Source of the DNA: an uncultured Clostridia bacterium
Lineage (GTDB): Bacteria; Bacillota; Clostridia; Christensenellales; CAG-138
NCBI GenBank assembly: GCA_905235205.1
Contig: CAJOKM010000005.1
Coordinates: 1 to 49,421, forward strand
Length of the DNA: 49,421 nt
Direction: 5' to 3'
In this document: one piece after another, positions 1 to 49,421 of the stretch
How positions within the stretch are numbered: the first letter of the stretch is position 1
How the letters are laid out: each line of letters starts with the position of its first letter
The notes under the pieces: generated by a model
What the model was told of the DNA's origin: nothing
The model's database searches: none
What the model saw: only the letters and a program-made list of their open reading frames with translations
Made by a program: the position numbers and the translations under genes

Positions 1-16
1 CGCTGCTCTGGATTAC

Positions 17-53
17 AAAAGCCCGATCCAGTACCGTACCGAATCAGGCTTTT
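17..53. terminator. Possible terminator-like hairpin at the left edge
   Basis: A 7-base arm AAAAGCC (17-23) pairs with GGCTTTT (47-53). Either strand has a short run of T after the stem. It may end a gene beyond the left edge. The loop is long, so this is a weak call. Bases 54-140 show nothing further. Confidence 0.3.
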
Positions 54-142
54 GACAATTATTCTTTTTCTCTGTCTACTTTTGCTTGACAAGTGCACGA
101 AGAGGCGCTCTCTAAAAGGTGGTTTTCAAGCGTATCCAAAAG

Positions 143-300
143 CCTTCCCCTTGAGGGGAAGGTGGCGCAGCGTGAGCGAAGCCGGATGAGGTGAATATCT
201 AAAAGCATCAGCTCTTACGGATCGGACGAACGCATTGCGCTCGCTTCCCTGAACACCTCATCAGTCAACTTCGTTGCCAGCTTCCCCTCAAGGGGAAGCC
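143..300. repeat. Palindromic MITE-like intergenic repeat
   Basis: Two arms of about 48 bases (143-192 and 253-300) are imperfect reverse complements. Each arm carries its own small palindrome, CTTCCCC-TTGA-GGGGAAG on the left and its mirror on the right, and ends towards the centre in GATGAGGTG/CACCTCATC. About 60 unrelated bases separate the arms. There is no transposase. The sequence resembles dispersed non-autonomous palindromic repeats that I recall from many Clostridia genomes. No clear target-site duplication is visible. Confidence 0.7.
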
Positions 301-360
301 GCTTTCTGGAAGAGCGCACTTATACACCGCCATGCGGAAGTGATGCGTGCGCTTCAGGCA

Positions 361-397
361 AACAAAAAACTTCCGAAAAGAAACTATTTCTCGGAAG
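361..397 (-). terminator. Intrinsic terminator of the nucleoside phosphorylase gene
   Basis: On the minus strand CTTCCGA (391-397) pairs with TCGGAAG (370-376), with further pairing of GAAA with TTTC inside, and the stem is followed by a run of six T (364-369). It lies about 40 bases past the stop codon of the phosphorylase. Confidence 0.75.
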
Positions 398-436
398 GTT
401 CAAATTCGTTTCATTCCGACAAGCCGGAATTTGCCA

Positions 437-1201
437 CTATAGATTAACCACATATTCGGCGAGCGCAAGTGCTATGTCAAAATGTCCCGGATCATGCTGC
501 GTGTGTTCGATTTGCCCTTTCTTTTTTCTGTCAGTCCATTCTGGTGCATCCAGCAGATCTCCGCTTGTAAAGAACATGTACACTTCCAGCCCGCGGAAAT
601 CACAGACTGCCTGAACAGCAGAACCTTCCATTTCAACCGAAATGCAGCCGTCCGCCTTGTGCTTTTCAAAGTTATTGACAGTTTCCCGATAGAAAGCGTC
701 TGTAGTCCAGGTTTTGCCCAAAACATACGGGATTCGGTTTTCTTCCATGAAAGCTTTTACGATATCATGGTTTTTGATCCGGATATAGTCAGAGGCAGGC
801 GCATAATGATAGGAGGTTCCTTCATCTCTGTAGGCTTCTGTCGGAATCATGATCTTGCCTCTGGCAATTTCCTTGTCAAGGCATCCTGCTCCGCCATAAT
901 GGACGATCTTTTTCGTATCCAGGACAGTTGACAATTCTTCAATCGGGCCGATACAAGCAGGCGCTCCTACCCAGGTTCTGAAAAACCCGATTCTCTTCCC
1001 GTGGTGCCTGAGCAGATATACCGAAGTTGCTCCGCACGCCATCGCGTATTCTCCGACTTTCTCGCAGTCATAGTGAGCGATCACATACTTTTCAACTTCC
1101 TCTGAAAATGTGTAAATGACCGCATCAACCTGAACGGCGTTCTCGTTTTTCTTTATATTGATCTTGGCAGGGGATTTATCGTCAAAAGAATCTGTAATCA
1201 T
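437..1201 (-). CDS. Nucleoside phosphorylase (PNP/UDP phosphorylase family)
   Basis: 254 aa, the usual length for the PNP_UDP_1 family, which splits a nucleoside with phosphate into free base and (deoxy)ribose-1-phosphate in the cytosol. The C-terminal half has the family hallmark VEMEGSAVQAV, where the Glu of the MEG motif contacts the ribose hydroxyls. Other family features are GGAGCLD (the glycine-rich turn after strand 3) and a terminal TSGD segment. The N-terminal region is longer than in simple uridine phosphorylases, so the substrate cannot be named. The gene stands alone between a terminator and the ispH-rpsA terminator. The ATG at 1201 is preceded by ACGGAGAAAG, an acceptable ribosome site. 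The family call is firm and the substrate unknown. Confidence 0.85.
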   Translation of the reverse strand: MITDSFDDKSPAKINIKKNENAVQVDAVIYTFSEEVEKYVIAHYDCEKVGEYAMACGATSVYLLRHHGKRIGFFRTWVGAPACIGPIEELSTVLDTKKIVHYGGAGCLDKEIARGKIMIPTEAYRDEGTSYHYAPASDYIRIKNHDIVKAFMEENRIPYVLGKTWTTDAFYRETVNNFEKHKADGCISVEMEGSAVQAVCDFRGLEVYMFFTSGDLLDAPEWTDRKKKGQIEHTQHDPGHFDIALALAEYVVNL

Positions 1202-1325
1202 CGGCTTCTTCTTTCTCCGTTATCTGCAGCATTTCAGGAAATTGTCATTTGCCATATACTGCTATACTATCTCGCCAAATTGCGATTTGTCGTATTGATT
1301 CTATCATGATTTCCAATAAAATACA

Positions 1326-1364
1326 ACAAAAAAAGTACAGACGACCGAAATCGACTGTACTTTT
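1326..1364 (-). terminator. Terminator of the surE...ispH-rpsA operon (bidirectional)
   Basis: A 14-position stem (arms 1331-1344 and 1351-1364, one mismatch) is flanked by an A-run on the left and T-run on the right, so it can work on either strand. On the minus strand it follows the ispH-rpsA stop by about 100 bases, with the truncated structured repeat (1392-1465) in between. Confidence 0.7.
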
Positions 1365-1391
1365 GAAAATCCACCTTGACAGAACGCCTGT

Positions 1392-1465
1392 GAACGCTCT
1401 TTCTTCATGCCTGATTTTGTTATCATTCCTCGCTGCCAATGATCTGGCGCCGTTATCGACAGTCG
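1392..1465 (+). repeat. Truncated copy (C) of the 186-bp structured repeat
   Basis: This stretch matches the 3' half of the copies at 7386-7573 and 49010-49193. It has the hairpin arm ACGCTCTTTCTTCATGCC, the block GATCTGGCGCCGTTATCG and the end GACAGTCG. The 5' half, which would hold the opposite arms, is missing, so it cannot fold like the complete copies. It ends one base before the stop codon of ispH-rpsA, the same placement as the other copies. Confidence 0.75.
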
Positions 1466-1466
1466 A

Positions 1467-3908
1467 TTATTCCTCTTCGTCTGCCTTGAAGTTGGCGAAC
1501 AGATCCGCCAGCGACGTCGTGGTCTGCTGCACGGGCGGGAGTTCATACTCGCCGTCCTCGGAACTGCGGCGACGGCGATCCGGGCGGGACTCACGGCGCT
1601 CACCGTTGTCCTGCGCGCGGCGCGCGCTGCGCTCCTCGCGGTCCTTGTTCTGCTGCTCACGCTGCGCTTCGCGCTGCGCCTTGCGCTCCGCGTTCACACG
1701 CTCGCGCTCCGCTCTCTCCGCCGCGACCTGCTCTGCGATCTCGGGGTTCTCCTCGATCAGAGCGTCCTTGCGGCTGAGGCTAATGCGCTTTGCTTCAACG
1801 TTGACGTCGAGCACCTTGCAGCGAACGATGTCGCCGACCTTGATCTCGTCCTCGACCTTCTCGATGCGGTGGATGCCGACCTGCGAGATGTGGATGAGAC
1901 CGTCGATCGTCGGCTCAAGCGCGACGAACGCGCCGAACGGAACGATACGGACGACCTTGCCCTCCACGATGGTGCCGATCGGGTACTTCTCCGCCGCCAT
2001 GGTCCAGGGCTTCGGCTGGAGCTGCTTGTAGCCCAGCGAAATGCGCTCCTTTTCACGGTCGACGCCGAGGATCAGCACTTCGATCTCCTGACCGATGGAC
2101 AGCGCGTCGCTCGGATGCTTGACTCTGCCCCATGCGCAGTCCGTCACGTGTACGAGACCGTCTAAGCCCCCGATGTCGACGAACGCGCCGAAATCGGTGA
2201 TGCGGCGAACGATGCCGTGGATCTTCTCGCCGACGACAAGCGAATCCCACTTCGCGGCCTTGGCTGCCTTGGCTTCCTCGATGAGGACCTGCTTGATGGA
2301 CGCAACGATGCGCTTCTTGGCCTTGTCCGCTTCGAGGACCTTGACCTTGAACTCTTTACCGACGTACTCGCTGAGGTTCTCAACGTACTTGGTGGAGACG
2401 TGCGACGCCGGAATGAACGCGCGGATACCGCCGTTGATCTCAGCGATCAGGCCGCCCTTGACGACTTCCCTGCCGACCGCGTCGTAGACCTTGCCTTCGA
2501 CATCCTCGGAGAGCATTTCGTCCCAGAGCTTTTTGCCTTCGACGTTCTTGCGGGAAAGACGGACGTTGCCTTCGCCGTCGTTGACCATAACGACTTCGAC
2601 GTCGATGCTGTCGCCTTCCTTGACGACGTCTTCCGGACGGACTTCCGGATCCTGTGCGAATTCATTCTTCGGGATCACGCCGTCTGCCTTGTAACCGATA
2701 TTGACAAAAACTTCGCCGTCCACGATCTGCAGCACGGTGCCCGTGATCAGCTGACCGGGATGGATCCGCTTGACGGTCTTTTCAAATGCCTGTTCGAAGG
2801 TCTCGGGCTCGGCTTCCGCCTCTGCCGCTTCGACTGCTTCCGCGACGGGCGCGGCCGCTTCTTCAACAGCTTCTTCCGTTGCTTCAACAGCTTCTTCCGC
2901 AGCTGCCGGTGCTTCTTCGACGGTTTCAACCGCTTCCTCAACGGTTTCCTTGACTTCTTCAACCGCCTCTTCAACGGTTTCGACTGCCGTCTGCGCTTCT
3001 TCGGCAACGGCTTCTTTGGTTTCGGCGACAACCTCAGCGGGAGCTTCCGCTTCGATGGTTTCCACTGTCGTCTTTTCGAGTTCGCTCATTACTTGTTTAA
3101 CCTCCCTAATCATCGCGGTCGGCGTCGATGCGCCTGCGATAATACCTATTATATCATTGTCTTTTATTTTTGCAAGAGAAATTTTGCCGATATCATCGAT
3201 GATTTCAGCTTCCTTGCAAGTTTTTTTGCACAAATCGAGAAGCGCGCACGTATTTGCGCTCGTTTCCGAGCCGAGAACGAAGATTCGCGTACAGGTTTTC
3301 GCGAGGATCTCCGCCTCCTGCTGACGCTGTCGGGTCGTGTCGCAGATTGTGCAGTGTGCCGAAAGCGACGGACAGTTTTTCGAAAGCACGGCAAGCACCG
3401 CGTCGTAAACCTCCTGCTTTGCGGTCGTCTGGGACACGAACGTGACCGGTCCCGCAAACGAACACGCCGCCGCATCCTCCGCCGTTTCGACCGTGATCGC
3501 GTCTTCGCCCGCGCGGCTTCGGATGCCGATCACTTCGGGGTGCGTGGGGCTGCCTAAAATCACGACGCGCCCGGAATCGCTTTGCGCGCGTTCGACGATC
3601 CGGTGGATGCGTTTCACAAACGGGCAGGTTGCGTCGATCACCTTCACGCCTTTTTGGACGCACGCGTCGAACACGTCCTGCGGCGCGCCGTGCGCGCGAA
3701 TGACCAGCGTGTCGCCCGGCTTCAGGTCATCGACCGATCCGACGGCGTTTATCCCGCGGTGTTCGAGTTCTTCGACCACGCGTTCGTTGTGGATGATCCG
3801 CCCGTAGGTGCAGACGTGCGCGCCCGTCTTCGCCGCCTCGTTGACGAGATCGATCGCCCGCGAAACGCCGAAGCAGAATCCGCCGTGCTTTGCTTCCAAG
3901 ATCCGCAT
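1467..3908 (-). CDS. ispH-rpsA: Fused IspH (HMBPP reductase) - ribosomal protein S1
   Basis: 813 aa. Residues 1-277 are IspH, the iron-sulfur enzyme that makes IPP and DMAPP in the last step of the MEP isoprenoid pathway. Its three cluster cysteines are visible in GGFCFGV, ATCPFVKR and TICDTTRQ. An Ala/Glu/Val-rich linker (about 278-375) leads to four S1 RNA-binding domains (starting near 382) and a charged Arg/Glu tail. This fusion is known in Clostridia. Inside the gene, GGGAGG lies 11 bases before an in-frame ATG at 3089, exactly where S1 begins (540 aa), so a separate S1 protein may also be made. The start at 3908 is one base from the end of the acyltransferase gene, consistent with cotranscription. 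Confidence 0.95.
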   Translation of the reverse strand: MRILEAKHGGFCFGVSRAIDLVNEAAKTGAHVCTYGRIIHNERVVEELEHRGINAVGSVDDLKPGDTLVIRAHGAPQDVFDACVQKGVKVIDATCPFVKRIHRIVERAQSDSGRVVILGSPTHPEVIGIRSRAGEDAITVETAEDAAACSFAGPVTFVSQTTAKQEVYDAVLAVLSKNCPSLSAHCTICDTTRQRQQEAEILAKTCTRIFVLGSETSANTCALLDLCKKTCKEAEIIDDIGKISLAKIKDNDIIGIIAGASTPTAMIREVKQVMSELEKTTVETIEAEAPAEVVAETKEAVAEEAQTAVETVEEAVEEVKETVEEAVETVEEAPAAAEEAVEATEEAVEEAAAPVAEAVEAAEAEAEPETFEQAFEKTVKRIHPGQLITGTVLQIVDGEVFVNIGYKADGVIPKNEFAQDPEVRPEDVVKEGDSIDVEVVMVNDGEGNVRLSRKNVEGKKLWDEMLSEDVEGKVYDAVGREVVKGGLIAEINGGIRAFIPASHVSTKYVENLSEYVGKEFKVKVLEADKAKKRIVASIKQVLIEEAKAAKAAKWDSLVVGEKIHGIVRRITDFGAFVDIGGLDGLVHVTDCAWGRVKHPSDALSIGQEIEVLILGVDREKERISLGYKQLQPKPWTMAAEKYPIGTIVEGKVVRIVPFGAFVALEPTIDGLIHISQVGIHRIEKVEDEIKVGDIVRCKVLDVNVEAKRISLSRKDALIEENPEIAEQVAAERAERERVNAERKAQREAQREQQNKDREERSARRAQDNGERRESRPDRRRRSSEDGEYELPPVQQTTTSLADLFANFKADEEE

Positions 3909-3909
3909 T

Positions 3910-4509
3910 TCAGAGCGCCTCCGCCGTATCGCGCAGAGTCATCATCGCGTCGGTGATCGCCGCGTTGACCGCGTCGACCGGTTTCTTGCCCGGGCAGCGC
4001 GCTTTGACCTCGGCGGGATAGATCGGATCGCCGACCGCGGCTTTCACCCGCTGTCCGAACCGGCGGTCATGGTGCACGATATAGATCGGCACGATCGGCG
4101 CGTCGGCACGCAGCGCGATGAATGCGCAGCCCTTGTCGAGCGAGTCCATATCGCGCTCCGTCGACGAGCGGTGCCCCTCCGGGAAGATGCCGAACGCCTT
4201 GCCCTTGTTCAAAAGCGCGCAGGCGTGCTTGATCGACTTCGTGTCCGCGGTGCGCTGATTGACCGGAAAGCACAAAAGAAGCCGGAACACGGCGCGCATG
4301 AACTTGGACGAAAACAGCGTGGACTTTGCCATAAAGTGAATGAACCGCGTGGTGATCGTAACGATCCACAACGGATCGCTCATCTTGACGTGGTTGGAGA
4401 CGTAGATTACCTTGCCCTTGCTTTTTAACGCCGCACGGTTTATTACCTTCGGACGCCCGTAGATCAGAAGAATGGGCTTTAAGATCAGTACGCCGAGCAG
4501 ATACAGCAT
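3910..4509 (-). CDS. plsC: 1-acylglycerol-3-phosphate acyltransferase (PlsC family)
   Basis: 199 aa. PlsC-family enzymes transfer an acyl chain to lysophosphatidic acid at the membrane during phospholipid synthesis. The catalytic H-x4-D box is NHVKMSD (near residue 36), and the substrate-binding box is FPEGHRS. The hydrophobic N-terminus (MLYLLGVLILKPILLIYG) can act as a membrane anchor. It is slightly shorter than many PlsC proteins but has all boxes. It sits between cmk and ispH-rpsA, with one base to cmk. The cmk-plsC-ispH-rpsA order is common in Clostridia. The symbol follows the family; the exact acyl acceptor is inferred. Confidence 0.88.
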   Translation of the reverse strand: MLYLLGVLILKPILLIYGRPKVINRAALKSKGKVIYVSNHVKMSDPLWIVTITTRFIHFMAKSTLFSSKFMRAVFRLLLCFPVNQRTADTKSIKHACALLNKGKAFGIFPEGHRSSTERDMDSLDKGCAFIALRADAPIVPIYIVHHDRRFGQRVKAAVGDPIYPAEVKARCPGKKPVDAVNAAITDAMMTLRDTAEAL

Positions 4510-4510
4510 G

Positions 4511-5164
4511 CTATACCTCCGAAAGAATGGCTTCGACCGCTTCCTCGATCGTCAGGTTCGTCGTATCGATCTTTTTGGTATCGTCGCCGCAGTACAGCGG
4601 CTTGTACGCGCGCTCGCTGTCCTGCTTGTCGCGGCGGATGATGTCCGCTAAGATTGTATCATAGTGCGCGGACTGTCCCTGCTCGACAAGCTGCTTCATC
4701 CGGCGGTTTGCGCGCTCCTCCGCCGACGCGGTCACGAAGAACTTGTACGGCGTGTCGGGGATCACATTCGTGCAGATGTCGCGTCCGTCCATGACCACGC
4801 GCTCTCTGTGCGCCACCTCGCGCTGCAGATCGGAGAGCCGGTCGCGCACGGCGGGAACGCGGCTTACAAGCGACGCGCCCTGACTGATCTCCTCTGTGCG
4901 CAGTTCGCCCGTCACGTCCTCTCCGTCGATCAGCATGTGCTGCGCGCCGTTTTCATAGCGCACCTCAACGTCTACCACGCCGACCAGGTGCGTGAGCGCG
5001 TCCTCGTCCGTAAACGAAACGCCGCGCCGCTTTGCCGCGACCGCAACCGCGCGGTACATCGCGCCCGTATCGAGATAGGGAATGCCGAGCGCCGATGCGA
5101 TGCGCTTTGCGATGGTGCTCTTGCCCGCGCCCGCGGGACCGTCGATTCCGATGCTCTGTTTCAT
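4511..5164 (-). CDS. cmk: Cytidylate kinase
   Basis: 217 aa. It phosphorylates CMP and dCMP with ATP in pyrimidine nucleotide supply. The N-terminal P-loop is GPAGAGKST, followed by LDTGAMYRA (nucleotide monophosphate site) and VMDGRDICT. The length is typical. The ATG at 5164 overlaps the TGA of the flavoprotein gene in ATGA, and translation from it gives the family N-terminus. The frame stays open upstream by 72 codons, but that part has no family similarity and lies within the flavoprotein gene. Confidence 0.95.
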   Translation of the reverse strand: MKQSIGIDGPAGAGKSTIAKRIASALGIPYLDTGAMYRAVAVAAKRRGVSFTDEDALTHLVGVVDVEVRYENGAQHMLIDGEDVTGELRTEEISQGASLVSRVPAVRDRLSDLQREVAHRERVVMDGRDICTNVIPDTPYKFFVTASAEERANRRMKQLVEQGQSAHYDTILADIIRRDKQDSERAYKPLYCGDDTKKIDTTNLTIEEAVEAILSEV

Positions 5165-6396
5165 GATTCTGCCTCCGTAGAAATACTGCTGCCCGCAAGC
5201 GCGCCGGTCGACCAGGCGATCTGCAGGTTGAATCCGCCCGTAAAGGCGTCCGTATCCAGGATCTCGCCCGCAAAGAACAGGTTTTTGATCTTCTTCGATT
5301 CCATGGTGGACGGGTTGACCTCCCGCACCGAAACGCCGCCGCGCGTAACGACCGCCTCGGCGATCGGTCTTGCGCCGCAAACGTGCAGCTTGAGCCCTTT
5401 CAGCGTATCGACGAGCGCCTTGCGCTGCGCCTTTGTGCAGTTGCCGGCAGGACAGTCCGCCTCGATCCCCGCCGTTTCCAAAACGATTGAGAGAAGCCGC
5501 TGCGGCAGCAGACCGTACAGCGCGCCGCCGAACGTCTTTTTCGCGTTCGCCGCAAGGTCGCGCAAGAGCCGCGCGTCAAGCTGTTCCTCGCCGAGCCCCG
5601 GCTTCAGATCGATCGACAGAAGCGTTCCTTCCGGTTTGTCCGCAATCAGCGCGGAACACGACAGAACGAGCGGTCCGCTGACGCCGAAGTGCGTGAACAG
5701 CATTTCCCCGAGCTCGGAATATACCTCTTTGCCGTTTCGGTATGCGGTCAGCGTCACATTCTTAAGCGTCAGACCCGACAGGTCGGCGCACCACGGTTCC
5801 TCGGTTTCGAGCGGCACAAGCGACGCAAAGGGCTGCTCGATCGTATGCCCGAGCTCCTGCGCGAAGCGATACCCGTCGCCGGTGCTGCCGGTGCTCGGAT
5901 AACTCAAACCGCCGGTACAGAGAATCACCGCGTCAAACGGCTCGACGGTGCCCGATACGCGTACGCCCGACACCGTGCCGCCGTTTTGCAGAATGCCCGA
6001 AACGTGCGTATTGAGCCGCACGTCGACGCCCGCTTTTTTTACGGTGCGCTCGAGCGCTTTTAAGATATCGCTCGACTTGTCGGACGCCGGAAACACGCGC
6101 TGTCCGCGCTCGACCTTGGTGGGCACGCCGGCAGCTTCGATCAGCTCCACGATCGCGCGGCTGTCGAAATGCGCGTATGCGCTGTATAAAAATCTCGGGT
6201 TTCTCACCACATGCCGGAAGAACCCGTCCCGGTCCGCGGCGTTGGTCACGTTGCAGCGGCCCTTGCCGGTGATGAACAGTTTCTTGCCGAGCTTTTCGTT
6301 CTGCTCAAACAGCGTCACGCTGTGTCCGCCTTCCGCCGCCTTGATCGCGGCAAGCTGCCCCGCGGCGCCGCCGCCGATCACCGCCACACGCATCAT
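5161..6396 (-). CDS. NAD(P)/FAD-dependent oxidoreductase, BaiN/HI0933 (YhiN) family
   Basis: 411 aa. The N-terminus has the FAD-binding Rossmann motif IGGGAAGQLAA, then GKGRCNVTN, a signature of the HI0933 family. The C-terminal TRGGVSVREV and FFAGEILD match the same family. These flavoproteins are widespread in Bacillota. BaiN of Clostridium scindens acts on bile acid intermediates, but most members have no proven substrate. The context here (surE, cmk, plsC) is housekeeping, so a bile acid role should not be assumed. It overlaps surE upstream and cmk downstream by four bases each. Confidence 0.88.
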   Translation of the reverse strand: MMRVAVIGGGAAGQLAAIKAAEGGHSVTLFEQNEKLGKKLFITGKGRCNVTNAADRDGFFRHVVRNPRFLYSAYAHFDSRAIVELIEAAGVPTKVERGQRVFPASDKSSDILKALERTVKKAGVDVRLNTHVSGILQNGGTVSGVRVSGTVEPFDAVILCTGGLSYPSTGSTGDGYRFAQELGHTIEQPFASLVPLETEEPWCADLSGLTLKNVTLTAYRNGKEVYSELGEMLFTHFGVSGPLVLSCSALIADKPEGTLLSIDLKPGLGEEQLDARLLRDLAANAKKTFGGALYGLLPQRLLSIVLETAGIEADCPAGNCTKAQRKALVDTLKGLKLHVCGARPIAEAVVTRGGVSVREVNPSTMESKKIKNLFFAGEILDTDAFTGGFNLQIAWSTGALAGSSISTEAES

Positions 6397-7151
6397 CGTT
6401 CGCCTCCCAGTTCACCCGTCAGATCCGCGCTCTCTCCGCGCGCGCTGTCATACCCCATCGGCGTGACGGTCACATAGCCTTTCAAGACCCACGCGTCGTC
6501 GCTGTCCGCGTCCGCTTCGCCCGGCAGCCTTCCGCGCGGCGCCCAGTAATACGGCCGCCCGATCGGATCGGTCCGCGCCTCATACACCTCGCGGTAGCGC
6601 ACCAGGGCTAACCCGGTCTGCCGGTATCCCTTGATCGAGTCCAACGGCACGTCCGGGACGTTGACGTTATAAAACATGCCGAACGGCAGCGGGTGCGCCT
6701 TCGCATACGCAAGCATGCGCCGCGTGACCTCAACTGCGGTCTCAAAGCTGTCCGGTTGGAAGCTGTCCAGCGACATCGCGATCGCGGGGACCCCCAAAAG
6801 CGCGGCTTCCTGCGCGCCCGCACAGGTGCCCGAATACAGCGTGTCGGTCCCGAGGTTCGGTCCCGCATTGATGCCCGAAATCACCATGTCCGGTTTTTCG
6901 GGCACGAGATTTCCGAGCCCCAGCCGCACGCAGTCCACCGGCGTTCCGCTGACTGCGTAGGCGCAGACGGCGCCCTCGATCGTTTGCGGGACGGCGCGCA
7001 GCGGCGTGTACAGTGTCAGCGCCTTGCTGACCGCGCTTCTTTGTCCGTCCGGCGCAACGACGTACACCGTATGTTCGCCCGAAAACGCGTCGATCAGCGC
7101 GCGAATCCCCGGCGCGTCGATCCCGTCGTCGTTTACAAACAGGAGTTTCAT
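6393..7151 (-). CDS. surE: 5'-nucleotidase SurE
   Basis: 252 aa. SurE removes phosphate from nucleoside 5'-monophosphates using a divalent metal. The N-terminal NDDGIDAPGI gives the two metal-binding Asp residues, and SGINAGPNLG is the second metal-site block. I chose the ATG at 7151 because it gives the family N-terminus MKLLFVNDDG and lies downstream of a good promoter (7188-7217). The earlier in-frame ATG at 7223 lies upstream of that promoter. It is the first gene of a tight five-gene operon that ends with ispH-rpsA. Confidence 0.93.
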   Translation of the reverse strand: MKLLFVNDDGIDAPGIRALIDAFSGEHTVYVVAPDGQRSAVSKALTLYTPLRAVPQTIEGAVCAYAVSGTPVDCVRLGLGNLVPEKPDMVISGINAGPNLGTDTLYSGTCAGAQEAALLGVPAIAMSLDSFQPDSFETAVEVTRRMLAYAKAHPLPFGMFYNVNVPDVPLDSIKGYRQTGLALVRYREVYEARTDPIGRPYYWAPRGRLPGEADADSDDAWVLKGYVTVTPMGYDSARGESADLTGELGGER

Positions 7152-7187
7152 CTTACACCATATATCCCCATTATGCTTTCTATCCGG

Positions 7188-7217
7188 ATTATACCAAACG
7201 CACCCCCTGTTGCGCAA
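7188..7217 (-). promoter_or_regulatory. Sigma-70-type promoter of the surE operon
   Basis: On the minus strand TTGCGC (7212-7217) and a perfect TATAAT (7188-7193) are 18 bases apart. It would start transcription about 30 bases before the surE ATG. TTGACC directly upstream (7218-7223) is a less well spaced alternative -35. Confidence 0.7.
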
Positions 7218-7336
7218 GGTCAATTGTGGCGAAAAGGTTCACATGCATAAAAAGAAGGAAACCGCCTTTTGGCGTCGAATATATTAAGTAGTGCTTAGTA
7301 AGAGCCCCTTACAATAAGTACTTCTTACCGAGACGC

Positions 7337-7365
7337 AAAAAGCCGGATCTGAGTCCGGCTTTTTT
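7337..7365. terminator. Bidirectional terminator after the dnaB operon
   Basis: AAAAGCCGGA and TCCGGCTTTT form a 10-pair stem with a six-base loop, with an A-run before and a T-run after. On the minus strand it would end yybS-gdpP-rplI-dnaB transcripts after they pass the structured repeat. On the plus strand it lies upstream of that repeat. Confidence 0.85.
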
Positions 7366-7385
7366 GCTCTCTCTTTCTCTGCAAA

Positions 7386-7573
7386 GGCTGTTGAGAATGG
7401 TATCAGAAGCCGTGTTTTCGCCCTGAGCTATACTGACGTATGCGAAAGGGTGAAAACATCGGCTAGTTTGCGGCGAACAAATAGAAAGAAAGTGCGTGCC
7501 ATGCACTTTCTTCCTGCTCAAGTTTTTGTCTTATTCCTTCGCCGCAAACGGTCTGGTGCCGTTATCGGCAGCC
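7386..7573 (+). ncRNA. Structured repeat element, complete copy A (candidate RNA)
   Basis: 188 bases that fold into a Y shape with almost no unpaired junction bases. The closing stem pairs 7386-7407 with 7552-7573 (22 positions, one mismatch, five G-U). Arm 2 pairs 7408-7424 with 7447-7464 and is capped by ATAC-TGAC-GTAT. Arm 3 pairs 7467-7477 with 7538-7548 (perfect), and inside it 7484-7495 pairs with 7503-7513. A second complete copy lies at 49010-49193 and a remnant at 1392-1465. Paired changes between copies keep the stems. The G-U pairs seen on the plus strand become A-C mismatches on the minus strand in this copy, so the plus strand is the better RNA. No family name is known to me, and it could also be a MITE-like DNA element. 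Confidence 0.6.
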
Positions 7574-7577
7574 GCAA

Positions 7578-8921
7578 TTAAGATTGTTCGTCATCTTGCA
7601 TGGTGCGGAATCTGGTGTACTCGCCCTGGAAGATCAGCTTGCAGGTCTCGATCGGGCCGTGGCGATTCTTTGCCACGATCGCTTCGCTCTCGAGACCCGC
7701 GTTCTCGTCGTAGACCGCTGCGCGGTACAGAAGGATGACCATATCCGCATCCTGCTCGATGGAGCCGGACTCTCTGAGATCGGAGATCATCGGACGGTGA
7801 TCCTGCCTTAGCTCCGGTCCGCGGTTCAGCTGCGAGAGCAGAATGATCGGAAGATCGAGTTCACGCGCTAAGAGCTTCATGGCACGCGTCATGTCGGAGA
7901 TCTCCTGCTGGCGGTTGTCGTTCTTGCGTCCGCCGGCGCCCGTGCCCTGCATGAGCTGCATATAGTCGATGATGACCAGGTCGAGTCCCTGCTGTGCCTT
8001 CAGCCTGCGGCACTTCGAGCGGATGCTCGCGACCGTCGCGCCCGCGGAATCGTCGATAAACAGGCGGCTGTTCTGCAAGGGCTCCGCGACTTCCATGAGC
8101 CGCTGCATCTCGGTATCGTTCACCGAGCCGTCCTTGATCTTCTGCGAGTCGACCGACGCCTCGGTGCACATGATGCGCATCATCAGCTGTTCCTTGCTCA
8201 TTTCGAGCGAGAACACCGCGACCGCGCGGTTGTCGTGCAGCGCGGCGTACTGCGCGATGTTCATCGCGAACGCCGACTTGCCCATCGCGGGACGCGCGGC
8301 AAGAATGATGAGGTCGCTCTTCTGCAGTCCGTTGGTCAGCCGGTCGAGCTTCGAAAAGCCTGTGGCGATGCCTGTCAGCTTTCCCTTCCTACGCACGATC
8401 TCGCCGATCTGATTGATCGTATCCGGTACGATCTCCTTTGCGGGCGACAGCGTCTCCTCCGTCTTGCGCATGGAGATGTCGTAGATCTTGCGTTCGGCGT
8501 CGTTTAACGACTCCTCTACGTCGCGCCGGTCGTTCATGCCGTCGCGGATCATTTCGTTGCCCACGCGGATCAGCGCGCGCTGGATGCTGTGCTCCTCGAC
8601 GATCTTCTCATAGTGCTGCGCGTTCGCCGCCGTCGGCACGAAGTTCATGAGTTCGGTGAGATACACGCTCCCGCCCGCGCTCTCCAGCTTGCCGCTGCGT
8701 TCGAGCGCGTTAGAAAGCGTGACGATGTCGACCGCGTTGCCGTTTGCGCGGATCGAGCGCATCGCCTCGAAGATGTCCGTATGCGCCGCCTGATAGAAAT
8801 CCTCCGGCTTGAGCTGTTCGAGCATCGCATCCAGCGCCGCTGTGTCGAGCAGCATTGCGCCGAGCACCGAGCGTTCGGCTTCCGGATTATGCGGCAGGGT
8901 GTCGATCGGTTTCTGTTCCAT
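7578..8921 (-). CDS. dnaB: Replicative DNA helicase DnaB
   Basis: 447 aa, normal length. The N-terminal DnaB domain (DTLPHNPEAERSVLGAML) is followed by the RecA-like ATPase with Walker A ARPAMGKSAFA, Walker B LVIIDYMQLM and the arginine-finger region near the C-terminus (KNRHGP). It unwinds DNA ahead of the replication fork as a hexamer. It directly follows rplI with no spacing, as in other Bacillota. The stop codon lies four bases from structured repeat copy A. Confidence 0.97.
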   Translation of the reverse strand: MEQKPIDTLPHNPEAERSVLGAMLLDTAALDAMLEQLKPEDFYQAAHTDIFEAMRSIRANGNAVDIVTLSNALERSGKLESAGGSVYLTELMNFVPTAANAQHYEKIVEEHSIQRALIRVGNEMIRDGMNDRRDVEESLNDAERKIYDISMRKTEETLSPAKEIVPDTINQIGEIVRRKGKLTGIATGFSKLDRLTNGLQKSDLIILAARPAMGKSAFAMNIAQYAALHDNRAVAVFSLEMSKEQLMMRIMCTEASVDSQKIKDGSVNDTEMQRLMEVAEPLQNSRLFIDDSAGATVASIRSKCRRLKAQQGLDLVIIDYMQLMQGTGAGGRKNDNRQQEISDMTRAMKLLARELDLPIILLSQLNRGPELRQDHRPMISDLRESGSIEQDADMVILLYRAAVYDENAGLESEAIVAKNRHGPIETCKLIFQGEYTRFRTMQDDEQS

Positions 8922-9362
8922 TTATTCTTCCACAATGACCTTCACGGTTGCCGAAACGCCCTCAAAGAGCGACAGCTTCGCCGTGTATTCCCCGAGCGCG
9001 CGGATCGGATCGATCGCGATTTTCTTTTTGTCGACCTCGACGCCCTTCTGCTCGAAAAGCGCCGCCGCGATCTCCTTGCCCGAGACCGTGCCGAACAGCT
9101 TTCCGTTCTCGCCGACGCGCGCCTTGACGCGCACCACCTGTCCTTCGAGCGCCTGCGCCGATTCACGCGCTTTGACGCCCGCCGTGAACCTGCGGTGCTG
9201 TGCCGCGCTCTTTTTGATGTTCGCCGCGTTGATCGCCTGCGCGTCCGCCGGTTCCGCCATTTTGCGCGGAAGCAGGAAGTTGCGCGCATATCCGTCGCTG
9301 ACAGAAACGACTTCGCCCTTCTTGCCGGTGCCCTTTACGTCTTCCAAAAGCAGTACTTTCAT
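8922..9362 (-). CDS. rplI: 50S ribosomal protein L9
   Basis: 146 aa, typical. The N-terminal domain MKVLLLEDVKGTGKKGEVV and GYARNFLLP are L9 hallmarks (23S rRNA binding). A helix rich in Lys and Ala then leads to the C-terminal domain. The start at 9362 follows an AGGA-type ribosome site. The gene sits between gdpP and dnaB, the standard Bacillota order. Confidence 0.97.
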   Translation of the reverse strand: MKVLLLEDVKGTGKKGEVVSVSDGYARNFLLPRKMAEPADAQAINAANIKKSAAQHRRFTAGVKARESAQALEGQVVRVKARVGENGKLFGTVSGKEIAAALFEQKGVEVDKKKIAIDPIRALGEYTAKLSLFEGVSATVKVIVEE

Positions 9363-9384
9363 AGTCTGATCCGTCCTTTCCGGA

Positions 9385-11325
9385 TTATTTTTCGGGGGTC
9401 TCCCGTTCGTATTCGTCGATTGCCTCGTTGAGCCGTTTCATCGCTTCGTCCGTGTCGACGCCGTACAGCTGCGCGCCCGCCATCGTCAGATGCCCGCCGC
9501 CGCCGAGCTTTTCGAGAATCAGCTGCACGTTGATCTGTCCGTAACTGCGTCCCGAGATCGAAACCATGTCGTCCGTCTCGGCAAGCACGAACGCCGCGTA
9601 GATGCCGCGAATGCCCAAAAGCTCATCCGCCGCCTGCGCCGCCAAAAGCTTTCCGTCCGGCACGTTTTTGCCGCAGGACGAGATCGCGATCCCGCTCTTT
9701 CGGATCGAAGCCGCCTCCACAACATTTGCGCAGCGCACGTAGCTGTCGAAATCGTTCTGGAACATCAGCTTGACCGAGCTTAAATCCGCGCCGTTTCTTC
9801 TGAGGTAGCCCGCCGCGTCAAACGTGCGCGAGCCGACGTTGAACGCGAACTGCTTCGTGTCGACCGTGATGCCTGCCAAAAGCGCGCTGCAGGTGAACGC
9901 CGCGGGCTTGACGTTGTCCGCAAAGTACTGCATGACCTCGGTGACCATTTCGCTCGCGCTCGACGCGCGTGTCTCAAGGTAATGCAGGGTCGCGTTTTCG
10001 ATATAGTCCGCGTTGCGGCGGTGATGGTCGATCAAAACGATATGCTCCGCTTTTTCGAGCAGCTCCGGCGCGACCGTGACGGACGCGCGCTGCGTGTCGA
10101 CCACGACCAGAACCGAGTCCGGCTTCATCATTTCCGCCGCCTGCTCCGGACGAACGATCAGCGACGCCGCGCCGGACCGTTCCAGCGTATGCACCGCGTC
10201 CTCGATCGTGCTGTTGACTGCGTCGAGCACGATATACGCGTGCGCGCCGACGTGGTTTGCGCAGGTCATGACGCCGAGCGCCGCGCCGAGGCAGTCCATG
10301 TCGGAGTTCTTATGTCCCATGATGAACACGTCGCCGCTGTTTTCGAACAACTGATACAGCGCCTTACTGAACAGCCGCGCCTTGACGCGGGACTGACGCG
10401 GATCGTGCTGGCGTTTGCCGCCGTAAAAGCGGTAGTCTGTGCCGTCCTTGACCACGACCTGATCGCCGCCGCGTCCCAAAGCAAGCTCCATCGCGCGGCG
10501 CGCGTCCGCTTCGGACTGCGCGAGCCGCGGCGCGATGCCGAACCCGATCGACAGCGAAACCGCCGACGCCGAGCCCGTATCGATCCGGTGTGCCTGCTCT
10601 AACAGCGCAAAGCGCTCCGATTCCAACTGCTGCATCTGCTTCGCTTCGAGGATCAGCAAAAACCGTCCGTTGTCGTAGCGGCGGTACAGTCCGCCGAGGC
10701 GCTTCGATAGATCCGCGATCAGCCGTTCGACCTCCGCAAGCACCGCGGTGCTGTGCACCTGCGCGTCGCTTAAGAGCTCTTCGTAGTTGTCGACAAAGAT
10801 CATTGCCACGTACGGTCGCTGCTCGGTATACAGGCGCTGATAGTGCGCCGCTTCGGTGCGGTCGAGCCAGTACTCTAAAACGAGCTTTTTTTCGTCTTTG
10901 CGCTGCACCAGCATGTGCATGACCTGATAATTGCTGCCGTTATATTCGACCTGAAGCGAGCGGATCGGATGCTCGCCGTCGAACTCCGGCGCGATCTCGC
11001 GCACGTTCTGTCCGTCAAACAGCGTTAAGAACGCGCTGTTGCGCCAGGTGATCCGTCCCGAAAGGTCCAGGATCGCGCAGGGGATCGAAATGTTTTGGAT
11101 CAGCGACGCGACCGCGCTGTCGTTTTCGCGGAACACGCGATCCATGCGTTCCTGCTGGCGCTTTGCGATCCCGCGCAGAACCAGCGCGGATACGAGCAGG
11201 AAAACAAGTCCCGCGCCGAGCAGGGCGAGCGCGACCCAGTACTGCTTTGTGAAAAGCGCGATCGCGCCCGCGCCGAGCGCCGTGAGCGCGCCGAACGCGA
11301 TCAAGATGCCGCTATATTGTTTCAT
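9385..11325 (-). CDS. gdpP: Cyclic-di-AMP phosphodiesterase GdpP (DHH family)
   Basis: 646 aa. Two N-terminal membrane helices (about residues 5-55) are followed by a PAS-like domain, a degenerate GGDEF domain, and C-terminal DHH and DHHA1 domains. The DHH part shows GHKNSDMDCLG, VVDTQ and VLIDHHRRN, which carry the metal-binding residues, and the DHHA1 end has GGGGHLTMAGA. GdpP degrades the second messenger c-di-AMP and so affects potassium, wall and stress control. The ATG at 11325 overlaps the TGA of the upstream yybS-like gene (ATGA) and gives the expected hydrophobic N-terminus. The frame stays open for 80 codons upstream, without family similarity. Confidence 0.94.
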   Translation of the reverse strand: MKQYSGILIAFGALTALGAGAIALFTKQYWVALALLGAGLVFLLVSALVLRGIAKRQQERMDRVFRENDSAVASLIQNISIPCAILDLSGRITWRNSAFLTLFDGQNVREIAPEFDGEHPIRSLQVEYNGSNYQVMHMLVQRKDEKKLVLEYWLDRTEAAHYQRLYTEQRPYVAMIFVDNYEELLSDAQVHSTAVLAEVERLIADLSKRLGGLYRRYDNGRFLLILEAKQMQQLESERFALLEQAHRIDTGSASAVSLSIGFGIAPRLAQSEADARRAMELALGRGGDQVVVKDGTDYRFYGGKRQHDPRQSRVKARLFSKALYQLFENSGDVFIMGHKNSDMDCLGAALGVMTCANHVGAHAYIVLDAVNSTIEDAVHTLERSGAASLIVRPEQAAEMMKPDSVLVVVDTQRASVTVAPELLEKAEHIVLIDHHRRNADYIENATLHYLETRASSASEMVTEVMQYFADNVKPAAFTCSALLAGITVDTKQFAFNVGSRTFDAAGYLRRNGADLSSVKLMFQNDFDSYVRCANVVEAASIRKSGIAISSCGKNVPDGKLLAAQAADELLGIRGIYAAFVLAETDDMVSISGRSYGQINVQLILEKLGGGGHLTMAGAQLYGVDTDEAMKRLNEAIDEYERETPEK

Positions 11326-12344
11326 ATCCGTGTCCCGTCCTCTCCGACGTTCGTCTGTTTTCGTAAGGAGGCAACCATGCCCAAAACCGCCAGCATGAGC
11401 AGCCCCACCGTCGGCATTGTCGCCGCGCCCGCGCATACGATCGCAAAGATCCAGCCTTTCTTTACGCGAAGCGAAAGCCGCCGCGCCGCGCATAGACCCG
11501 CAAGCGCGCACGGGAACCGCCACAGCATCGACGCCGCGCCCGCAAGCGCAATCATGCCGTTCCATCCGGTCAGCTCAAGCAGCATGCCCAAAATCGCGAG
11601 CGCCGTCATCGCGATCACAAACGGGCGCTCGCAGCGCCATTCACAAAACGCCGGAAGAGGTTTGAGGTCCGCGCCGCCGCGCCGGTTCCAAAGATGCGAA
11701 AACAGCACGTTAGAAAGTCCCGCCGCCATCGACGGCAGCAGCAGGATCGGCACGCCGATCTCGTTTGCGCTGAGCCGGTACTCCGTCAAAAGCTCCATCA
11801 ATGCCGACGGCTCTTCGCCCGCGCCGAGCAGCTGTTCCGCTTCGCGCAGAACCTGTTCGTACAGCGCAATGACACGCTTAAACGGCAGGTACGCGTCGCC
11901 GTTTCGGATGAGATCTTTAAGGCACACATACCCGAACAGCGCGATCAGGGTAAGAACCGTCAAATACAGCACCGCGCGGAAGTTCGAACGCTTCATCCGC
12001 TCGAGCGCATAGAGCCCCGCGCCCGGCAGCGCGATCAAAAGCAGCGTGTACAGCGCTTCCGCCGCGTCCTTTGTGATCCAAAGTCCGCAGCCGTAGGCAA
12101 GCGCCGCAAGCGGCACAAGCGCCCACGCCGATACGCACTGCGCGCTCCGCGCCCATAGCGACGGAACGATCAGAAGCAGAAGAACGGTCGCCGCCTGCTT
12201 CATACCGTACGCAAACAGCGTGCCGTCAAAGCCGGACAGCCACGCCGCGCTCGGCGCAAATGCCAAAAGAACCGTGCCGAGTGCGGCAAGCAGAGTCCAC
12301 GGCAGCCGCATGCCGGTTCGCTCGGATTGTCGATAAATATTCAT
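11322..12344 (-). CDS. yybS: YybS/DUF2232-family membrane protein
   Basis: Up to 340 aa with about eight hydrophobic segments. This is an integral membrane protein of unknown function that regularly precedes gdpP in Bacillota. The motif VPILLLPSMAAGLSNVLFSH lies in the expected central region. Two starts are possible. The ATG at 12344 begins six bases after the -10 box of the promoter at 12351-12379, so it would make a nearly leaderless message. The in-frame ATG at 12311 would leave a short leader but lacks a clear ribosome site. The family call rests mainly on gene order plus hydrophobicity. Confidence 0.8.
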   Translation of the reverse strand: MNIYRQSERTGMRLPWTLLAALGTVLLAFAPSAAWLSGFDGTLFAYGMKQAATVLLLLIVPSLWARSAQCVSAWALVPLAALAYGCGLWITKDAAEALYTLLLIALPGAGLYALERMKRSNFRAVLYLTVLTLIALFGYVCLKDLIRNGDAYLPFKRVIALYEQVLREAEQLLGAGEEPSALMELLTEYRLSANEIGVPILLLPSMAAGLSNVLFSHLWNRRGGADLKPLPAFCEWRCERPFVIAMTALAILGMLLELTGWNGMIALAGAASMLWRFPCALAGLCAARRLSLRVKKGWIFAIVCAGAATMPTVGLLMLAVLGMVASLRKQTNVGEDGTRI

Positions 12345-12350
12345 GATTTC

Positions 12351-12379
12351 ATTTTACGCACTTTTGGGGAAGCCGTCAA
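12351..12379 (-). promoter_or_regulatory. Promoter of the yybS-gdpP-rplI-dnaB operon
   Basis: On the minus strand TTGACG (12374-12379) and TAAAAT (12351-12356) are 17 bases apart. The -35 abuts the T-run of the thrS terminator. The start point would fall at or next to the yybS ATG at 12344. Confidence 0.7.
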
Positions 12380-12420
12380 GATAAAAGAAGAACGCCGGAG
12401 CCCAAAGAAGGGTTCCGGCG
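12380..12420 (-). terminator. thrS terminator
   Basis: CGCCGGAACCC and GGGCTCCGGCG (within 12393-12420, one mismatch) form a stem followed on the minus strand by a T-rich tract. It lies just past the thrS stop codon. Confidence 0.8.
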
Positions 12421-12433
12421 CGCGATTCTCAGC

Positions 12434-14359
12434 TTATTTTGCTTTGGCTCTGATCTCCTCGAGCGCTTTTTCGGCAAACGCGTCGACGGTCATCCTGCCG
12501 AGATCGCCGTCCTTACGGGAGCGCACGGCGACGGTGCCGCTTTCGACCTCCGCGTCGCCCAAGACCAGCATGTACGGGATCTTCTGCATCTGCGCCTCAC
12601 GGATCTTGAACCCGATCTTCTCGTTTCGGAGATCGGTCTCCACGCGCATGCCGAGACTGTCGAGCTTTTCCGCAATCGCTTCCGCCGCCTCGTTCGCGCG
12701 GTCGGTGATCGTGAGGATCTTCGCCTGGACCGGCGCGAGCCACAGCGGGAACGCGCCCATCGTTTCCTCAATGAGATACGCCATGAACCGGTCCAAAGAC
12801 CCTAAGATCGCGCGGTGCAGCACGACCGGCGTGCGCTCCTTGCCGTCCTTGTCGATGTAGGTGAGATTAAACCGCGCCGGCAGGCAGAAATCGAGCTGGC
12901 AGGTGGACAGCGTATATTCCGCGCCGACAGCGGGCGTGACGTAAACGTCAAGCTTCGGGCCGTAGAACGCCGCTTCGCCGATCTCCTCCGTGTACTCGAG
13001 TCCCAGCGAGTTCAGTACGTCGCGCAGCGCGTTCTCCGCGGTGTTCCACATCTCGTCGTCGTCGTGATACTTCACCTTGTCCGCGGGATCCCGAAGCGAC
13101 AGCGCACAGCGGTAGTTCGTAATGCCGAAGTCGCGGTATGTTGTGAAGATCAGGTCCACGACCTTCGCGAATTCATCCTTGATCTGCTCGGGCGTGACGA
13201 ACAGGTGCGCGTCGTTCTGGCAGAAATGCCGCCCGCGCTCGATGCCCTTCAGCGTGCCGGACGCCTCGTAGCGGAAGTCATGCGCGATCTCGCCGATGCG
13301 CACGGGCAGGTTCCGGTAGGAATGCGGCGAGTTCGCGTAGATGCGCATATGGTGCGGGCAGTTCATGGGCCGCAGCACGTAGGTTTCGTCCTCGACGTTC
13401 ATCGCCGGGAACATGTTCTGCTGATAGTGATCCCAATGCCCGGAGGTCTTGTACAGATTGACCGTTCCGATGCACGGCGTTAAAACGTGCTGATACCCGG
13501 TCTTGATCTCGCGCTCGCGGATGTAGTCCTCTAAGATGCGCCACAGCGTATACCCTTTTGGCAGGAACATCGGCATGCCCTTTCCGACCAGCTCGTCGGT
13601 CATGAACAGTCCGAGCTCACGGCCGAGCTTGCGGTGATCGCGTTTTTTCGCCTCCTCGATGCGCGTGATGTACGCTTCGAGATCGGCTCTCTTCTCAAAC
13701 GCCGTCGCATAGATTCGCTGCAGCATCTTGTTCTTTTCGGAGCCGCGCCAGTACGCACCCGCAAGGCTCATGATTTTGATGTTCTTGACCTTGCCGGTCG
13801 ACGCGACGTGCGGGCCTGCGCACAGATCGACAAACTCGCCCTGCCGGTAGAAGCTGATCGTCTCGTCCTCCGGCAGATCCTCGATGAGCTCGACCTTGTA
13901 CGGCTCGCCCTTCTCCTTCATGAACGCGATCGCTTCCTCGCGCGGCAGTTCGAACCGCTCGAGCTTGTGGTTCTCGCTTACGATGCGCTCCATTTCCTTT
14001 TCGATCTTCCTGAAATCGTCCGGTGTGAACGACACCGGCACGTCGAAGTCGTAGTAGAACCCGTCGGCGATCGCGGGACCGATCGCAAGCTTCGCTTCGG
14101 GGAACAGGCGCTTGACCGCCTGCGCAAGGATGTGCGCGCCCGTATGGCGGTACGCCCAGCGTCCGTTTTCGTCCTCAAAGGTGCAGAGCTTCAGCGAGCA
14201 GTCGTGCTCGATCGGACGGAACGCGTCCGCGCGCTCGCCGTCGATCTCGCAGCAGAGCGTTGCTTTCTTGAGTCCGTTACTGATCGCGCCCGCAATGTCC
14301 AGCGCCGTCATGCCGGTTTCGAATTCACGCTTCGAACCGTCCGGAAAGGTAATGATCAT
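12434..14359 (-). CDS. thrS: Threonine-tRNA ligase
   Basis: 641 aa. Order of domains: TGS (MIITFPDGSKREFETG), editing domain with RHTGAHILAQA, class II catalytic core with the zinc-binding segments LRPMNCPHHM and CQNDAHLFV, then the anticodon-binding domain. It charges tRNA-Thr and edits Ser. The start at 14359 is fixed by GGAGGA a few bases upstream; a frame extension to 14386 would include the ribosome site itself. Expression is controlled by the T-box leader upstream, which carries an ACC specifier. Confidence 0.97.
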   Translation of the reverse strand: MIITFPDGSKREFETGMTALDIAGAISNGLKKATLCCEIDGERADAFRPIEHDCSLKLCTFEDENGRWAYRHTGAHILAQAVKRLFPEAKLAIGPAIADGFYYDFDVPVSFTPDDFRKIEKEMERIVSENHKLERFELPREEAIAFMKEKGEPYKVELIEDLPEDETISFYRQGEFVDLCAGPHVASTGKVKNIKIMSLAGAYWRGSEKNKMLQRIYATAFEKRADLEAYITRIEEAKKRDHRKLGRELGLFMTDELVGKGMPMFLPKGYTLWRILEDYIREREIKTGYQHVLTPCIGTVNLYKTSGHWDHYQQNMFPAMNVEDETYVLRPMNCPHHMRIYANSPHSYRNLPVRIGEIAHDFRYEASGTLKGIERGRHFCQNDAHLFVTPEQIKDEFAKVVDLIFTTYRDFGITNYRCALSLRDPADKVKYHDDDEMWNTAENALRDVLNSLGLEYTEEIGEAAFYGPKLDVYVTPAVGAEYTLSTCQLDFCLPARFNLTYIDKDGKERTPVVLHRAILGSLDRFMAYLIEETMGAFPLWLAPVQAKILTITDRANEAAEAIAEKLDSLGMRVETDLRNEKIGFKIREAQMQKIPYMLVLGDAEVESGTVAVRSRKDGDLGRMTVDAFAEKALEEIRAKAK

Positions 14360-14387
14360 GCTTGTTTCCTCCATGTCGTTTTGCAAT

Positions 14388-14580
14388 CAAAAACGCCCCT
14401 CGGTACAAGGGACGTTCATCACGTGGTTCCACCCTGTTTGGTGCTCTGTACGCTGTAACGGGCGTGCCCGCTTTGATCCTCCGGCGGTCTTCACGCTGTA
14501 CTTTTTACGGCGCTCTCACCGTCCGCCGCTCGCTTTCAAAAGCCGATAAACGCTACTGCTTCCGAACTCATCTCAAAGAT
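14388..14580 (-). promoter_or_regulatory. T-box leader of thrS (tRNA-Thr sensing)
   Basis: Read on the minus strand, the leader has the conserved T-box sequence AGGGTGGAACCACG (14422-14435) and then a terminator hairpin (arms 14408-14415 and 14393-14400) followed by a T-run. The likely specifier codon is ACC (Thr) at 14486-14488, in the context GTGAAG-ACC. The ileS leader shows GTGAAG-ATC at the same place, which supports both readings. Uncharged tRNA-Thr would stabilise the antiterminator and let transcription reach thrS. Confidence 0.9.
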
Positions 14581-14586
14581 AGAAAC

Positions 14587-14614
14587 ATTATACCATACCC
14601 CGCGCGTTTGTCAA
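14587..14614 (-). promoter_or_regulatory. thrS promoter
   Basis: On the minus strand a perfect TTGACA (14609-14614) and perfect TATAAT (14587-14592) are 16 bases apart, directly upstream of the T-box leader. Confidence 0.85.
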
Positions 14615-14618
14615 CCGA

Positions 14619-14642
14619 AAAAACGCCCTCGAAGGGCGTTTT
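14619..14642. terminator. Bidirectional terminator at the end of the BMC/sugar operon
   Basis: AAACGCCC and GGGCGTTT pair around a short loop, flanked by A and T runs. On the minus strand it follows the last PIG-L gene and closes the long operon that starts near 35828. Confidence 0.85.
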
Positions 14643-14745
14643 CGGCTTTTTGCAAACAATGTACCGGATTCCAGTTACGGAAGCAGCTTGTGCGCGCCGG
14701 CGATGATCGGCCAGTCGGTGCACAGTCCGAACGCTTCCACATACT

Positions 14746-15390
14746 CTACGCCGGGCGTGCCGCAGGCGGAGGCGTAGAACTTGCGATCATGTCCGCATAG
14801 TCAACGCCGAACGCGTCCTTACACCAGTCGCCCTGCTGCGAAGCGTGGCACGCAAAGAGCTTCATCTTGAGGTCGAACGTGTCCGTGATATCCACAAAAT
14901 ACTGTGCGTTGATCTTGTTGGTGAAACCGCCCGTAGGCGTGCAGTAGAACATTGGTGGGATATGATCGATCACCGGATGTTCCGTTTCCATCAGCTTCAC
15001 GGTCGCCAGGATGCGCGCTTCAAAGGCCAGATATCCGCTGATGTCGTGATCCTGGTTATAGTCTTTGTACGGAGGATGGGCAAAGATCACGTCGGGACGC
15101 GCGATACGCACGGCTTCTATGAACGCCATGCGGGTCTCCCGCTCGTCGAACAGCATCTCATCCTCAAATCCAAGCCAGATGAGATGCGCGCCGAGCAGCG
15201 CGCAGGACGCCTCCGCTTCCTTTTTCCGCATGGCCGCGATTTCCTCACGCGGACGGCCGTAGGAACCGATCTCGCCGTTGGTCGCGATGCAGACGAAGAC
15301 CTCGTCACCGCGCTTTACATACTTCGCAAGCGTTCCGGCACAACGAAACTCCACGTCGTCCGGATGCGCGCCGAAAGCCAAAACTCTCAT
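14746..15390 (-). CDS. PIG-L family deacetylase, copy 1, C-terminus frameshifted
   Basis: 214 aa. PIG-L (LmbE-like) enzymes are zinc-dependent N-deacetylases acting on N-acetyl sugars and related small molecules. The metal motif AHPDD (residues 9-12) and the later YNQDHDI are intact. The true C-terminus (FYASACGTPG... PIIAGAHKLLP) is encoded one frame away and runs to a stop at 14675. The reading frame shifts after DMIA and ends in an 11-residue foreign tail (SSTPPPAARPA). Copy 2 carries the same shift and tail; copy 3 is intact. Compared with copy 3, a 13-base loss between two GATC repeats would explain it. The core should still fold; the activity of the shortened form is uncertain. Confidence 0.8.
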   Translation of the reverse strand: MRVLAFGAHPDDVEFRCAGTLAKYVKRGDEVFVCIATNGEIGSYGRPREEIAAMRKKEAEASCALLGAHLIWLGFEDEMLFDERETRMAFIEAVRIARPDVIFAHPPYKDYNQDHDISGYLAFEARILATVKLMETEHPVIDHIPPMFYCTPTGGFTNKINAQYFVDITDTFDLKMKLFACHASQQGDWCKDAFGVDYADMIASSTPPPAARPA

Positions 15391-15533
15391 AACATGCTGC
15401 CTGCCTTTCTTGGCAAAAATCGGTGCCGTCCGGGCATTTCGCGCGGACGGCACGCCAGTGCTTTACGGAAGGAGCTTGTGCGCGCCGGCGATGATCGGCC
15501 AGTCGGTGCACAGTCCGAACGCTTCCACATACT

Positions 15534-16178
15534 CTACGCCGGGCGTGCCGCAGGCGGAGGCGTAGAACTTGCGATCATATCGCCGTAGTCAACGCCGAAC
15601 GCGTCCTTGCACCATTCGCCCTGCTGGGACGCATGGCAGTGGAACATCTTCATCTTGGTCTCAAACGTGTCGGTCACATCCACAAAATACTGCGCGTTGA
15701 TCTTGGTGGGCAGACCGCCGTGCGGCGTGCAGTAGAACATCGGCGGGATGTGATCGATCACGGGCGATTTCGTCTCCATCAGCTTGACCGTCGCAAGGAT
15801 CCGCGCCTCAAACGCCAGATAGCCCGTGATGTCGTGGTCCTGATTGTAATCCTTAAACGGCGGCGGCGCGAAGATCACGTCCGGGCGGGCGTAACGGACC
15901 GCCTCGATAAACGCCATGCGCGTCTCACGGTTGTCGAACAGCATTTCATCCTCATAGCCCAGCCAGATCAGTTCCGCACCGATCACGGCGCAGGAAGCCT
16001 CCGCTTCCTTTTTCCGCATGGCCGCGATTTCCTCGCGCGGGCGACCGTAGGAGCCGATCTCGCCGTTGGTTGCGATGCACATAAAAACCTTGTCGCCGCG
16101 TTTTGCGTACTTTGCCAGCGTACCGGCGCAGCGGAACTCCATATCGTCCGGATGCGCGCCAAATGCCAGAATTCTCAT
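15534..16178 (-). CDS. PIG-L family deacetylase, copy 2, C-terminus frameshifted
   Basis: 214 aa with AHPDD and YNQDHDI intact, close to copy 1 throughout. It has the same frame change after DMIA and the same tail SSTPPPAARPA. The unshifted tail remains readable in another frame to a stop at 15463. The last roughly 105 bases are nearly identical to those of copy 1 while the bodies have diverged, which points to gene conversion or a recent partial duplication. The ATG at 16178 is chosen because GGAAAGGTGG lies just upstream; the frame is open for 51 more codons that overlap copy 3 and its spacer. Confidence 0.8.
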   Translation of the reverse strand: MRILAFGAHPDDMEFRCAGTLAKYAKRGDKVFMCIATNGEIGSYGRPREEIAAMRKKEAEASCAVIGAELIWLGYEDEMLFDNRETRMAFIEAVRYARPDVIFAPPPFKDYNQDHDITGYLAFEARILATVKLMETKSPVIDHIPPMFYCTPHGGLPTKINAQYFVDVTDTFETKMKMFHCHASQQGEWCKDAFGVDYGDMIASSTPPPAARPA

Positions 16179-16230
16179 TGTAAAACCACCTTTCCGATTT
16201 TCTGTAAGTGTCTTGTTCCGTTTCTCTTCT

Positions 16231-16956
16231 TCACGGCAGAAGCGTATGCGCGCCTGCGATGATCGGCCAGTCCGTACAGAGCGTAAACGCCTCCACGGCT
16301 TCGCATCCCGGCGTACCGCAGGCGGACGCATACTGCCGGTCCGCGTTTTTGATCATTGCCGTAAAATCGACGCCGAACGCGTCCCCGCTCCATTCCCCGT
16401 GCTGCGATTTGTGGCACAGGAACATGGCGAGCTTCGTTTCGAACGTATCCGTGATGTCCACAAAATACTGCGGATCCGTTTTACCGGGCAGGTTGCCGAC
16501 CGGCACGCAGTAGAACATCGGCGGGATGTGATCGATCACCGGATGCTCCGTTTCCATCAGCTTGACCGTCGCAAGGATGCGCGCCTGAAACGCGAGATAC
16601 CCGCAGGCGTCGTGATCCTGATTGTAATCCTTGTACGGCGGCGGCGCGAAAATCACGTCCGGCCGCGCAAGGCGGACCGCCTCGATGAACGCCATGCGCG
16701 TCTCACGATTGTCGAACAGCATCTCGTCCTCGAACCCCAGCCAGATCAGGTGCGCGCCGATGACGTCGCACGACGCCTGTGCCTCCGCGTGGCGGATGCG
16801 CGCCAGCTCCTCCCTGGGCGTGTTGTACGAACCGATCTCGCCGTTCGTCGCGACGCACATGAAGATCTCGTCGCCGCGCTTCGCCATCTTGGCAAGCGTC
16901 CCGCAGCAGCGTTCCTCCAGATCGTCCGGATGCGCGCCGAATGCAAGCACTCTCAT
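16231..16956 (-). CDS. PIG-L family deacetylase, copy 3, intact
   Basis: 241 aa, full length for the family. AHPDD near residue 9 supplies metal ligands and the general base, and YNQDHDA the second metal-binding block. The C-terminal segment CGTPGCEAVEAF...WPIIAGAH is in frame here, unlike in copies 1 and 2. A GGGAGG ribosome site precedes the ATG at 16956. It follows the TIM-barrel-like gene by 18 bases and is the first of three tandem PIG-L genes at the end of the sugar operon. The substrate is unknown; an N-acetylated sugar brought in by the neighbouring ABC transporter is an inference from context. Confidence 0.88.
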   Translation of the reverse strand: MRVLAFGAHPDDLEERCCGTLAKMAKRGDEIFMCVATNGEIGSYNTPREELARIRHAEAQASCDVIGAHLIWLGFEDEMLFDNRETRMAFIEAVRLARPDVIFAPPPYKDYNQDHDACGYLAFQARILATVKLMETEHPVIDHIPPMFYCVPVGNLPGKTDPQYFVDITDTFETKLAMFLCHKSQHGEWSGDAFGVDFTAMIKNADRQYASACGTPGCEAVEAFTLCTDWPIIAGAHTLLP

Positions 16957-16974
16957 GGTCTGCCTCCCGCCGCG

Positions 16975-17649
16975 TCAGCGGTTCATGTAGTTGATAACAG
17001 CGGTGATCTCCTCGGCGAACGTGCCGCCGTAGAACTTCTGCTCAAAGAACGCGCCGCCGATGGTGAACGCCCACGCGCCGGTCGCCTTGACTTCGTCCAG
17101 GCGCTTATACGACGCCACGGAGCCGGCAAGGCACACGTCGCCGCGGACGTTTTTCACAAACTCGGCATTCAGCTTCACCGCGTCGCCCGTGTAGCGATAG
17201 CCCAGAAGATCGAAGCCCTTGATGCCCTTGGTGTCCACCAGGTTGTTCGCCTCGTCGATCATGCCCTCGATCGTGCCCTCAAGCACCGACGGGCGTCCGC
17301 TGATCTGTCCGACAAACGGCATATACTTGATGCCCGCTTTCTCAGCGATCTCGCGCACCGAATCGAAATACATGGTTCCCATGAGTACGTCAAAGCCGCA
17401 GCGCACGCAGATCTTCGCGCCCTCGATGCAGCCCGCTTCGGTGTAGTCCACCACTTCCAGGAATGTCGTCTTGCCGGCGGCTTTCATCCGCTTGACCAGC
17501 TCGATCATCTTGTCTTCCGGAAGTCCGACTTCCTTAAAGCCCCAGAACTTTGCCGGAGCGTCCTTTGCGCTTTCAAACACCTCAATGGCGTTCTCCACCG
17601 TGCGATCGTGATGGGTGAGCATCACGATCAGTTCGGGAATGTTCTTCAT
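16975..17649 (-). CDS. Unrecognised TIM-barrel-like protein of the sugar operon
   Basis: 224 aa, soluble, no signal peptide. Alternating strand and helix segments (ELIVMLTHHDRTV, FWGFKEVGLPED, TTFLEVVDYTEAG, FDVLMGTMYFDS, YMPFVGQISGRP, GFDLLGYRYTGD, DVCLAGSVASYKR, AWAFTIGGAFFEQ) suggest an eight-stranded barrel. The C-terminal CLAGSV and TIGGAFFE positions resemble the phosphate-binding loops of phosphosugar-handling barrels. I cannot assign it to a named enzyme. It has an excellent ribosome site (AAAGGAGGCGAG). Lying between a sugar-binding protein and three deacetylases, it may be an epimerase, isomerase or lyase acting on the transported sugar. Confidence 0.75.
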   Translation of the reverse strand: MKNIPELIVMLTHHDRTVENAIEVFESAKDAPAKFWGFKEVGLPEDKMIELVKRMKAAGKTTFLEVVDYTEAGCIEGAKICVRCGFDVLMGTMYFDSVREIAEKAGIKYMPFVGQISGRPSVLEGTIEGMIDEANNLVDTKGIKGFDLLGYRYTGDAVKLNAEFVKNVRGDVCLAGSVASYKRLDEVKATGAWAFTIGGAFFEQKFYGGTFAEEITAVINYMNR

Positions 17650-17677
17650 TTTCTCGCCTCCTTTCGTTTTCAGAAGC

Positions 17678-17705
17678 GGGGACGGACGGTTGTCCGCCCG
17701 TCCCC
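17678..17705 (-). promoter_or_regulatory. Intercistronic hairpin
   Basis: Arms 17678-17689 and 17694-17705 form a 12-pair stem (one G-U) with a TTGT-type four-base loop and no T-run. It lies between the binding-protein gene and the TIM-barrel-like gene, where such hairpins often protect the upstream message from 3' decay and lower downstream expression. Confidence 0.6.
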
Positions 17706-17733
17706 CGTTGTCACATGTTCCGTGCGCCGCAGA

Positions 17734-18900
17734 TCAATTGCCCGCGAGGTACGCTTCCAGCGTCTGATTGTGATAATGTTCGAACGCTTCGACGACGTTG
17801 TCCTTGGTGACCTTCATGTTGGCGTACCAGTAGATGCTCGGAACTTCTACGCCGTTCAGAAGGTTGACCATCGCGGACATGCACCAGAATGCCGGCGCCG
17901 TAGAGCTGTAGCACGCGGAACCGAGCAGTCTGCCGTCATAGATGCCTTCCAGAATAACCTTATCGTTGTCGATGGAGGTGATCGGGACGTCAGAGCCCGC
18001 CGCCTGCGCCGCGTTCATAACGCCGATGGTCGCGGACGAATACAGACCGAACGCGCCGAGCAGGTCTTCGCCGTAGTTGGCGATCGCGCCTTCAAACAGC
18101 GTGTAGTGATCCTCGGGGGAAACCGCGGTGAGCTGTTTGAACTCGATGTCCGGGTAATCTTTGAACACATCGCGGAAGCCCTTTTCACGGGTTGCCGCGT
18201 TCGGATGGACAAAGTTCAGGGTGCTGATGGTGATGACGCCCTTCATGTCGGATCCGTTCGCCTTCAGGTGGTCGAGAAGCATTTCGCCCGCCATACGGCC
18301 CTGCTCGACGCACTCGCCGAGGACGCCGGAGTTCGCGGTGCCTTCCAGAGCCGGGTTCAGCGTGACCACCGGGATGTTCGCCGCTTCGCAGGCGTCCAGC
18401 GCGCCCTTGACGCCGTAGAAGTCGCAGGGCGCGATGATGACGCCGTCCACGCCTTCGACGATCCACTGCTCGATCGCCTGATTCTGGAGGTTCTGGTCGT
18501 AGTTCGCGTCGTTGACCAGCAGTTCAACGCCGGCTTCCGCCGCAAACTTCTTCATGTTGTCGAGAATCATCGCGCCGACTTCGTCGACCGTGTAGTAGAC
18601 GGAGAAGCCGATTTTGTACGCCTTGTTCGCCTTGGGAATCGAAGTGGTCGGATCATCGGGCACCCATACGGTGCCGCCCATGCCGCTGTAGGTGGAGTGG
18701 CAGTCGTCAAACTCCGCATCCTTGTAGTACTGCGCAAGATCATACGCCTGACCCGCGGGCACTTCATACTTGTAATCCGCCAGGTTTGCGTCTACCGCGG
18801 GTTCGTCGGGTTTGACATCCTCTTCGGGACCGGTCTTGGTACAGGCTGCTACTGCAACCAGCATCAGAACTGCCAACAAAATGCTGAGTAGTTTTTTCAT
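17734..18900 (-). CDS. Sugar ABC transporter substrate-binding lipoprotein 1
   Basis: 388 aa. A lipoprotein signal peptide (MKKLLSILLAVLMLVAVAAC, lipidated Cys20) and an acidic linker precede a periplasmic-binding-protein type 1 (ribose/LacI-like) domain starting near KIGFSVYYTVDEVG. Family features are NDANYDQNLQNQAIEQW and DGVIIAPCDFYG, typical of Peripla_BP_4 sugar receptors. It would sit on the outer face of the membrane and feed the permease encoded at 20393-21391. It is a paralogue of the next binding protein. About 55 residues precede the domain, longer than usual. The ligand is unknown. Confidence 0.9.
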   Translation of the reverse strand: MKKLLSILLAVLMLVAVAACTKTGPEEDVKPDEPAVDANLADYKYEVPAGQAYDLAQYYKDAEFDDCHSTYSGMGGTVWVPDDPTTSIPKANKAYKIGFSVYYTVDEVGAMILDNMKKFAAEAGVELLVNDANYDQNLQNQAIEQWIVEGVDGVIIAPCDFYGVKGALDACEAANIPVVTLNPALEGTANSGVLGECVEQGRMAGEMLLDHLKANGSDMKGVITISTLNFVHPNAATREKGFRDVFKDYPDIEFKQLTAVSPEDHYTLFEGAIANYGEDLLGAFGLYSSATIGVMNAAQAAGSDVPITSIDNDKVILEGIYDGRLLGSACYSSTAPAFWCMSAMVNLLNGVEVPSIYWYANMKVTKDNVVEAFEHYHNQTLEAYLAGN

Positions 18901-18952
18901 AGTATCCTCCTTTTATTTACAGCCGTTTTCGGGCTGCGGTTCATGGGTTGTG

Positions 18953-19023
18953 TCTCCCGGGAGAGGGCGCGGCAGGACGCCGTATCCCTCCCCGGGAGGG
19001 AATTGCGTTTGTCCGATTCGGAC
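18953..19023 (-). promoter_or_regulatory. Cluster of intercistronic hairpins
   Basis: Three short palindromes lie in the 136-base gap between the two binding-protein genes: 18953-18964 (perfect 12-mer), 18986-19000 and 19011-19023. No T-run follows, so message stabilisation or partial attenuation is more likely than full termination. Confidence 0.5.
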
Positions 19024-19036
19024 GCTTCGTTACCGT

Positions 19037-20281
19037 TTAGTGATTGCCTGCCATGTAGTCGGCAAGGGTCGCGCCGTTGTAGTACTCTTCGAACGCCGCT
19101 TCGACGTTGGTCTTGTCGACGAACGTGTTGCCCTGATAGATGATCGCAGGAACCTTCTCGCCGTTCAGAAGCAGGATGGTCGCCGCCAGCGCCAGGCGGG
19201 AGCCTTCCACCGCGCCGTAGCAGTCGGATCCGAGGATCTTGCCGTTGTAGATGCCCTCTAAGATGACGCGGTCGTTGTCGACGGAGGTCAGCGGATAGGG
19301 ATAGCCGCCGTTCTCAACCGCCTGCATGATGCCCCACGTCGCCGAGGAGTACAGTCCCCACAGACCGATGATGGAATCGTCGCCCTGCATGATGCCCTCA
19401 AACGCGGTGTAGTGGTCTTCGGGTTCCTCGCCGGTCAGCGCTTTGACCGTGACGTTCGGATACTTTTCGAACACCTGTTTGAAGCCGTATTCACGGGTGA
19501 CCGCATTGGGATGGATGAACGGAAGCGTGCCGTAGTAGATCGTACCGTTCATGTCGCTGCCGTTTTCGAGCAGGTATTTCTCCAGCGCCTCGCCCGCTTC
19601 ACGGCCCTGCTCCACGCAGTCGTACATGACCACGCAGTCGACTTCGCCCGCGCACGGCGGTGCGTCCAGCGTGATGACCGGGATGCCCGCCGCATGGAGA
19701 TCGTCCAGCGCGCCCTTGCAGCCGTAGAAGTCGCACGCCGTCATGATGACCGCGTCCACGCCCTCTAAGATCCACTGCTCGATCGCCTGGTTCTGCAGGT
19801 TCTGGTCATAGTTCGCGTCGTTGATCAGAAGCTCGATGCCGGCTTCCGCCGCCGCATCCTTCATGCCCTCGAGATACATCGCGCCGACTTCGTCAACCGT
19901 GTAGTACACGGAGAAGCCGATCTTGTACTGCTTGGCGGGCGTCGGAAGATCCACCTTGTTGCGGCCGTGCCAGTACAGATCCGGACCGTCGCTGCGGATG
20001 CCCATTTCGCATTCCACGTCGAACTGCGCGTAGTAGTCGTCCAGGGACTTGGTTCCTTCCGCGTTCACCACCTCGTAGAGAGGATTGTCGGTGTAGTAAG
20101 AAGAGATGCCCTCCGCTTCCACGGGCTCGTTCGGAGTGACGGGCTCGTCCGGAACGACGGGTTCGTCCGCCTTGGGTGTGGTGTTCTCCGCCGGCTTGTC
20201 GGGCTCTGCGGGCTTCGCGGTACATGCCGCAACCGCAAGGACCATCAGCAGCGCCAGCATGATGCACAACAGTTTTTTCAT
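19037..20281 (-). CDS. Sugar ABC transporter substrate-binding lipoprotein 2
   Basis: 414 aa, a paralogue of binding protein 1. The signal peptide MKKLLCIMLALLMVLAVAAC ends in the lipidated Cys, followed by a Pro/Glu-rich linker and a Peripla_BP_4 domain with KIGFSVYYTVDEVGAMY, NDANYDQNLQNQAIEQW and DAVIMTACDFYG. The ATG at 20281 is fixed by AGGAGGG 9 bases upstream. Two binding proteins with one permease suggest that two related ligands are taken up, or a high- and low-affinity pair. The ligands cannot be read from sequence. Confidence 0.9.
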   Translation of the reverse strand: MKKLLCIMLALLMVLAVAACTAKPAEPDKPAENTTPKADEPVVPDEPVTPNEPVEAEGISSYYTDNPLYEVVNAEGTKSLDDYYAQFDVECEMGIRSDGPDLYWHGRNKVDLPTPAKQYKIGFSVYYTVDEVGAMYLEGMKDAAAEAGIELLINDANYDQNLQNQAIEQWILEGVDAVIMTACDFYGCKGALDDLHAAGIPVITLDAPPCAGEVDCVVMYDCVEQGREAGEALEKYLLENGSDMNGTIYYGTLPFIHPNAVTREYGFKQVFEKYPNVTVKALTGEEPEDHYTAFEGIMQGDDSIIGLWGLYSSATWGIMQAVENGGYPYPLTSVDNDRVILEGIYNGKILGSDCYGAVEGSRLALAATILLLNGEKVPAIIYQGNTFVDKTNVEAAFEEYYNGATLADYMAGNH

Positions 20282-20392
20282 TCTTTTACCCTCCTGTATT
20301 TTTTGGATTGAGTTGTTCGAGCATCTATGTGAAAAGTCCGGCACGCCGCTCGTACGGCCCCGAAGCGATTCGCGCCGGGCGTTTCGCCGGTT

Positions 20393-21391
20393 CTATTTGA
20401 TCTGGTTCAGCTTGATCTGCTTCACCTGGGTTCTGGATTTCAGCGCGTTGTCCATAAGGACCGCGAGGATGATGACGATACCTTTGACGAGGATCTGCAC
20501 ATGGCTCTGCGCGCCGAGCAGCGAAAGCCCCGCGTTCAGCTCCGCCATGATGAGACCGCCGCCCAGCGTACCGATGATCGAACCGGCGCCGCCGGAGATC
20601 GCCGTGCCGCCGAGAACCGCTGCGCTGATGGCGTCCATGCTCAGGTCCGAACCGATGTCCGGCACACCCGCGTTCATCAGCGAGCAGAGGATCAGTCCGG
20701 CAAAGCCCGCCAGCAGGGCATTGAACATATAGGCGATGTACTTCACCCTGCGGATGTTGATGCCCGCGACCTTCGCCGCTTCCTCATTGCCGCCGATGCA
20801 GCGGCAGTAGTAGCCGAGCTTCGTCCTGCTGTAGAGGAACCAGCACACCACCAGGAAGAAGACCGTGATCAGCACCGGGATCGGGATAAAGTCGAACAGC
20901 TTGCCGTTCCCGAAGAAGTCGGTAAAGCCCTTGGCTTTGATCGATACGGTTCGCCCGGCGGTCAACGTCAGCGCGATGCCGCGGTAGATGTTCATGGTCG
21001 CCAGCGTCGTCAGAAACGGCGCGATCTTACCTTCCACGATGATGACGGCGTTGATGAGACCCATGATCAGCGCAAGGACCAGAACCACGGGCAACGCGAT
21101 CCCGATCGAAACGCCCTTGCTGAGCATATAGGCGAGCGAAACGCCCGTCAGCGCGGCGATGGAGCCGCCCGACAGATCGAGTCCGCCCAGCGTCATGACG
21201 AACGTGATGCCGAAGGCGGTGATCGCCACGTAGCTCATGCGCTTGATCATGTTCATGAGGTTCGTGGGATTCACGAACTTGGGCTTCAAAATGGTGAAGA
21301 TGATCAAAAGCGCGACCAGGATCAGAATCGTGCGGATCTTGATCAGAAACTGCCCGAAGCCCATCCCTGATTTTCTTGTTTTGATTTCCAT
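20393..21391 (-). CDS. Sugar ABC transporter permease (RbsC family)
   Basis: 332 aa with about ten hydrophobic segments, the pattern of ribose/xylose-type permeases (BPD_transp_2). The family block GGLDLSGGSIAALTG follows the second membrane span, and GGTAISGGAGSIIGTLGG lies near the C-terminus as in RbsC-like proteins. It would form the channel with the ATPase encoded directly upstream (18 bases apart). A possible stem-loop between this gene and the binding-protein gene downstream (CCGGCGCG with CGTGCCGG) could set different message levels. Confidence 0.93.
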   Translation of the reverse strand: MEIKTRKSGMGFGQFLIKIRTILILVALLIIFTILKPKFVNPTNLMNMIKRMSYVAITAFGITFVMTLGGLDLSGGSIAALTGVSLAYMLSKGVSIGIALPVVLVLALIMGLINAVIIVEGKIAPFLTTLATMNIYRGIALTLTAGRTVSIKAKGFTDFFGNGKLFDFIPIPVLITVFFLVVCWFLYSRTKLGYYCRCIGGNEEAAKVAGINIRRVKYIAYMFNALLAGFAGLILCSLMNAGVPDIGSDLSMDAISAAVLGGTAISGGAGSIIGTLGGGLIMAELNAGLSLLGAQSHVQILVKGIVIILAVLMDNALKSRTQVKQIKLNQIK

Positions 21392-21409
21392 GTTTTCCCC
21401 TCCGATCGA

Positions 21410-22903
21410 TTAGTGTAATGCAGCCGTGGCAAGCGTCATAATCCCTTCCTGCGTTGCCTCGGCGTGCGGAACGATGCCCGTCATTTTTCCTTCGCACATG
21501 ACCACGATCTGGTCCGTGACGCTGATCAGCTCCGGCAGCTCGCTGGACACCATGACGACCGCGACGCCCTGCGCCGCCAGATCGCCCATAATGCTGTAGA
21601 TCTCGGTCTTGGCGCCGATGTCGATGCCGCGGGTCGGTTCGTCGAACAGAATGATCTGCGGCTCAAAGTCCAGCCACTTGGCGAGCGCGACCTTCTGCTG
21701 ATTGCCGCCGGACAGCGTGCTCGCCGTCTGCGAAAGGTTGGCAAGGCGGATGTTCAGCTTCTCGCGGTGTCCCTTTGCCACTTCCTTCAGATCCTTCCAG
21801 TTGAGCACGCCGAACTTGTGCATGGTATCCGCGTTGACCATGTTGACGTTCTCGTACACCGGAAGGCACAGAACCAGACCCGTTTTTTTGCGATCCTCCG
21901 TGACAAACGCGATGCCGTGCTTGATCGCGGCGCGCGGGCTTGTCGGTACAAACTCCTTGCCGTTTACATAGATCTTGCCGCCGGTGATCTTACGAAGACC
22001 GAACAGCGCCTCCATCAGCTCGGTGCGCTTCGCGCCCACCAGACCGCCGATGCCGATGATCTCGCCTGCGCGCACCTCGAACGATACGTGCTCGAATGCG
22101 TCGGAGCAAAGGTCCTCCACCTTGAGCACCACGTCGCCCAGTTCCACTTCGCGCTTCGGATAGACGTTGGTCATTTCGCGGCCGACCATCATGTTGATCA
22201 GATCCTGCGTGGTGACCTCGTTCGCTTCGACCGTGCCGACCATGTTGCCGTCGCGCAGGACCGTCACGCGGTCAGCGATCTCGCCGATCTCATGGAGCCG
22301 GTGCGAGATATAGATGACCGTGACGCCCTCGTCTCTGAGGCTGCGGACGATCTCCAACAGCCGCTCCGCATCCTTCTGCGAAATGGAGCTGGTCGGCTCG
22401 TCCATCAGAAGCACCTGTGCGTTCGCCGAAAGCGCCTTTGCGATCTCCACAACCTGCTGCTGCGCGATGGACAGTCGGCGAACCTTGGTGTTCGGATCAA
22501 GATCCATCCCCAGCCGCTGCAGCACTTCCGTGGCGCGCTTATTGAACTCGCGCGGATGCAGCATGAAGCCGGGATACTCCTCCTGCTTGTCGATCACGAT
22601 GTTCTCGGCGATGGACATGTCCTGGCAAAGGCTCAGCTCCTGATAGATGGTGTGGATGCCTGCCGCCTTTGCGTCATGCGGCGTGCGGAAGTGCACTTTT
22701 TGTCCGTTGACTTCGATTTCACCGCCTTTGTCGGGCGGCTGGTAACCGCTGATGATCTTGATCAGCGTGGATTTTCCGGCGCCGTTTTCACCCAACAGGG
22801 CGTGAACCTCGCCTTTGCGGATGTCCAGATTGACATCCCGCAAAACGTTTACGCCGAAGAATGTTTTTCCGATATTGCGGAGTTTCAAAATGTTTTCGGA
22901 CAA
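21410..22903 (-). CDS. Sugar ABC transporter ATP-binding protein (RbsA/MglA type)
   Basis: 497 aa with two ATPase domains, as in ribose/galactose importers. Domain 1 has Walker A GENGAGKST, the signature LSIAQQQ and Walker B VLLMDEPTSS. Domain 2 has the usual degenerate Walker A (IGGLVGAKRTEL), the signature LSGGNQQKV and Walker B IILFDEPTRGID. I place the start at a TTG codon (22903), because GGAGGTG lies six bases upstream and the family sequence begins there (SENILKLRNIGK). An ATG at 22945 lies upstream of this ribosome site and adds 14 residues without family similarity. Confidence 0.93.
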   Translation of the reverse strand: MSENILKLRNIGKTFFGVNVLRDVNLDIRKGEVHALLGENGAGKSTLIKIISGYQPPDKGGEIEVNGQKVHFRTPHDAKAAGIHTIYQELSLCQDMSIAENIVIDKQEEYPGFMLHPREFNKRATEVLQRLGMDLDPNTKVRRLSIAQQQVVEIAKALSANAQVLLMDEPTSSISQKDAERLLEIVRSLRDEGVTVIYISHRLHEIGEIADRVTVLRDGNMVGTVEANEVTTQDLINMMVGREMTNVYPKREVELGDVVLKVEDLCSDAFEHVSFEVRAGEIIGIGGLVGAKRTELMEALFGLRKITGGKIYVNGKEFVPTSPRAAIKHGIAFVTEDRKKTGLVLCLPVYENVNMVNADTMHKFGVLNWKDLKEVAKGHREKLNIRLANLSQTASTLSGGNQQKVALAKWLDFEPQIILFDEPTRGIDIGAKTEIYSIMGDLAAQGVAVVMVSSELPELISVTDQIVVMCEGKMTGIVPHAEATQEGIMTLATAALH

Positions 22904-22965
22904 ACAGTTCACCTCCAGTTCCTGTGTTTGTGTCCTTATCCCCAACCGGGATCTTCTTTATTATT

Positions 22966-24468
22966 TTATAACAGCTCTACAGCATGGATGCCGTAAGCAA
23001 GCGCCCGATACTTTTTGAACGATTCCTCAAAGCGCGCATGCGCCTTTGCATCCGGCTCGAACACGATCTCCTTCACCTTCACCATCTGATAGGCGTCCGC
23101 GGGGTTTAAAAGCTGTCCGACGCCGACGGCCGCGTACGCCGCCGCGCCCATCGCGGACGATTCGGAAACCGCGCCTTTGATCACGGTCAGACCCGTGATG
23201 TTCGCCTTGAGCTGAAGCTGCCGGTCGATCGCCGCTCCGCCGCCCACCGCCCGGATGGTGCGAAGGTGGATCCCCGCGCGGCTGAGCGTCTCAAGGTGCA
23301 GTCTCAGCTCGTAGGCAAGTCCCTCCACGATCGCCCTGCCGATATCCGCCGTATCGGTGTCCAGCGTAAGTCCCCAGATCGCGCCCAGCGCGTTCGGGTC
23401 GAAGAACGGATTCCCGCTGCCGGAAAAGTGCGGCAGCAGAAAGAGCTTGCCGGGAACCTCAGGGTCCATTTTGCGCTGCATGTACTCGTAGAAATTGGTT
23501 CCGTTCTCCTTGCAGGCGCGATAGTCCGCGTTTGCGATATAGTCGCGGTACCAGCGCACGATGCATCCCGCCGTCACGTTCACGGAGAACGTCACGTACC
23601 CGGTGTGTCCCACATAGCAGGGGAACAGGTTTTCCAGCATGACCGGACAGGTGTTCGCCTCGGGCAGCGCCGCGACAAGTCCCTCGATCGTGCCGGCAAT
23701 GTCCACCGCGAGCGTCGGATCGGTTTCGTCCAGACCCGCGCCGACGGCGGCGCAGACCATGTCGTGTCCGCCCGTGATCACCTTGACCGGGGCGGAAAAG
23801 CCGAGGGTTTCCCGCATGTTCAGGCTCAGTTCGCCGATCACCGACGCCGACGGCGCCGGGATCGGAAGCCGGTCGCGTGAAAGCGGGATCGCGTCGAGGA
23901 TCTCGTCGGACCAGTCCTTTTTGCGGATATCGAACAGCATCGTGCGGGACAGTTCGCTGTAGCTTGCCACCGGCGGAAGTCCCATTTTGTTCACGATGAA
24001 GTCCTCATAGCTGGCAAACCGCCGGGTCTTTTGAAAGACCTCCGGCTCCTTCTCCTTCAGATACAGAATCTTCGCGAGACTGCCGATATACAGAGGCGGC
24101 ATGCCGTTGATGTCGAAAAAGCGCTGTGCGCCGAACGCTTCCGAAAAGGCTGCGATCTCCTCCCCGCCTCGCGGATCGAAATCCACAATGGAGAACCGCA
24201 CGCTGTCTCCGTTTTCATCCACGGGGATGATGACGTCGCCGATGGCGGACACCGCCACCGCGCCGACCGGCTGTGAAGACAGACGGTTCGCCTCGCGAAT
24301 GACCGCGCAGATCCCGTCCCAGACCAGCTCCGCGTCCAGCTCCAGCAATCCTTCACCCGGAAGGTGCATGGGATACTCGCGGTAGCTCTGCGCCCGGATG
24401 GAAAACTGTTCGTCGAACACGACGGCTTTGCAGCCGGACGTGCCCATATCAATTCCCATCGTCCACAT
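22966..24468 (-). CDS. FGGY-family carbohydrate kinase
   Basis: 500 aa, normal for the family. The N-terminal GIDMGTSGCKAVVFD is the phosphate-1 motif, ITGGHDMVCAAVGAG carries the catalytic Asp, and GGGAAIDRQLQLKANI is the adenosine motif. FGGY kinases phosphorylate pentoses, pentuloses, polyols and related compounds at a terminal hydroxyl. The nearest look is xylulokinase-like, but sequence alone does not fix the sugar. It follows the aldolase-family gene and precedes the ABC transporter genes, so it likely phosphorylates the imported compound or its oxidised product. The start at 24468 has GGGAG upstream. Confidence 0.9.
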   Translation of the reverse strand: MWTMGIDMGTSGCKAVVFDEQFSIRAQSYREYPMHLPGEGLLELDAELVWDGICAVIREANRLSSQPVGAVAVSAIGDVIIPVDENGDSVRFSIVDFDPRGGEEIAAFSEAFGAQRFFDINGMPPLYIGSLAKILYLKEKEPEVFQKTRRFASYEDFIVNKMGLPPVASYSELSRTMLFDIRKKDWSDEILDAIPLSRDRLPIPAPSASVIGELSLNMRETLGFSAPVKVITGGHDMVCAAVGAGLDETDPTLAVDIAGTIEGLVAALPEANTCPVMLENLFPCYVGHTGYVTFSVNVTAGCIVRWYRDYIANADYRACKENGTNFYEYMQRKMDPEVPGKLFLLPHFSGSGNPFFDPNALGAIWGLTLDTDTADIGRAIVEGLAYELRLHLETLSRAGIHLRTIRAVGGGAAIDRQLQLKANITGLTVIKGAVSESSAMGAAAYAAVGVGQLLNPADAYQMVKVKEIVFEPDAKAHARFEESFKKYRALAYGIHAVELL

Positions 24469-24545
24469 CGTGCGTAACTCCCTTCAAAAAAACATGGCGG
24501 GCAGGCGGTGGGAGCCGCCCACCCGCTTTTACTCAGAGGATGGTC

Positions 24546-25598
24546 TTATACGTTCTTATCCCAGAAACGGCCCATGGATTTGAAGCCTTTGTTCTCCGCC
24601 GGCAGCGAGGGATAGGCCGGGCCGATCTCCGTATTCGGCGGAATATCGGAAGCCGGGGACGCCGGCGCCGGCGCGGCGGTCGGACCTGCCGTTGTCGGCG
24701 CAAAGGTCTTCGGCGCAACCGGAAGCGCGGCGATGCCGTTGTCCGCTTTGCCGATGCACATGAACATATTCATGCAGCTCTCCATGGAACGGGCAAAGCC
24801 GCCCATGCAGGCTTTGAGCATCTCGGGGATGTCGTAGTTTCCGGTGTACTCGGGATGCTCGTTGAGGTACGCGACCGTATCTTTCTTGCCTTCGTGACAC
24901 ATCTCGGTGTAGATGCACACCTTCACGATGCCCATCTCAATGCTGCGCTTGATGTGGTTCTCCGGAATGCCGGTGCCGCCGTGCAGCGTCAGATAGCAGT
25001 TGTAGGGCATGAGCGCGTAGCGGATCTCCTCCAGGCGCTTGAAGTCCAGAGACGGCGTGCCCTTATAGAATCCGTGCGCGTTGCCGATCGCCACCGCGAG
25101 GATGTCCACGCCGGTCCGCGCAACAAAGTCCTTCGCAAGCGCCGGATCCGTCATGGATTCCGAAACGTTGGCAAAGCTGGAGCCCAGCGCGCCGAGCTCG
25201 CCTTCAACCGCGCAGCCGTACTTGCGGCCGATCTCCACCGCGATCTTGGTGGTGCGCACGTTCTCCTCGTAGGGCAGCTTGCTGCCATCGTACATGACGG
25301 AAGTGAAGCCTGCCTTTGCCGCACGTTCCGTCTGCTCCAGATCGAGACCGTGGCTCAGATGAATGCCCACCGGAACGTTTGCCTTGGCGGCGGCGCGCGC
25401 CGCGACGGACGCGAAGTCCTCGAAGCTCATGTATTTTTCAATGACGCCCGGCTCGACCAGCAGCAAAGGCGCTTTGAGCTCCTCCGCGCGTTTGATCAGA
25501 AACGGCGCCTGATCCAGCGAGTTCAGATTGAACGCGCCGACCGCGTACTTTCCGCGCTCGCAGGCCGCGAGCATATCCGTTGTTTTTACAAGTGCCAT
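24546..25598 (-). CDS. Class II aldolase-family protein with cargo-tag-like C-terminal tail
   Basis: 350 aa. Residues 1-290 match class II (zinc) fructose/tagatose-bisphosphate-type aldolases: H83 in HLSHG, E134 in GELGALG, H175 in GNAHGFYKG and H206 in LHGGTGIP are the expected metal-site positions. The usual catalytic Asp at position 82 (HLDHG in the family) is Ser here, so proton transfer must differ or the enzyme is altered. A Pro/Ala-rich linker (293-333) leads to a short hydrophobic-basic tail NKGFKSMGRFWDKNV. A linker plus short helix is the build of BMC cargo-targeting peptides, and the gene is in a BMC operon. Encapsulation is an inference. The ribosome site is AGGTAAGGAAG. Confidence 0.85.
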   Translation of the reverse strand: MALVKTTDMLAACERGKYAVGAFNLNSLDQAPFLIKRAEELKAPLLLVEPGVIEKYMSFEDFASVAARAAAKANVPVGIHLSHGLDLEQTERAAKAGFTSVMYDGSKLPYEENVRTTKIAVEIGRKYGCAVEGELGALGSSFANVSESMTDPALAKDFVARTGVDILAVAIGNAHGFYKGTPSLDFKRLEEIRYALMPYNCYLTLHGGTGIPENHIKRSIEMGIVKVCIYTEMCHEGKKDTVAYLNEHPEYTGNYDIPEMLKACMGGFARSMESCMNMFMCIGKADNGIAALPVAPKTFAPTTAGPTAAPAPASPASDIPPNTEIGPAYPSLPAENKGFKSMGRFWDKNV

Positions 25599-25604
25599 TC
25601 TTCC

Positions 25605-26648
25605 TTACCTGCCTTTCCTGTCGAATACTTCCGGGTTCACAATGGGCTTCGGCCGCCCGCCCGCGAAGTACAGCAGAAGATCGTTTACCAGCATGACCGA
25701 CTGCAGATAAATGACGTCTCTGCCTGCGCCGGCGATATGCGGCGTCAAAACAACGTTCGGATACTTGAAGTATTCGTCGTCCCGCTTGATGGGCTCCTGA
25801 TGGAACACGTCGAGCGCAAGCCCGCCCAGTTTTCCGGAACGGAGCGCTTCTCTGAGCGCTTCCTCATCCATCAGACCGGCACGCGCGTTGTTGACGATAT
25901 ACACGCCGTCCTTCATCATGGCGAACTGCTCTTTGCCGACCATGCCCTTGTTCGAATCATTGACCTTGGCGTGGAAGCTGATGATGTCGGACGCGCGCAG
26001 CAGGTCGTTGAGTTCGACCTTGGTCGCGCCGTAGGAGGAAACGACTTCCGCCTTCTGATACGGATCGTAAACCAGCACGTTCATGCCGAATCCGCGGGCG
26101 CGTTTCGCGACTTCCTTGCCCACCGTACCGAATCCGATCAGACCGTAGGTCTTGCCCTCCATTTCGATGCCCTTGCGGCTCTGCCAGGGCCCTTCGGCGT
26201 TCATGTCCCAGATCACGTCCTTTTCGGACCCGAACTCGCCCGCCGGCGCGGTGAACACGCCTTTATGAAGCTCCGAGTCCGCCCGCACGATCTTGCGGGT
26301 GATGGCCAGCACCTGGCCCAGTGTGAAGTCCGCCACGGGAAGAGCCTCTCTCCCGAACGTGAAGAACACGGGAATGCCCTTTTCGGTGGCGTAATCCACG
26401 TCGATATTAGCGCGGGGACCGCCGCGGATGGAGGAGATCACCTTGAGATGCGTGTTGTCCAGCACCTTTTTCGAAACCTCCTCGTAGCCCACGATGAGCA
26501 CGTCCGCATTGCCGATCTCGGCAATGAGCTGGTCCTCGTTCAGGATCTCGCCCGTAAATCCCCAGCCGCCCGTGCGTACGGTATGACCGGCGACTTTGAG
26601 CATTTCGATCCCGTCCTGCGAAAAATCTGCACAAATATAGATTTCCAA
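25605..26648 (-). CDS. D-2-hydroxyacid dehydrogenase (phosphoglycerate-dehydrogenase-like)
   Basis: About 347 aa. The NAD-binding motif is GLIGFGTVGKEVAKR. The catalytic trio is visible as Arg in NNARAGLMD, Glu in DVFHQEP and His in LTPHIAGAG. These enzymes oxidise or reduce 2-hydroxy acids or 2-keto acids with NAD(P). I prefer the TTG at 26648, because GGAGG lies five bases upstream and the protein then begins LEIYICADFS. An ATG at 26660 (four codons earlier) lacks a good site. It sits between the zinc dehydrogenase and the aldolase-family gene. This suggests an oxidation step on a sugar acid or its breakdown product; the substrate is unknown. Confidence 0.88.
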   Translation of the reverse strand: MEIYICADFSQDGIEMLKVAGHTVRTGGWGFTGEILNEDQLIAEIGNADVLIVGYEEVSKKVLDNTHLKVISSIRGGPRANIDVDYATEKGIPVFFTFGREALPVADFTLGQVLAITRKIVRADSELHKGVFTAPAGEFGSEKDVIWDMNAEGPWQSRKGIEMEGKTYGLIGFGTVGKEVAKRARGFGMNVLVYDPYQKAEVVSSYGATKVELNDLLRASDIISFHAKVNDSNKGMVGKEQFAMMKDGVYIVNNARAGLMDEEALREALRSGKLGGLALDVFHQEPIKRDDEYFKYPNVVLTPHIAGAGRDVIYLQSVMLVNDLLLYFAGGRPKPIVNPEVFDRKGR

Positions 26649-26699
26649 ATTAGCCTCCATTGCTGCGGGCCTGCCCACGACGGCTCCCGCCACAAAACA

Positions 26700-27764
26700 T
26701 TAGTCTTCCGGATACAAAATGATCTTGATGCTCTCCTTGCGGCGCACCATATCGAAGGCCTCCCGAAACTCGGAGATCTTCATCTTATGGGAGATCATGC
26801 ATTTCAGGTCAAACTTGCCGGCCTCCACCAGATTCGCGACGTTCCGCCAGGATACCCAGTCGTAACCGAAGTGACCTTTCAGCGCGATCGCGCCGTCGAT
26901 AAACGGATCCAGACTGTTGTTGTACGGTCTGTGATCGTAACCGATCTTCACAATGATGCCCGCGGTGCGGACCATCTTCAGCATGGTGGGCATGATGACG
27001 TTGACGCCCGCCGCGTCGACGATGCAGCTCGCGCCCTCGCCGTTTGTCAGTTCGCGGACCTTCTCCACCGGATCCTCGAGATCGGACTTGATGATATGCG
27101 TCGCGCCGCAGTGCCGCGCCATTTCAAACCGTCCGTCTCCGTCGGAGGAAAGCGCGATCGCGATGATCTTCGCCGCGCCCGCCGCTCTCGCCGCCTGGAT
27201 CGAGAACAGTCCCAGCGCGCCTACGCCGAAGACCGCCACAAAGTCGCCCGGCATCACATGCGCTTCCTGCACGACCGCCATATATCCGTTGCAAGCCGGG
27301 TCCATGATGGCCGCTTCCTCAAAGCTCATGCAGTCCGGAATGCGCATCAGGCTGTGCGGAACCCGCGCAAGCGTCTTGCCGAGGATCTTCACATACTTTG
27401 TGAATCCGCCGTCCATGCCGTACCCGATGCCCTTGCGCTCCGGGCAGGAAAGGAAGTCGGCTGTGTTGCAGGCATAGCATTCGCCGCAGACCTCGCCGGT
27501 GTTATCGGACATGACCCGGTCGCCGACCTTCCACTTGGTTACATTCTTTCCGACCTTTGCGACTACGCCGGAAAACTCGTGTCCGAGCACAACGGGCGGA
27601 AACAGGATCTCCTTGTGCCCGCCGTCGTCAAACGCGATATCGGATCCGCATACGCCGGCCGCTTTGACCTCGATCAGCAGGTCATCGTCGCCGATCTCGG
27701 GCACGGGGACGTCCCTCAGTTCCGTTTCCCGCGGTCCGTAGCCGTATTTCACAACTGCCAACAT
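26700..27764 (-). CDS. Zinc-dependent medium-chain dehydrogenase (sorbitol dehydrogenase-like)
   Basis: 354 aa. The catalytic zinc site is built from Cys in GVCGSD and the GHEFSGVV block. The structural zinc site has four Cys in CGECYACNTADFLSC. The nucleotide-binding loop is VFGVGALGLFSIQAA. Members oxidise polyols and sugars or reduce aldehydes and ketones with NAD(P). The start at 27764 has GGAGGTAAG upstream; the frame is open further, through the GntR gene, without family similarity. In this operon it may oxidise the imported polyol or sugar, or recycle NADH by reducing an aldehyde. The class is sure and the direction is not. Confidence 0.9.
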   Translation of the reverse strand: MLAVVKYGYGPRETELRDVPVPEIGDDDLLIEVKAAGVCGSDIAFDDGGHKEILFPPVVLGHEFSGVVAKVGKNVTKWKVGDRVMSDNTGEVCGECYACNTADFLSCPERKGIGYGMDGGFTKYVKILGKTLARVPHSLMRIPDCMSFEEAAIMDPACNGYMAVVQEAHVMPGDFVAVFGVGALGLFSIQAARAAGAAKIIAIALSSDGDGRFEMARHCGATHIIKSDLEDPVEKVRELTNGEGASCIVDAAGVNVIMPTMLKMVRTAGIIVKIGYDHRPYNNSLDPFIDGAIALKGHFGYDWVSWRNVANLVEAGKFDLKCMISHKMKISEFREAFDMVRRKESIKIILYPED

Positions 27765-27772
27765 GGCTTTTC

Positions 27773-28483
27773 TTACCTCCCTCGCGATACTGTAAATTTG
27801 AACATGTCCGGGCGAAACAGCTCGCTCGCGTAGACGAGCGGGTTGCCGAATACGTCGTTGACGCTCGCCCGCATTTTCAGGATCGGTGACCCCTCCGGTA
27901 CGTTCAGTTTCTGCGCGATTTCCGCGTCGGCCGCCATCGGGATCAGCTCCGTCATGCTCATGCCGAGCGGGATGTTGCACGTCTCCTCGATAAAGGCGTA
28001 GAGCGACACGCTTTCATCCGTGATCCCGAGAAACCGGGACGTGAGCTGCGGTGAAAGATAATCCCGGCTGTACACCACGGGAACGTCGTCCGCGAGCCGG
28101 ATGCGGGTGCACAAAAGGACGTCGACGCCCTCCGGTATCCGCAGTTTTTCCGCCACGCAGGAATCCGCTTTCACCAGTTTCTTCTCAAAGGACGATACGC
28201 CCGGCCGATACCCTGCCACTTCGATCATTTCGCTCACGCTGTAGTTCTTGTTCAGGGAATCCGCGATATGGTCGAACTCACAGGCTACGAACGTGCCCTT
28301 TCCCTGCACGGCGTGCACGATGCCTTCGCTTTTCAGCGCATTAAGCGCCTCGCGCAAGGTCAGACGGCTGATATCCAGCTGCTCGGACAGTTCAATCTCC
28401 GTGGGCAGCCGATCCCCCGCCCGAAGGCCCTCGCTTCGGATGTACTGCAGGATCTTCTTTTTTGCGCGAACGTATGCCAGCAT
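27773..28483 (-). CDS. GntR-family regulator with UTRA domain (copy 1, inside the operon)
   Basis: 236 aa. The N-terminal winged helix has GDRLPTEIELSEQLDISR and LREALNALKSEG, the classic GntR DNA-binding helices. From about residue 80 the protein matches the UTRA ligand-binding domain of the HutC subfamily, which usually binds a sugar phosphate or similar effector. It is a close paralogue of the divergent regulator at 36022-36732 (same length, many shared blocks). The ATG at 28483 gives the family start (MLAYVRAKKKILQYI); its ribosome site is weak (AAAGATCGG). Likely role: control of the BMC/sugar operon by a pathway intermediate. Confidence 0.9.
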   Translation of the reverse strand: MLAYVRAKKKILQYIRSEGLRAGDRLPTEIELSEQLDISRLTLREALNALKSEGIVHAVQGKGTFVACEFDHIADSLNKNYSVSEMIEVAGYRPGVSSFEKKLVKADSCVAEKLRIPEGVDVLLCTRIRLADDVPVVYSRDYLSPQLTSRFLGITDESVSLYAFIEETCNIPLGMSMTELIPMAADAEIAQKLNVPEGSPILKMRASVNDVFGNPLVYASELFRPDMFKFTVSRGR

Positions 28484-28505
28484 GTTTCGACCGATCTTTC
28501 GTCGT

Positions 28506-29204
28506 TCAGCAGACGGATGCAGCGAAGCAGCATGCGCCCGCCTTTTCATAGTCCGCCTTGGTGGATGCGCTGACGCCGCCGTATACGCCGACGCTGACGC
28601 CCTTTTGCCTGACCGCCTGTACCTGCGCATCGCTGACACGTCCGCCTACCACCGCAGACAACAGCACCGCGTCAACGCCGCAGGAGGCGCACATCTCCGC
28701 CGCGGTCCCCAGCTGATCGCAGGAGAGCGCGTCAACCTCGAGCAGCGCGTATACCGCCGCTCTGTCCTTGCAGGGCGTCATGGATTCGGCAAGATCGTTC
28801 TTTGCCGCGCCCCATTCCGACATCTGGCACAACTGCATATTCGCCGGAATGAGAATGGCTTCCGCGCCGGCCGTAACCGCCTGCTTGACTTCCGCATATT
28901 TCGCAAAGGAGGACGTTGTTCCTCCCGGCAGCCCGACAACGGTTGCGACCTTCACGCCGGAGCCCTTCAGCGTTTCCGCCGCGTCCGCCACGAACCACTG
29001 CGGGATGCACAGCGTACGCGCTTTGGATGTTTTCACCTCCGCGCATGCGCGCTTCATCTCGTCAAAGCTCATATCGGGACGCATGCGCGCGAGAATCCAC
29101 TCCTCGCCGCCGATCCCCGCCGCGCCGCCTGACGACTGCTCTTCGGCGCGGATCTTCTGATAGACTTCCTCCGCAACGCGCTTGATGATTTGTTCAATGT
29201 CCAT
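28506..29204 (-). CDS. DeoC-family protein with BMC cargo tag, catalytic lysines replaced
   Basis: 232 aa. Residues 1-19 (MDIEQIIKRVAEEVYQKIR) form an amphipathic helix followed by a Ser/Gly/Ala linker, the build of a BMC encapsulation peptide. Residues 35-232 match deoxyribose-phosphate aldolase (for example LKGSGVKVATVVGLPGGTT). Where active DeoC enzymes have the Schiff-base Lys in a KTSTG motif this protein has L181 (VLLSAVVG). The second active-site Lys is G206 and the Asp is E115. Aldolase activity by the known mechanism is therefore doubtful. It also has ten cysteines. It is encoded right after the shell genes, so it is almost certainly part of the compartment, as an altered enzyme or a structural partner. 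Confidence 0.85.
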   Translation of the reverse strand: MDIEQIIKRVAEEVYQKIRAEEQSSGGAAGIGGEEWILARMRPDMSFDEMKRACAEVKTSKARTLCIPQWFVADAAETLKGSGVKVATVVGLPGGTTSSFAKYAEVKQAVTAGAEAILIPANMQLCQMSEWGAAKNDLAESMTPCKDRAAVYALLEVDALSCDQLGTAAEMCASCGVDAVLLSAVVGGRVSDAQVQAVRQKGVSVGVYGGVSASTKADYEKAGACCFAASVC

Positions 29205-29283
29205 ATTTCAGTCCTCACCTGTCCTCTTCTAAAGTCGGATGCCCGTTCCCGTTCGACGCGGGAATGCGTTTCGGATTGGAACC

Positions 29284-29562
29284 TTATTCTTTCTTCGGAA
29301 GAACGCCTTCCACGTCGTCATGCGGGCGCGCGATCACATGAACGCTCACGAGCTCGCCGACCCGCTTTGCCGCGGCCGCGCCCGCGTCAACGGATGCTTT
29401 CACCGCGCCGACGTCGCCGCGAACCATGACGGTCACAAGCCCTGCGCCGACCAGTTCTTTTCCGAGCAGGGTCACGTTTGCTGCTTTTACCATCGCATCA
29501 GCCGCTTCGACAGCGCCGACAAATCCGCGGGTTTCAATCAATCCGAGTGCCTGTTTTTCCAT
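29284..29562 (-). CDS. BMC-H shell protein 2 (PduA/EutM type)
   Basis: 92 aa, one BMC domain. [20 protein letters not shown] is the family N-terminus and [14 protein letters not shown] the second hallmark. Such proteins form flat hexamers that tile the facets of the shell, with a central pore lined by the GAG turn (VGAGLV). It is nearly identical to the BMC-H at 29906-30172 except in the turn region (TLLGKEL versus RLMNKQT) and the C-terminus (GVLPKKE here). The two probably arose by recent duplication and may form pores of slightly different character. A ribosome site (AAAGGAG) precedes the ATG. Confidence 0.96.
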
Positions 29563-29602
29563 TGTTTTTGCTCCTTTTTTATTCTGTTGATTTTTTGCTG
29601 CT

Positions 29603-29893
29603 TCAGGGTGTGACGTCCGGATCGTAGAAGACTCTGTCCACCACGCCCACGATCACACCGTCAAACGTGCATACGTCGTTTTCCAGATGGAACTCCGTTT
29701 CCGCGGCGCTCCCGTCCTCGGACACGAGCACGAGATCACCGACGCCCGCGCCGGCGGCATCGGCATATACGTGCTCATCCTCCATCTCCTCGCCCTTGTC
29801 GTTGAGAAAACGGATGAGCATCATTTTTTTGCCGATATGGGTCGGCTCCTTGATAACGGAGACCAGATTTCCGACGACCCTGCCTACGCGCAT
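29603..29893 (-). CDS. BMC-P shell vertex protein (EutN/CcmL), copy 3
   Basis: 96 aa. [17 protein letters not shown] and the C-terminal VIVGVVDRV are typical of EutN/CcmL pentamers that close the corners of the icosahedral shell. It lies between the two BMC-H genes. The three BMC-P proteins in this locus are clearly different from each other, so vertices may be mixed. Confidence 0.95.
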
Positions 29894-29905
29894 GTTGCCG
29901 TTTCC

Positions 29906-30172
29906 TTACAGAATGCTCTCCACATCCGTATGCGGACGGGGAATCACATGTACGCTCACCAGCTCGCCGACTCGCTTTGCGGCAGCTGCGCCCGCGTCAA
30001 CCGCGGCCTTCACCGCGCCGACGTCGCCCCGTACCATGACGGTCACAAGTCCCGCGCCGACCGTCTGCTTGTTCATCAGACGAACGTCCGCGGCTTTCAC
30101 CATGGCATCCGCTGCCTCAACAGCGCCGACAAACCCTCTGGTCTCGATGAGACCCAATGCTTCCTTTTCCAT
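29906..30172 (-). CDS. BMC-H shell protein 1 (PduA/EutM type)
   Basis: 88 aa, one BMC domain. [20 protein letters not shown] and [19 protein letters not shown] match PduA-like hexamers, and the end [14 protein letters not shown] is also PduA-like. It probably forms the bulk of the shell with its near twin at 29284-29562. AAAGGAGG precedes the ATG, a stronger site than that of the twin, so it may be the more abundant one. Confidence 0.96.
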
Positions 30173-30200
30173 GAATCTTCCTCCTTTGAATGTTTTTTGC

Positions 30201-30479
30201 TCAGGTCAGGGTGCATTTTGTACTATTGTAACGGTCGATAATTCCGACGACGGCAAGATCCACGGGGACCTTTCCTCTGCGGAACGAAGCCGCCGCTTCG
30301 GAACTGTCAACAAGATACACATATTCTCCGGCGCCCGCCGTTTCAAGCGGATCGCCCGCGATCAAAAGTCCTTTCGGCTTTCCCGACACGTACTGCCGGA
30401 TCAGCAGAAGCCGGATTCCGGTGAGCGCGGGATGCTTGGGTGTGCATACCACGTTTCCGATGACTTTTCCGACGATCAT
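30201..30479 (-). CDS. BMC-P shell vertex protein (EutN/CcmL), copy 2
   Basis: 92 aa. [21 protein letters not shown] is the usual vertex-protein start, [14 protein letters not shown] the central loop, and [12 protein letters not shown] the last strand. It forms pentamers at shell corners. It lies between the BMC-T and BMC-H genes and has AAAGGAG upstream. Confidence 0.95.
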
Positions 30480-30518
30480 ATCCGCGCTCCTTTCCGAAAA
30501 ACGGGTTCGAGTCTCTGT

Positions 30519-31064
30519 TTACTGCAGCGCGTCCGTTAGTTCCGGATGCGGCGCGGGAATGACCACGGCGTTGGTGATCATGCCGTCCGACCCGCGCTCT
30601 CCGACGCCTGCCTGCACGGCCGCCCGCGCCGAGGATACGCTGCCGGTCAGAAGCACAAATGATTTCCCGCCGAGCCCCGTGCCCAGCCGGATCTCCATCA
30701 GATGCACGTCCGCCGCCTTCACCGCCGCATCTGCGGACAGCAGCGCCTGCGCAAGCGAGAACGTCTCGATCACGCCGAGCGCCTCCACGCCGTTCAGATC
30801 GACCGCGCCGCGCATCGCCAGCACGACTTCCTCGTGGATGCGCGGTATAATCATGCTGTCGATCAGGTTCTGACCGGACGCCGTGCATCCCGCCTCCACC
30901 GACGCTTTCACGTCCGCAACGGAGCCGGTGATGATCACCACATACTTGCCCGGACAGACCGCCGATGCTTTCACCACGGTCACGTTTGCCGCTTTCAGAA
31001 TCGCATCCGCCGCAAAGATCCCCTGGGAGATGCTGTTCAGTTCAACCATGCCCAATGCTTCCAT
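30519..31064 (-). CDS. BMC-T shell protein, PduT-like (tandem BMC domains)
   Basis: 181 aa, two BMC domains (about 1-90 and 92-181) that give pseudo-hexameric trimers. Cys37 in AVCPGKYVV sits where PduT has the pore Cys that helps hold a 4Fe-4S cluster (ICPGK in PduT). The pore may therefore pass electrons through the shell. It lies next to the PduS-like gene, and PduS with PduT is a known pairing, which strengthens both calls. A TAAGGAGGC site precedes the ATG. Confidence 0.94.
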   Translation of the reverse strand: MEALGMVELNSISQGIFAADAILKAANVTVVKASAVCPGKYVVIITGSVADVKASVEAGCTASGQNLIDSMIIPRIHEEVVLAMRGAVDLNGVEALGVIETFSLAQALLSADAAVKAADVHLMEIRLGTGLGGKSFVLLTGSVSSARAAVQAGVGERGSDGMITNAVVIPAPHPELTDALQ

Positions 31065-31076
31065 CTCTGTGCCTCC

Positions 31077-32384
31077 TTAGCCGATGACGATCTCGTTGGC
31101 GGTAATGGCACGAACCGTGCCGTTGATCGACGCGTGGATGTCCACGCCCAGTTTTCCTTCCGGCGCTTTGGCGATCCGTTCGCCGACAGTTACAAGCTGC
31201 CCGACGCTCACCACGCACTCCGACGGCGCGCCGATATGCATCTTCAGCGGGATCCGCACCTGTCCCGGATGAAGCTCCTCCCGCAGGAGCGGCGCGGGCA
31301 CGTCGTACTTCTTCAATCCCAGCCGCGCAATCAGCCGGTGGACGGGAACCTTCCCGTACTCCCGGAACGGATGCGCGTGTTCCGGCGTTCGCTTTTCGGG
31401 TTTGACGCCGCTCTGCGCCATTGCCGTCTTCGCTTCCGTCATGATCGCCGAAGGCGTCAGCCCGAACGGACAGGCATAGAAGGAACAGACGCCGCAGTTA
31501 CAGCAGGAGAACAGCCCGTTGTCCCTGTATTCACCGCCGTAGGCAGCCGCGCGCATCGCCAGATGCGGCTTGACGCCGAGTCCGATCGCGTTTCGCGGAC
31601 ACAGTTCGGTGCACATCATGCACTGACAGCAAACGCTTTTTGCCAGCTTCCGGTTGAAGCTCTGCGGCGCCGCCTTGCGCAGGTAGTGCGGATGATCCTT
31701 TTTCAGCACGATGAGGCCGCCGGTGGTCTTGGTGACGACGCTGTCCCAGTTCGGTTCCACATACCCCATCATGGGGCCGCCGCAGATCAGTCCGTAGCCT
31801 TCTTCGTCGGCAGGTCCGCCCGCGAGCGCGATGCAGTCGCGGAAACTCATGCCCAGCGGCGCGTCGATTGTGACCGGCGTTGCGACCTCGCCGGTGACGG
31901 TAAGGCGCTTGTGCGTCACCGGAACATCCTGCTGCGCAAGCGCGATGTTCTTCAGGGTGGATACGTTCTGCACCACCGCGCCCGCGTCGATCGGAATTCC
32001 GCCGACGGGCACAATACGTCCGGTCACGTCATATACGAGCTGCTGCTCGTCCCCGGCCGGATAATAATCGTTCAGGATGAACACGGAGATGTTCCGTTCG
32101 TTCTTGCAGGCAGCTTCCAGCGCTTCGATGGCTTCCCTGTGCTTGCCCTTGATGCAGATCTTGCCTTCCTTTGCGCCGCAGGCCTCCATCGCATACCGCA
32201 TGCCCGCAACGACCGCTTCGGGTTCGTCGCGCATCAGCTGCTGGTCCACCCGGAGCAGCGGTTCGCATTCGGCGCCGTTGCCGATCACGATGTCGGCTTT
32301 GCAGTTGAGCTTCACATGGGTCGGAAATCCCGCTCCGCCCGCGCCGACAACGCCTGCCGCCTTGCATTTGTCGTGAATGACCAT
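31077..32384 (-). CDS. PduS-like flavin/iron-sulfur electron-transfer protein
   Basis: 435 aa. The N-terminal RnfC/NuoF-like part has GVVGAGGAGFPTHVKL (flavin and NADH site) and NGAECEPLLR. Two ferredoxin-type cysteine sets follow at residues 252-263 (CCQCMMCTELCP) and 294-305 (CCNCGVCSFYACP). The end is an RnfC barrel-sandwich-like region. PduS reduces cobalamin in propanediol compartments, but no B12-dependent enzyme is encoded here, so a role in recycling NADH, with electrons leaving through the PduT-like protein, fits better. That role is inferred. The ribosome site is AAAGGAGGAC. Confidence 0.92.
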   Translation of the reverse strand: MVIHDKCKAAGVVGAGGAGFPTHVKLNCKADIVIGNGAECEPLLRVDQQLMRDEPEAVVAGMRYAMEACGAKEGKICIKGKHREAIEALEAACKNERNISVFILNDYYPAGDEQQLVYDVTGRIVPVGGIPIDAGAVVQNVSTLKNIALAQQDVPVTHKRLTVTGEVATPVTIDAPLGMSFRDCIALAGGPADEEGYGLICGGPMMGYVEPNWDSVVTKTTGGLIVLKKDHPHYLRKAAPQSFNRKLAKSVCCQCMMCTELCPRNAIGLGVKPHLAMRAAAYGGEYRDNGLFSCCNCGVCSFYACPFGLTPSAIMTEAKTAMAQSGVKPEKRTPEHAHPFREYGKVPVHRLIARLGLKKYDVPAPLLREELHPGQVRIPLKMHIGAPSECVVSVGQLVTVGERIAKAPEGKLGVDIHASINGTVRAITANEIVIG

Positions 32385-32420
32385 ATCCTGTCCTCCTTTG
32401 AGCCGCTCCGAAGAACGGTA

Positions 32421-33818
32421 TTACAGCATATCCATCGCGCCGCGCAGCGTACACCGGCGGGTCCTGGTGAACGTCCGCGCGCTGGTAAGTCCCTCTCCGG
32501 TAGGGGTCGCGATGGTGAAGGTCGTGAAACCTTCACCACCGAACCCGATGCCTGCGTAGGAGGGACCGTTTTTCACAAAGATCGTCGTGTCCAGCGCCTG
32601 AGAAGCGCGGGAAAGGTTCTCCACGTTCGTGGAGTGCATGTGCGCCGAATGGTGATTCCCGTGTTCCGCCTCCACCGCGCAGGCAATGGCCTCGTCCACG
32701 TTCTCCACAAACACGACCGGCATGACCGGCATCAGCATCTCCGTCGTGACGAACGGATGGTCCTTGGTCGTGACCGTCACGACCAGCCGCGGATTGCCCT
32801 GTACGGGGATCCCGGCGCTCTGAAGCAGATATGCCGCGTCGCGTCCGACGAAATCCCGGTTGATCACATATTTCCCGTCCTTTTTCAAAAGGACCGTGTC
32901 TAAAAGCTTCTGCGCCTGTGCGCCGTCTATGAGCTGCGCGCCGTTTCTTACCATGCCCGCCACCAGCGCTTCGCCCACCGATCTGACCGCAAAGGTTTCC
33001 TTTTCGGAAATGCAGGGAATGTTGTTTTCAAAGCTCGCTCCGTCCACGATATCCTTGGCGGCGCGTTCGATATTCGCCGTTTCATCGACGATCACCGGCG
33101 GATTGCCGGGGCCCGCGCCGATGACCTTTTTGCCGCTCTTCATCGCCATGGACACGATCGCTTCCCCGCCGGTCACCGCGAGAAGACGGATCGCGGGATG
33201 GCTCATCAGCCGCTGGGAGCTTGCAATGGACGGTTCCTGAACCGCATAGAGCAGCGGTCCGGGCGCGCCTGCCGCCACCGCTGCCTGATTGAGAACCTCG
33301 ATGGCCATAGCGGAACACTTTTTCGCAGCGGGATGCGGCGCGAACACGACCGTGTTTCCGGCAGCCGTCATACCGATCCCGTTGTTGATCACCGTCGCCA
33401 CGGGATTCGTGGAGGGCGTGATGGAACCGATGACCCCGAAAGGTGCCGGGAAGATCAGCGTCAGCCCCTCGTCGCCTGTGACGGCGCGCGGCTCCAAATC
33501 CTCAACGCCGGGCGTTTTCTGCGCCGCGAGCAGACACTTGGCCGTTTTGTGCGCGATGGAGCCGTACTTCGTTTCTTCAAACGCCGCTTTTGCCAGTTCC
33601 TCCGCGTGCTCGATCGCCGCCCTGCGCATGGCTTCCACGATCGTTCGCCGCTTTTCCATGCCGACCCGCACAAACTCCTTCTGCGCCCGGAGCGCCGCTT
33701 CGATGCAGTCGTCCATCTCCGCAAAGAAGCACGCGTTCGCCTCGGACGCTTCTGTCAAAGGCTGCATCTGCCGCACCACATCCGCAATGATTCGTTCGAT
33801 CTGTTCCTGTGAAAGCAT
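32421..33818 (-). CDS. CoA-acylating aldehyde dehydrogenase (PduP/EutE family), BMC core enzyme
   Basis: 465 aa. Residues 1-19 (MLSQEQIERIIADVVRQMQ) form an amphipathic helix typical of BMC cargo tags. The catalytic Cys is C269 in FENNIPCISEKE, and the cofactor-binding GAGPGNPPV and TPSTNPVAT blocks match PduP/EutE. It turns the aldehyde made inside the shell into acyl-CoA with NAD. It is the signature enzyme of nearly all aldehyde-oxidising compartments. The next step would be taken by PduL. The aldehyde is unknown; acetaldehyde, propionaldehyde, lactaldehyde and glycolaldehyde are all possible. Confidence 0.95.
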   Translation of the reverse strand: MLSQEQIERIIADVVRQMQPLTEASEANACFFAEMDDCIEAALRAQKEFVRVGMEKRRTIVEAMRRAAIEHAEELAKAAFEETKYGSIAHKTAKCLLAAQKTPGVEDLEPRAVTGDEGLTLIFPAPFGVIGSITPSTNPVATVINNGIGMTAAGNTVVFAPHPAAKKCSAMAIEVLNQAAVAAGAPGPLLYAVQEPSIASSQRLMSHPAIRLLAVTGGEAIVSMAMKSGKKVIGAGPGNPPVIVDETANIERAAKDIVDGASFENNIPCISEKETFAVRSVGEALVAGMVRNGAQLIDGAQAQKLLDTVLLKKDGKYVINRDFVGRDAAYLLQSAGIPVQGNPRLVVTVTTKDHPFVTTEMLMPVMPVVFVENVDEAIACAVEAEHGNHHSAHMHSTNVENLSRASQALDTTIFVKNGPSYAGIGFGGEGFTTFTIATPTGEGLTSARTFTRTRRCTLRGAMDML

Positions 33819-33891
33819 TTTTCCGCTCCCTCTTTTTGCTCTTTTTCCGCTCTGCGCCCCGCCGCTGTTTTATCCTACGGCTTATTTCCGC

Positions 33892-34506
33892 TTATTTGCC
33901 CGACCGGTTCGCCTCTCCGGTTACAATCCGATGAAACTGCTCCGCCGGCGTTGAATCGACCTTACGTCCGCGATACGGGTTCGGAACCCGATCCGCATCG
34001 TCAATGGTAATGCTGCGGACCGGCGCCGCCTGCCGTGCGGGTACGGTTTCCGGTCCCGCGTTTCCCGGTTTTTCGGTCCTCTGCACGGGCGCTTTGACCG
34101 GTTCCGGCTTCGGTTCCGGCTTCGGTTCCGGCGTCTTGACCGGTTCCGGCTTCGGTTCCGGCGCTTTGACCGGTTCGATCGCCTGCGGTTCCGTCTTTCC
34201 GGCGGCTTTTTCACCGTATTTCTTATAGCAGACGGCGCCGTTCATCTCGACCTGATCCACGATGCCGACGATTGCCATATCCACCGGACGTTTGTCCGTT
34301 TGCTCCGTCTGGCGGGCGCTGCTGCCGTTGACGCACATGACCAGCTCGCCCTCTCCCGCGCCGACCAGATCCAGCGCGACGCGCGGCTGTCCGGAGGACT
34401 TCCGGGTATCGATGTTCCATTCCTCCACGATCAAAAGCTTGCTGCCGAGCAGCTTTTCCGTTTTGTTCGTGCTGACCACGTTGCCTTTCACCACCGCAAG
34501 AATCAT
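33892..34506 (-). CDS. BMC-P vertex protein with long Pro-rich C-terminal extension
   Basis: 204 aa, about twice the usual length. Residues 1-90 are an EutN/CcmL domain (MILAVVKGNVVSTNKTEKLL, then VDMAIVGIVDQV). Residues 100-165 are a Lys/Pro/Glu-rich stretch with repeated PEPKPEPVK units. Residues 166-204 are a short Arg-rich tail with PNPYRGRKVDS and AEQFHRIVTG. The start overlaps the upstream gene in ATGA. The extension is not part of any vertex protein I know. It could reach into the lumen to bind cargo, or outward to tether the shell; the tail looks like a peptide ligand. The G+C pattern is unchanged across it. Confidence 0.9.
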   Translation of the reverse strand: MILAVVKGNVVSTNKTEKLLGSKLLIVEEWNIDTRKSSGQPRVALDLVGAGEGELVMCVNGSSARQTEQTDKRPVDMAIVGIVDQVEMNGAVCYKKYGEKAAGKTEPQAIEPVKAPEPKPEPVKTPEPKPEPKPEPVKAPVQRTEKPGNAGPETVPARQAAPVRSITIDDADRVPNPYRGRKVDSTPAEQFHRIVTGEANRSGK

Positions 34507-35093
34507 GGAGAACCTCCCTTGTCGTTTAAAATGGTCACGCCCAGTTCCTTCGCCTCATCCCGCGCGTACGGTGTGATGATGGCGCCCGGCGCGGCCTCCA
34601 GTTCGCGCTTGCCCTGCCGGTAACACGCCGCCACCTCTGCCGCCGTAACCAGAGTCGGCGCCGACCTTGCGGACGGCTCCTCCGGCAGGTATACAATGTG
34701 CGCTCCGTCTTCCGCGATCTGCCGAAGACAGGTCTTCAGCCGTTTCGGAACACGGTTTTGCGCCAGGCCGCTTCGGATCGTCACCTCCGCGCCGCTCATT
34801 AAAAGCCGCGCCGTGAGGTCCGCAAAGAAGCAATCGTCCCTTAGCTCCGCTACCCGCCGGTAGAACGCCGGCGACGGCGTCATGACGCTCGCCCGGAGCA
34901 CCTTCGGAACCATCTGCATCACGGTTCGCCGGATCGCAGGATCATTCACGTCTAAAAACCGGTCCGTCCGCAGTTCGCCCGGGATACGGTTTACGTCCCC
35001 GACAAGATACGCGTCGGTGATCTGTCCGGTCAGTCCGCCCGCGGTCAGATAATCGGGGATCAGCACCAAATGGATTGTCCGCGGCGCGCTCAT
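34503..35093 (-). CDS. BMC-associated protein of unknown function
   Basis: 196 aa, soluble, no cargo-tag helix. It is translationally coupled on both sides (ATGA overlaps with pduL and with the BMC-P gene), which implies a closely linked job. The C-terminal part has LVTAAEVAACYRQGKREL and ITPYARDEAKELGVTI, a pattern I recall from conserved unknown proteins of ethanolamine- and propanediol-type BMC operons. That link is from memory and uncertain. No catalytic motif is recognised. Confidence 0.8.
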   Translation of the reverse strand: MSAPRTIHLVLIPDYLTAGGLTGQITDAYLVGDVNRIPGELRTDRFLDVNDPAIRRTVMQMVPKVLRASVMTPSPAFYRRVAELRDDCFFADLTARLLMSGAEVTIRSGLAQNRVPKRLKTCLRQIAEDGAHIVYLPEEPSARSAPTLVTAAEVAACYRQGKRELEAAPGAIITPYARDEAKELGVTILNDKGGSP

Positions 35094-35740
35094 AGCGTAT
35101 CCTCACACACGCCGCGAAGAAGCATATCGTTTACGATGCCGGCGGCGTTTGCCTCGTCGGTATCGACGTGCGCTTCCAAAAGCGCCTTGTCCGAAACGCG
35201 GACAGCCACCCGCATCAGGACCGTCGGCCGCTCTCCCTGTGTGATCAGCGAAACGAAGCTTCCGTTTTTCAGGCGGAACGTGTCCGCAAGATCCGACGGT
35301 ACATGCAGATGCCGCATCGCAACGATAACGCCCTCGCGAATCGTCAGGGAGCCGTTCGGTCCTTCCAGCGTCAGCGATTCGGAACCGGAAATGTCACCCG
35401 ACATCCGAAGGCAGGGCTTGATGCCCAATTTGAAACAGTCGGACCGGCTGATCTCCACCTGCGTCACGGGCCGAAGCGGTCCGAGAATGCGAACCTTCTC
35501 AAGCGTCCCTTTGGGACCGCGCAGCGTGACCGTCTCGTTACAGGCATACTGCCCAAGCTGAACCAGGTCCTTTTGATGTGTCAGACGGTACCCTTCCCCG
35601 AATAAACAGACAAGCGCGGATGCGTCCAAATGCACATGCCGATTGCTGACACTGACGGGAAGCAGAAGCTTCCCCGTTTCGCGGTATTGTTCGGCCAGCA
35701 ATTCCTGACGTACCCGTGCTTTCAGTTCCGTTTGATTCAT
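35090..35740 (-). CDS. pduL: Phosphate acyltransferase PduL
   Basis: 216 aa. PduL converts acyl-CoA and phosphate to acyl phosphate and frees CoA inside the compartment. The zinc-binding His sets are visible in VSVSNRHVHLD and in MRHLHVPSD. The first 18 residues (MNQTELKARVRQELLAEQ) can form the short amphipathic helix that acts as a cargo tag in other PduL proteins. The start at 35740 (GGGAAAGGGACC upstream) gives this helix; an earlier in-frame ATG at 35773 lies within a palindrome of the leader. It is the first gene of the long operon. No acetate kinase gene follows in this window, so the acyl phosphate must be used by an enzyme encoded elsewhere. Confidence 0.94.
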   Translation of the reverse strand: MNQTELKARVRQELLAEQYRETGKLLLPVSVSNRHVHLDASALVCLFGEGYRLTHQKDLVQLGQYACNETVTLRGPKGTLEKVRILGPLRPVTQVEISRSDCFKLGIKPCLRMSGDISGSESLTLEGPNGSLTIREGVIVAMRHLHVPSDLADTFRLKNGSFVSLITQGERPTVLMRVAVRVSDKALLEAHVDTDEANAAGIVNDMLLRGVCEDTL

Positions 35741-35770
35741 TTTGGGGTCCCTTTCCCTGCGAAAAAGGTT

Positions 35771-35822
35771 CATCAGATGTTTGACGATCGAGTCGTATAT
35801 CTTATACTTAATTCATCTGATG
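35771..35822 (-). promoter_or_regulatory. Paired palindromes in the BMC operon leader, candidate GntR operators
   Basis: CATCAGATG (35771-35779) and CATCTGATG (35814-35822) are mirror images, each nearly self-palindromic (CATC-W-GATG), and lie 34 bases apart between the pduL promoter and its ATG. Such placement fits a repressor roadblock or a looped pair. The divergent GntR gene 200 bases away is the natural candidate binder. Binding is inferred. The sites could also pair with each other in the RNA. Confidence 0.5.
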
Positions 35823-35827
35823 ATTTT

Positions 35828-35855
35828 ATTATAACACCAGATTTTTATTTGACAA
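35828..35855 (-). promoter_or_regulatory. Promoter of the BMC/sugar operon
   Basis: On the minus strand TTGTCA (35850-35855) and a perfect TATAAT (35828-35833) are 16 bases apart. The start point would lie just inside the first CATCTGATG palindrome, about 80 bases before pduL. Confidence 0.75.
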
Positions 35856-35943
35856 GACCCAAAATGCTGTTTTTGTATATTTTTTTCGTTTTCCGACCGG
35901 CTTTGTTTCAAAAACGAATGCAGACAATTCCGTGTGTTATTAT

Positions 35944-35971
35944 TTGACAATTCGGGATTTCATGCTACAAT
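35944..35971 (+). promoter_or_regulatory. Promoter of the divergent gntR gene
   Basis: TTGACA (35944-35949) and TACAAT (35966-35971) are 16 bases apart, about 50 bases before the GntR ATG. It is divergent from the BMC promoter, with about 90 A+T-rich bases between. Confidence 0.75.
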
Positions 35972-36021
35972 GTAATTAGGTTAGTTTAAGATTTGACATG
36001 TTTGGATCCGGGAGGGTGGCT

Positions 36022-36732
36022 ATGCCGGCATATATCAGGGCAAAAAAACAGATCCTTCATTTTATCCAGAGCAGGAAACTGACGGTAGGTGACCGGCTTC
36101 CCACCGAAACCGAATTATCCGAGCAGCTCGATATCGGGCGGCTGACGCTTCGGGAAGCGCTGAACGCGCTGAAAAGCGACGGACTGATCCATTCCGTTCA
36201 GGGGCGGGGCACGTTTGTTACCTGCCAGTTTGACCATATCGCCAATTCTCTGAACATCAACTGCGGCGTGACCGAAATGATCGAAACGGCGGGCTATCGT
36301 CCCGGCGTCGCATCCATCCGGAAGAAGCTCGTAAAAGCAGACGCCGCGGTGGCGCGAAGCCTTCACATTCCGGAGGGGACCGACGTTCTGATGTGCGGGC
36401 GCATTCGCCTTGCGGACGACATTCCCGTGGTGTATTCCATGGACTATCTGTCTCCGCGCCTTGCCGCTCCGTTCCTCGGCGTAACGGACGAGAACATATC
36501 TCTCTATGCGTTCATCGAGGATACCTGCGGCATCCAGATGGGTGTGTGCATGACGGAGCTCAAACCCGTGATCGCCGACAAAGCGGCAGCCGAACTTCTG
36601 GATGTTCCGCAGGGTTCTCCCCTTTTGCGCATGCTCGCAACCGTAAACGACGTGTTCGGCGCGCCGCTCATCTACGCGGACGAGCTGTTCCGCCCGGATA
36701 AGTTCGAGTTCATCGTTTCCCGCGGACGATAA
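36022..36732 (+). CDS. GntR-family regulator with UTRA domain (copy 2, divergent)
   Basis: 236 aa. The N-terminal winged helix has GDRLPTETELSEQLDIGR and LREALNALKSDG, and the rest is a UTRA effector-binding domain (VYSMDYLSPRLAAPFLG, GSPLLRMLATVNDVFG). It is a paralogue of copy 1 with matching length. The two recognition helices differ by few residues, so they may compete for the same sites. The ATG at 36022 has GGGAGG upstream; an ATG at 35998 lies before that site. Facing the first BMC gene across a shared control region, it is the likely local regulator. HutC-type members are mostly repressors relieved by a ligand. Confidence 0.92.
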   Translation: MPAYIRAKKQILHFIQSRKLTVGDRLPTETELSEQLDIGRLTLREALNALKSDGLIHSVQGRGTFVTCQFDHIANSLNINCGVTEMIETAGYRPGVASIRKKLVKADAAVARSLHIPEGTDVLMCGRIRLADDIPVVYSMDYLSPRLAAPFLGVTDENISLYAFIEDTCGIQMGVCMTELKPVIADKAAAELLDVPQGSPLLRMLATVNDVFGAPLIYADELFRPDKFEFIVSRGR

Positions 36733-36742
36733 CAATTCACGC

Positions 36743-36774
36743 AAAAAGCTGTCGGACTGCTCCGACAGCTTTTT
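36743..36774. terminator. Bidirectional terminator between gntR and the aldo/keto reductase gene
   Basis: Perfect 14-base arms (36743-36756 and 36761-36774) begin with five A and end with five T around a four-base loop. It serves the convergent gntR (plus) and aldo/keto reductase (minus) genes. Confidence 0.9.
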
Positions 36775-36787
36775 CGTCTGTTTTGGA

Positions 36788-37651
36788 TCAATCGTACAGC
36801 GCGTCCGCGGGCGCTTCCTCCGGAAGGTAGGTGGAAAAGCCTAAAAGCGGCATGCTGTCGATCGCGCTCATATCCTCGGCGCTGATCTCAAAGTCGAACA
36901 CCTGCGTGTTCTGAACAATGCGGGACGGGGTCACGCTCTTGGGCAGCGGCAGCACGTTATGCTGCAGCGCATAGCGGATGCACAGCTGCGCAACGCTTTT
37001 CCCGTACCGGCTTGCCATCTCGGTCAGGAACGGATCGTTCAAAACCATGCCGTTGCCGAGCGGGCTCCACGCCTCTACCAGCATGCCCGCCTGCTGACTG
37101 AATCTGACGTTGTCCATCTGCGTATACCCGGGATGGAACTCGATCTGATTGACCGTCGGCGCGATCTCGGCCGTCTCCATCAGCGCGTCCACGTGTTTTT
37201 TCTCAAAGTTGCTCAGCCCCAGCGCGCGAATCTTCCCGTCGCGATACGCCTGCTCGAAGCCGCGCCAGGTGTCGGCGTTCACGCGCTTCCAGTCCGGATT
37301 GCGGCTCTCCACGCACGGCCAATGAACCAGATACAGGTCCACATACTCCGTTCCAAGCTCCTTCAGCGACGCATCGATCGCGCGAAGCGTCTTGTCATAG
37401 CCGCGCTCGGTGATCCAGTGTTTCGTCGTTACAAACAGCTCCTCCCGTTTGATGCCGCTCTCCCGAATGCCCGCGCCGACCGCATCTTCATTCTCATACG
37501 CCGCCGCCGTGTCGATGTGGCGGTAGCCCGCTTCGATCGCTTTGATCACACCGTTTTTGGCGTCCTCTTTGGAGGACTGCCAGGTGCCGTATCCCACGCA
37601 TGGGATCCTGACTCCGTTGGATAAGGTGAAACAATCCGTCAGTTTTTTCAT
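36788..37651 (-). CDS. Aldo/keto reductase
   Basis: 287 aa, typical for the NADPH-dependent (alpha/beta)8 family. Active-site residues fit the standard set: Asp in GYRHIDTAAAYENE, Tyr in the same block, Lys in FVTTKHW and His in LVHWPC. The cofactor region is LPKSVTPSRI. Such enzymes reduce aldehydes and ketosugars. The ATG at 37651 follows AAAGGAGGC and its own promoter, so the gene is a separate unit from the BMC operon. The substrate is unknown (2,5-diketogluconate reductase-like by general build). Confidence 0.93.
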   Translation of the reverse strand: MKKLTDCFTLSNGVRIPCVGYGTWQSSKEDAKNGVIKAIEAGYRHIDTAAAYENEDAVGAGIRESGIKREELFVTTKHWITERGYDKTLRAIDASLKELGTEYVDLYLVHWPCVESRNPDWKRVNADTWRGFEQAYRDGKIRALGLSNFEKKHVDALMETAEIAPTVNQIEFHPGYTQMDNVRFSQQAGMLVEAWSPLGNGMVLNDPFLTEMASRYGKSVAQLCIRYALQHNVLPLPKSVTPSRIVQNTQVFDFEISAEDMSAIDSMPLLGFSTYLPEEAPADALYD

Positions 37652-37684
37652 GTGTACGCCTCCTTTGGCACGGATTTTATATAT

Positions 37685-37712
37685 AGTATACCACGCGCGG
37701 AGACGATTGAAA
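37685..37712 (-). promoter_or_regulatory. Promoter of the aldo/keto reductase gene
   Basis: On the minus strand TTTCAA (37707-37712) and TATACT (37685-37690) are 16 bases apart, about 30 bases before the ATG. Confidence 0.6.
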
Positions 37713-37780
37713 AGAGGTTTGCGAAATATAATCAGATTTATTCTTTCATTCATCTGCTGAATGAAAACGGTGTGCGCACA

Positions 37781-37808
37781 GAAAAAGCCGCCCTGCGATG
37801 CGGGCAGC
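37781..37808 (-). terminator. Terminator after the two-component system genes
   Basis: On the minus strand GCTGCCC (37802-37808) pairs with GGGCGGC (37787-37793), followed by five T. It lies just past the histidine kinase stop codon. Confidence 0.75.
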
Positions 37809-37826
37809 TTCAAAGCTTCAGATCCT

Positions 37827-39155
37827 CTATGCTTTTTTCGTGCCGCGCGGGAGCCGCACCAGCTTCATGGTGATGATAAACGAGGTGTAGGTCTCGCCGT
37901 CGCTTTCGCAGCGGATCGTTCCGCCCATCGTTTCGACGAGGTTCTTGCAGATGGCAAGCCCGAGTCCGTAGCTGCCTTCCACATGCAGACGGCCTACGTC
38001 GGCGCGATAGAAGCGCTCGAAGATGACTTCGCGTTCGGATTCCTTGATGCCGCGTCCCTCGGTGCGCGCCGTGATCTCGGCTTCACGACGGTGCCTGTGC
38101 GCCGTAACCGATGCGCGCTGACCGCTCGGCGTATACTTGACCGCGTTGTCGAGCAATGCGCACAGCACCTGCTTGAACGCGCTCTCCTCCGCGCAGATAT
38201 AGAGACCGTCCTCCACGTCCGTCACCGTCTCCACGCCCTGCTCATACAGCAGCGATTCGTAACGGAGCGTGCATTCCATGACCGCGTCCGAGAGCGAGAA
38301 CACCGCGTCGTTGCTGTGCCGCGCCGCCTTGTTCTTGATGCGCGCCGATTCAAGCATGCGCGATACCAGCAGATTGATCCGCCGCGCCTCGTCGCGGATC
38401 ACGGCAAAGCGCCGTTCGTTTTCGGTCGGATCGTCCGATGCGGCCAGCTCCGACGTGGACAGGATGATGGCAAGCGGCGTCTTGATCTCGTGCGACGCGT
38501 CGCCGACGAACCGTTCCTGATTCTCCCATGCCAGCTCCACCGGTTCGAGAATGCGTGTCGCCACCGCTTGCATCATCAAAAGCGACGCGCCCGCCAGCGC
38601 GATCACGCCCGCCGCGACCGACAGCTCAAGCCGCACCAGCAGCGACCGGTATCCCGCGTAGTCGATGACCGCGATGAGCAGGATCCCGTCTTCGCCGCGC
38701 TCGACCTCGAAGCAGAGCGTTTCGGCGCTGATCCAGTTGACGGAACGCTTGCTTTTCAGCATAATGTCGAACAGCGCGCGCCACGATTCGGGATCGTCAA
38801 AGTACGCGTAATCGCCGCGCAGCAGCTGGATCTCGTCGCCGTCACCGAGCTCGGTCGCGTTCGGATCGGGCTGCGCCTGTACGATACGAAACAGGTATGC
38901 AGGAAACTGTGTTCCGCCGACCTTCGGTTGGCCGCCGTCCGGCTCGATGAGTTCGATAAAATCGATCTCTGTCTCGGTCTCCACACGCCCGATCTCCCCT
39001 GTCGCGTAGTGCAGCGTTTCATCCAGCGCACGCTTGATGCTGCGGTCCACAAACCGCACGATCACGATTCCCGCCGTCAGAAAGACCACAAACAGGATCA
39101 GACAGACCAGCGAGAACAGCGTCCAGAAGAACCGGCTGTGCGACCGTTTGATCAT
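37827..39155 (-). CDS. Sensor histidine kinase
   Basis: 442 aa. A membrane helix (10-33), an extracytoplasmic domain (about 35-175) and a second helix (177-199) precede the kinase core. The phosphorylated His is H222 in DASHEIKTPLA, the N box is LLDNAVKYT (N337) and the G2 box is GSYGLGLAI. The G1 box, normally DxGxGI, reads TEGRGI (364-370), so the Asp that contacts the adenine is replaced by Thr365. This may weaken ATP binding. The start overlaps the regulator gene in ATGA. The signal sensed is unknown. Confidence 0.93.
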   Translation of the reverse strand: MIKRSHSRFFWTLFSLVCLILFVVFLTAGIVIVRFVDRSIKRALDETLHYATGEIGRVETETEIDFIELIEPDGGQPKVGGTQFPAYLFRIVQAQPDPNATELGDGDEIQLLRGDYAYFDDPESWRALFDIMLKSKRSVNWISAETLCFEVERGEDGILLIAVIDYAGYRSLLVRLELSVAAGVIALAGASLLMMQAVATRILEPVELAWENQERFVGDASHEIKTPLAIILSTSELAASDDPTENERRFAVIRDEARRINLLVSRMLESARIKNKAARHSNDAVFSLSDAVMECTLRYESLLYEQGVETVTDVEDGLYICAEESAFKQVLCALLDNAVKYTPSGQRASVTAHRHRREAEITARTEGRGIKESEREVIFERFYRADVGRLHVEGSYGLGLAICKNLVETMGGTIRCESDGETYTSFIITMKLVRLPRGTKKA

Positions 39156-39829
39156 CTTCTGCTCTCCGCGAGCTTATACCCGAACTTCCGCAGCGTTTCG
39201 ATCTCTACCCTGGTATGCAGGAAACGCAGTTTCTTGCGCAGGAACGAGATATAGACCTCGATGTTGTTGTCCTCGGCGCCGGAGTCGAATCCCCACGCAT
39301 TTTTCAGCAGTTGCTCCTTGCTGACCACGACGTTGCCGTTCGTCATCAATAGATGCATGATCGTAAACTCCTTCTTGCCGAGCCGGATCGTGCGATCGCC
39401 GCATTCAAGCTCACAGGTCGACTTGTTCAGCACGAGATCGCCGAACTTCAGTTCGTCCATGATCACTTCGCCGCGGCGGCGCGTCAGCGCGCGCACGCAC
39501 GCCATCAGTTCCTGCATCTCGAACGGTTTCGTGAGATAATAGTCCGCGCCGAGGTCCAGCCCGTGCACGTAATCCTCGACGCTCGACTTTGCCGTCAGCA
39601 TCAGGATCGGCGTCGCGCTTTCCGCCTCACGCAGCTTCTCCACGATCGTGAATCCGTCGATTTTCGGCAGCATCACGTCCAGGATCAGCAGATCGTACGC
39701 GCCCTCCAGCGCGTGCGCGAGTCCGCTCTCTCCGTCCAGACAGATGTCGCTGTCGAACCGGTTGTCCTTGAGAATCTGTTTGAGCGTTTCCGCCAGATTC
39801 ACTTCATCTTCCACGATCAATACGCGCAT
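39152..39829 (-). CDS. OmpR-family response regulator
   Basis: 225 aa. The receiver domain has acidic residues EDE near the N-terminus, the phosphorylated Asp D51 (LLILDVMLP), Thr in MLTAKS and Lys in LTKPFE. The C-terminal winged helix has KEFTIMHLLMTNGNVV and VYISFLRKKL. It is the partner of the kinase encoded downstream. It starts 37 bases after the ileS stop with an AAGGAG site and no terminator between, so it may be partly cotranscribed with ileS. Confidence 0.95.
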   Translation of the reverse strand: MRVLIVEDEVNLAETLKQILKDNRFDSDICLDGESGLAHALEGAYDLLILDVMLPKIDGFTIVEKLREAESATPILMLTAKSSVEDYVHGLDLGADYYLTKPFEMQELMACVRALTRRRGEVIMDELKFGDLVLNKSTCELECGDRTIRLGKKEFTIMHLLMTNGNVVVSKEQLLKNAWGFDSGAEDNNIEVYISFLRKKLRFLHTRVEIETLRKFGYKLAESRR

Positions 39830-39866
39830 GTCGTGTCTCCTTTCCTTCTGTCACCGGTTGTGTTCT

Positions 39867-42800
39867 TCAAACCCGTTCGACGGACAGCGTGATCGTCTCG
39901 CCGTTCAGATCCCATTCCTTCGTATAGCCGAATACGCCCGCTTCGATGCGATCTGAAAGCGTATCCGCCTGCACGGCCGCCGCGTTCTTCAAAAGCACCT
40001 CGGCAGCCTTTCCGCCGTTCTCATACCCGATGCGGATGTGATCCGCAACCTCAAATCCCGCTTCCTTGCGCATCGTCTGCAGCTTGGAAACGAGTTCGCG
40101 CATCAGTCCCTCCTCGACCAGTTCCGGCGTCAGGTTCGTGTCGAGCACAACGGTCACGCCGTTGTCCGTTTCGGACACGAGCCCCTCCTTCTGCCGCGTC
40201 GATACCAGCACGTCGTCAGCCGACAGCGTCACGTCCGTACCGTCGAGCGTGAACGTGTAGTCCCTGCCCGCATGGTGCGTGCGCACGATCGCGTCCCCGT
40301 TCTCCTGTAGGTGCGCGCTGATTTTGCCGAGCAGTTTCCCGTAGCGCGGTCCGAGCGTGCGAAGCTGCGGCTTGACCTGATAGCTCATCAGCGCGTCCGC
40401 GTTCTCGATGAACGCGATCTCCTTGACGTTCAATTCCTCCGCAACGATCTTCGTCGCCGCCTCCGAAAGCGCTTCGCCCTGCACATACATCTTCTTAAGC
40501 GGCTGGCGCGTCTTCTGTCCCGCCGCGTTTCTGGCGCTTCTGCCGATCGTAACGATGTTCAGCACGCGCGCCATCTCCTCTTCGAGCGCCGCGTCGCGGA
40601 ACGAATCGTCCGCTTCGGGGTAGTCGCACAGATGCACCGAAACCGGCGCGTCCCTGTCGACACTTTTTACGATGTTCTGATAGATCGCCTCGGTCATGAA
40701 CGGCAAAAACGGCGCGCTCAGCAGCGAAACGGTCTTCAGCACGGTATAGAGCGTCATATACGCCGCTTCCTTGTCGGGCGTCATGTCCGGTCCCCAGTAG
40801 CGGTCGCGGCAGCGGCGCACATACCAGTTACTCAGCTCGTCGGCAAAATCGATGAGCTCTCTTCCCGCCTCGGTGATGCGGAACGCTTCGAGATTCCCGT
40901 CCACACGCTCGGTCAGCGTTTGCAGACGCGAGAGGATCCAGCGGTCCATCAGCGAGAGATTCTCCTTTTTCAGCGTGTGCCGCGTGGGATCGAACCGGTC
41001 GATCTCGGCGTACAGCACGTAGAACGCGTAGGTGTTCCACAACGTAGACATGAACTTGCGCTGATACTCGCTGACCGCCTCGCCCGAAAACCGCGACGGC
41101 AGCCACGGCGCGGACGCCGTATAGAAATACCAGCGGACCGCGTCCGCACCCTGTTTTTCGAGCACGTCGGCGGGCGCGATGACGTTTCCGATGTGCTTGG
41201 ACATCTTCTTGCCGTCCTTGTCGCACACGAGCCCCAGCACGAGGCAGGTCTCAAACGGCGCTTTGTCGAACAGGCACGCCGCAACCGCCATCAGCGTATA
41301 GAACCAGCCGCGCGTCTGATCGACCGCCTCCGAAATGAACGCGGCGGGATAGCGGCGCTCGAACTCCTCCTTGTTCTCAAACGGATAGTGCCACTGCGCA
41401 AACGGCATGGAACCGGAATCGAACCAGCAGTCGATCACGACCGGCTCGCGCTTCATGGTCTTTCCGCACTTCGGGCAGACCACCTCGACCCGGTCGATGT
41501 ACGGCTTGTGCAGCTCGATGTCGTCCGGGCAGTTGCGGCTCATTTCTTTGAGTTCCTTGCGGCTGCCGATGACGTGGACGTGTCCGCATTCGCACATCCA
41601 GACCGGCAGCGGCGTGCCCCAGTACCGTTCGCGCGAAATGCCCCAGTCGATGACGTTTTCGAGGAAGTTCCCCATGCGGCCTTCGCCGATCGTTTCGGGG
41701 ATCCAGTTCACGGACTTGTTGAACGCGATCAGCTTGTCCTTGACCGCGGTCATTTTGATAAACCAGCTCTCGCGGGCGTAATAGATCAGCGGCGTGTCGC
41801 AGCGCCAGCAGAACGGATAGCTGTGCTCAAACGGCAGCGCAGCGAACAGTTTTCCGCTCGCTTTAAGCGCTTCGAGGATCGGCTTGTCCGCATCCTTGAC
41901 GAACAGTCCGTCCCACGGCGTTCCGCCGCACATGTGTCCGGACGTATTGACGAACTGCACAAACGGCAGGTCCCAGACCTTGCCGACGCGGTTGTCGTCC
42001 TCGCCGAACGCGGGCGCGATGTGTACGACGCCGGTGCCGTCGGTCAGCGTGACGTAATCGTCCGCCACGACCCGGTATCCCTGTTTCCCGCCGAACTTGA
42101 CCGGCAGATCGAACAGCGGCTCGTACTCGGTGCCCACAAGCGACTCGCCCGAAAAGCGTTCGACGATCCCGGCGTCCTCTCCGAGCACGGAGGAGACCAG
42201 CGCCTCCGCCATGATGTAGGTTTTTCCGTCCTGTACGACCTTACAGTAGGTCTCGTGCGCATTGACGCACAGCGCGACGTTCGAGGGCAGCGTCCACGGC
42301 GTAGTCGTCCACGCAAGGATTGCCGTGCCGCTTCCGTCCTTCAGATAGAAGCGCGCGATCGCGGAGGTCTCTCTGACGTCGTGATAGCCCTGCGCGACCT
42401 CGTGGCTACTTAACGCCGTTCCGCAGCGCGGGCAGTACGGGACGATCTTATGTCCCTTATAGAGCAGTCCTTTTTCGTGGATCGTTTTTAACGCCCACCA
42501 TTCGGACTCGATATAGTCGTCCTTATAGGTGACGTACGGATTGTCCATATCGCACCAGAAGCCGACGCGGTCGCTCATCTCGCGCCACTGCGACTCGTAC
42601 TTCCACACGGACTGCTTGCACGCCTTGATGAACGGCTCCACGCCGTACGCTTCGATCTGCTCCTTGCCGTCCAAGCCCAGCTGTTTTTCGACCTCCAACT
42701 CGACCGGAAGCCCGTGCGTGTCCCATCCCGCTTTGCGCAGGACGTCGTAGCCCTTCATGGTCTTGTAGCGCGGAATCAGATCCTTGATGCTTCGGGTCAG

Positions 42801-42977
42801 CACATGCCCGATGTGCGGCTTGCCGTTCGCTGTCGGCGGTCCGTCGAAGAACGTGAAGGCCGGTTTGCCCTTGCGCCACTTTAGGCTCTGCTCAAAGACG
42901 CGGTTCTCCTTCCAGAACGCCAGCGTTTCCTTCTCACGGGAAACAAAGTCCATGTCCGTCGATACTTTTTTGTACAT
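39867..42977 (-). CDS. ileS: Isoleucine-tRNA ligase (type 2-like)
   Basis: 1036 aa. The ATP-site motifs are PPTANGKPHIGHV (HIGH) and KDGKKMSKHIG (KMSKS). The editing domain has TTPWTLPSN and the fold continues to a long C-terminal anticodon-binding part. Length and motif style resemble the type 2, eukaryote-like IleS common in Clostridia, whose members are often little affected by mupirocin (family knowledge, not shown here). The ATG at 42977 is fixed by GGAGGAG just upstream. Expression is controlled by the T-box leader. Confidence 0.97.
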   Translation of the reverse strand: MYKKVSTDMDFVSREKETLAFWKENRVFEQSLKWRKGKPAFTFFDGPPTANGKPHIGHVLTRSIKDLIPRYKTMKGYDVLRKAGWDTHGLPVELEVEKQLGLDGKEQIEAYGVEPFIKACKQSVWKYESQWREMSDRVGFWCDMDNPYVTYKDDYIESEWWALKTIHEKGLLYKGHKIVPYCPRCGTALSSHEVAQGYHDVRETSAIARFYLKDGSGTAILAWTTTPWTLPSNVALCVNAHETYCKVVQDGKTYIMAEALVSSVLGEDAGIVERFSGESLVGTEYEPLFDLPVKFGGKQGYRVVADDYVTLTDGTGVVHIAPAFGEDDNRVGKVWDLPFVQFVNTSGHMCGGTPWDGLFVKDADKPILEALKASGKLFAALPFEHSYPFCWRCDTPLIYYARESWFIKMTAVKDKLIAFNKSVNWIPETIGEGRMGNFLENVIDWGISRERYWGTPLPVWMCECGHVHVIGSRKELKEMSRNCPDDIELHKPYIDRVEVVCPKCGKTMKREPVVIDCWFDSGSMPFAQWHYPFENKEEFERRYPAAFISEAVDQTRGWFYTLMAVAACLFDKAPFETCLVLGLVCDKDGKKMSKHIGNVIAPADVLEKQGADAVRWYFYTASAPWLPSRFSGEAVSEYQRKFMSTLWNTYAFYVLYAEIDRFDPTRHTLKKENLSLMDRWILSRLQTLTERVDGNLEAFRITEAGRELIDFADELSNWYVRRCRDRYWGPDMTPDKEAAYMTLYTVLKTVSLLSAPFLPFMTEAIYQNIVKSVDRDAPVSVHLCDYPEADDSFRDAALEEEMARVLNIVTIGRSARNAAGQKTRQPLKKMYVQGEALSEAATKIVAEELNVKEIAFIENADALMSYQVKPQLRTLGPRYGKLLGKISAHLQENGDAIVRTHHAGRDYTFTLDGTDVTLSADDVLVSTRQKEGLVSETDNGVTVVLDTNLTPELVEEGLMRELVSKLQTMRKEAGFEVADHIRIGYENGGKAAEVLLKNAAAVQADTLSDRIEAGVFGYTKEWDLNGETITLSVERV

Positions 42978-42987
42978 ACACTCCTCC

Positions 42988-43235
42988 AAAAAACAAACTG
43001 CTCCGCCCGATCCAAGGACGAAGCTATGATTCGCGGTACCACCTCGGTTGACAAGGGTCCCCCCTTGCCCGCTCGTTTCCCCTTAACGCGAGGACACGGG
43101 ACCGGCTACTCAGCGATACCCCGCCTTCGCCGCTCCGCTCACGGGTGATCTTCACGCACGTTCCGCCGCCGCCTCGCACCAACGCGGCTCGCTTGAGACT
43201 TCCCGGGCGCTACTCCCCCCGCTCACCGTTTTAAC
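42988..43235 (-). promoter_or_regulatory. T-box leader of ileS (tRNA-Ile sensing)
   Basis: On the minus strand GAGGTGGTACCGCG (43032-43045) is the T-box sequence. The terminator stem GCTTCGTCC/GGGCGGAGC (arms 43016-43024 and 43000-43008) is followed by a T-rich tract that runs up to the ribosome site. The likely specifier is ATC (Ile) at 43147-43149 in GTGAAG-ATC, the same context as the thrS leader. The stem I region is unusually G+C-rich. Confidence 0.93.
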
Positions 43236-43241
43236 TGAATC

Positions 43242-43270
43242 AGTATAACCGAAATAAATAGTTTTGTAAA
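43242..43270 (-). promoter_or_regulatory. ileS promoter
   Basis: On the minus strand TTTACA (43265-43270) and TATACT (43242-43247) are 17 bases apart, directly before the T-box leader. Confidence 0.75.
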
Positions 43271-43386
43271 GACCTCTTTCCATATTTTAGGAACATTTTT
43301 TCAGGCTCTTTTTATATTGTTGCGTCCAGAAAAGTTTGTATGCCGCCTTTTCCTTTTGCGACGAACGACAAATTGAGCGGAAAAGG

Positions 43387-43415
43387 TTGAAAAAGAAAAA
43401 CAATTATTGTATAGT
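43387..43415 (+). promoter_or_regulatory. Promoter of the small membrane protein gene
   Basis: TTGAAA (43387-43392) and TATAGT (43410-43415) are 17 bases apart, about 26 bases before the ATG. The surrounding 150 bases are strongly A+T-rich. Confidence 0.65.
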
Positions 43416-43441
43416 ATAAAAAAAGAAGAAGGAGAAATAAC

Positions 43442-44107
43442 ATGCCTTATTCGAATGCGTATAAAGGTGTAAAAAAGATCTTTTCAGCACAGATCATTTC
43501 TTTGATCGGCACCGCAGTCCTCCTGCTGTTTTCCATTATCAGCATTTTTGTTCTTGCAGCGGTCAACAACGGAAGCTCTGTGTCTTCCCCCGGTCCGGGA
43601 TCCGTTTTAAACTTGCTGATCCCTGTCTGCTCGGGAGTCCTTGTGCTCGTCTGCTTCATTCTGGAACTGATCGGCGTCATTCAGGCCAAGGCGGATGAGC
43701 CAAGCTTCATCAAAGCGCTGATCTTCCTGATCGTTTCGTTCGTTCTGAACTTGCTCTCGATAGTCTTCCCGAATAATTCGATCGTCAGAAACATTTTCTC
43801 CGTCATCAGTACCGCAGTCGGTTTTGCGGCGACATTGTTCATCGTTCGCAGCATCCAGGTGCTCGCAAGGAAACTTGCCCGTGATGACGTCGAAAGAAAT
43901 GGGCGGGTTTTCATTCGTCTTTTCCTTATTTCTACCATATTGGTATTGGTCACCGGTATCCTTCTCATCTTTGCCGCTGCAGTCTCAAACAGTGTTCTTA
44001 CATCGATAACCAATTACGTTGCTCCTCTTTCGGGGATCCTGACGATTGTCGCATCGATCGTCTACCTGGTCTTCCTCAGGAGAGCCGTGCGTATGCTGGA
44101 AGCGTGA
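43442..44107 (+). CDS. Hypothetical membrane protein
   Basis: 221 aa with about six hydrophobic segments (roughly 14-40, 56-80, 89-108, 115-137, 155-178, 188-212) and few charged residues outside the loops. No family motif is recognised. It is one of only two supported plus-strand genes in the window. Its codon use looks less G+C-rich than its neighbours, with A+T-rich flanks, which may mark a recent arrival. A good ribosome site (GAAGGAG) and promoter support expression, and a strong terminator follows. Confidence 0.8.
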   Translation: MPYSNAYKGVKKIFSAQIISLIGTAVLLLFSIISIFVLAAVNNGSSVSSPGPGSVLNLLIPVCSGVLVLVCFILELIGVIQAKADEPSFIKALIFLIVSFVLNLLSIVFPNNSIVRNIFSVISTAVGFAATLFIVRSIQVLARKLARDDVERNGRVFIRLFLISTILVLVTGILLIFAAAVSNSVLTSITNYVAPLSGILTIVASIVYLVFLRRAVRMLEA

Positions 44108-44110
44108 GAC

Positions 44111-44152
44111 ATAACAAACCGCCCTCCGGACGTCCGGAGGGCGGTTTGTTAT
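44111..44152. terminator. Perfect palindromic bidirectional terminator
   Basis: The 42 bases form a perfect palindrome centred on GGACGTCC, with AACAAACC and GGTTTGTT outer parts. It ends the plus-strand membrane protein gene and the minus-strand YARHG gene, whose TAA stop (44149-44151) lies inside the palindrome. The overlap of a stop codon with the stem is compact but workable. Confidence 0.85.
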
Positions 44153-45756
44153 CCTTCCTTGATCAGTTTTTCGAGGAACTTGATCACGGTGATGTTCTTT
44201 TGCGTCGCGGGATACTTCGCCGCAAGATCGTCCGCCGTGACCGCGCCGGTCGGCTGATACCAGTCGAACTTCGAGAAGTACTTATAATAATTGCTCGAAT
44301 CGCCGAACTTGTGTCCGCCGCGCGCGAACATCTCGTTGCGCGCATAGCCGAGTAGCTGCAAAAGCGTCATATCGCCGGTCTGGGGGATATCCCACAGCTC
44401 GTCGTAGGTCAGCTTTTCGCTCATGCTCTTGGGCATCACCAGGCCGTCGCCGTTAAACGGGCTCTTGTCCTTGTTCTCCGCGAACACCATGCTGCCTCCG
44501 TCCAGCGCATGGACCGTATACCCTTTGAGATCGTCGGTGCTCTTTGCCTTGCTGCGGTCCGTCTCCGTTTTCAGATGCACGTCGCTTTGCGCATATCCGG
44601 TCTCAAGCTCCAGATCATACACGTCCGCGATCAGGTATTCCGTGCCGCTCGAGGTCGTGATCGCGTACACGAGCCGGAACACGTTTGTGTGCGGCGTGCT
44701 GTCGCTTCCCACCGCAAAGTAGTTGTATTTCACGGAACCGCTCTCGAACCGGCTGCCGTAATGCGCTTCCTTCGCCGCGCGGATCGCCTTTCTGAGTTCG
44801 GTCTGATCAAAACCGTACAGCGACGTAATCGCGTTTGCGTTGCGTGCCTGCTTGTCCGGCTCGGGCGTAGCCGAGGGCTCCGGTGTTTCCGCTGTCGCCT
44901 CCTGTGTCGGTTCGGGCGTGTCCGGCGTGTCTGCCGAAGCCTCGGGCGTTTGCGCAGGCGCGTCCGTTTCGGGCGCGGGCGATTCAGGCACGGGCGTTTC
45001 GACCGTGCCGAGATGCGCTTCCATCTCCGTTTCGGTCCACGTCCACTGCGTGTTCTGTATCTGCAGACCGACCGCCGAAAGATCCTCCGTGATCGTCGGC
45101 GACGTGCTGGTCGCCTGAATCAGATATCCGTCCGCGTTCTTCGTGCACGAAACGCCCAGGCTTTGCAGCGCGCGCGCGCCCGGATCCGCGGCGGGATCGG
45201 CGTGCGGATCAATCCCCGCGTCCAAAAAGAGCTGCGCCGTGTCCAGCGCGGCGGTAAAGCTGCCGTCCGAACGCCGCTCGGTCTTTACATAATCCGAAAA
45301 GCGCAGTTTCAGTCCTCTTACGCCTTCGGCGCGCTTTGCCTCGACCTGCGCCTTGGTCCACGTCCACTGCGTGTTGGTAAGCTTCAGTCCGCCCGCTTTC
45401 AGCGCGGCGCCGAACCCGGATTCGTCCGACGAGGTGCTGATCGTTTCAAGCGCGTACATACCGTCCTGCTCGTTCGCGCGTACGCCGAGCGTTTTCAGCG
45501 CGCGGATCTCGGGATAGCGGTCCAGCTCCGCGTCGGGCGGATCGATGAGATGCTCCGCATACAGCATGCGCTCGATGTTCAGCGTAAAGTCGTAGCCGCC
45601 CGCTCCGTCGCTGCGCACATCGACGTATTCGGACACGTCGATCCGCTGTAAATTGCGCTCCGTCAGGAAATACCCGCCGATGAGCGCGGCCGAGATCAGC
45701 AGGATCAGCGCGGTGCCGAGTCCGCCGATCAGTCTTTTTACCGATTGATTGTTCAT
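44149..45756 (-). CDS. Membrane-anchored YARHG-domain protein with internal repeat
   Basis: 535 aa. An N-terminal membrane helix (11-31) is followed by two similar segments of about 100 residues (about 40-140 and 152-250). Each begins with an (S)xYV strand, has ALKTLGV/ALQSLGV in the middle and ends in NTQWTWT. A Pro/Thr/Glu-rich spacer (250-302) resembling surface linkers comes next, then a globular region ending in a YARHG-type domain (GYARNEMFARGGHKF...YFSKFDWYQP, near 467-505). YARHG domains occur in extracellular proteins of Bacillota. The function is unknown. The start at 45756 is chosen for AAGGAGGGAG upstream; the longer open frame runs through the neighbouring gene and is not real. 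Confidence 0.87.
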   Translation of the reverse strand: MNNQSVKRLIGGLGTALILLISAALIGGYFLTERNLQRIDVSEYVDVRSDGAGGYDFTLNIERMLYAEHLIDPPDAELDRYPEIRALKTLGVRANEQDGMYALETISTSSDESGFGAALKAGGLKLTNTQWTWTKAQVEAKRAEGVRGLKLRFSDYVKTERRSDGSFTAALDTAQLFLDAGIDPHADPAADPGARALQSLGVSCTKNADGYLIQATSTSPTITEDLSAVGLQIQNTQWTWTETEMEAHLGTVETPVPESPAPETDAPAQTPEASADTPDTPEPTQEATAETPEPSATPEPDKQARNANAITSLYGFDQTELRKAIRAAKEAHYGSRFESGSVKYNYFAVGSDSTPHTNVFRLVYAITTSSGTEYLIADVYDLELETGYAQSDVHLKTETDRSKAKSTDDLKGYTVHALDGGSMVFAENKDKSPFNGDGLVMPKSMSEKLTYDELWDIPQTGDMTLLQLLGYARNEMFARGGHKFGDSSNYYKYFSKFDWYQPTGAVTADDLAAKYPATQKNITVIKFLEKLIKEG

Positions 45757-45769
45757 ACGGCTCCCTCCT

Positions 45770-46390
45770 TCAGACGCGTTTCCCGCAGCAGTTGCAGAAC
45801 GCGGAATCCGCATCGATCCATTCGCCGCAGTGCACGCATTTCTTCTTGCCCGTCGTATCCTCCGGCGCCGCTTCCGAATCCGGTTCGGCTTCCGCCTCGG
45901 CCGCCGCTTCCGGTTCGGATTGCGGTTCGGGTTTCTGCTCCCGTTCGCGGATCGGAATGATCGGCGGTTCGTCTTCATCGTCCTCGACGAACAGGTCGGG
46001 GATCTCCGGCTCCGCCTGCTCGTCGGTGGCGAACAGCGCCTTGCGCTGCTTGCGCTTGATCTCGGGCGACCACGCCTCGTCCGCCTCATCGGCGCGCTCG
46101 GCGGGAACGGTCTCCTCTTCGATGAAGTCCTCGTCGTCCTCGTCCTCGAAGAACTCGCGCTTCTTGTTCTTTCCGTCCTCGCGGAACGAAACGAGCGCGA
46201 TCGTCATTATGATGAACGACAGAATGCATCCGACGCCGAGCACCAGCGCCGCAAAGCCGGTGCTGCGGAACAGCTGATAGATCGACCGTCCGGTGAACGT
46301 CAGATCCAGCCGCATCGCGATCAGCGCGAACAGGCCGTAAAGCAGGGTCGTGACCCCGAAGGTCGCAAGGATGGTACGAATCGTTTTCAT
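45770..46390 (-). CDS. Two-helix membrane protein with acidic region and C-terminal zinc ribbon
   Basis: 206 aa. Two membrane helices (about 7-27 and 45-67) are followed by a long Glu/Asp/Pro-rich cytoplasmic region and a C-terminal zinc ribbon with two Cys pairs, CVHCGEW and CNCCGKR. Zinc ribbons of this kind often cap small membrane or surface proteins in Clostridia. No enzyme motif is seen. It lies between two YARHG genes with 10-14-base gaps, so the three probably form a unit. Confidence 0.85.
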   Translation of the reverse strand: MKTIRTILATFGVTTLLYGLFALIAMRLDLTFTGRSIYQLFRSTGFAALVLGVGCILSFIIMTIALVSFREDGKNKKREFFEDEDDEDFIEEETVPAERADEADEAWSPEIKRKQRKALFATDEQAEPEIPDLFVEDDEDEPPIIPIREREQKPEPQSEPEAAAEAEAEPDSEAAPEDTTGKKKCVHCGEWIDADSAFCNCCGKRV

Positions 46391-46400
46391 TGAGGTCTCC

Positions 46401-47666
46401 TTATTTTTCGATCAAAGATTGTATCTCGCGGAGCAGCCGGATGTTTTGGCGCTCCGTCTCCGTCATCCGCGGTTCCCAGTCCGGATCGCGCGGCTCATAC
46501 CAATCATATGCGCGATAATGCTCGTTAAACTCGCGTTCTGTCTTCGGATCAAACGCGACGTAATAGCGTGCGTAAATCTCTTTGCGGGCGTACCGCAGCA
46601 GGTTCGCAAGCGAATGTCCCTCCACCGCGGTGAGGCTCCAGACCATGTCTTCGGTCAGCGCGTCGTAGGTCGGCGACCAGTACACGCCGTTTGCAAGCCG
46701 GAAGCTGGTCGGGCAGTCAAAGAACCGCACGAATCCGTTCTGGTCGAACCCGTTCTTGCCGTCCACCTTGACGCCGCCGCCCCACAGCCGTTCCGTATAC
46801 GTTCCGGAAGGCAGAGCCTTGCTTTCCTCCTCGCTTCCCGCGATCGTCACGTCCACAAGTCCGAATCCGATCTGCCCGTCGAGCAGATAGAGATCGTACA
46901 CGTCGACCGTGAACCACACCGTGACCGGTTCCTGTCCGTCCTCCGCGCGCAGCGTCGCGGTATAGCTTGCGCGGTACAGATTCTGATGCCGCCCGCCGTC
47001 CAGCACAACGAACGCCGTCTGCGTCTTTGCCGTATCAAAGCTGCCGCCGAGGATCTCCTCGCAGAGCGAATCCCGCTCGCTTTGCACCGTTTCGCACACG
47101 CTCCGAAGGTTTCGTCCGTTCCCGTCCGGATCGAGCAGCGAGTTTAAGTACCCGTCCGGCTCGGTTTCGCGCGGTGAAGCGTCGGGGGTCGGGGTTTCTG
47201 CCGGCAGCGTCGGGATCGGCGTCGGCGTTGCGCCCTCCACGAATCCCTTTACCTGTTGTTCCCAGCTCAGCGCTTTGAACGTAATGCCGTAGCGCGCAAG
47301 CGTGTCCGTATCCGCTTCGATCGTAACGCGCATGTGGTCCTCGTCGAGCCGGCTGAGATGCATCTTTGCGCTGCACAGCGCCAGCACGTCCGGGTAATCC
47401 TCCGCGCGCACGCCGGGGCGATTCGGGTTCGGCAGGTGCAGATCGTTCAAAATCGCGTCCACGTCCAACAGCACCGCGGGATTCCCGCCCGCGTCGGTCC
47501 CGACGTTGACGTACTGCGAAAGGTCGATCTCAACGCGGTTCCGTCCCGAAACGCCATACACGACGGCAAGCAAAACGGACAGCGTCAGCACGATCCCCGT
47601 GCCGATCCAAGCCGCCCATTTGATCCGAACGCTTCTGCGTTCGCCGGATTCCGTCTGCCGTTTCAT
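46401..47666 (-). CDS. Membrane-anchored YARHG-domain protein (second)
   Basis: 421 aa. One membrane helix (about 18-40) is followed by a single copy of the segment found twice in the first YARHG protein (from IDLSQYVNVG, near 46-140). A Thr/Pro linker, a globular part and a variant YARHG domain follow (RYARKEIYARYYVAF...YRAYDWYEP, near 348-385), in which the usual His is Tyr. The central region also shares VDVYDLYL with VDVYDLEL-type wording of the first protein, so they are paralogues. The promoter -10 ends seven bases before the ATG and no ribosome site is possible, which suggests a leaderless message. Confidence 0.86.
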   Translation of the reverse strand: MKRQTESGERRSVRIKWAAWIGTGIVLTLSVLLAVVYGVSGRNRVEIDLSQYVNVGTDAGGNPAVLLDVDAILNDLHLPNPNRPGVRAEDYPDVLALCSAKMHLSRLDEDHMRVTIEADTDTLARYGITFKALSWEQQVKGFVEGATPTPIPTLPAETPTPDASPRETEPDGYLNSLLDPDGNGRNLRSVCETVQSERDSLCEEILGGSFDTAKTQTAFVVLDGGRHQNLYRASYTATLRAEDGQEPVTVWFTVDVYDLYLLDGQIGFGLVDVTIAGSEEESKALPSGTYTERLWGGGVKVDGKNGFDQNGFVRFFDCPTSFRLANGVYWSPTYDALTEDMVWSLTAVEGHSLANLLRYARKEIYARYYVAFDPKTEREFNEHYRAYDWYEPRDPDWEPRMTETERQNIRLLREIQSLIEK

Positions 47667-47673
47667 ACGTGAC

Positions 47674-47701
47674 AGTATACCATGTCCCCCCTGTTTTGCA
47701 A
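47674..47701 (-). promoter_or_regulatory. Promoter of the YARHG/zinc-ribbon gene cluster
   Basis: On the minus strand TTGCAA (47696-47701) and TATACT (47674-47679) are 16 bases apart. The expected start point coincides with the ATG at 47666. Confidence 0.65.
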
Positions 47702-47762
47702 AGAGACGCTATCTCTTATTTGAAATACCCCCAAGATGCGCAATCGGTTGCGCAAAGCGGAC

Positions 47763-48932
47763 TCACGCAAAATCTTCAGGCAGCTCTTCAATCGAATCAA
47801 TCCCGACGATCGGCACGCCGTTCCACTTCGTTTCTCCGTTGTTCGCCCACAGCGCGGCGTTTTCATTCAGATAAAACACCGTAATTGAAGGCTCGTCCCC
47901 GTCCTCCGCGGGCGGAAGAAAGATTCCGCCGTCCGGCGTTTGGGGCGGCGCGCCCAAAAACAGCACGGCGTACAAACGCTCAGACGCAAACGCGTTCCCT
48001 TCGACCGTTTCAAGCGACGCCGGCAGCACGAGCGTTTCGATCGCGCAGTTTTTGAACGCGTCTTTGCCGATCGAGCGCAGGTTTGAAGCGATCGACACGG
48101 TCTCAAGGTTCACGCAGTCCGAAAACGCCGCGTCCGGGATCGTGTCCGCCGTTCCCAGGATCCGCAGCGCAACCAGCGTTTCAACCGGCAGATACGCGCC
48201 GTCCTCTGCGTACTCCGCGCGGACGGAAAGCCAGGTCTGCATCTCCCGTTCGGAGGAAAGCACCAGCTCCGACTCCGCAAAGCTCAGCGAAGCCGATTCG
48301 CCGTCGCCGTAGCAGTTCGGGCGTCTCGGGCGCGTGAACACCGCGCCGCGTCCGGTAATGACCACGCCGCCCATCGAGTAGGCGCAGTGCGCGATCAGCG
48401 GTTCGCCTTCGTCGTCGAATCCTACGACAATGCCCACATGATTGCCCTTGTTCTCAAGCGGGCTGTATTGAAAAATGAGATCGCCGATCAAAAGGTCGTC
48501 CCAGTCGATTGCATGCGACTTGTAATACTGATTCTTCGTCCCGTTTCCGAACCGCTTCAGCATCGTTTCCCAGTCCATGCCGGTCTGCATGAAGCACCAG
48601 GAGGTGAAGCCGGAACAGTCCAGCCCCCACGGCTGCATCGTGCCGGTCGTTTCACTGCCGGGACTTTCCACCAGCCGCAGCTCGCCCCACGCGGGATCCG
48701 GCGCGATCTCCTTGTTTTTGCCGCCCCAGAAGTAAGGAACCTTGCCCACCAGCTTAAGCGCCGCTTCCACGACCGCGCGCCGCATCGGATCGGGCTCGTT
48801 TGTCGGCTCGATCTCTTCGAGCACAACCGCGTCCTCGACCGGTTCGTACGGCCGCGCGTTCGAAAGATCGGGCGTCCCTGCGCAGGCGCACAGAAGCAGC
48901 AGCGCAAAAAAGGCGCAAACCATCCGCTTCAT
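47763..48932 (-). CDS. Lipoprotein with NlpC/P60 peptidase and leucine-rich repeats
   Basis: 389 aa. The signal peptide ends in a lipobox (LLLLCAC). An NlpC/P60 domain follows with Cys in LDCSGFTSW, His in GNHVGIVVG and a later His in LIAHCAYS, the catalytic set that cuts peptidoglycan stem peptides. The C-terminal part holds short LRR_5-type repeats (IPDAAFSDCVNLETVSI, IGKDAFKNCAIETLVL). The combination suggests a surface wall hydrolase with a binding module. I chose the ATG at 48932, nine bases after AGGAGG; the ATG at 48941 is only one base from it. Confidence 0.9.
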   Translation of the reverse strand: MKRMVCAFFALLLLCACAGTPDLSNARPYEPVEDAVVLEEIEPTNEPDPMRRAVVEAALKLVGKVPYFWGGKNKEIAPDPAWGELRLVESPGSETTGTMQPWGLDCSGFTSWCFMQTGMDWETMLKRFGNGTKNQYYKSHAIDWDDLLIGDLIFQYSPLENKGNHVGIVVGFDDEGEPLIAHCAYSMGGVVITGRGAVFTRPRRPNCYGDGESASLSFAESELVLSSEREMQTWLSVRAEYAEDGAYLPVETLVALRILGTADTIPDAAFSDCVNLETVSIASNLRSIGKDAFKNCAIETLVLPASLETVEGNAFASERLYAVLFLGAPPQTPDGGIFLPPAEDGDEPSITVFYLNENAALWANNGETKWNGVPIVGIDSIEELPEDFA

Positions 48933-49009
48933 TCCGTCCATGCCTCCTTTTCCCGATTACATCATACCATGTGAATTCGTCCGAAATGTTACATCCAGGA
49001 AAACAACAA

Positions 49010-49193
49010 GGCTGCCAAGAATGGTATCAGAAGCCGCGTTCTTCGCCCGGAGCGATACTGACGTATGCGAACGGGCGAAAACACGGCTAATTTGCGACGA
49101 ACGGATGAAAGAAAGAGCGCGAACGCTCTTTCTTCATGCCGGTCTTTTGTCCTTCCCCTCGTCGCAAATGATCTGGTGCCGTTTTTGACAGCC
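49010..49193 (+). ncRNA. Structured repeat element, complete copy B (candidate RNA)
   Basis: 184 bases that fold as copy A does. The outer stem reads GGCTGCCAAGAATGG... against ...CCGTTTTTGACAGCC. Arm 2 keeps the cap ATACTGACGTAT. Arm 3 is TTTGCGACGA with TCGTCGCAAA, and the inner hairpin GAAAGAGCG with CGCTCTTTC. Compared with copy A, several pairs change on both sides (for example G-C to A-T in arm 3, T-A to G-C at the tip of arm 2, GTGC/GCAC to GAGC/GCTC in the inner hairpin). Its last base is the first base of the complementary stop codon of the aminopeptidase gene. Confidence 0.6.
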
Positions 49194-49421
49194 TAAAATG
49201 CAAAATTTCCGTCAATAAACACCGGAACTTCCTTCCCGTCGTGTGTATAGCCCGTGACCTTTAAGTCCGCGGTTCCGACCATGAAGTCGACGTGCGTGAT
49301 CGAGTCGTTGATGCCGGCTTCCTGCAGCTGTTCCTTTGTCATGTCCGCACCGCCCTTGACGTTGCTTGCATACGCCTTGCCGAACGCGAAGTGGCAGGCG
49401 GCGTTCTCGTCGAACAGCGTT
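49193..49421 (-). CDS. M29-family aminopeptidase, C-terminal end (cut by the window edge)
   Basis: The last 75 codons before a TAG stop at 49193-49195. TLFDENAACHFAFGKAY and THVDFMVGTADL match the C-terminal active-site region of M29 metallo-aminopeptidases (AmpS type), in which His and Asp bind the two metals. DGKEVPVFIDGNF is the usual end. The 5' part lies beyond the right edge. The family call rests on these conserved blocks. Confidence 0.88.
   Translation of the reverse strand, partial: TLFDENAACHFAFGKAYASNVKGGADMTKEQLQEAGINDSITHVDFMVGTADLKVTGYTHDGKEVPVFIDGNFAF

What the first reader, a model, noticed from the sequence alone, without database searches (positions are those of the whole stretch)
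14675..36732. Microcompartment operon fused to a complete sugar uptake and processing set
One promoter (35828-35855) appears to drive about 22 minus-strand genes without a convincing internal terminator. They encode shell proteins (two BMC-H, three BMC-P, one BMC-T), the core aldehyde-to-acyl-phosphate pair (PduP/EutE-type dehydrogenase, PduL), the PduS/PduT electron pair, DeoC- and class II aldolase-family proteins, two dehydrogenases, an FGGY kinase, an ABC importer with two receptors and three PIG-L deacetylases. No B12 enzyme, glycyl radical enzyme, ethanolamine lyase or fuculose aldolase is present, so the common compartment types do not fit. Known BMC surveys describe sugar-phosphate-utilising types with DeoC, and this may be a relative or a new type. 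The substrate is probably a modified or N-acetylated sugar or polyol.
Basis: partly seen in the sequence, partly recalled or inferred. Interest (0 to 1): 0.8.

Follow-up and report, generated by a model that had tools for sequence, protein, structure and literature searches.

The report
Plug-in sugar module on microcompartment operon
In a gut bacterium, one gene cluster joins the parts of a protein-shelled microcompartment to a complete sugar uptake and processing set that recurs in three related genomes; its DeoC-type protein has lost the lysines that such aldolases use, so the compartment probably breaks down an unidentified sugar by a predicted route other than DNA-sugar breakdown.

Summary
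It is conserved. A sheep-gut Clostridia MAG and a closed genome, probably Christensenellaceae CE91St36, carry the same fused cluster. A fourth genome keeps the shell/core genes and the sugar module at separate places, so I read the locus as a sugar 'plug-in' joined to a metabolosome chassis resembling the catalogued SPU (sugar-phosphate) loci.
Two 'aldolases' are not ordinary. The DeoC-family protein keeps an encapsulation-peptide-like N-terminus but lacks Asp102, Lys167 and Lys201; 58 of 61 relatives lack Lys167, while the same genome has an intact DERA elsewhere. The class II aldolase (PF01116) keeps its zinc histidines but has Ser for the catalytic Asp in 120 of 121 sequences (one gap), with a conserved C-terminal tail; nine more distant relatives end in EP-like helices.
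No RpiB is in the locus, so it fails the SPU definition; no PF00596 aldolase, so it is not PVM, GRM5 or ACI. 'No internal terminator' is doubtful: a conserved GC-rich hairpin lies between aldolase and kinase. Substrate unknown; conserved PIG-L genes make an acylated sugar plausible but untested.
Verdict: new variant of a known kind.

The parts
35090..35773 (-). PduL-type phosphotransacylase
   Evidence: PF06130 227 bits; NCBIfam PRK15070 over cut-off
34503..35093 (-). EutQ-like protein of 196 aa, function unknown; chassis gene
   Evidence: weak EutQ hit, E=2e-4; counterparts between pduL and a BMC-P gene in G034, G157, G056, G127, G182; no hit in G036
33892..34506 (-). BMC-P vertex protein with a Pro/Glu/Lys-rich C-terminal extension of about 105 residues
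   Evidence: PF03319 on residues 1-84; extension also in G034 and, shorter, in one G157 copy; absent from the four SPU-like BMC-P proteins read (G056:C8, G036, G157, G127)
32421..33818 (-). EutE/PduP-type CoA-acylating aldehyde dehydrogenase with N-terminal EP-like helix
   Evidence: PRK15398 645 bits, over cut-off; helical moment of residues 3-20 reached by 23 of 2000 shuffles
31077..32384 (-). PduS-type flavo/iron-sulphur oxidoreductase
   Evidence: Complex1_51K, RnfC_N, SLBB, Fer4; CxxCxxCxxxC motif
30519..31064 (-). BMC-T, PduT-like, with CPGKY motif
   Evidence: two BMC domains; motif
30201..30479 (-). BMC-P
   Evidence: PF03319
29906..30172 (-). BMC-H
   Evidence: PF00936 103.5 bits
29603..29893 (-). 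BMC-P
   Evidence: PF03319
29284..29562 (-). BMC-H
   Evidence: PF00936 101 bits
28506..29204 (-). DeoC-family pseudo-aldolase with N-terminal EP-like helix; Asp102/Lys167/Lys201 (E. coli numbering, recalled) replaced by Leu/Leu/Gly
27773..28483 (-). internal GntR-UTRA regulator, 70% identical to the divergent one
   Evidence: start inferred
26700..27764 (-). Zn-dependent dehydrogenase, best NCBIfam hit scyllo-inosose 3-dehydrogenase IolM, below cut-off
   Evidence: start inferred
25605..26693 (-). D-2-hydroxyacid dehydrogenase family protein
   Evidence: PF02826 190 bits
24546..25598 (-). class II aldolase-family protein (PF01116), Asp-to-Ser active site, linker and conserved C-terminal tail; likely signature enzyme
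24497..24526 (-). GC-rich hairpin followed by CATGTTTTTT; possible attenuator or processing site
   Evidence: stem conserved in G034
22966..24468 (-). FGGY carbohydrate kinase, nearest to xylulokinase, below cut-off
21410..22945 (-). sugar ABC importer ATPase (type of ribose/arabinose/xylose importers)
20393..21391 (-). sugar ABC importer permease
   Evidence: PF02653
19037..20281 (-). sugar receptor 2
   Evidence: Peripla_BP_4; start inferred
17734..18900 (-). sugar receptor 1
   Evidence: Peripla_BP_4
16975..17649 (-). 224-aa TIM barrel without Pfam family; possibly a sugar-phosphate enzyme
   Evidence: no Pfam/NCBIfam hit; model pLDDT 96; broad, unspecific matches to phosphate-binding barrels
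16231..16956 (-). PIG-L family deacetylase 3
   Evidence: PF02585; AHPDD and NQDHD motifs
15534..16178 (-). PIG-L family deacetylase 2
   Evidence: PF02585; motifs; start inferred
14746..15390 (-). PIG-L family deacetylase 1
   Evidence: PF02585; motifs; start inferred
14620..14642 (-). terminator-like hairpin after the last gene, near-palindromic
   Evidence: scan reports the + strand site; minus strand folded
35828..35855 (-). promoter-like site before pduL
   Evidence: 11 of 12 consensus bases
35998..36732 (+). divergent GntR-UTRA regulator
   Evidence: PF00392, PF07702

Best explanation
The locus joins a metabolosome chassis related to SPU-like loci to a conserved sugar import and processing module, and the encoded compartment likely breaks down an unidentified, possibly acylated, sugar through a class II aldolase-family protein predicted to work inside the shell, with a DeoC-family protein that lacks its catalytic residues predicted to be packaged beside it. 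Shown: gene content; conserved fused order in three genomes (with small shell-gene changes in G157); split order in a fourth; loss of the DeoC catalytic residues; the fixed Asp-to-Ser change with kept zinc ligands in the class II aldolase family. Predicted steps: the importer brings in the sugar; PIG-L enzymes would remove an acyl group; the Zn dehydrogenase would make a ketose and the FGGY kinase phosphorylate it; the class II aldolase-family protein would release an aldehyde inside the shell; the EutE-type dehydrogenase and PduL would turn it into acyl-CoA and acyl-phosphate, which acetate kinase encoded elsewhere in the genome could use for ATP; PduS/PduT would carry electrons across the shell. 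The role of the 2-hydroxyacid dehydrogenase is open. The DeoC-like protein would then serve as a non-catalytic cargo or binding protein, or have taken up a different reaction.
For: Same 24-gene order in G034, including PIG-L and the 224-aa barrel; same order in closed genome G157 apart from a swapped BMC-H/BMC-P pair, an extra BMC-P, a flavin-reductase-like gene and one PIG-L fewer. G056 has the chassis at contig C8 and the module, with its own BMC-H, two BMC-P and a DeoC-like gene, at C76, plus further loci with BMC-H and EP-like-tagged DeoC at C9, C31 and C50 beside other sugar genes. G157 also has a separate SPU-like locus with two DeoC-family proteins that keep the lysines. DeoC-like: all three residues lost in window, G034 and G157, two of three changed in G056:C76 (one of these Asp to Glu), intact in chassis-locus DeoC; one supported clade, sister to the chassis DeoC (100/100 and 100/99). 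Class II aldolase: Ser in 120 of 121 (one gap), zinc His in 120, 121 and 121 of 121; 100 of the 120 listed relatives carry a GP..PS element near the C-terminus, and nine others (P0108, P0109, P0113-P0119) end in EP-like helices. 11 of 61 DeoC-like clusters have the same longest-contig length as one of the 120 listed aldolase clusters, all 11 without Lys167 (my comparison of printed tables). Acetate kinase in 4 of 4 genomes searched.
Against: The catalytic Asp of class II aldolases is missing; a Giardia D83A structure is titled as a complex with fructose-1,6-bisphosphate, which suggests that without it the substrate is not cleaved, so the protein may not cleave anything. The window protein's tail does not look like a classic EP, although its last 18 residues are fairly amphipathic (34 of 2000 shuffles); of four distant EP-like tails only P0116 beat shuffles clearly (5 of 2000; the others 190, 369 and 482), and the stretches were chosen by me. 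The PduL N-terminus is not amphipathic in the stretch I chose (1986 of 2000). At least 16 of 61 DeoC-like relatives are short and lack the N-terminal helix, so the protein is not only a targeting device. The module-on-two-chassis reading rests on an AldDH tree with a long window/G034 branch. RpiB is missing from the SPU-like loci too, so calling the chassis SPU-like rests on shell, core and DeoC genes only. No substrate was identified.
Confidence: 0.58

Rival explanations
1. Neither aldolase-fold protein cleaves; the aldehyde is made by another enzyme of the set (Zn dehydrogenase, 2-hydroxyacid dehydrogenase or the 224-aa barrel), and the PF01116 protein is an epimerase, isomerase or binding protein.
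For: Fixed Ser for the catalytic Asp, and Tyr for a second active-site residue (Asn in the 3q94 alignment; its role recalled), across the family; DeoC catalytic residues lost; the 224-aa barrel falls among folds that include sugar-phosphate lyases and epimerases.
Against: Zinc ligands are kept throughout and the GGTG loop and HGFYKG stretch largely kept in the aldolase family; distant members carry EP-like tails; the 224-aa barrel has 3917 scored relatives at E <= 0.001 against 61 DeoC-like ones at E <= 1e-5, so it looks like a general rather than a compartment enzyme.
Confidence: 0.2
2. It is an ordinary SPU compartment for deoxyribose phosphate whose DeoC works by an unusual mechanism, with the sugar genes feeding it.
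For: Similar chassis and related DeoC; three BMC-P, as in the published triplet pattern (their clades were not tested).
Against: Both lysines and the Asp are gone; no RpiB in the locus; an intact DERA lies elsewhere in the genome; G157 keeps a separate SPU-like locus with DeoC proteins that keep the lysines.
Confidence: 0.07
3. The sugar genes and shell genes are neighbours but not one functional unit; the hairpin and the internal GntR gene split them into separately controlled operons.
For: Hairpin between aldolase and kinase, stem conserved in G034; internal GntR; the module stands apart from the main shell locus in G056.
Against: Fused order in G034 and G157; even the separate G056 module carries BMC-H, BMC-P and an EP-like-tagged DeoC-family gene; the aldolase and dehydrogenase genes lie upstream of the hairpin, with the shell genes.
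Confidence: 0.12

Closest known systems
SPU (sugar phosphate utilization) BMC, PMC8217296 / PMC4207490
   Same: AldDH, PduL, PduS, BMC-T, BMC-H and three BMC-P; a PF01791-family protein; chassis similar to SPU-like loci in the same order
   Different: No RpiB (PF02502) in the locus; the DeoC-family protein lacks its catalytic residues; PF01116 protein, importer, FGGY kinase, two dehydrogenases and PIG-L genes added
PVM / PVM-like and GRM5 (fucose/rhamnose) BMC
   Same: a metal-dependent class II aldolase expected to yield the aldehyde from a sugar phosphate
   Different: the PVM and GRM5 aldolase is PF00596 (PMC8217296); here PF01116; no diol dehydratase or glycyl radical enzyme
ACI BMC of Acidobacteria (PMC8217296)
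   Same: 2-hydroxyacid dehydrogenase, three BMC-P, aldolase with a C-terminal extension
   Different: ACI aldolase is PF00596 with a C-terminal EP and its AldDH lies on a satellite locus; here PF01116 and AldDH in the main locus
E. coli YdjI aldolase (6ofu) and SqiA sulfofructose-phosphate aldolase (8q57)
   Same: class II aldolase fold; among the nearest solved structures
   Different: window protein has HLSHG (HLDHG in the 3q94 and 7nc7 alignments) and a C-terminal tail; YdjI and SqiA active sites were not aligned residue by residue here

Membership tests
Metabolosome (catabolic BMC) | BMC-H plus BMC-P in one locus | tested here: met
   two PF00936 single-domain, one double-domain and three PF03319 proteins
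Metabolosome (catabolic BMC) | PF00171 aldehyde dehydrogenase and phosphotransacylase | tested here: met
   PRK15398 and PTAC/PduL hits
SPU BMC | PF01791 family protein in the locus | tested here: met
   32.9 bits, above the Pfam cut-off; below the NCBIfam deoC cut-off
SPU BMC | DeoC able to make acetaldehyde from deoxyribose phosphate | tested here: not met
   by sequence only: Asp102, Lys167, Lys201 absent; activity not assayed
SPU BMC | PF02502 RpiB in the locus (PMC8217296: all seven subtypes share it) | tested here: not met
   no Pfam hit among operon genes; tblastn with one G157 RpiB finds none in the window or in the 8 other loci searched; RpiB lies elsewhere in 5 of 5 genomes searched
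SPU BMC | published shell-colour HMM classification | not testable with these tools
   Supplementary Data and HMMs of PMC8217296 were not readable here
PVM / GRM5 / ACI | PF00596 class II aldolase | tested here: not met
   no such hit among the operon proteins
PDU / EUT / GRM | B12 diol dehydratase, ethanolamine lyase or glycyl radical enzyme | tested here: not met
   no such family among the operon proteins
DERA (deoxyribose-phosphate aldolase) | Schiff-base lysine in the KTSTG motif | tested here: not met
   LLSAV at that place; intact DERA at G000:C16 as internal control
Class II aldolase (PF01116) | three zinc histidines | tested here: met
   120, 121 and 121 of 121 rows; their role as ligands is recalled
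Class II aldolase (PF01116) | catalytic Asp of HLDHG | tested here: not met
   Ser in 120 of 121, one gap; Asp in the 3q94 and 7nc7 alignments and in L021, L023, L060

The most novel reading that the evidence does not exclude
A family of exchangeable sugar plug-ins for bacterial microcompartments: each carries its own sugar genes, shell tile and encapsulation-tagged DeoC-family protein, often with importer and regulator, and can be fused to or separated from a common shell/core chassis. In this plug-in the DeoC protein has become a non-catalytic cargo hub, and a class II aldolase fold with Ser in place of the catalytic Asp has become the aldehyde-forming signature enzyme, with a tail that works as a new kind of packaging signal.
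Probability: 0.27. Interest if true: 0.75.

Novelty: new variant of a known kind. Interest (0 to 1): 0.55.

Why it matters
It shows how a microcompartment could change substrate by taking on a self-contained gene module, and it gives concrete test objects: a pseudo-aldolase that kept a packaging-type helix after losing its catalytic residues, and a zinc aldolase family with a fixed Asp-to-Ser active site. Reading either by family name alone ('DeoC', 'fructose-bisphosphate aldolase') could assign the compartment the wrong chemistry. A closed genome, probably of a named Christensenellaceae strain, carries the same cluster and may offer a cultured organism for tests.

Tried and rejected
SPU membership was considered first and rejected for lack of RpiB and of the DeoC catalytic residues. 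PVM, GRM5, ACI, PDU and EUT were rejected by domain content. A pure targeting-adaptor role for the DeoC-like protein was weakened by at least 16 of 61 relatives without the N-terminal helix. G823 was looked at as a distant aldolase carrier: it has the ordinary HLDHG motif, an EP-like tail and, of the window's proteins, only the aldolase has a match in its 19 kb, so I treat it as an outgroup. Searches for more carriers found the aldolase subfamily in 4 of 396 genomes of the order, only the window's own of 391 in the class, the window's own plus G823 of 398 in the phylum, 0 of 397 in another family (no positive control) and 1 of 18 in the family of G157; all but the last are samples drawn from larger groups. 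The genome-contig scan gave one locus, which is G034's contig. A literature search for the Asp-to-Ala aldolase study found no open copy; I cite only the PDB title. The sugar itself could not be identified from transporter, kinase or dehydrogenase hits, all below NCBIfam cut-offs.

Dropped rows and errors: one search read minus-strand loci in the wrong orientation and was replaced. The first GntR2 translation was out of frame and was corrected. The conservation run left out P0140, P0144, P0145 and P0154 (short or partial) and P0159-P0181. The ORF picker hid small shell genes behind longer false ORFs and was replaced by tblastn. The control recognised the Asp/Ser motif in only 3 of the 10 loci outside the subfamily (L021, L023, L060, all with Asp); the other 7 did not fit my pattern.

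Full report
Observation. The 49,421-base window is contig C5 of a 1.77-Mb assembly, 78% complete, in the same family as a Clostridia MAG. Between the threonyl-tRNA synthetase gene (12434-14386) and an aldo-keto reductase/two-component/isoleucyl-tRNA synthetase block (36788-42989) lie 24 collinear minus-strand genes and one divergent GntR regulator. Two genes without Pfam domains were not in it: a 196-aa EutQ-like protein and a 224-aa protein. Gaps between genes run from -4 to +136 bp (up to 143 bp with the starts). The PF00936 search finds this as the only BMC locus in the assembly, and 0 of 22 other genomes of the genus have a BMC domain match (many are incomplete).

Transcription. A TTGTCA-16-TATAAT site stands before pduL at 35855-35828, although the scan finds no more such sites than shuffled sequence gives. 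The claim of no internal terminator does not hold well. A 30-base hairpin with 10 G-C pairs followed by CATGTTTTTT lies between the aldolase and kinase genes. It folds in both genomes (z -2.1 and -2.8), and the stem is conserved in G034 although the U-run there is broken. It could attenuate or process the message so that shell, core and aldolase genes are expressed differently from kinase and importer. A second GntR gene inside the cluster, 70% identical to the divergent one, points the same way. A terminator-like hairpin (14642-14620) and a 12-of-12 promoter site (14614-14587) mark the likely end of the cluster and start of the threonyl-tRNA synthetase unit.

Conservation. G157, a closed 2,768,446-bp genome, has the same order from pduL to two PIG-L genes, except that one BMC-H/BMC-P pair is swapped, one BMC-P is doubled and a flavin-reductase-like gene sits between importer ATPase and kinase. 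A protein listed from a 2,768,447-bp contig is named Christensenellaceae bacterium CE91St36, so G157 is probably that strain; Christensenellaceae belong to Christensenellales in the NCBI taxonomy. In G056 the parts are separate: C8 holds PduL, EutQ-like, BMC-P, AldDH, PduS, BMC-T, BMC-H and DeoC; C76 holds two BMC-P, one BMC-H, DeoC-like, GntR, Zn dehydrogenase, 2-hydroxyacid dehydrogenase, class II aldolase, kinase, importer with one receptor, the 224-aa barrel, two PIG-L genes and a flavin-reductase-like gene. G056 has three more places (C9, C31, C50) with a BMC-H gene, one or two EP-like-tagged DeoC proteins with intact catalytic residues, and genes of other sugar families: importers at C31 and C50; KDPG aldolase, a pfkB kinase and another PF01116 protein, with LHLDHV, at C9.

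Chassis. A similar shell/core order with a DeoC gene occurs in G036:C45 (no EutQ-like hit), G056:C8, G127 and at a second place in G157; G182 has the chassis without a DeoC hit. In the four with DeoC it keeps the lysines, and G157, G127 and G036 also have a DERA-like protein in the same locus. These loci resemble the SPU type of the BMC catalogue (PMC8217296, whose text I read in parts 1-3 of 7, and searched; Supplementary Data not readable here), except that RpiB, which the paper says all seven SPU subtypes share, was not found in the 17-20-kb stretches. In an AldDH tree of 11 sequences the window and G034 stand apart, while the AldDH of G157's fused locus groups with those of the SPU-like loci (99/97). 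If this is not a long-branch effect, the same sugar module sits on two different chassis. The PduL tree is weakly resolved and does not settle it.

The DeoC-family protein. Against the solved DERA 3ngj, the KTSTG lysine falls on LLSAV. Aligned with DERA of the same and related genomes, Asp102, Lys167 and Lys201 (E. coli numbering and roles recalled) are Leu, Leu and Gly in the window; Ile, Met and Gly in G034; Thr, Val and Ala in G157; Glu, Val and Lys in G056:C76. Of 61 relatives found in the protein database, 58 lack Lys167, 2 have it and 1 has a gap there. In a tree of 37 sequences (21 genome proteins and 16 of the 61) the relatives without Lys167 form one clade (100/100) beside the chassis DeoC that keeps the lysine (100/99), and members such as P0156-P0158, P0165 and G056:C76 have lost Lys167 but kept Asp or Glu and Lys201. 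So Lys167 was probably lost first. G000 has an intact DERA at C16. The N-terminal stretch DIEQIIKRVAEEVYQKIR is strongly amphipathic (4 of 2000 shuffles reach it) and similar starts recur in 34 of the 61 by a loose pattern, as expected of an encapsulation peptide; 16 of 61 are short forms without it.

The class II aldolase. The PF01116 protein models as a class II aldolase (pLDDT at least 90 for 240 of 350 residues, tail of low confidence), nearest to Bacillus FBA, SqiA, tagatose-bisphosphate aldolase and YdjI. In 121 aligned sequences (120 listed of 1416 hits, plus the window) Ser replaces the catalytic Asp of HLDHG in 120 (one gap), the three zinc histidines stand in 120, 121 and 121, and Tyr replaces a second active-site residue in 120. 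The Giardia D83A structure titled as a complex with fructose-1,6-bisphosphate suggests that this Asp matters for cleavage, so activity has to be measured. After about residue 284 comes a linker, Ala/Pro-rich in the window, and a tail with a GP..PS element in 100 of 120 listed relatives, 98 of them followed by (Y/F)W, while nine of the remaining, more distant ones end in helices such as IEEIVKKVMQGL that look like encapsulation peptides. Of four such tails tested for helical moment one passed clearly. I read the tail as a likely packaging or assembly element.

Other parts. The 224-aa protein is a confidently modelled TIM barrel (pLDDT 96.1). Its matches are broad (583 chains at E up to 0.001, TM-scores about 0.5-0.7 in the listed rows) and include hexulose-phosphate synthase, KDPG aldolase, tryptophan synthase alpha and NanE, so the reaction stays open; 3917 relatives were scored, so it is not confined to this locus. 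The three PIG-L proteins keep AHPDD and NQDHD motifs and PIG-L genes are kept in all four modules (three, three, two and two copies). Kinase, importer and dehydrogenase hits all lie below NCBIfam cut-offs, so the sugar cannot be named.

Explanation and limits. I think the locus encodes a metabolosome whose substrate was changed by joining a sugar plug-in to a known kind of chassis. Uptake, deacylation, oxidation, phosphorylation, aldol cleavage, CoA acylation and phosphate transfer are inferred from families; packaging is inferred from tag-like ends. The strongest point against it is the missing Asp in the proposed signature enzyme. Papers: full-text searches for BMC surveys, microcompartment with class II aldolase/encapsulation peptide/DeoC, PIG-L or FGGY (no paper), Christensenellaceae, deoxyribose-phosphate aldolase, fructose-bisphosphate aldolase, pseudoenzyme and SPU (12 of 26 listed) showed no paper whose title or abstract start describes this locus; from the listed papers I read passages only of PMC4207490, PMC8156839 and PMC12339742 (nothing relevant), besides PMC8217296. 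This does not exclude a description in supplementary tables, unread bodies or subscription journals.

Noticed in passing
G056: L065 (C9), L034 (C31), L033 (C50), L031 (C76): One genome carries a shell/core locus plus at least four separate sugar loci, each with its own BMC-H gene and EP-like-tagged DeoC-family protein, as if several substrates feed one compartment type.
   Followed up: partly
G036:C45 and G056:C9, C31 DeoC proteins: EP-like-tagged DeoC proteins with intact catalytic residues end in a cysteine-rich CxxCGxC...CP tail that looks like a metal or iron-sulphur site.
   Followed up: no
window 33892-34506: BMC-P with an extension of about 105 residues rich in Pro, Glu and Lys; also long in G034 and, shorter, in one G157 copy, absent from four BMC-P of SPU-like loci read.
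   Followed up: partly
P0159-P0177: Sixteen short DeoC-like proteins (184-189 aa) lack both the N-terminal helix and Lys167; the three put in the tree group with helix-bearing P0146 at modest support (86/80). What they do without a compartment tag is unknown.
   Followed up: partly
window 24497-24526: GC-rich hairpin with T run between aldolase and kinase genes, stem conserved in a relative with about 90% identical proteins.
   Followed up: yes
G157 L061:14332-14826 and G056 L063:4685-5236: A flavin-reductase-like protein (PF01613) belongs to the module in two genomes; no such hit was seen among the window's cluster proteins.
   Followed up: partly
G057:C15, C21, C32, C35, C39, C50: Another genome of the order has seven DeoC-family proteins over the TIGR00126 cut-off, without obvious N-terminal encapsulation helices, and a large BMC locus at C73.
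   Followed up: no
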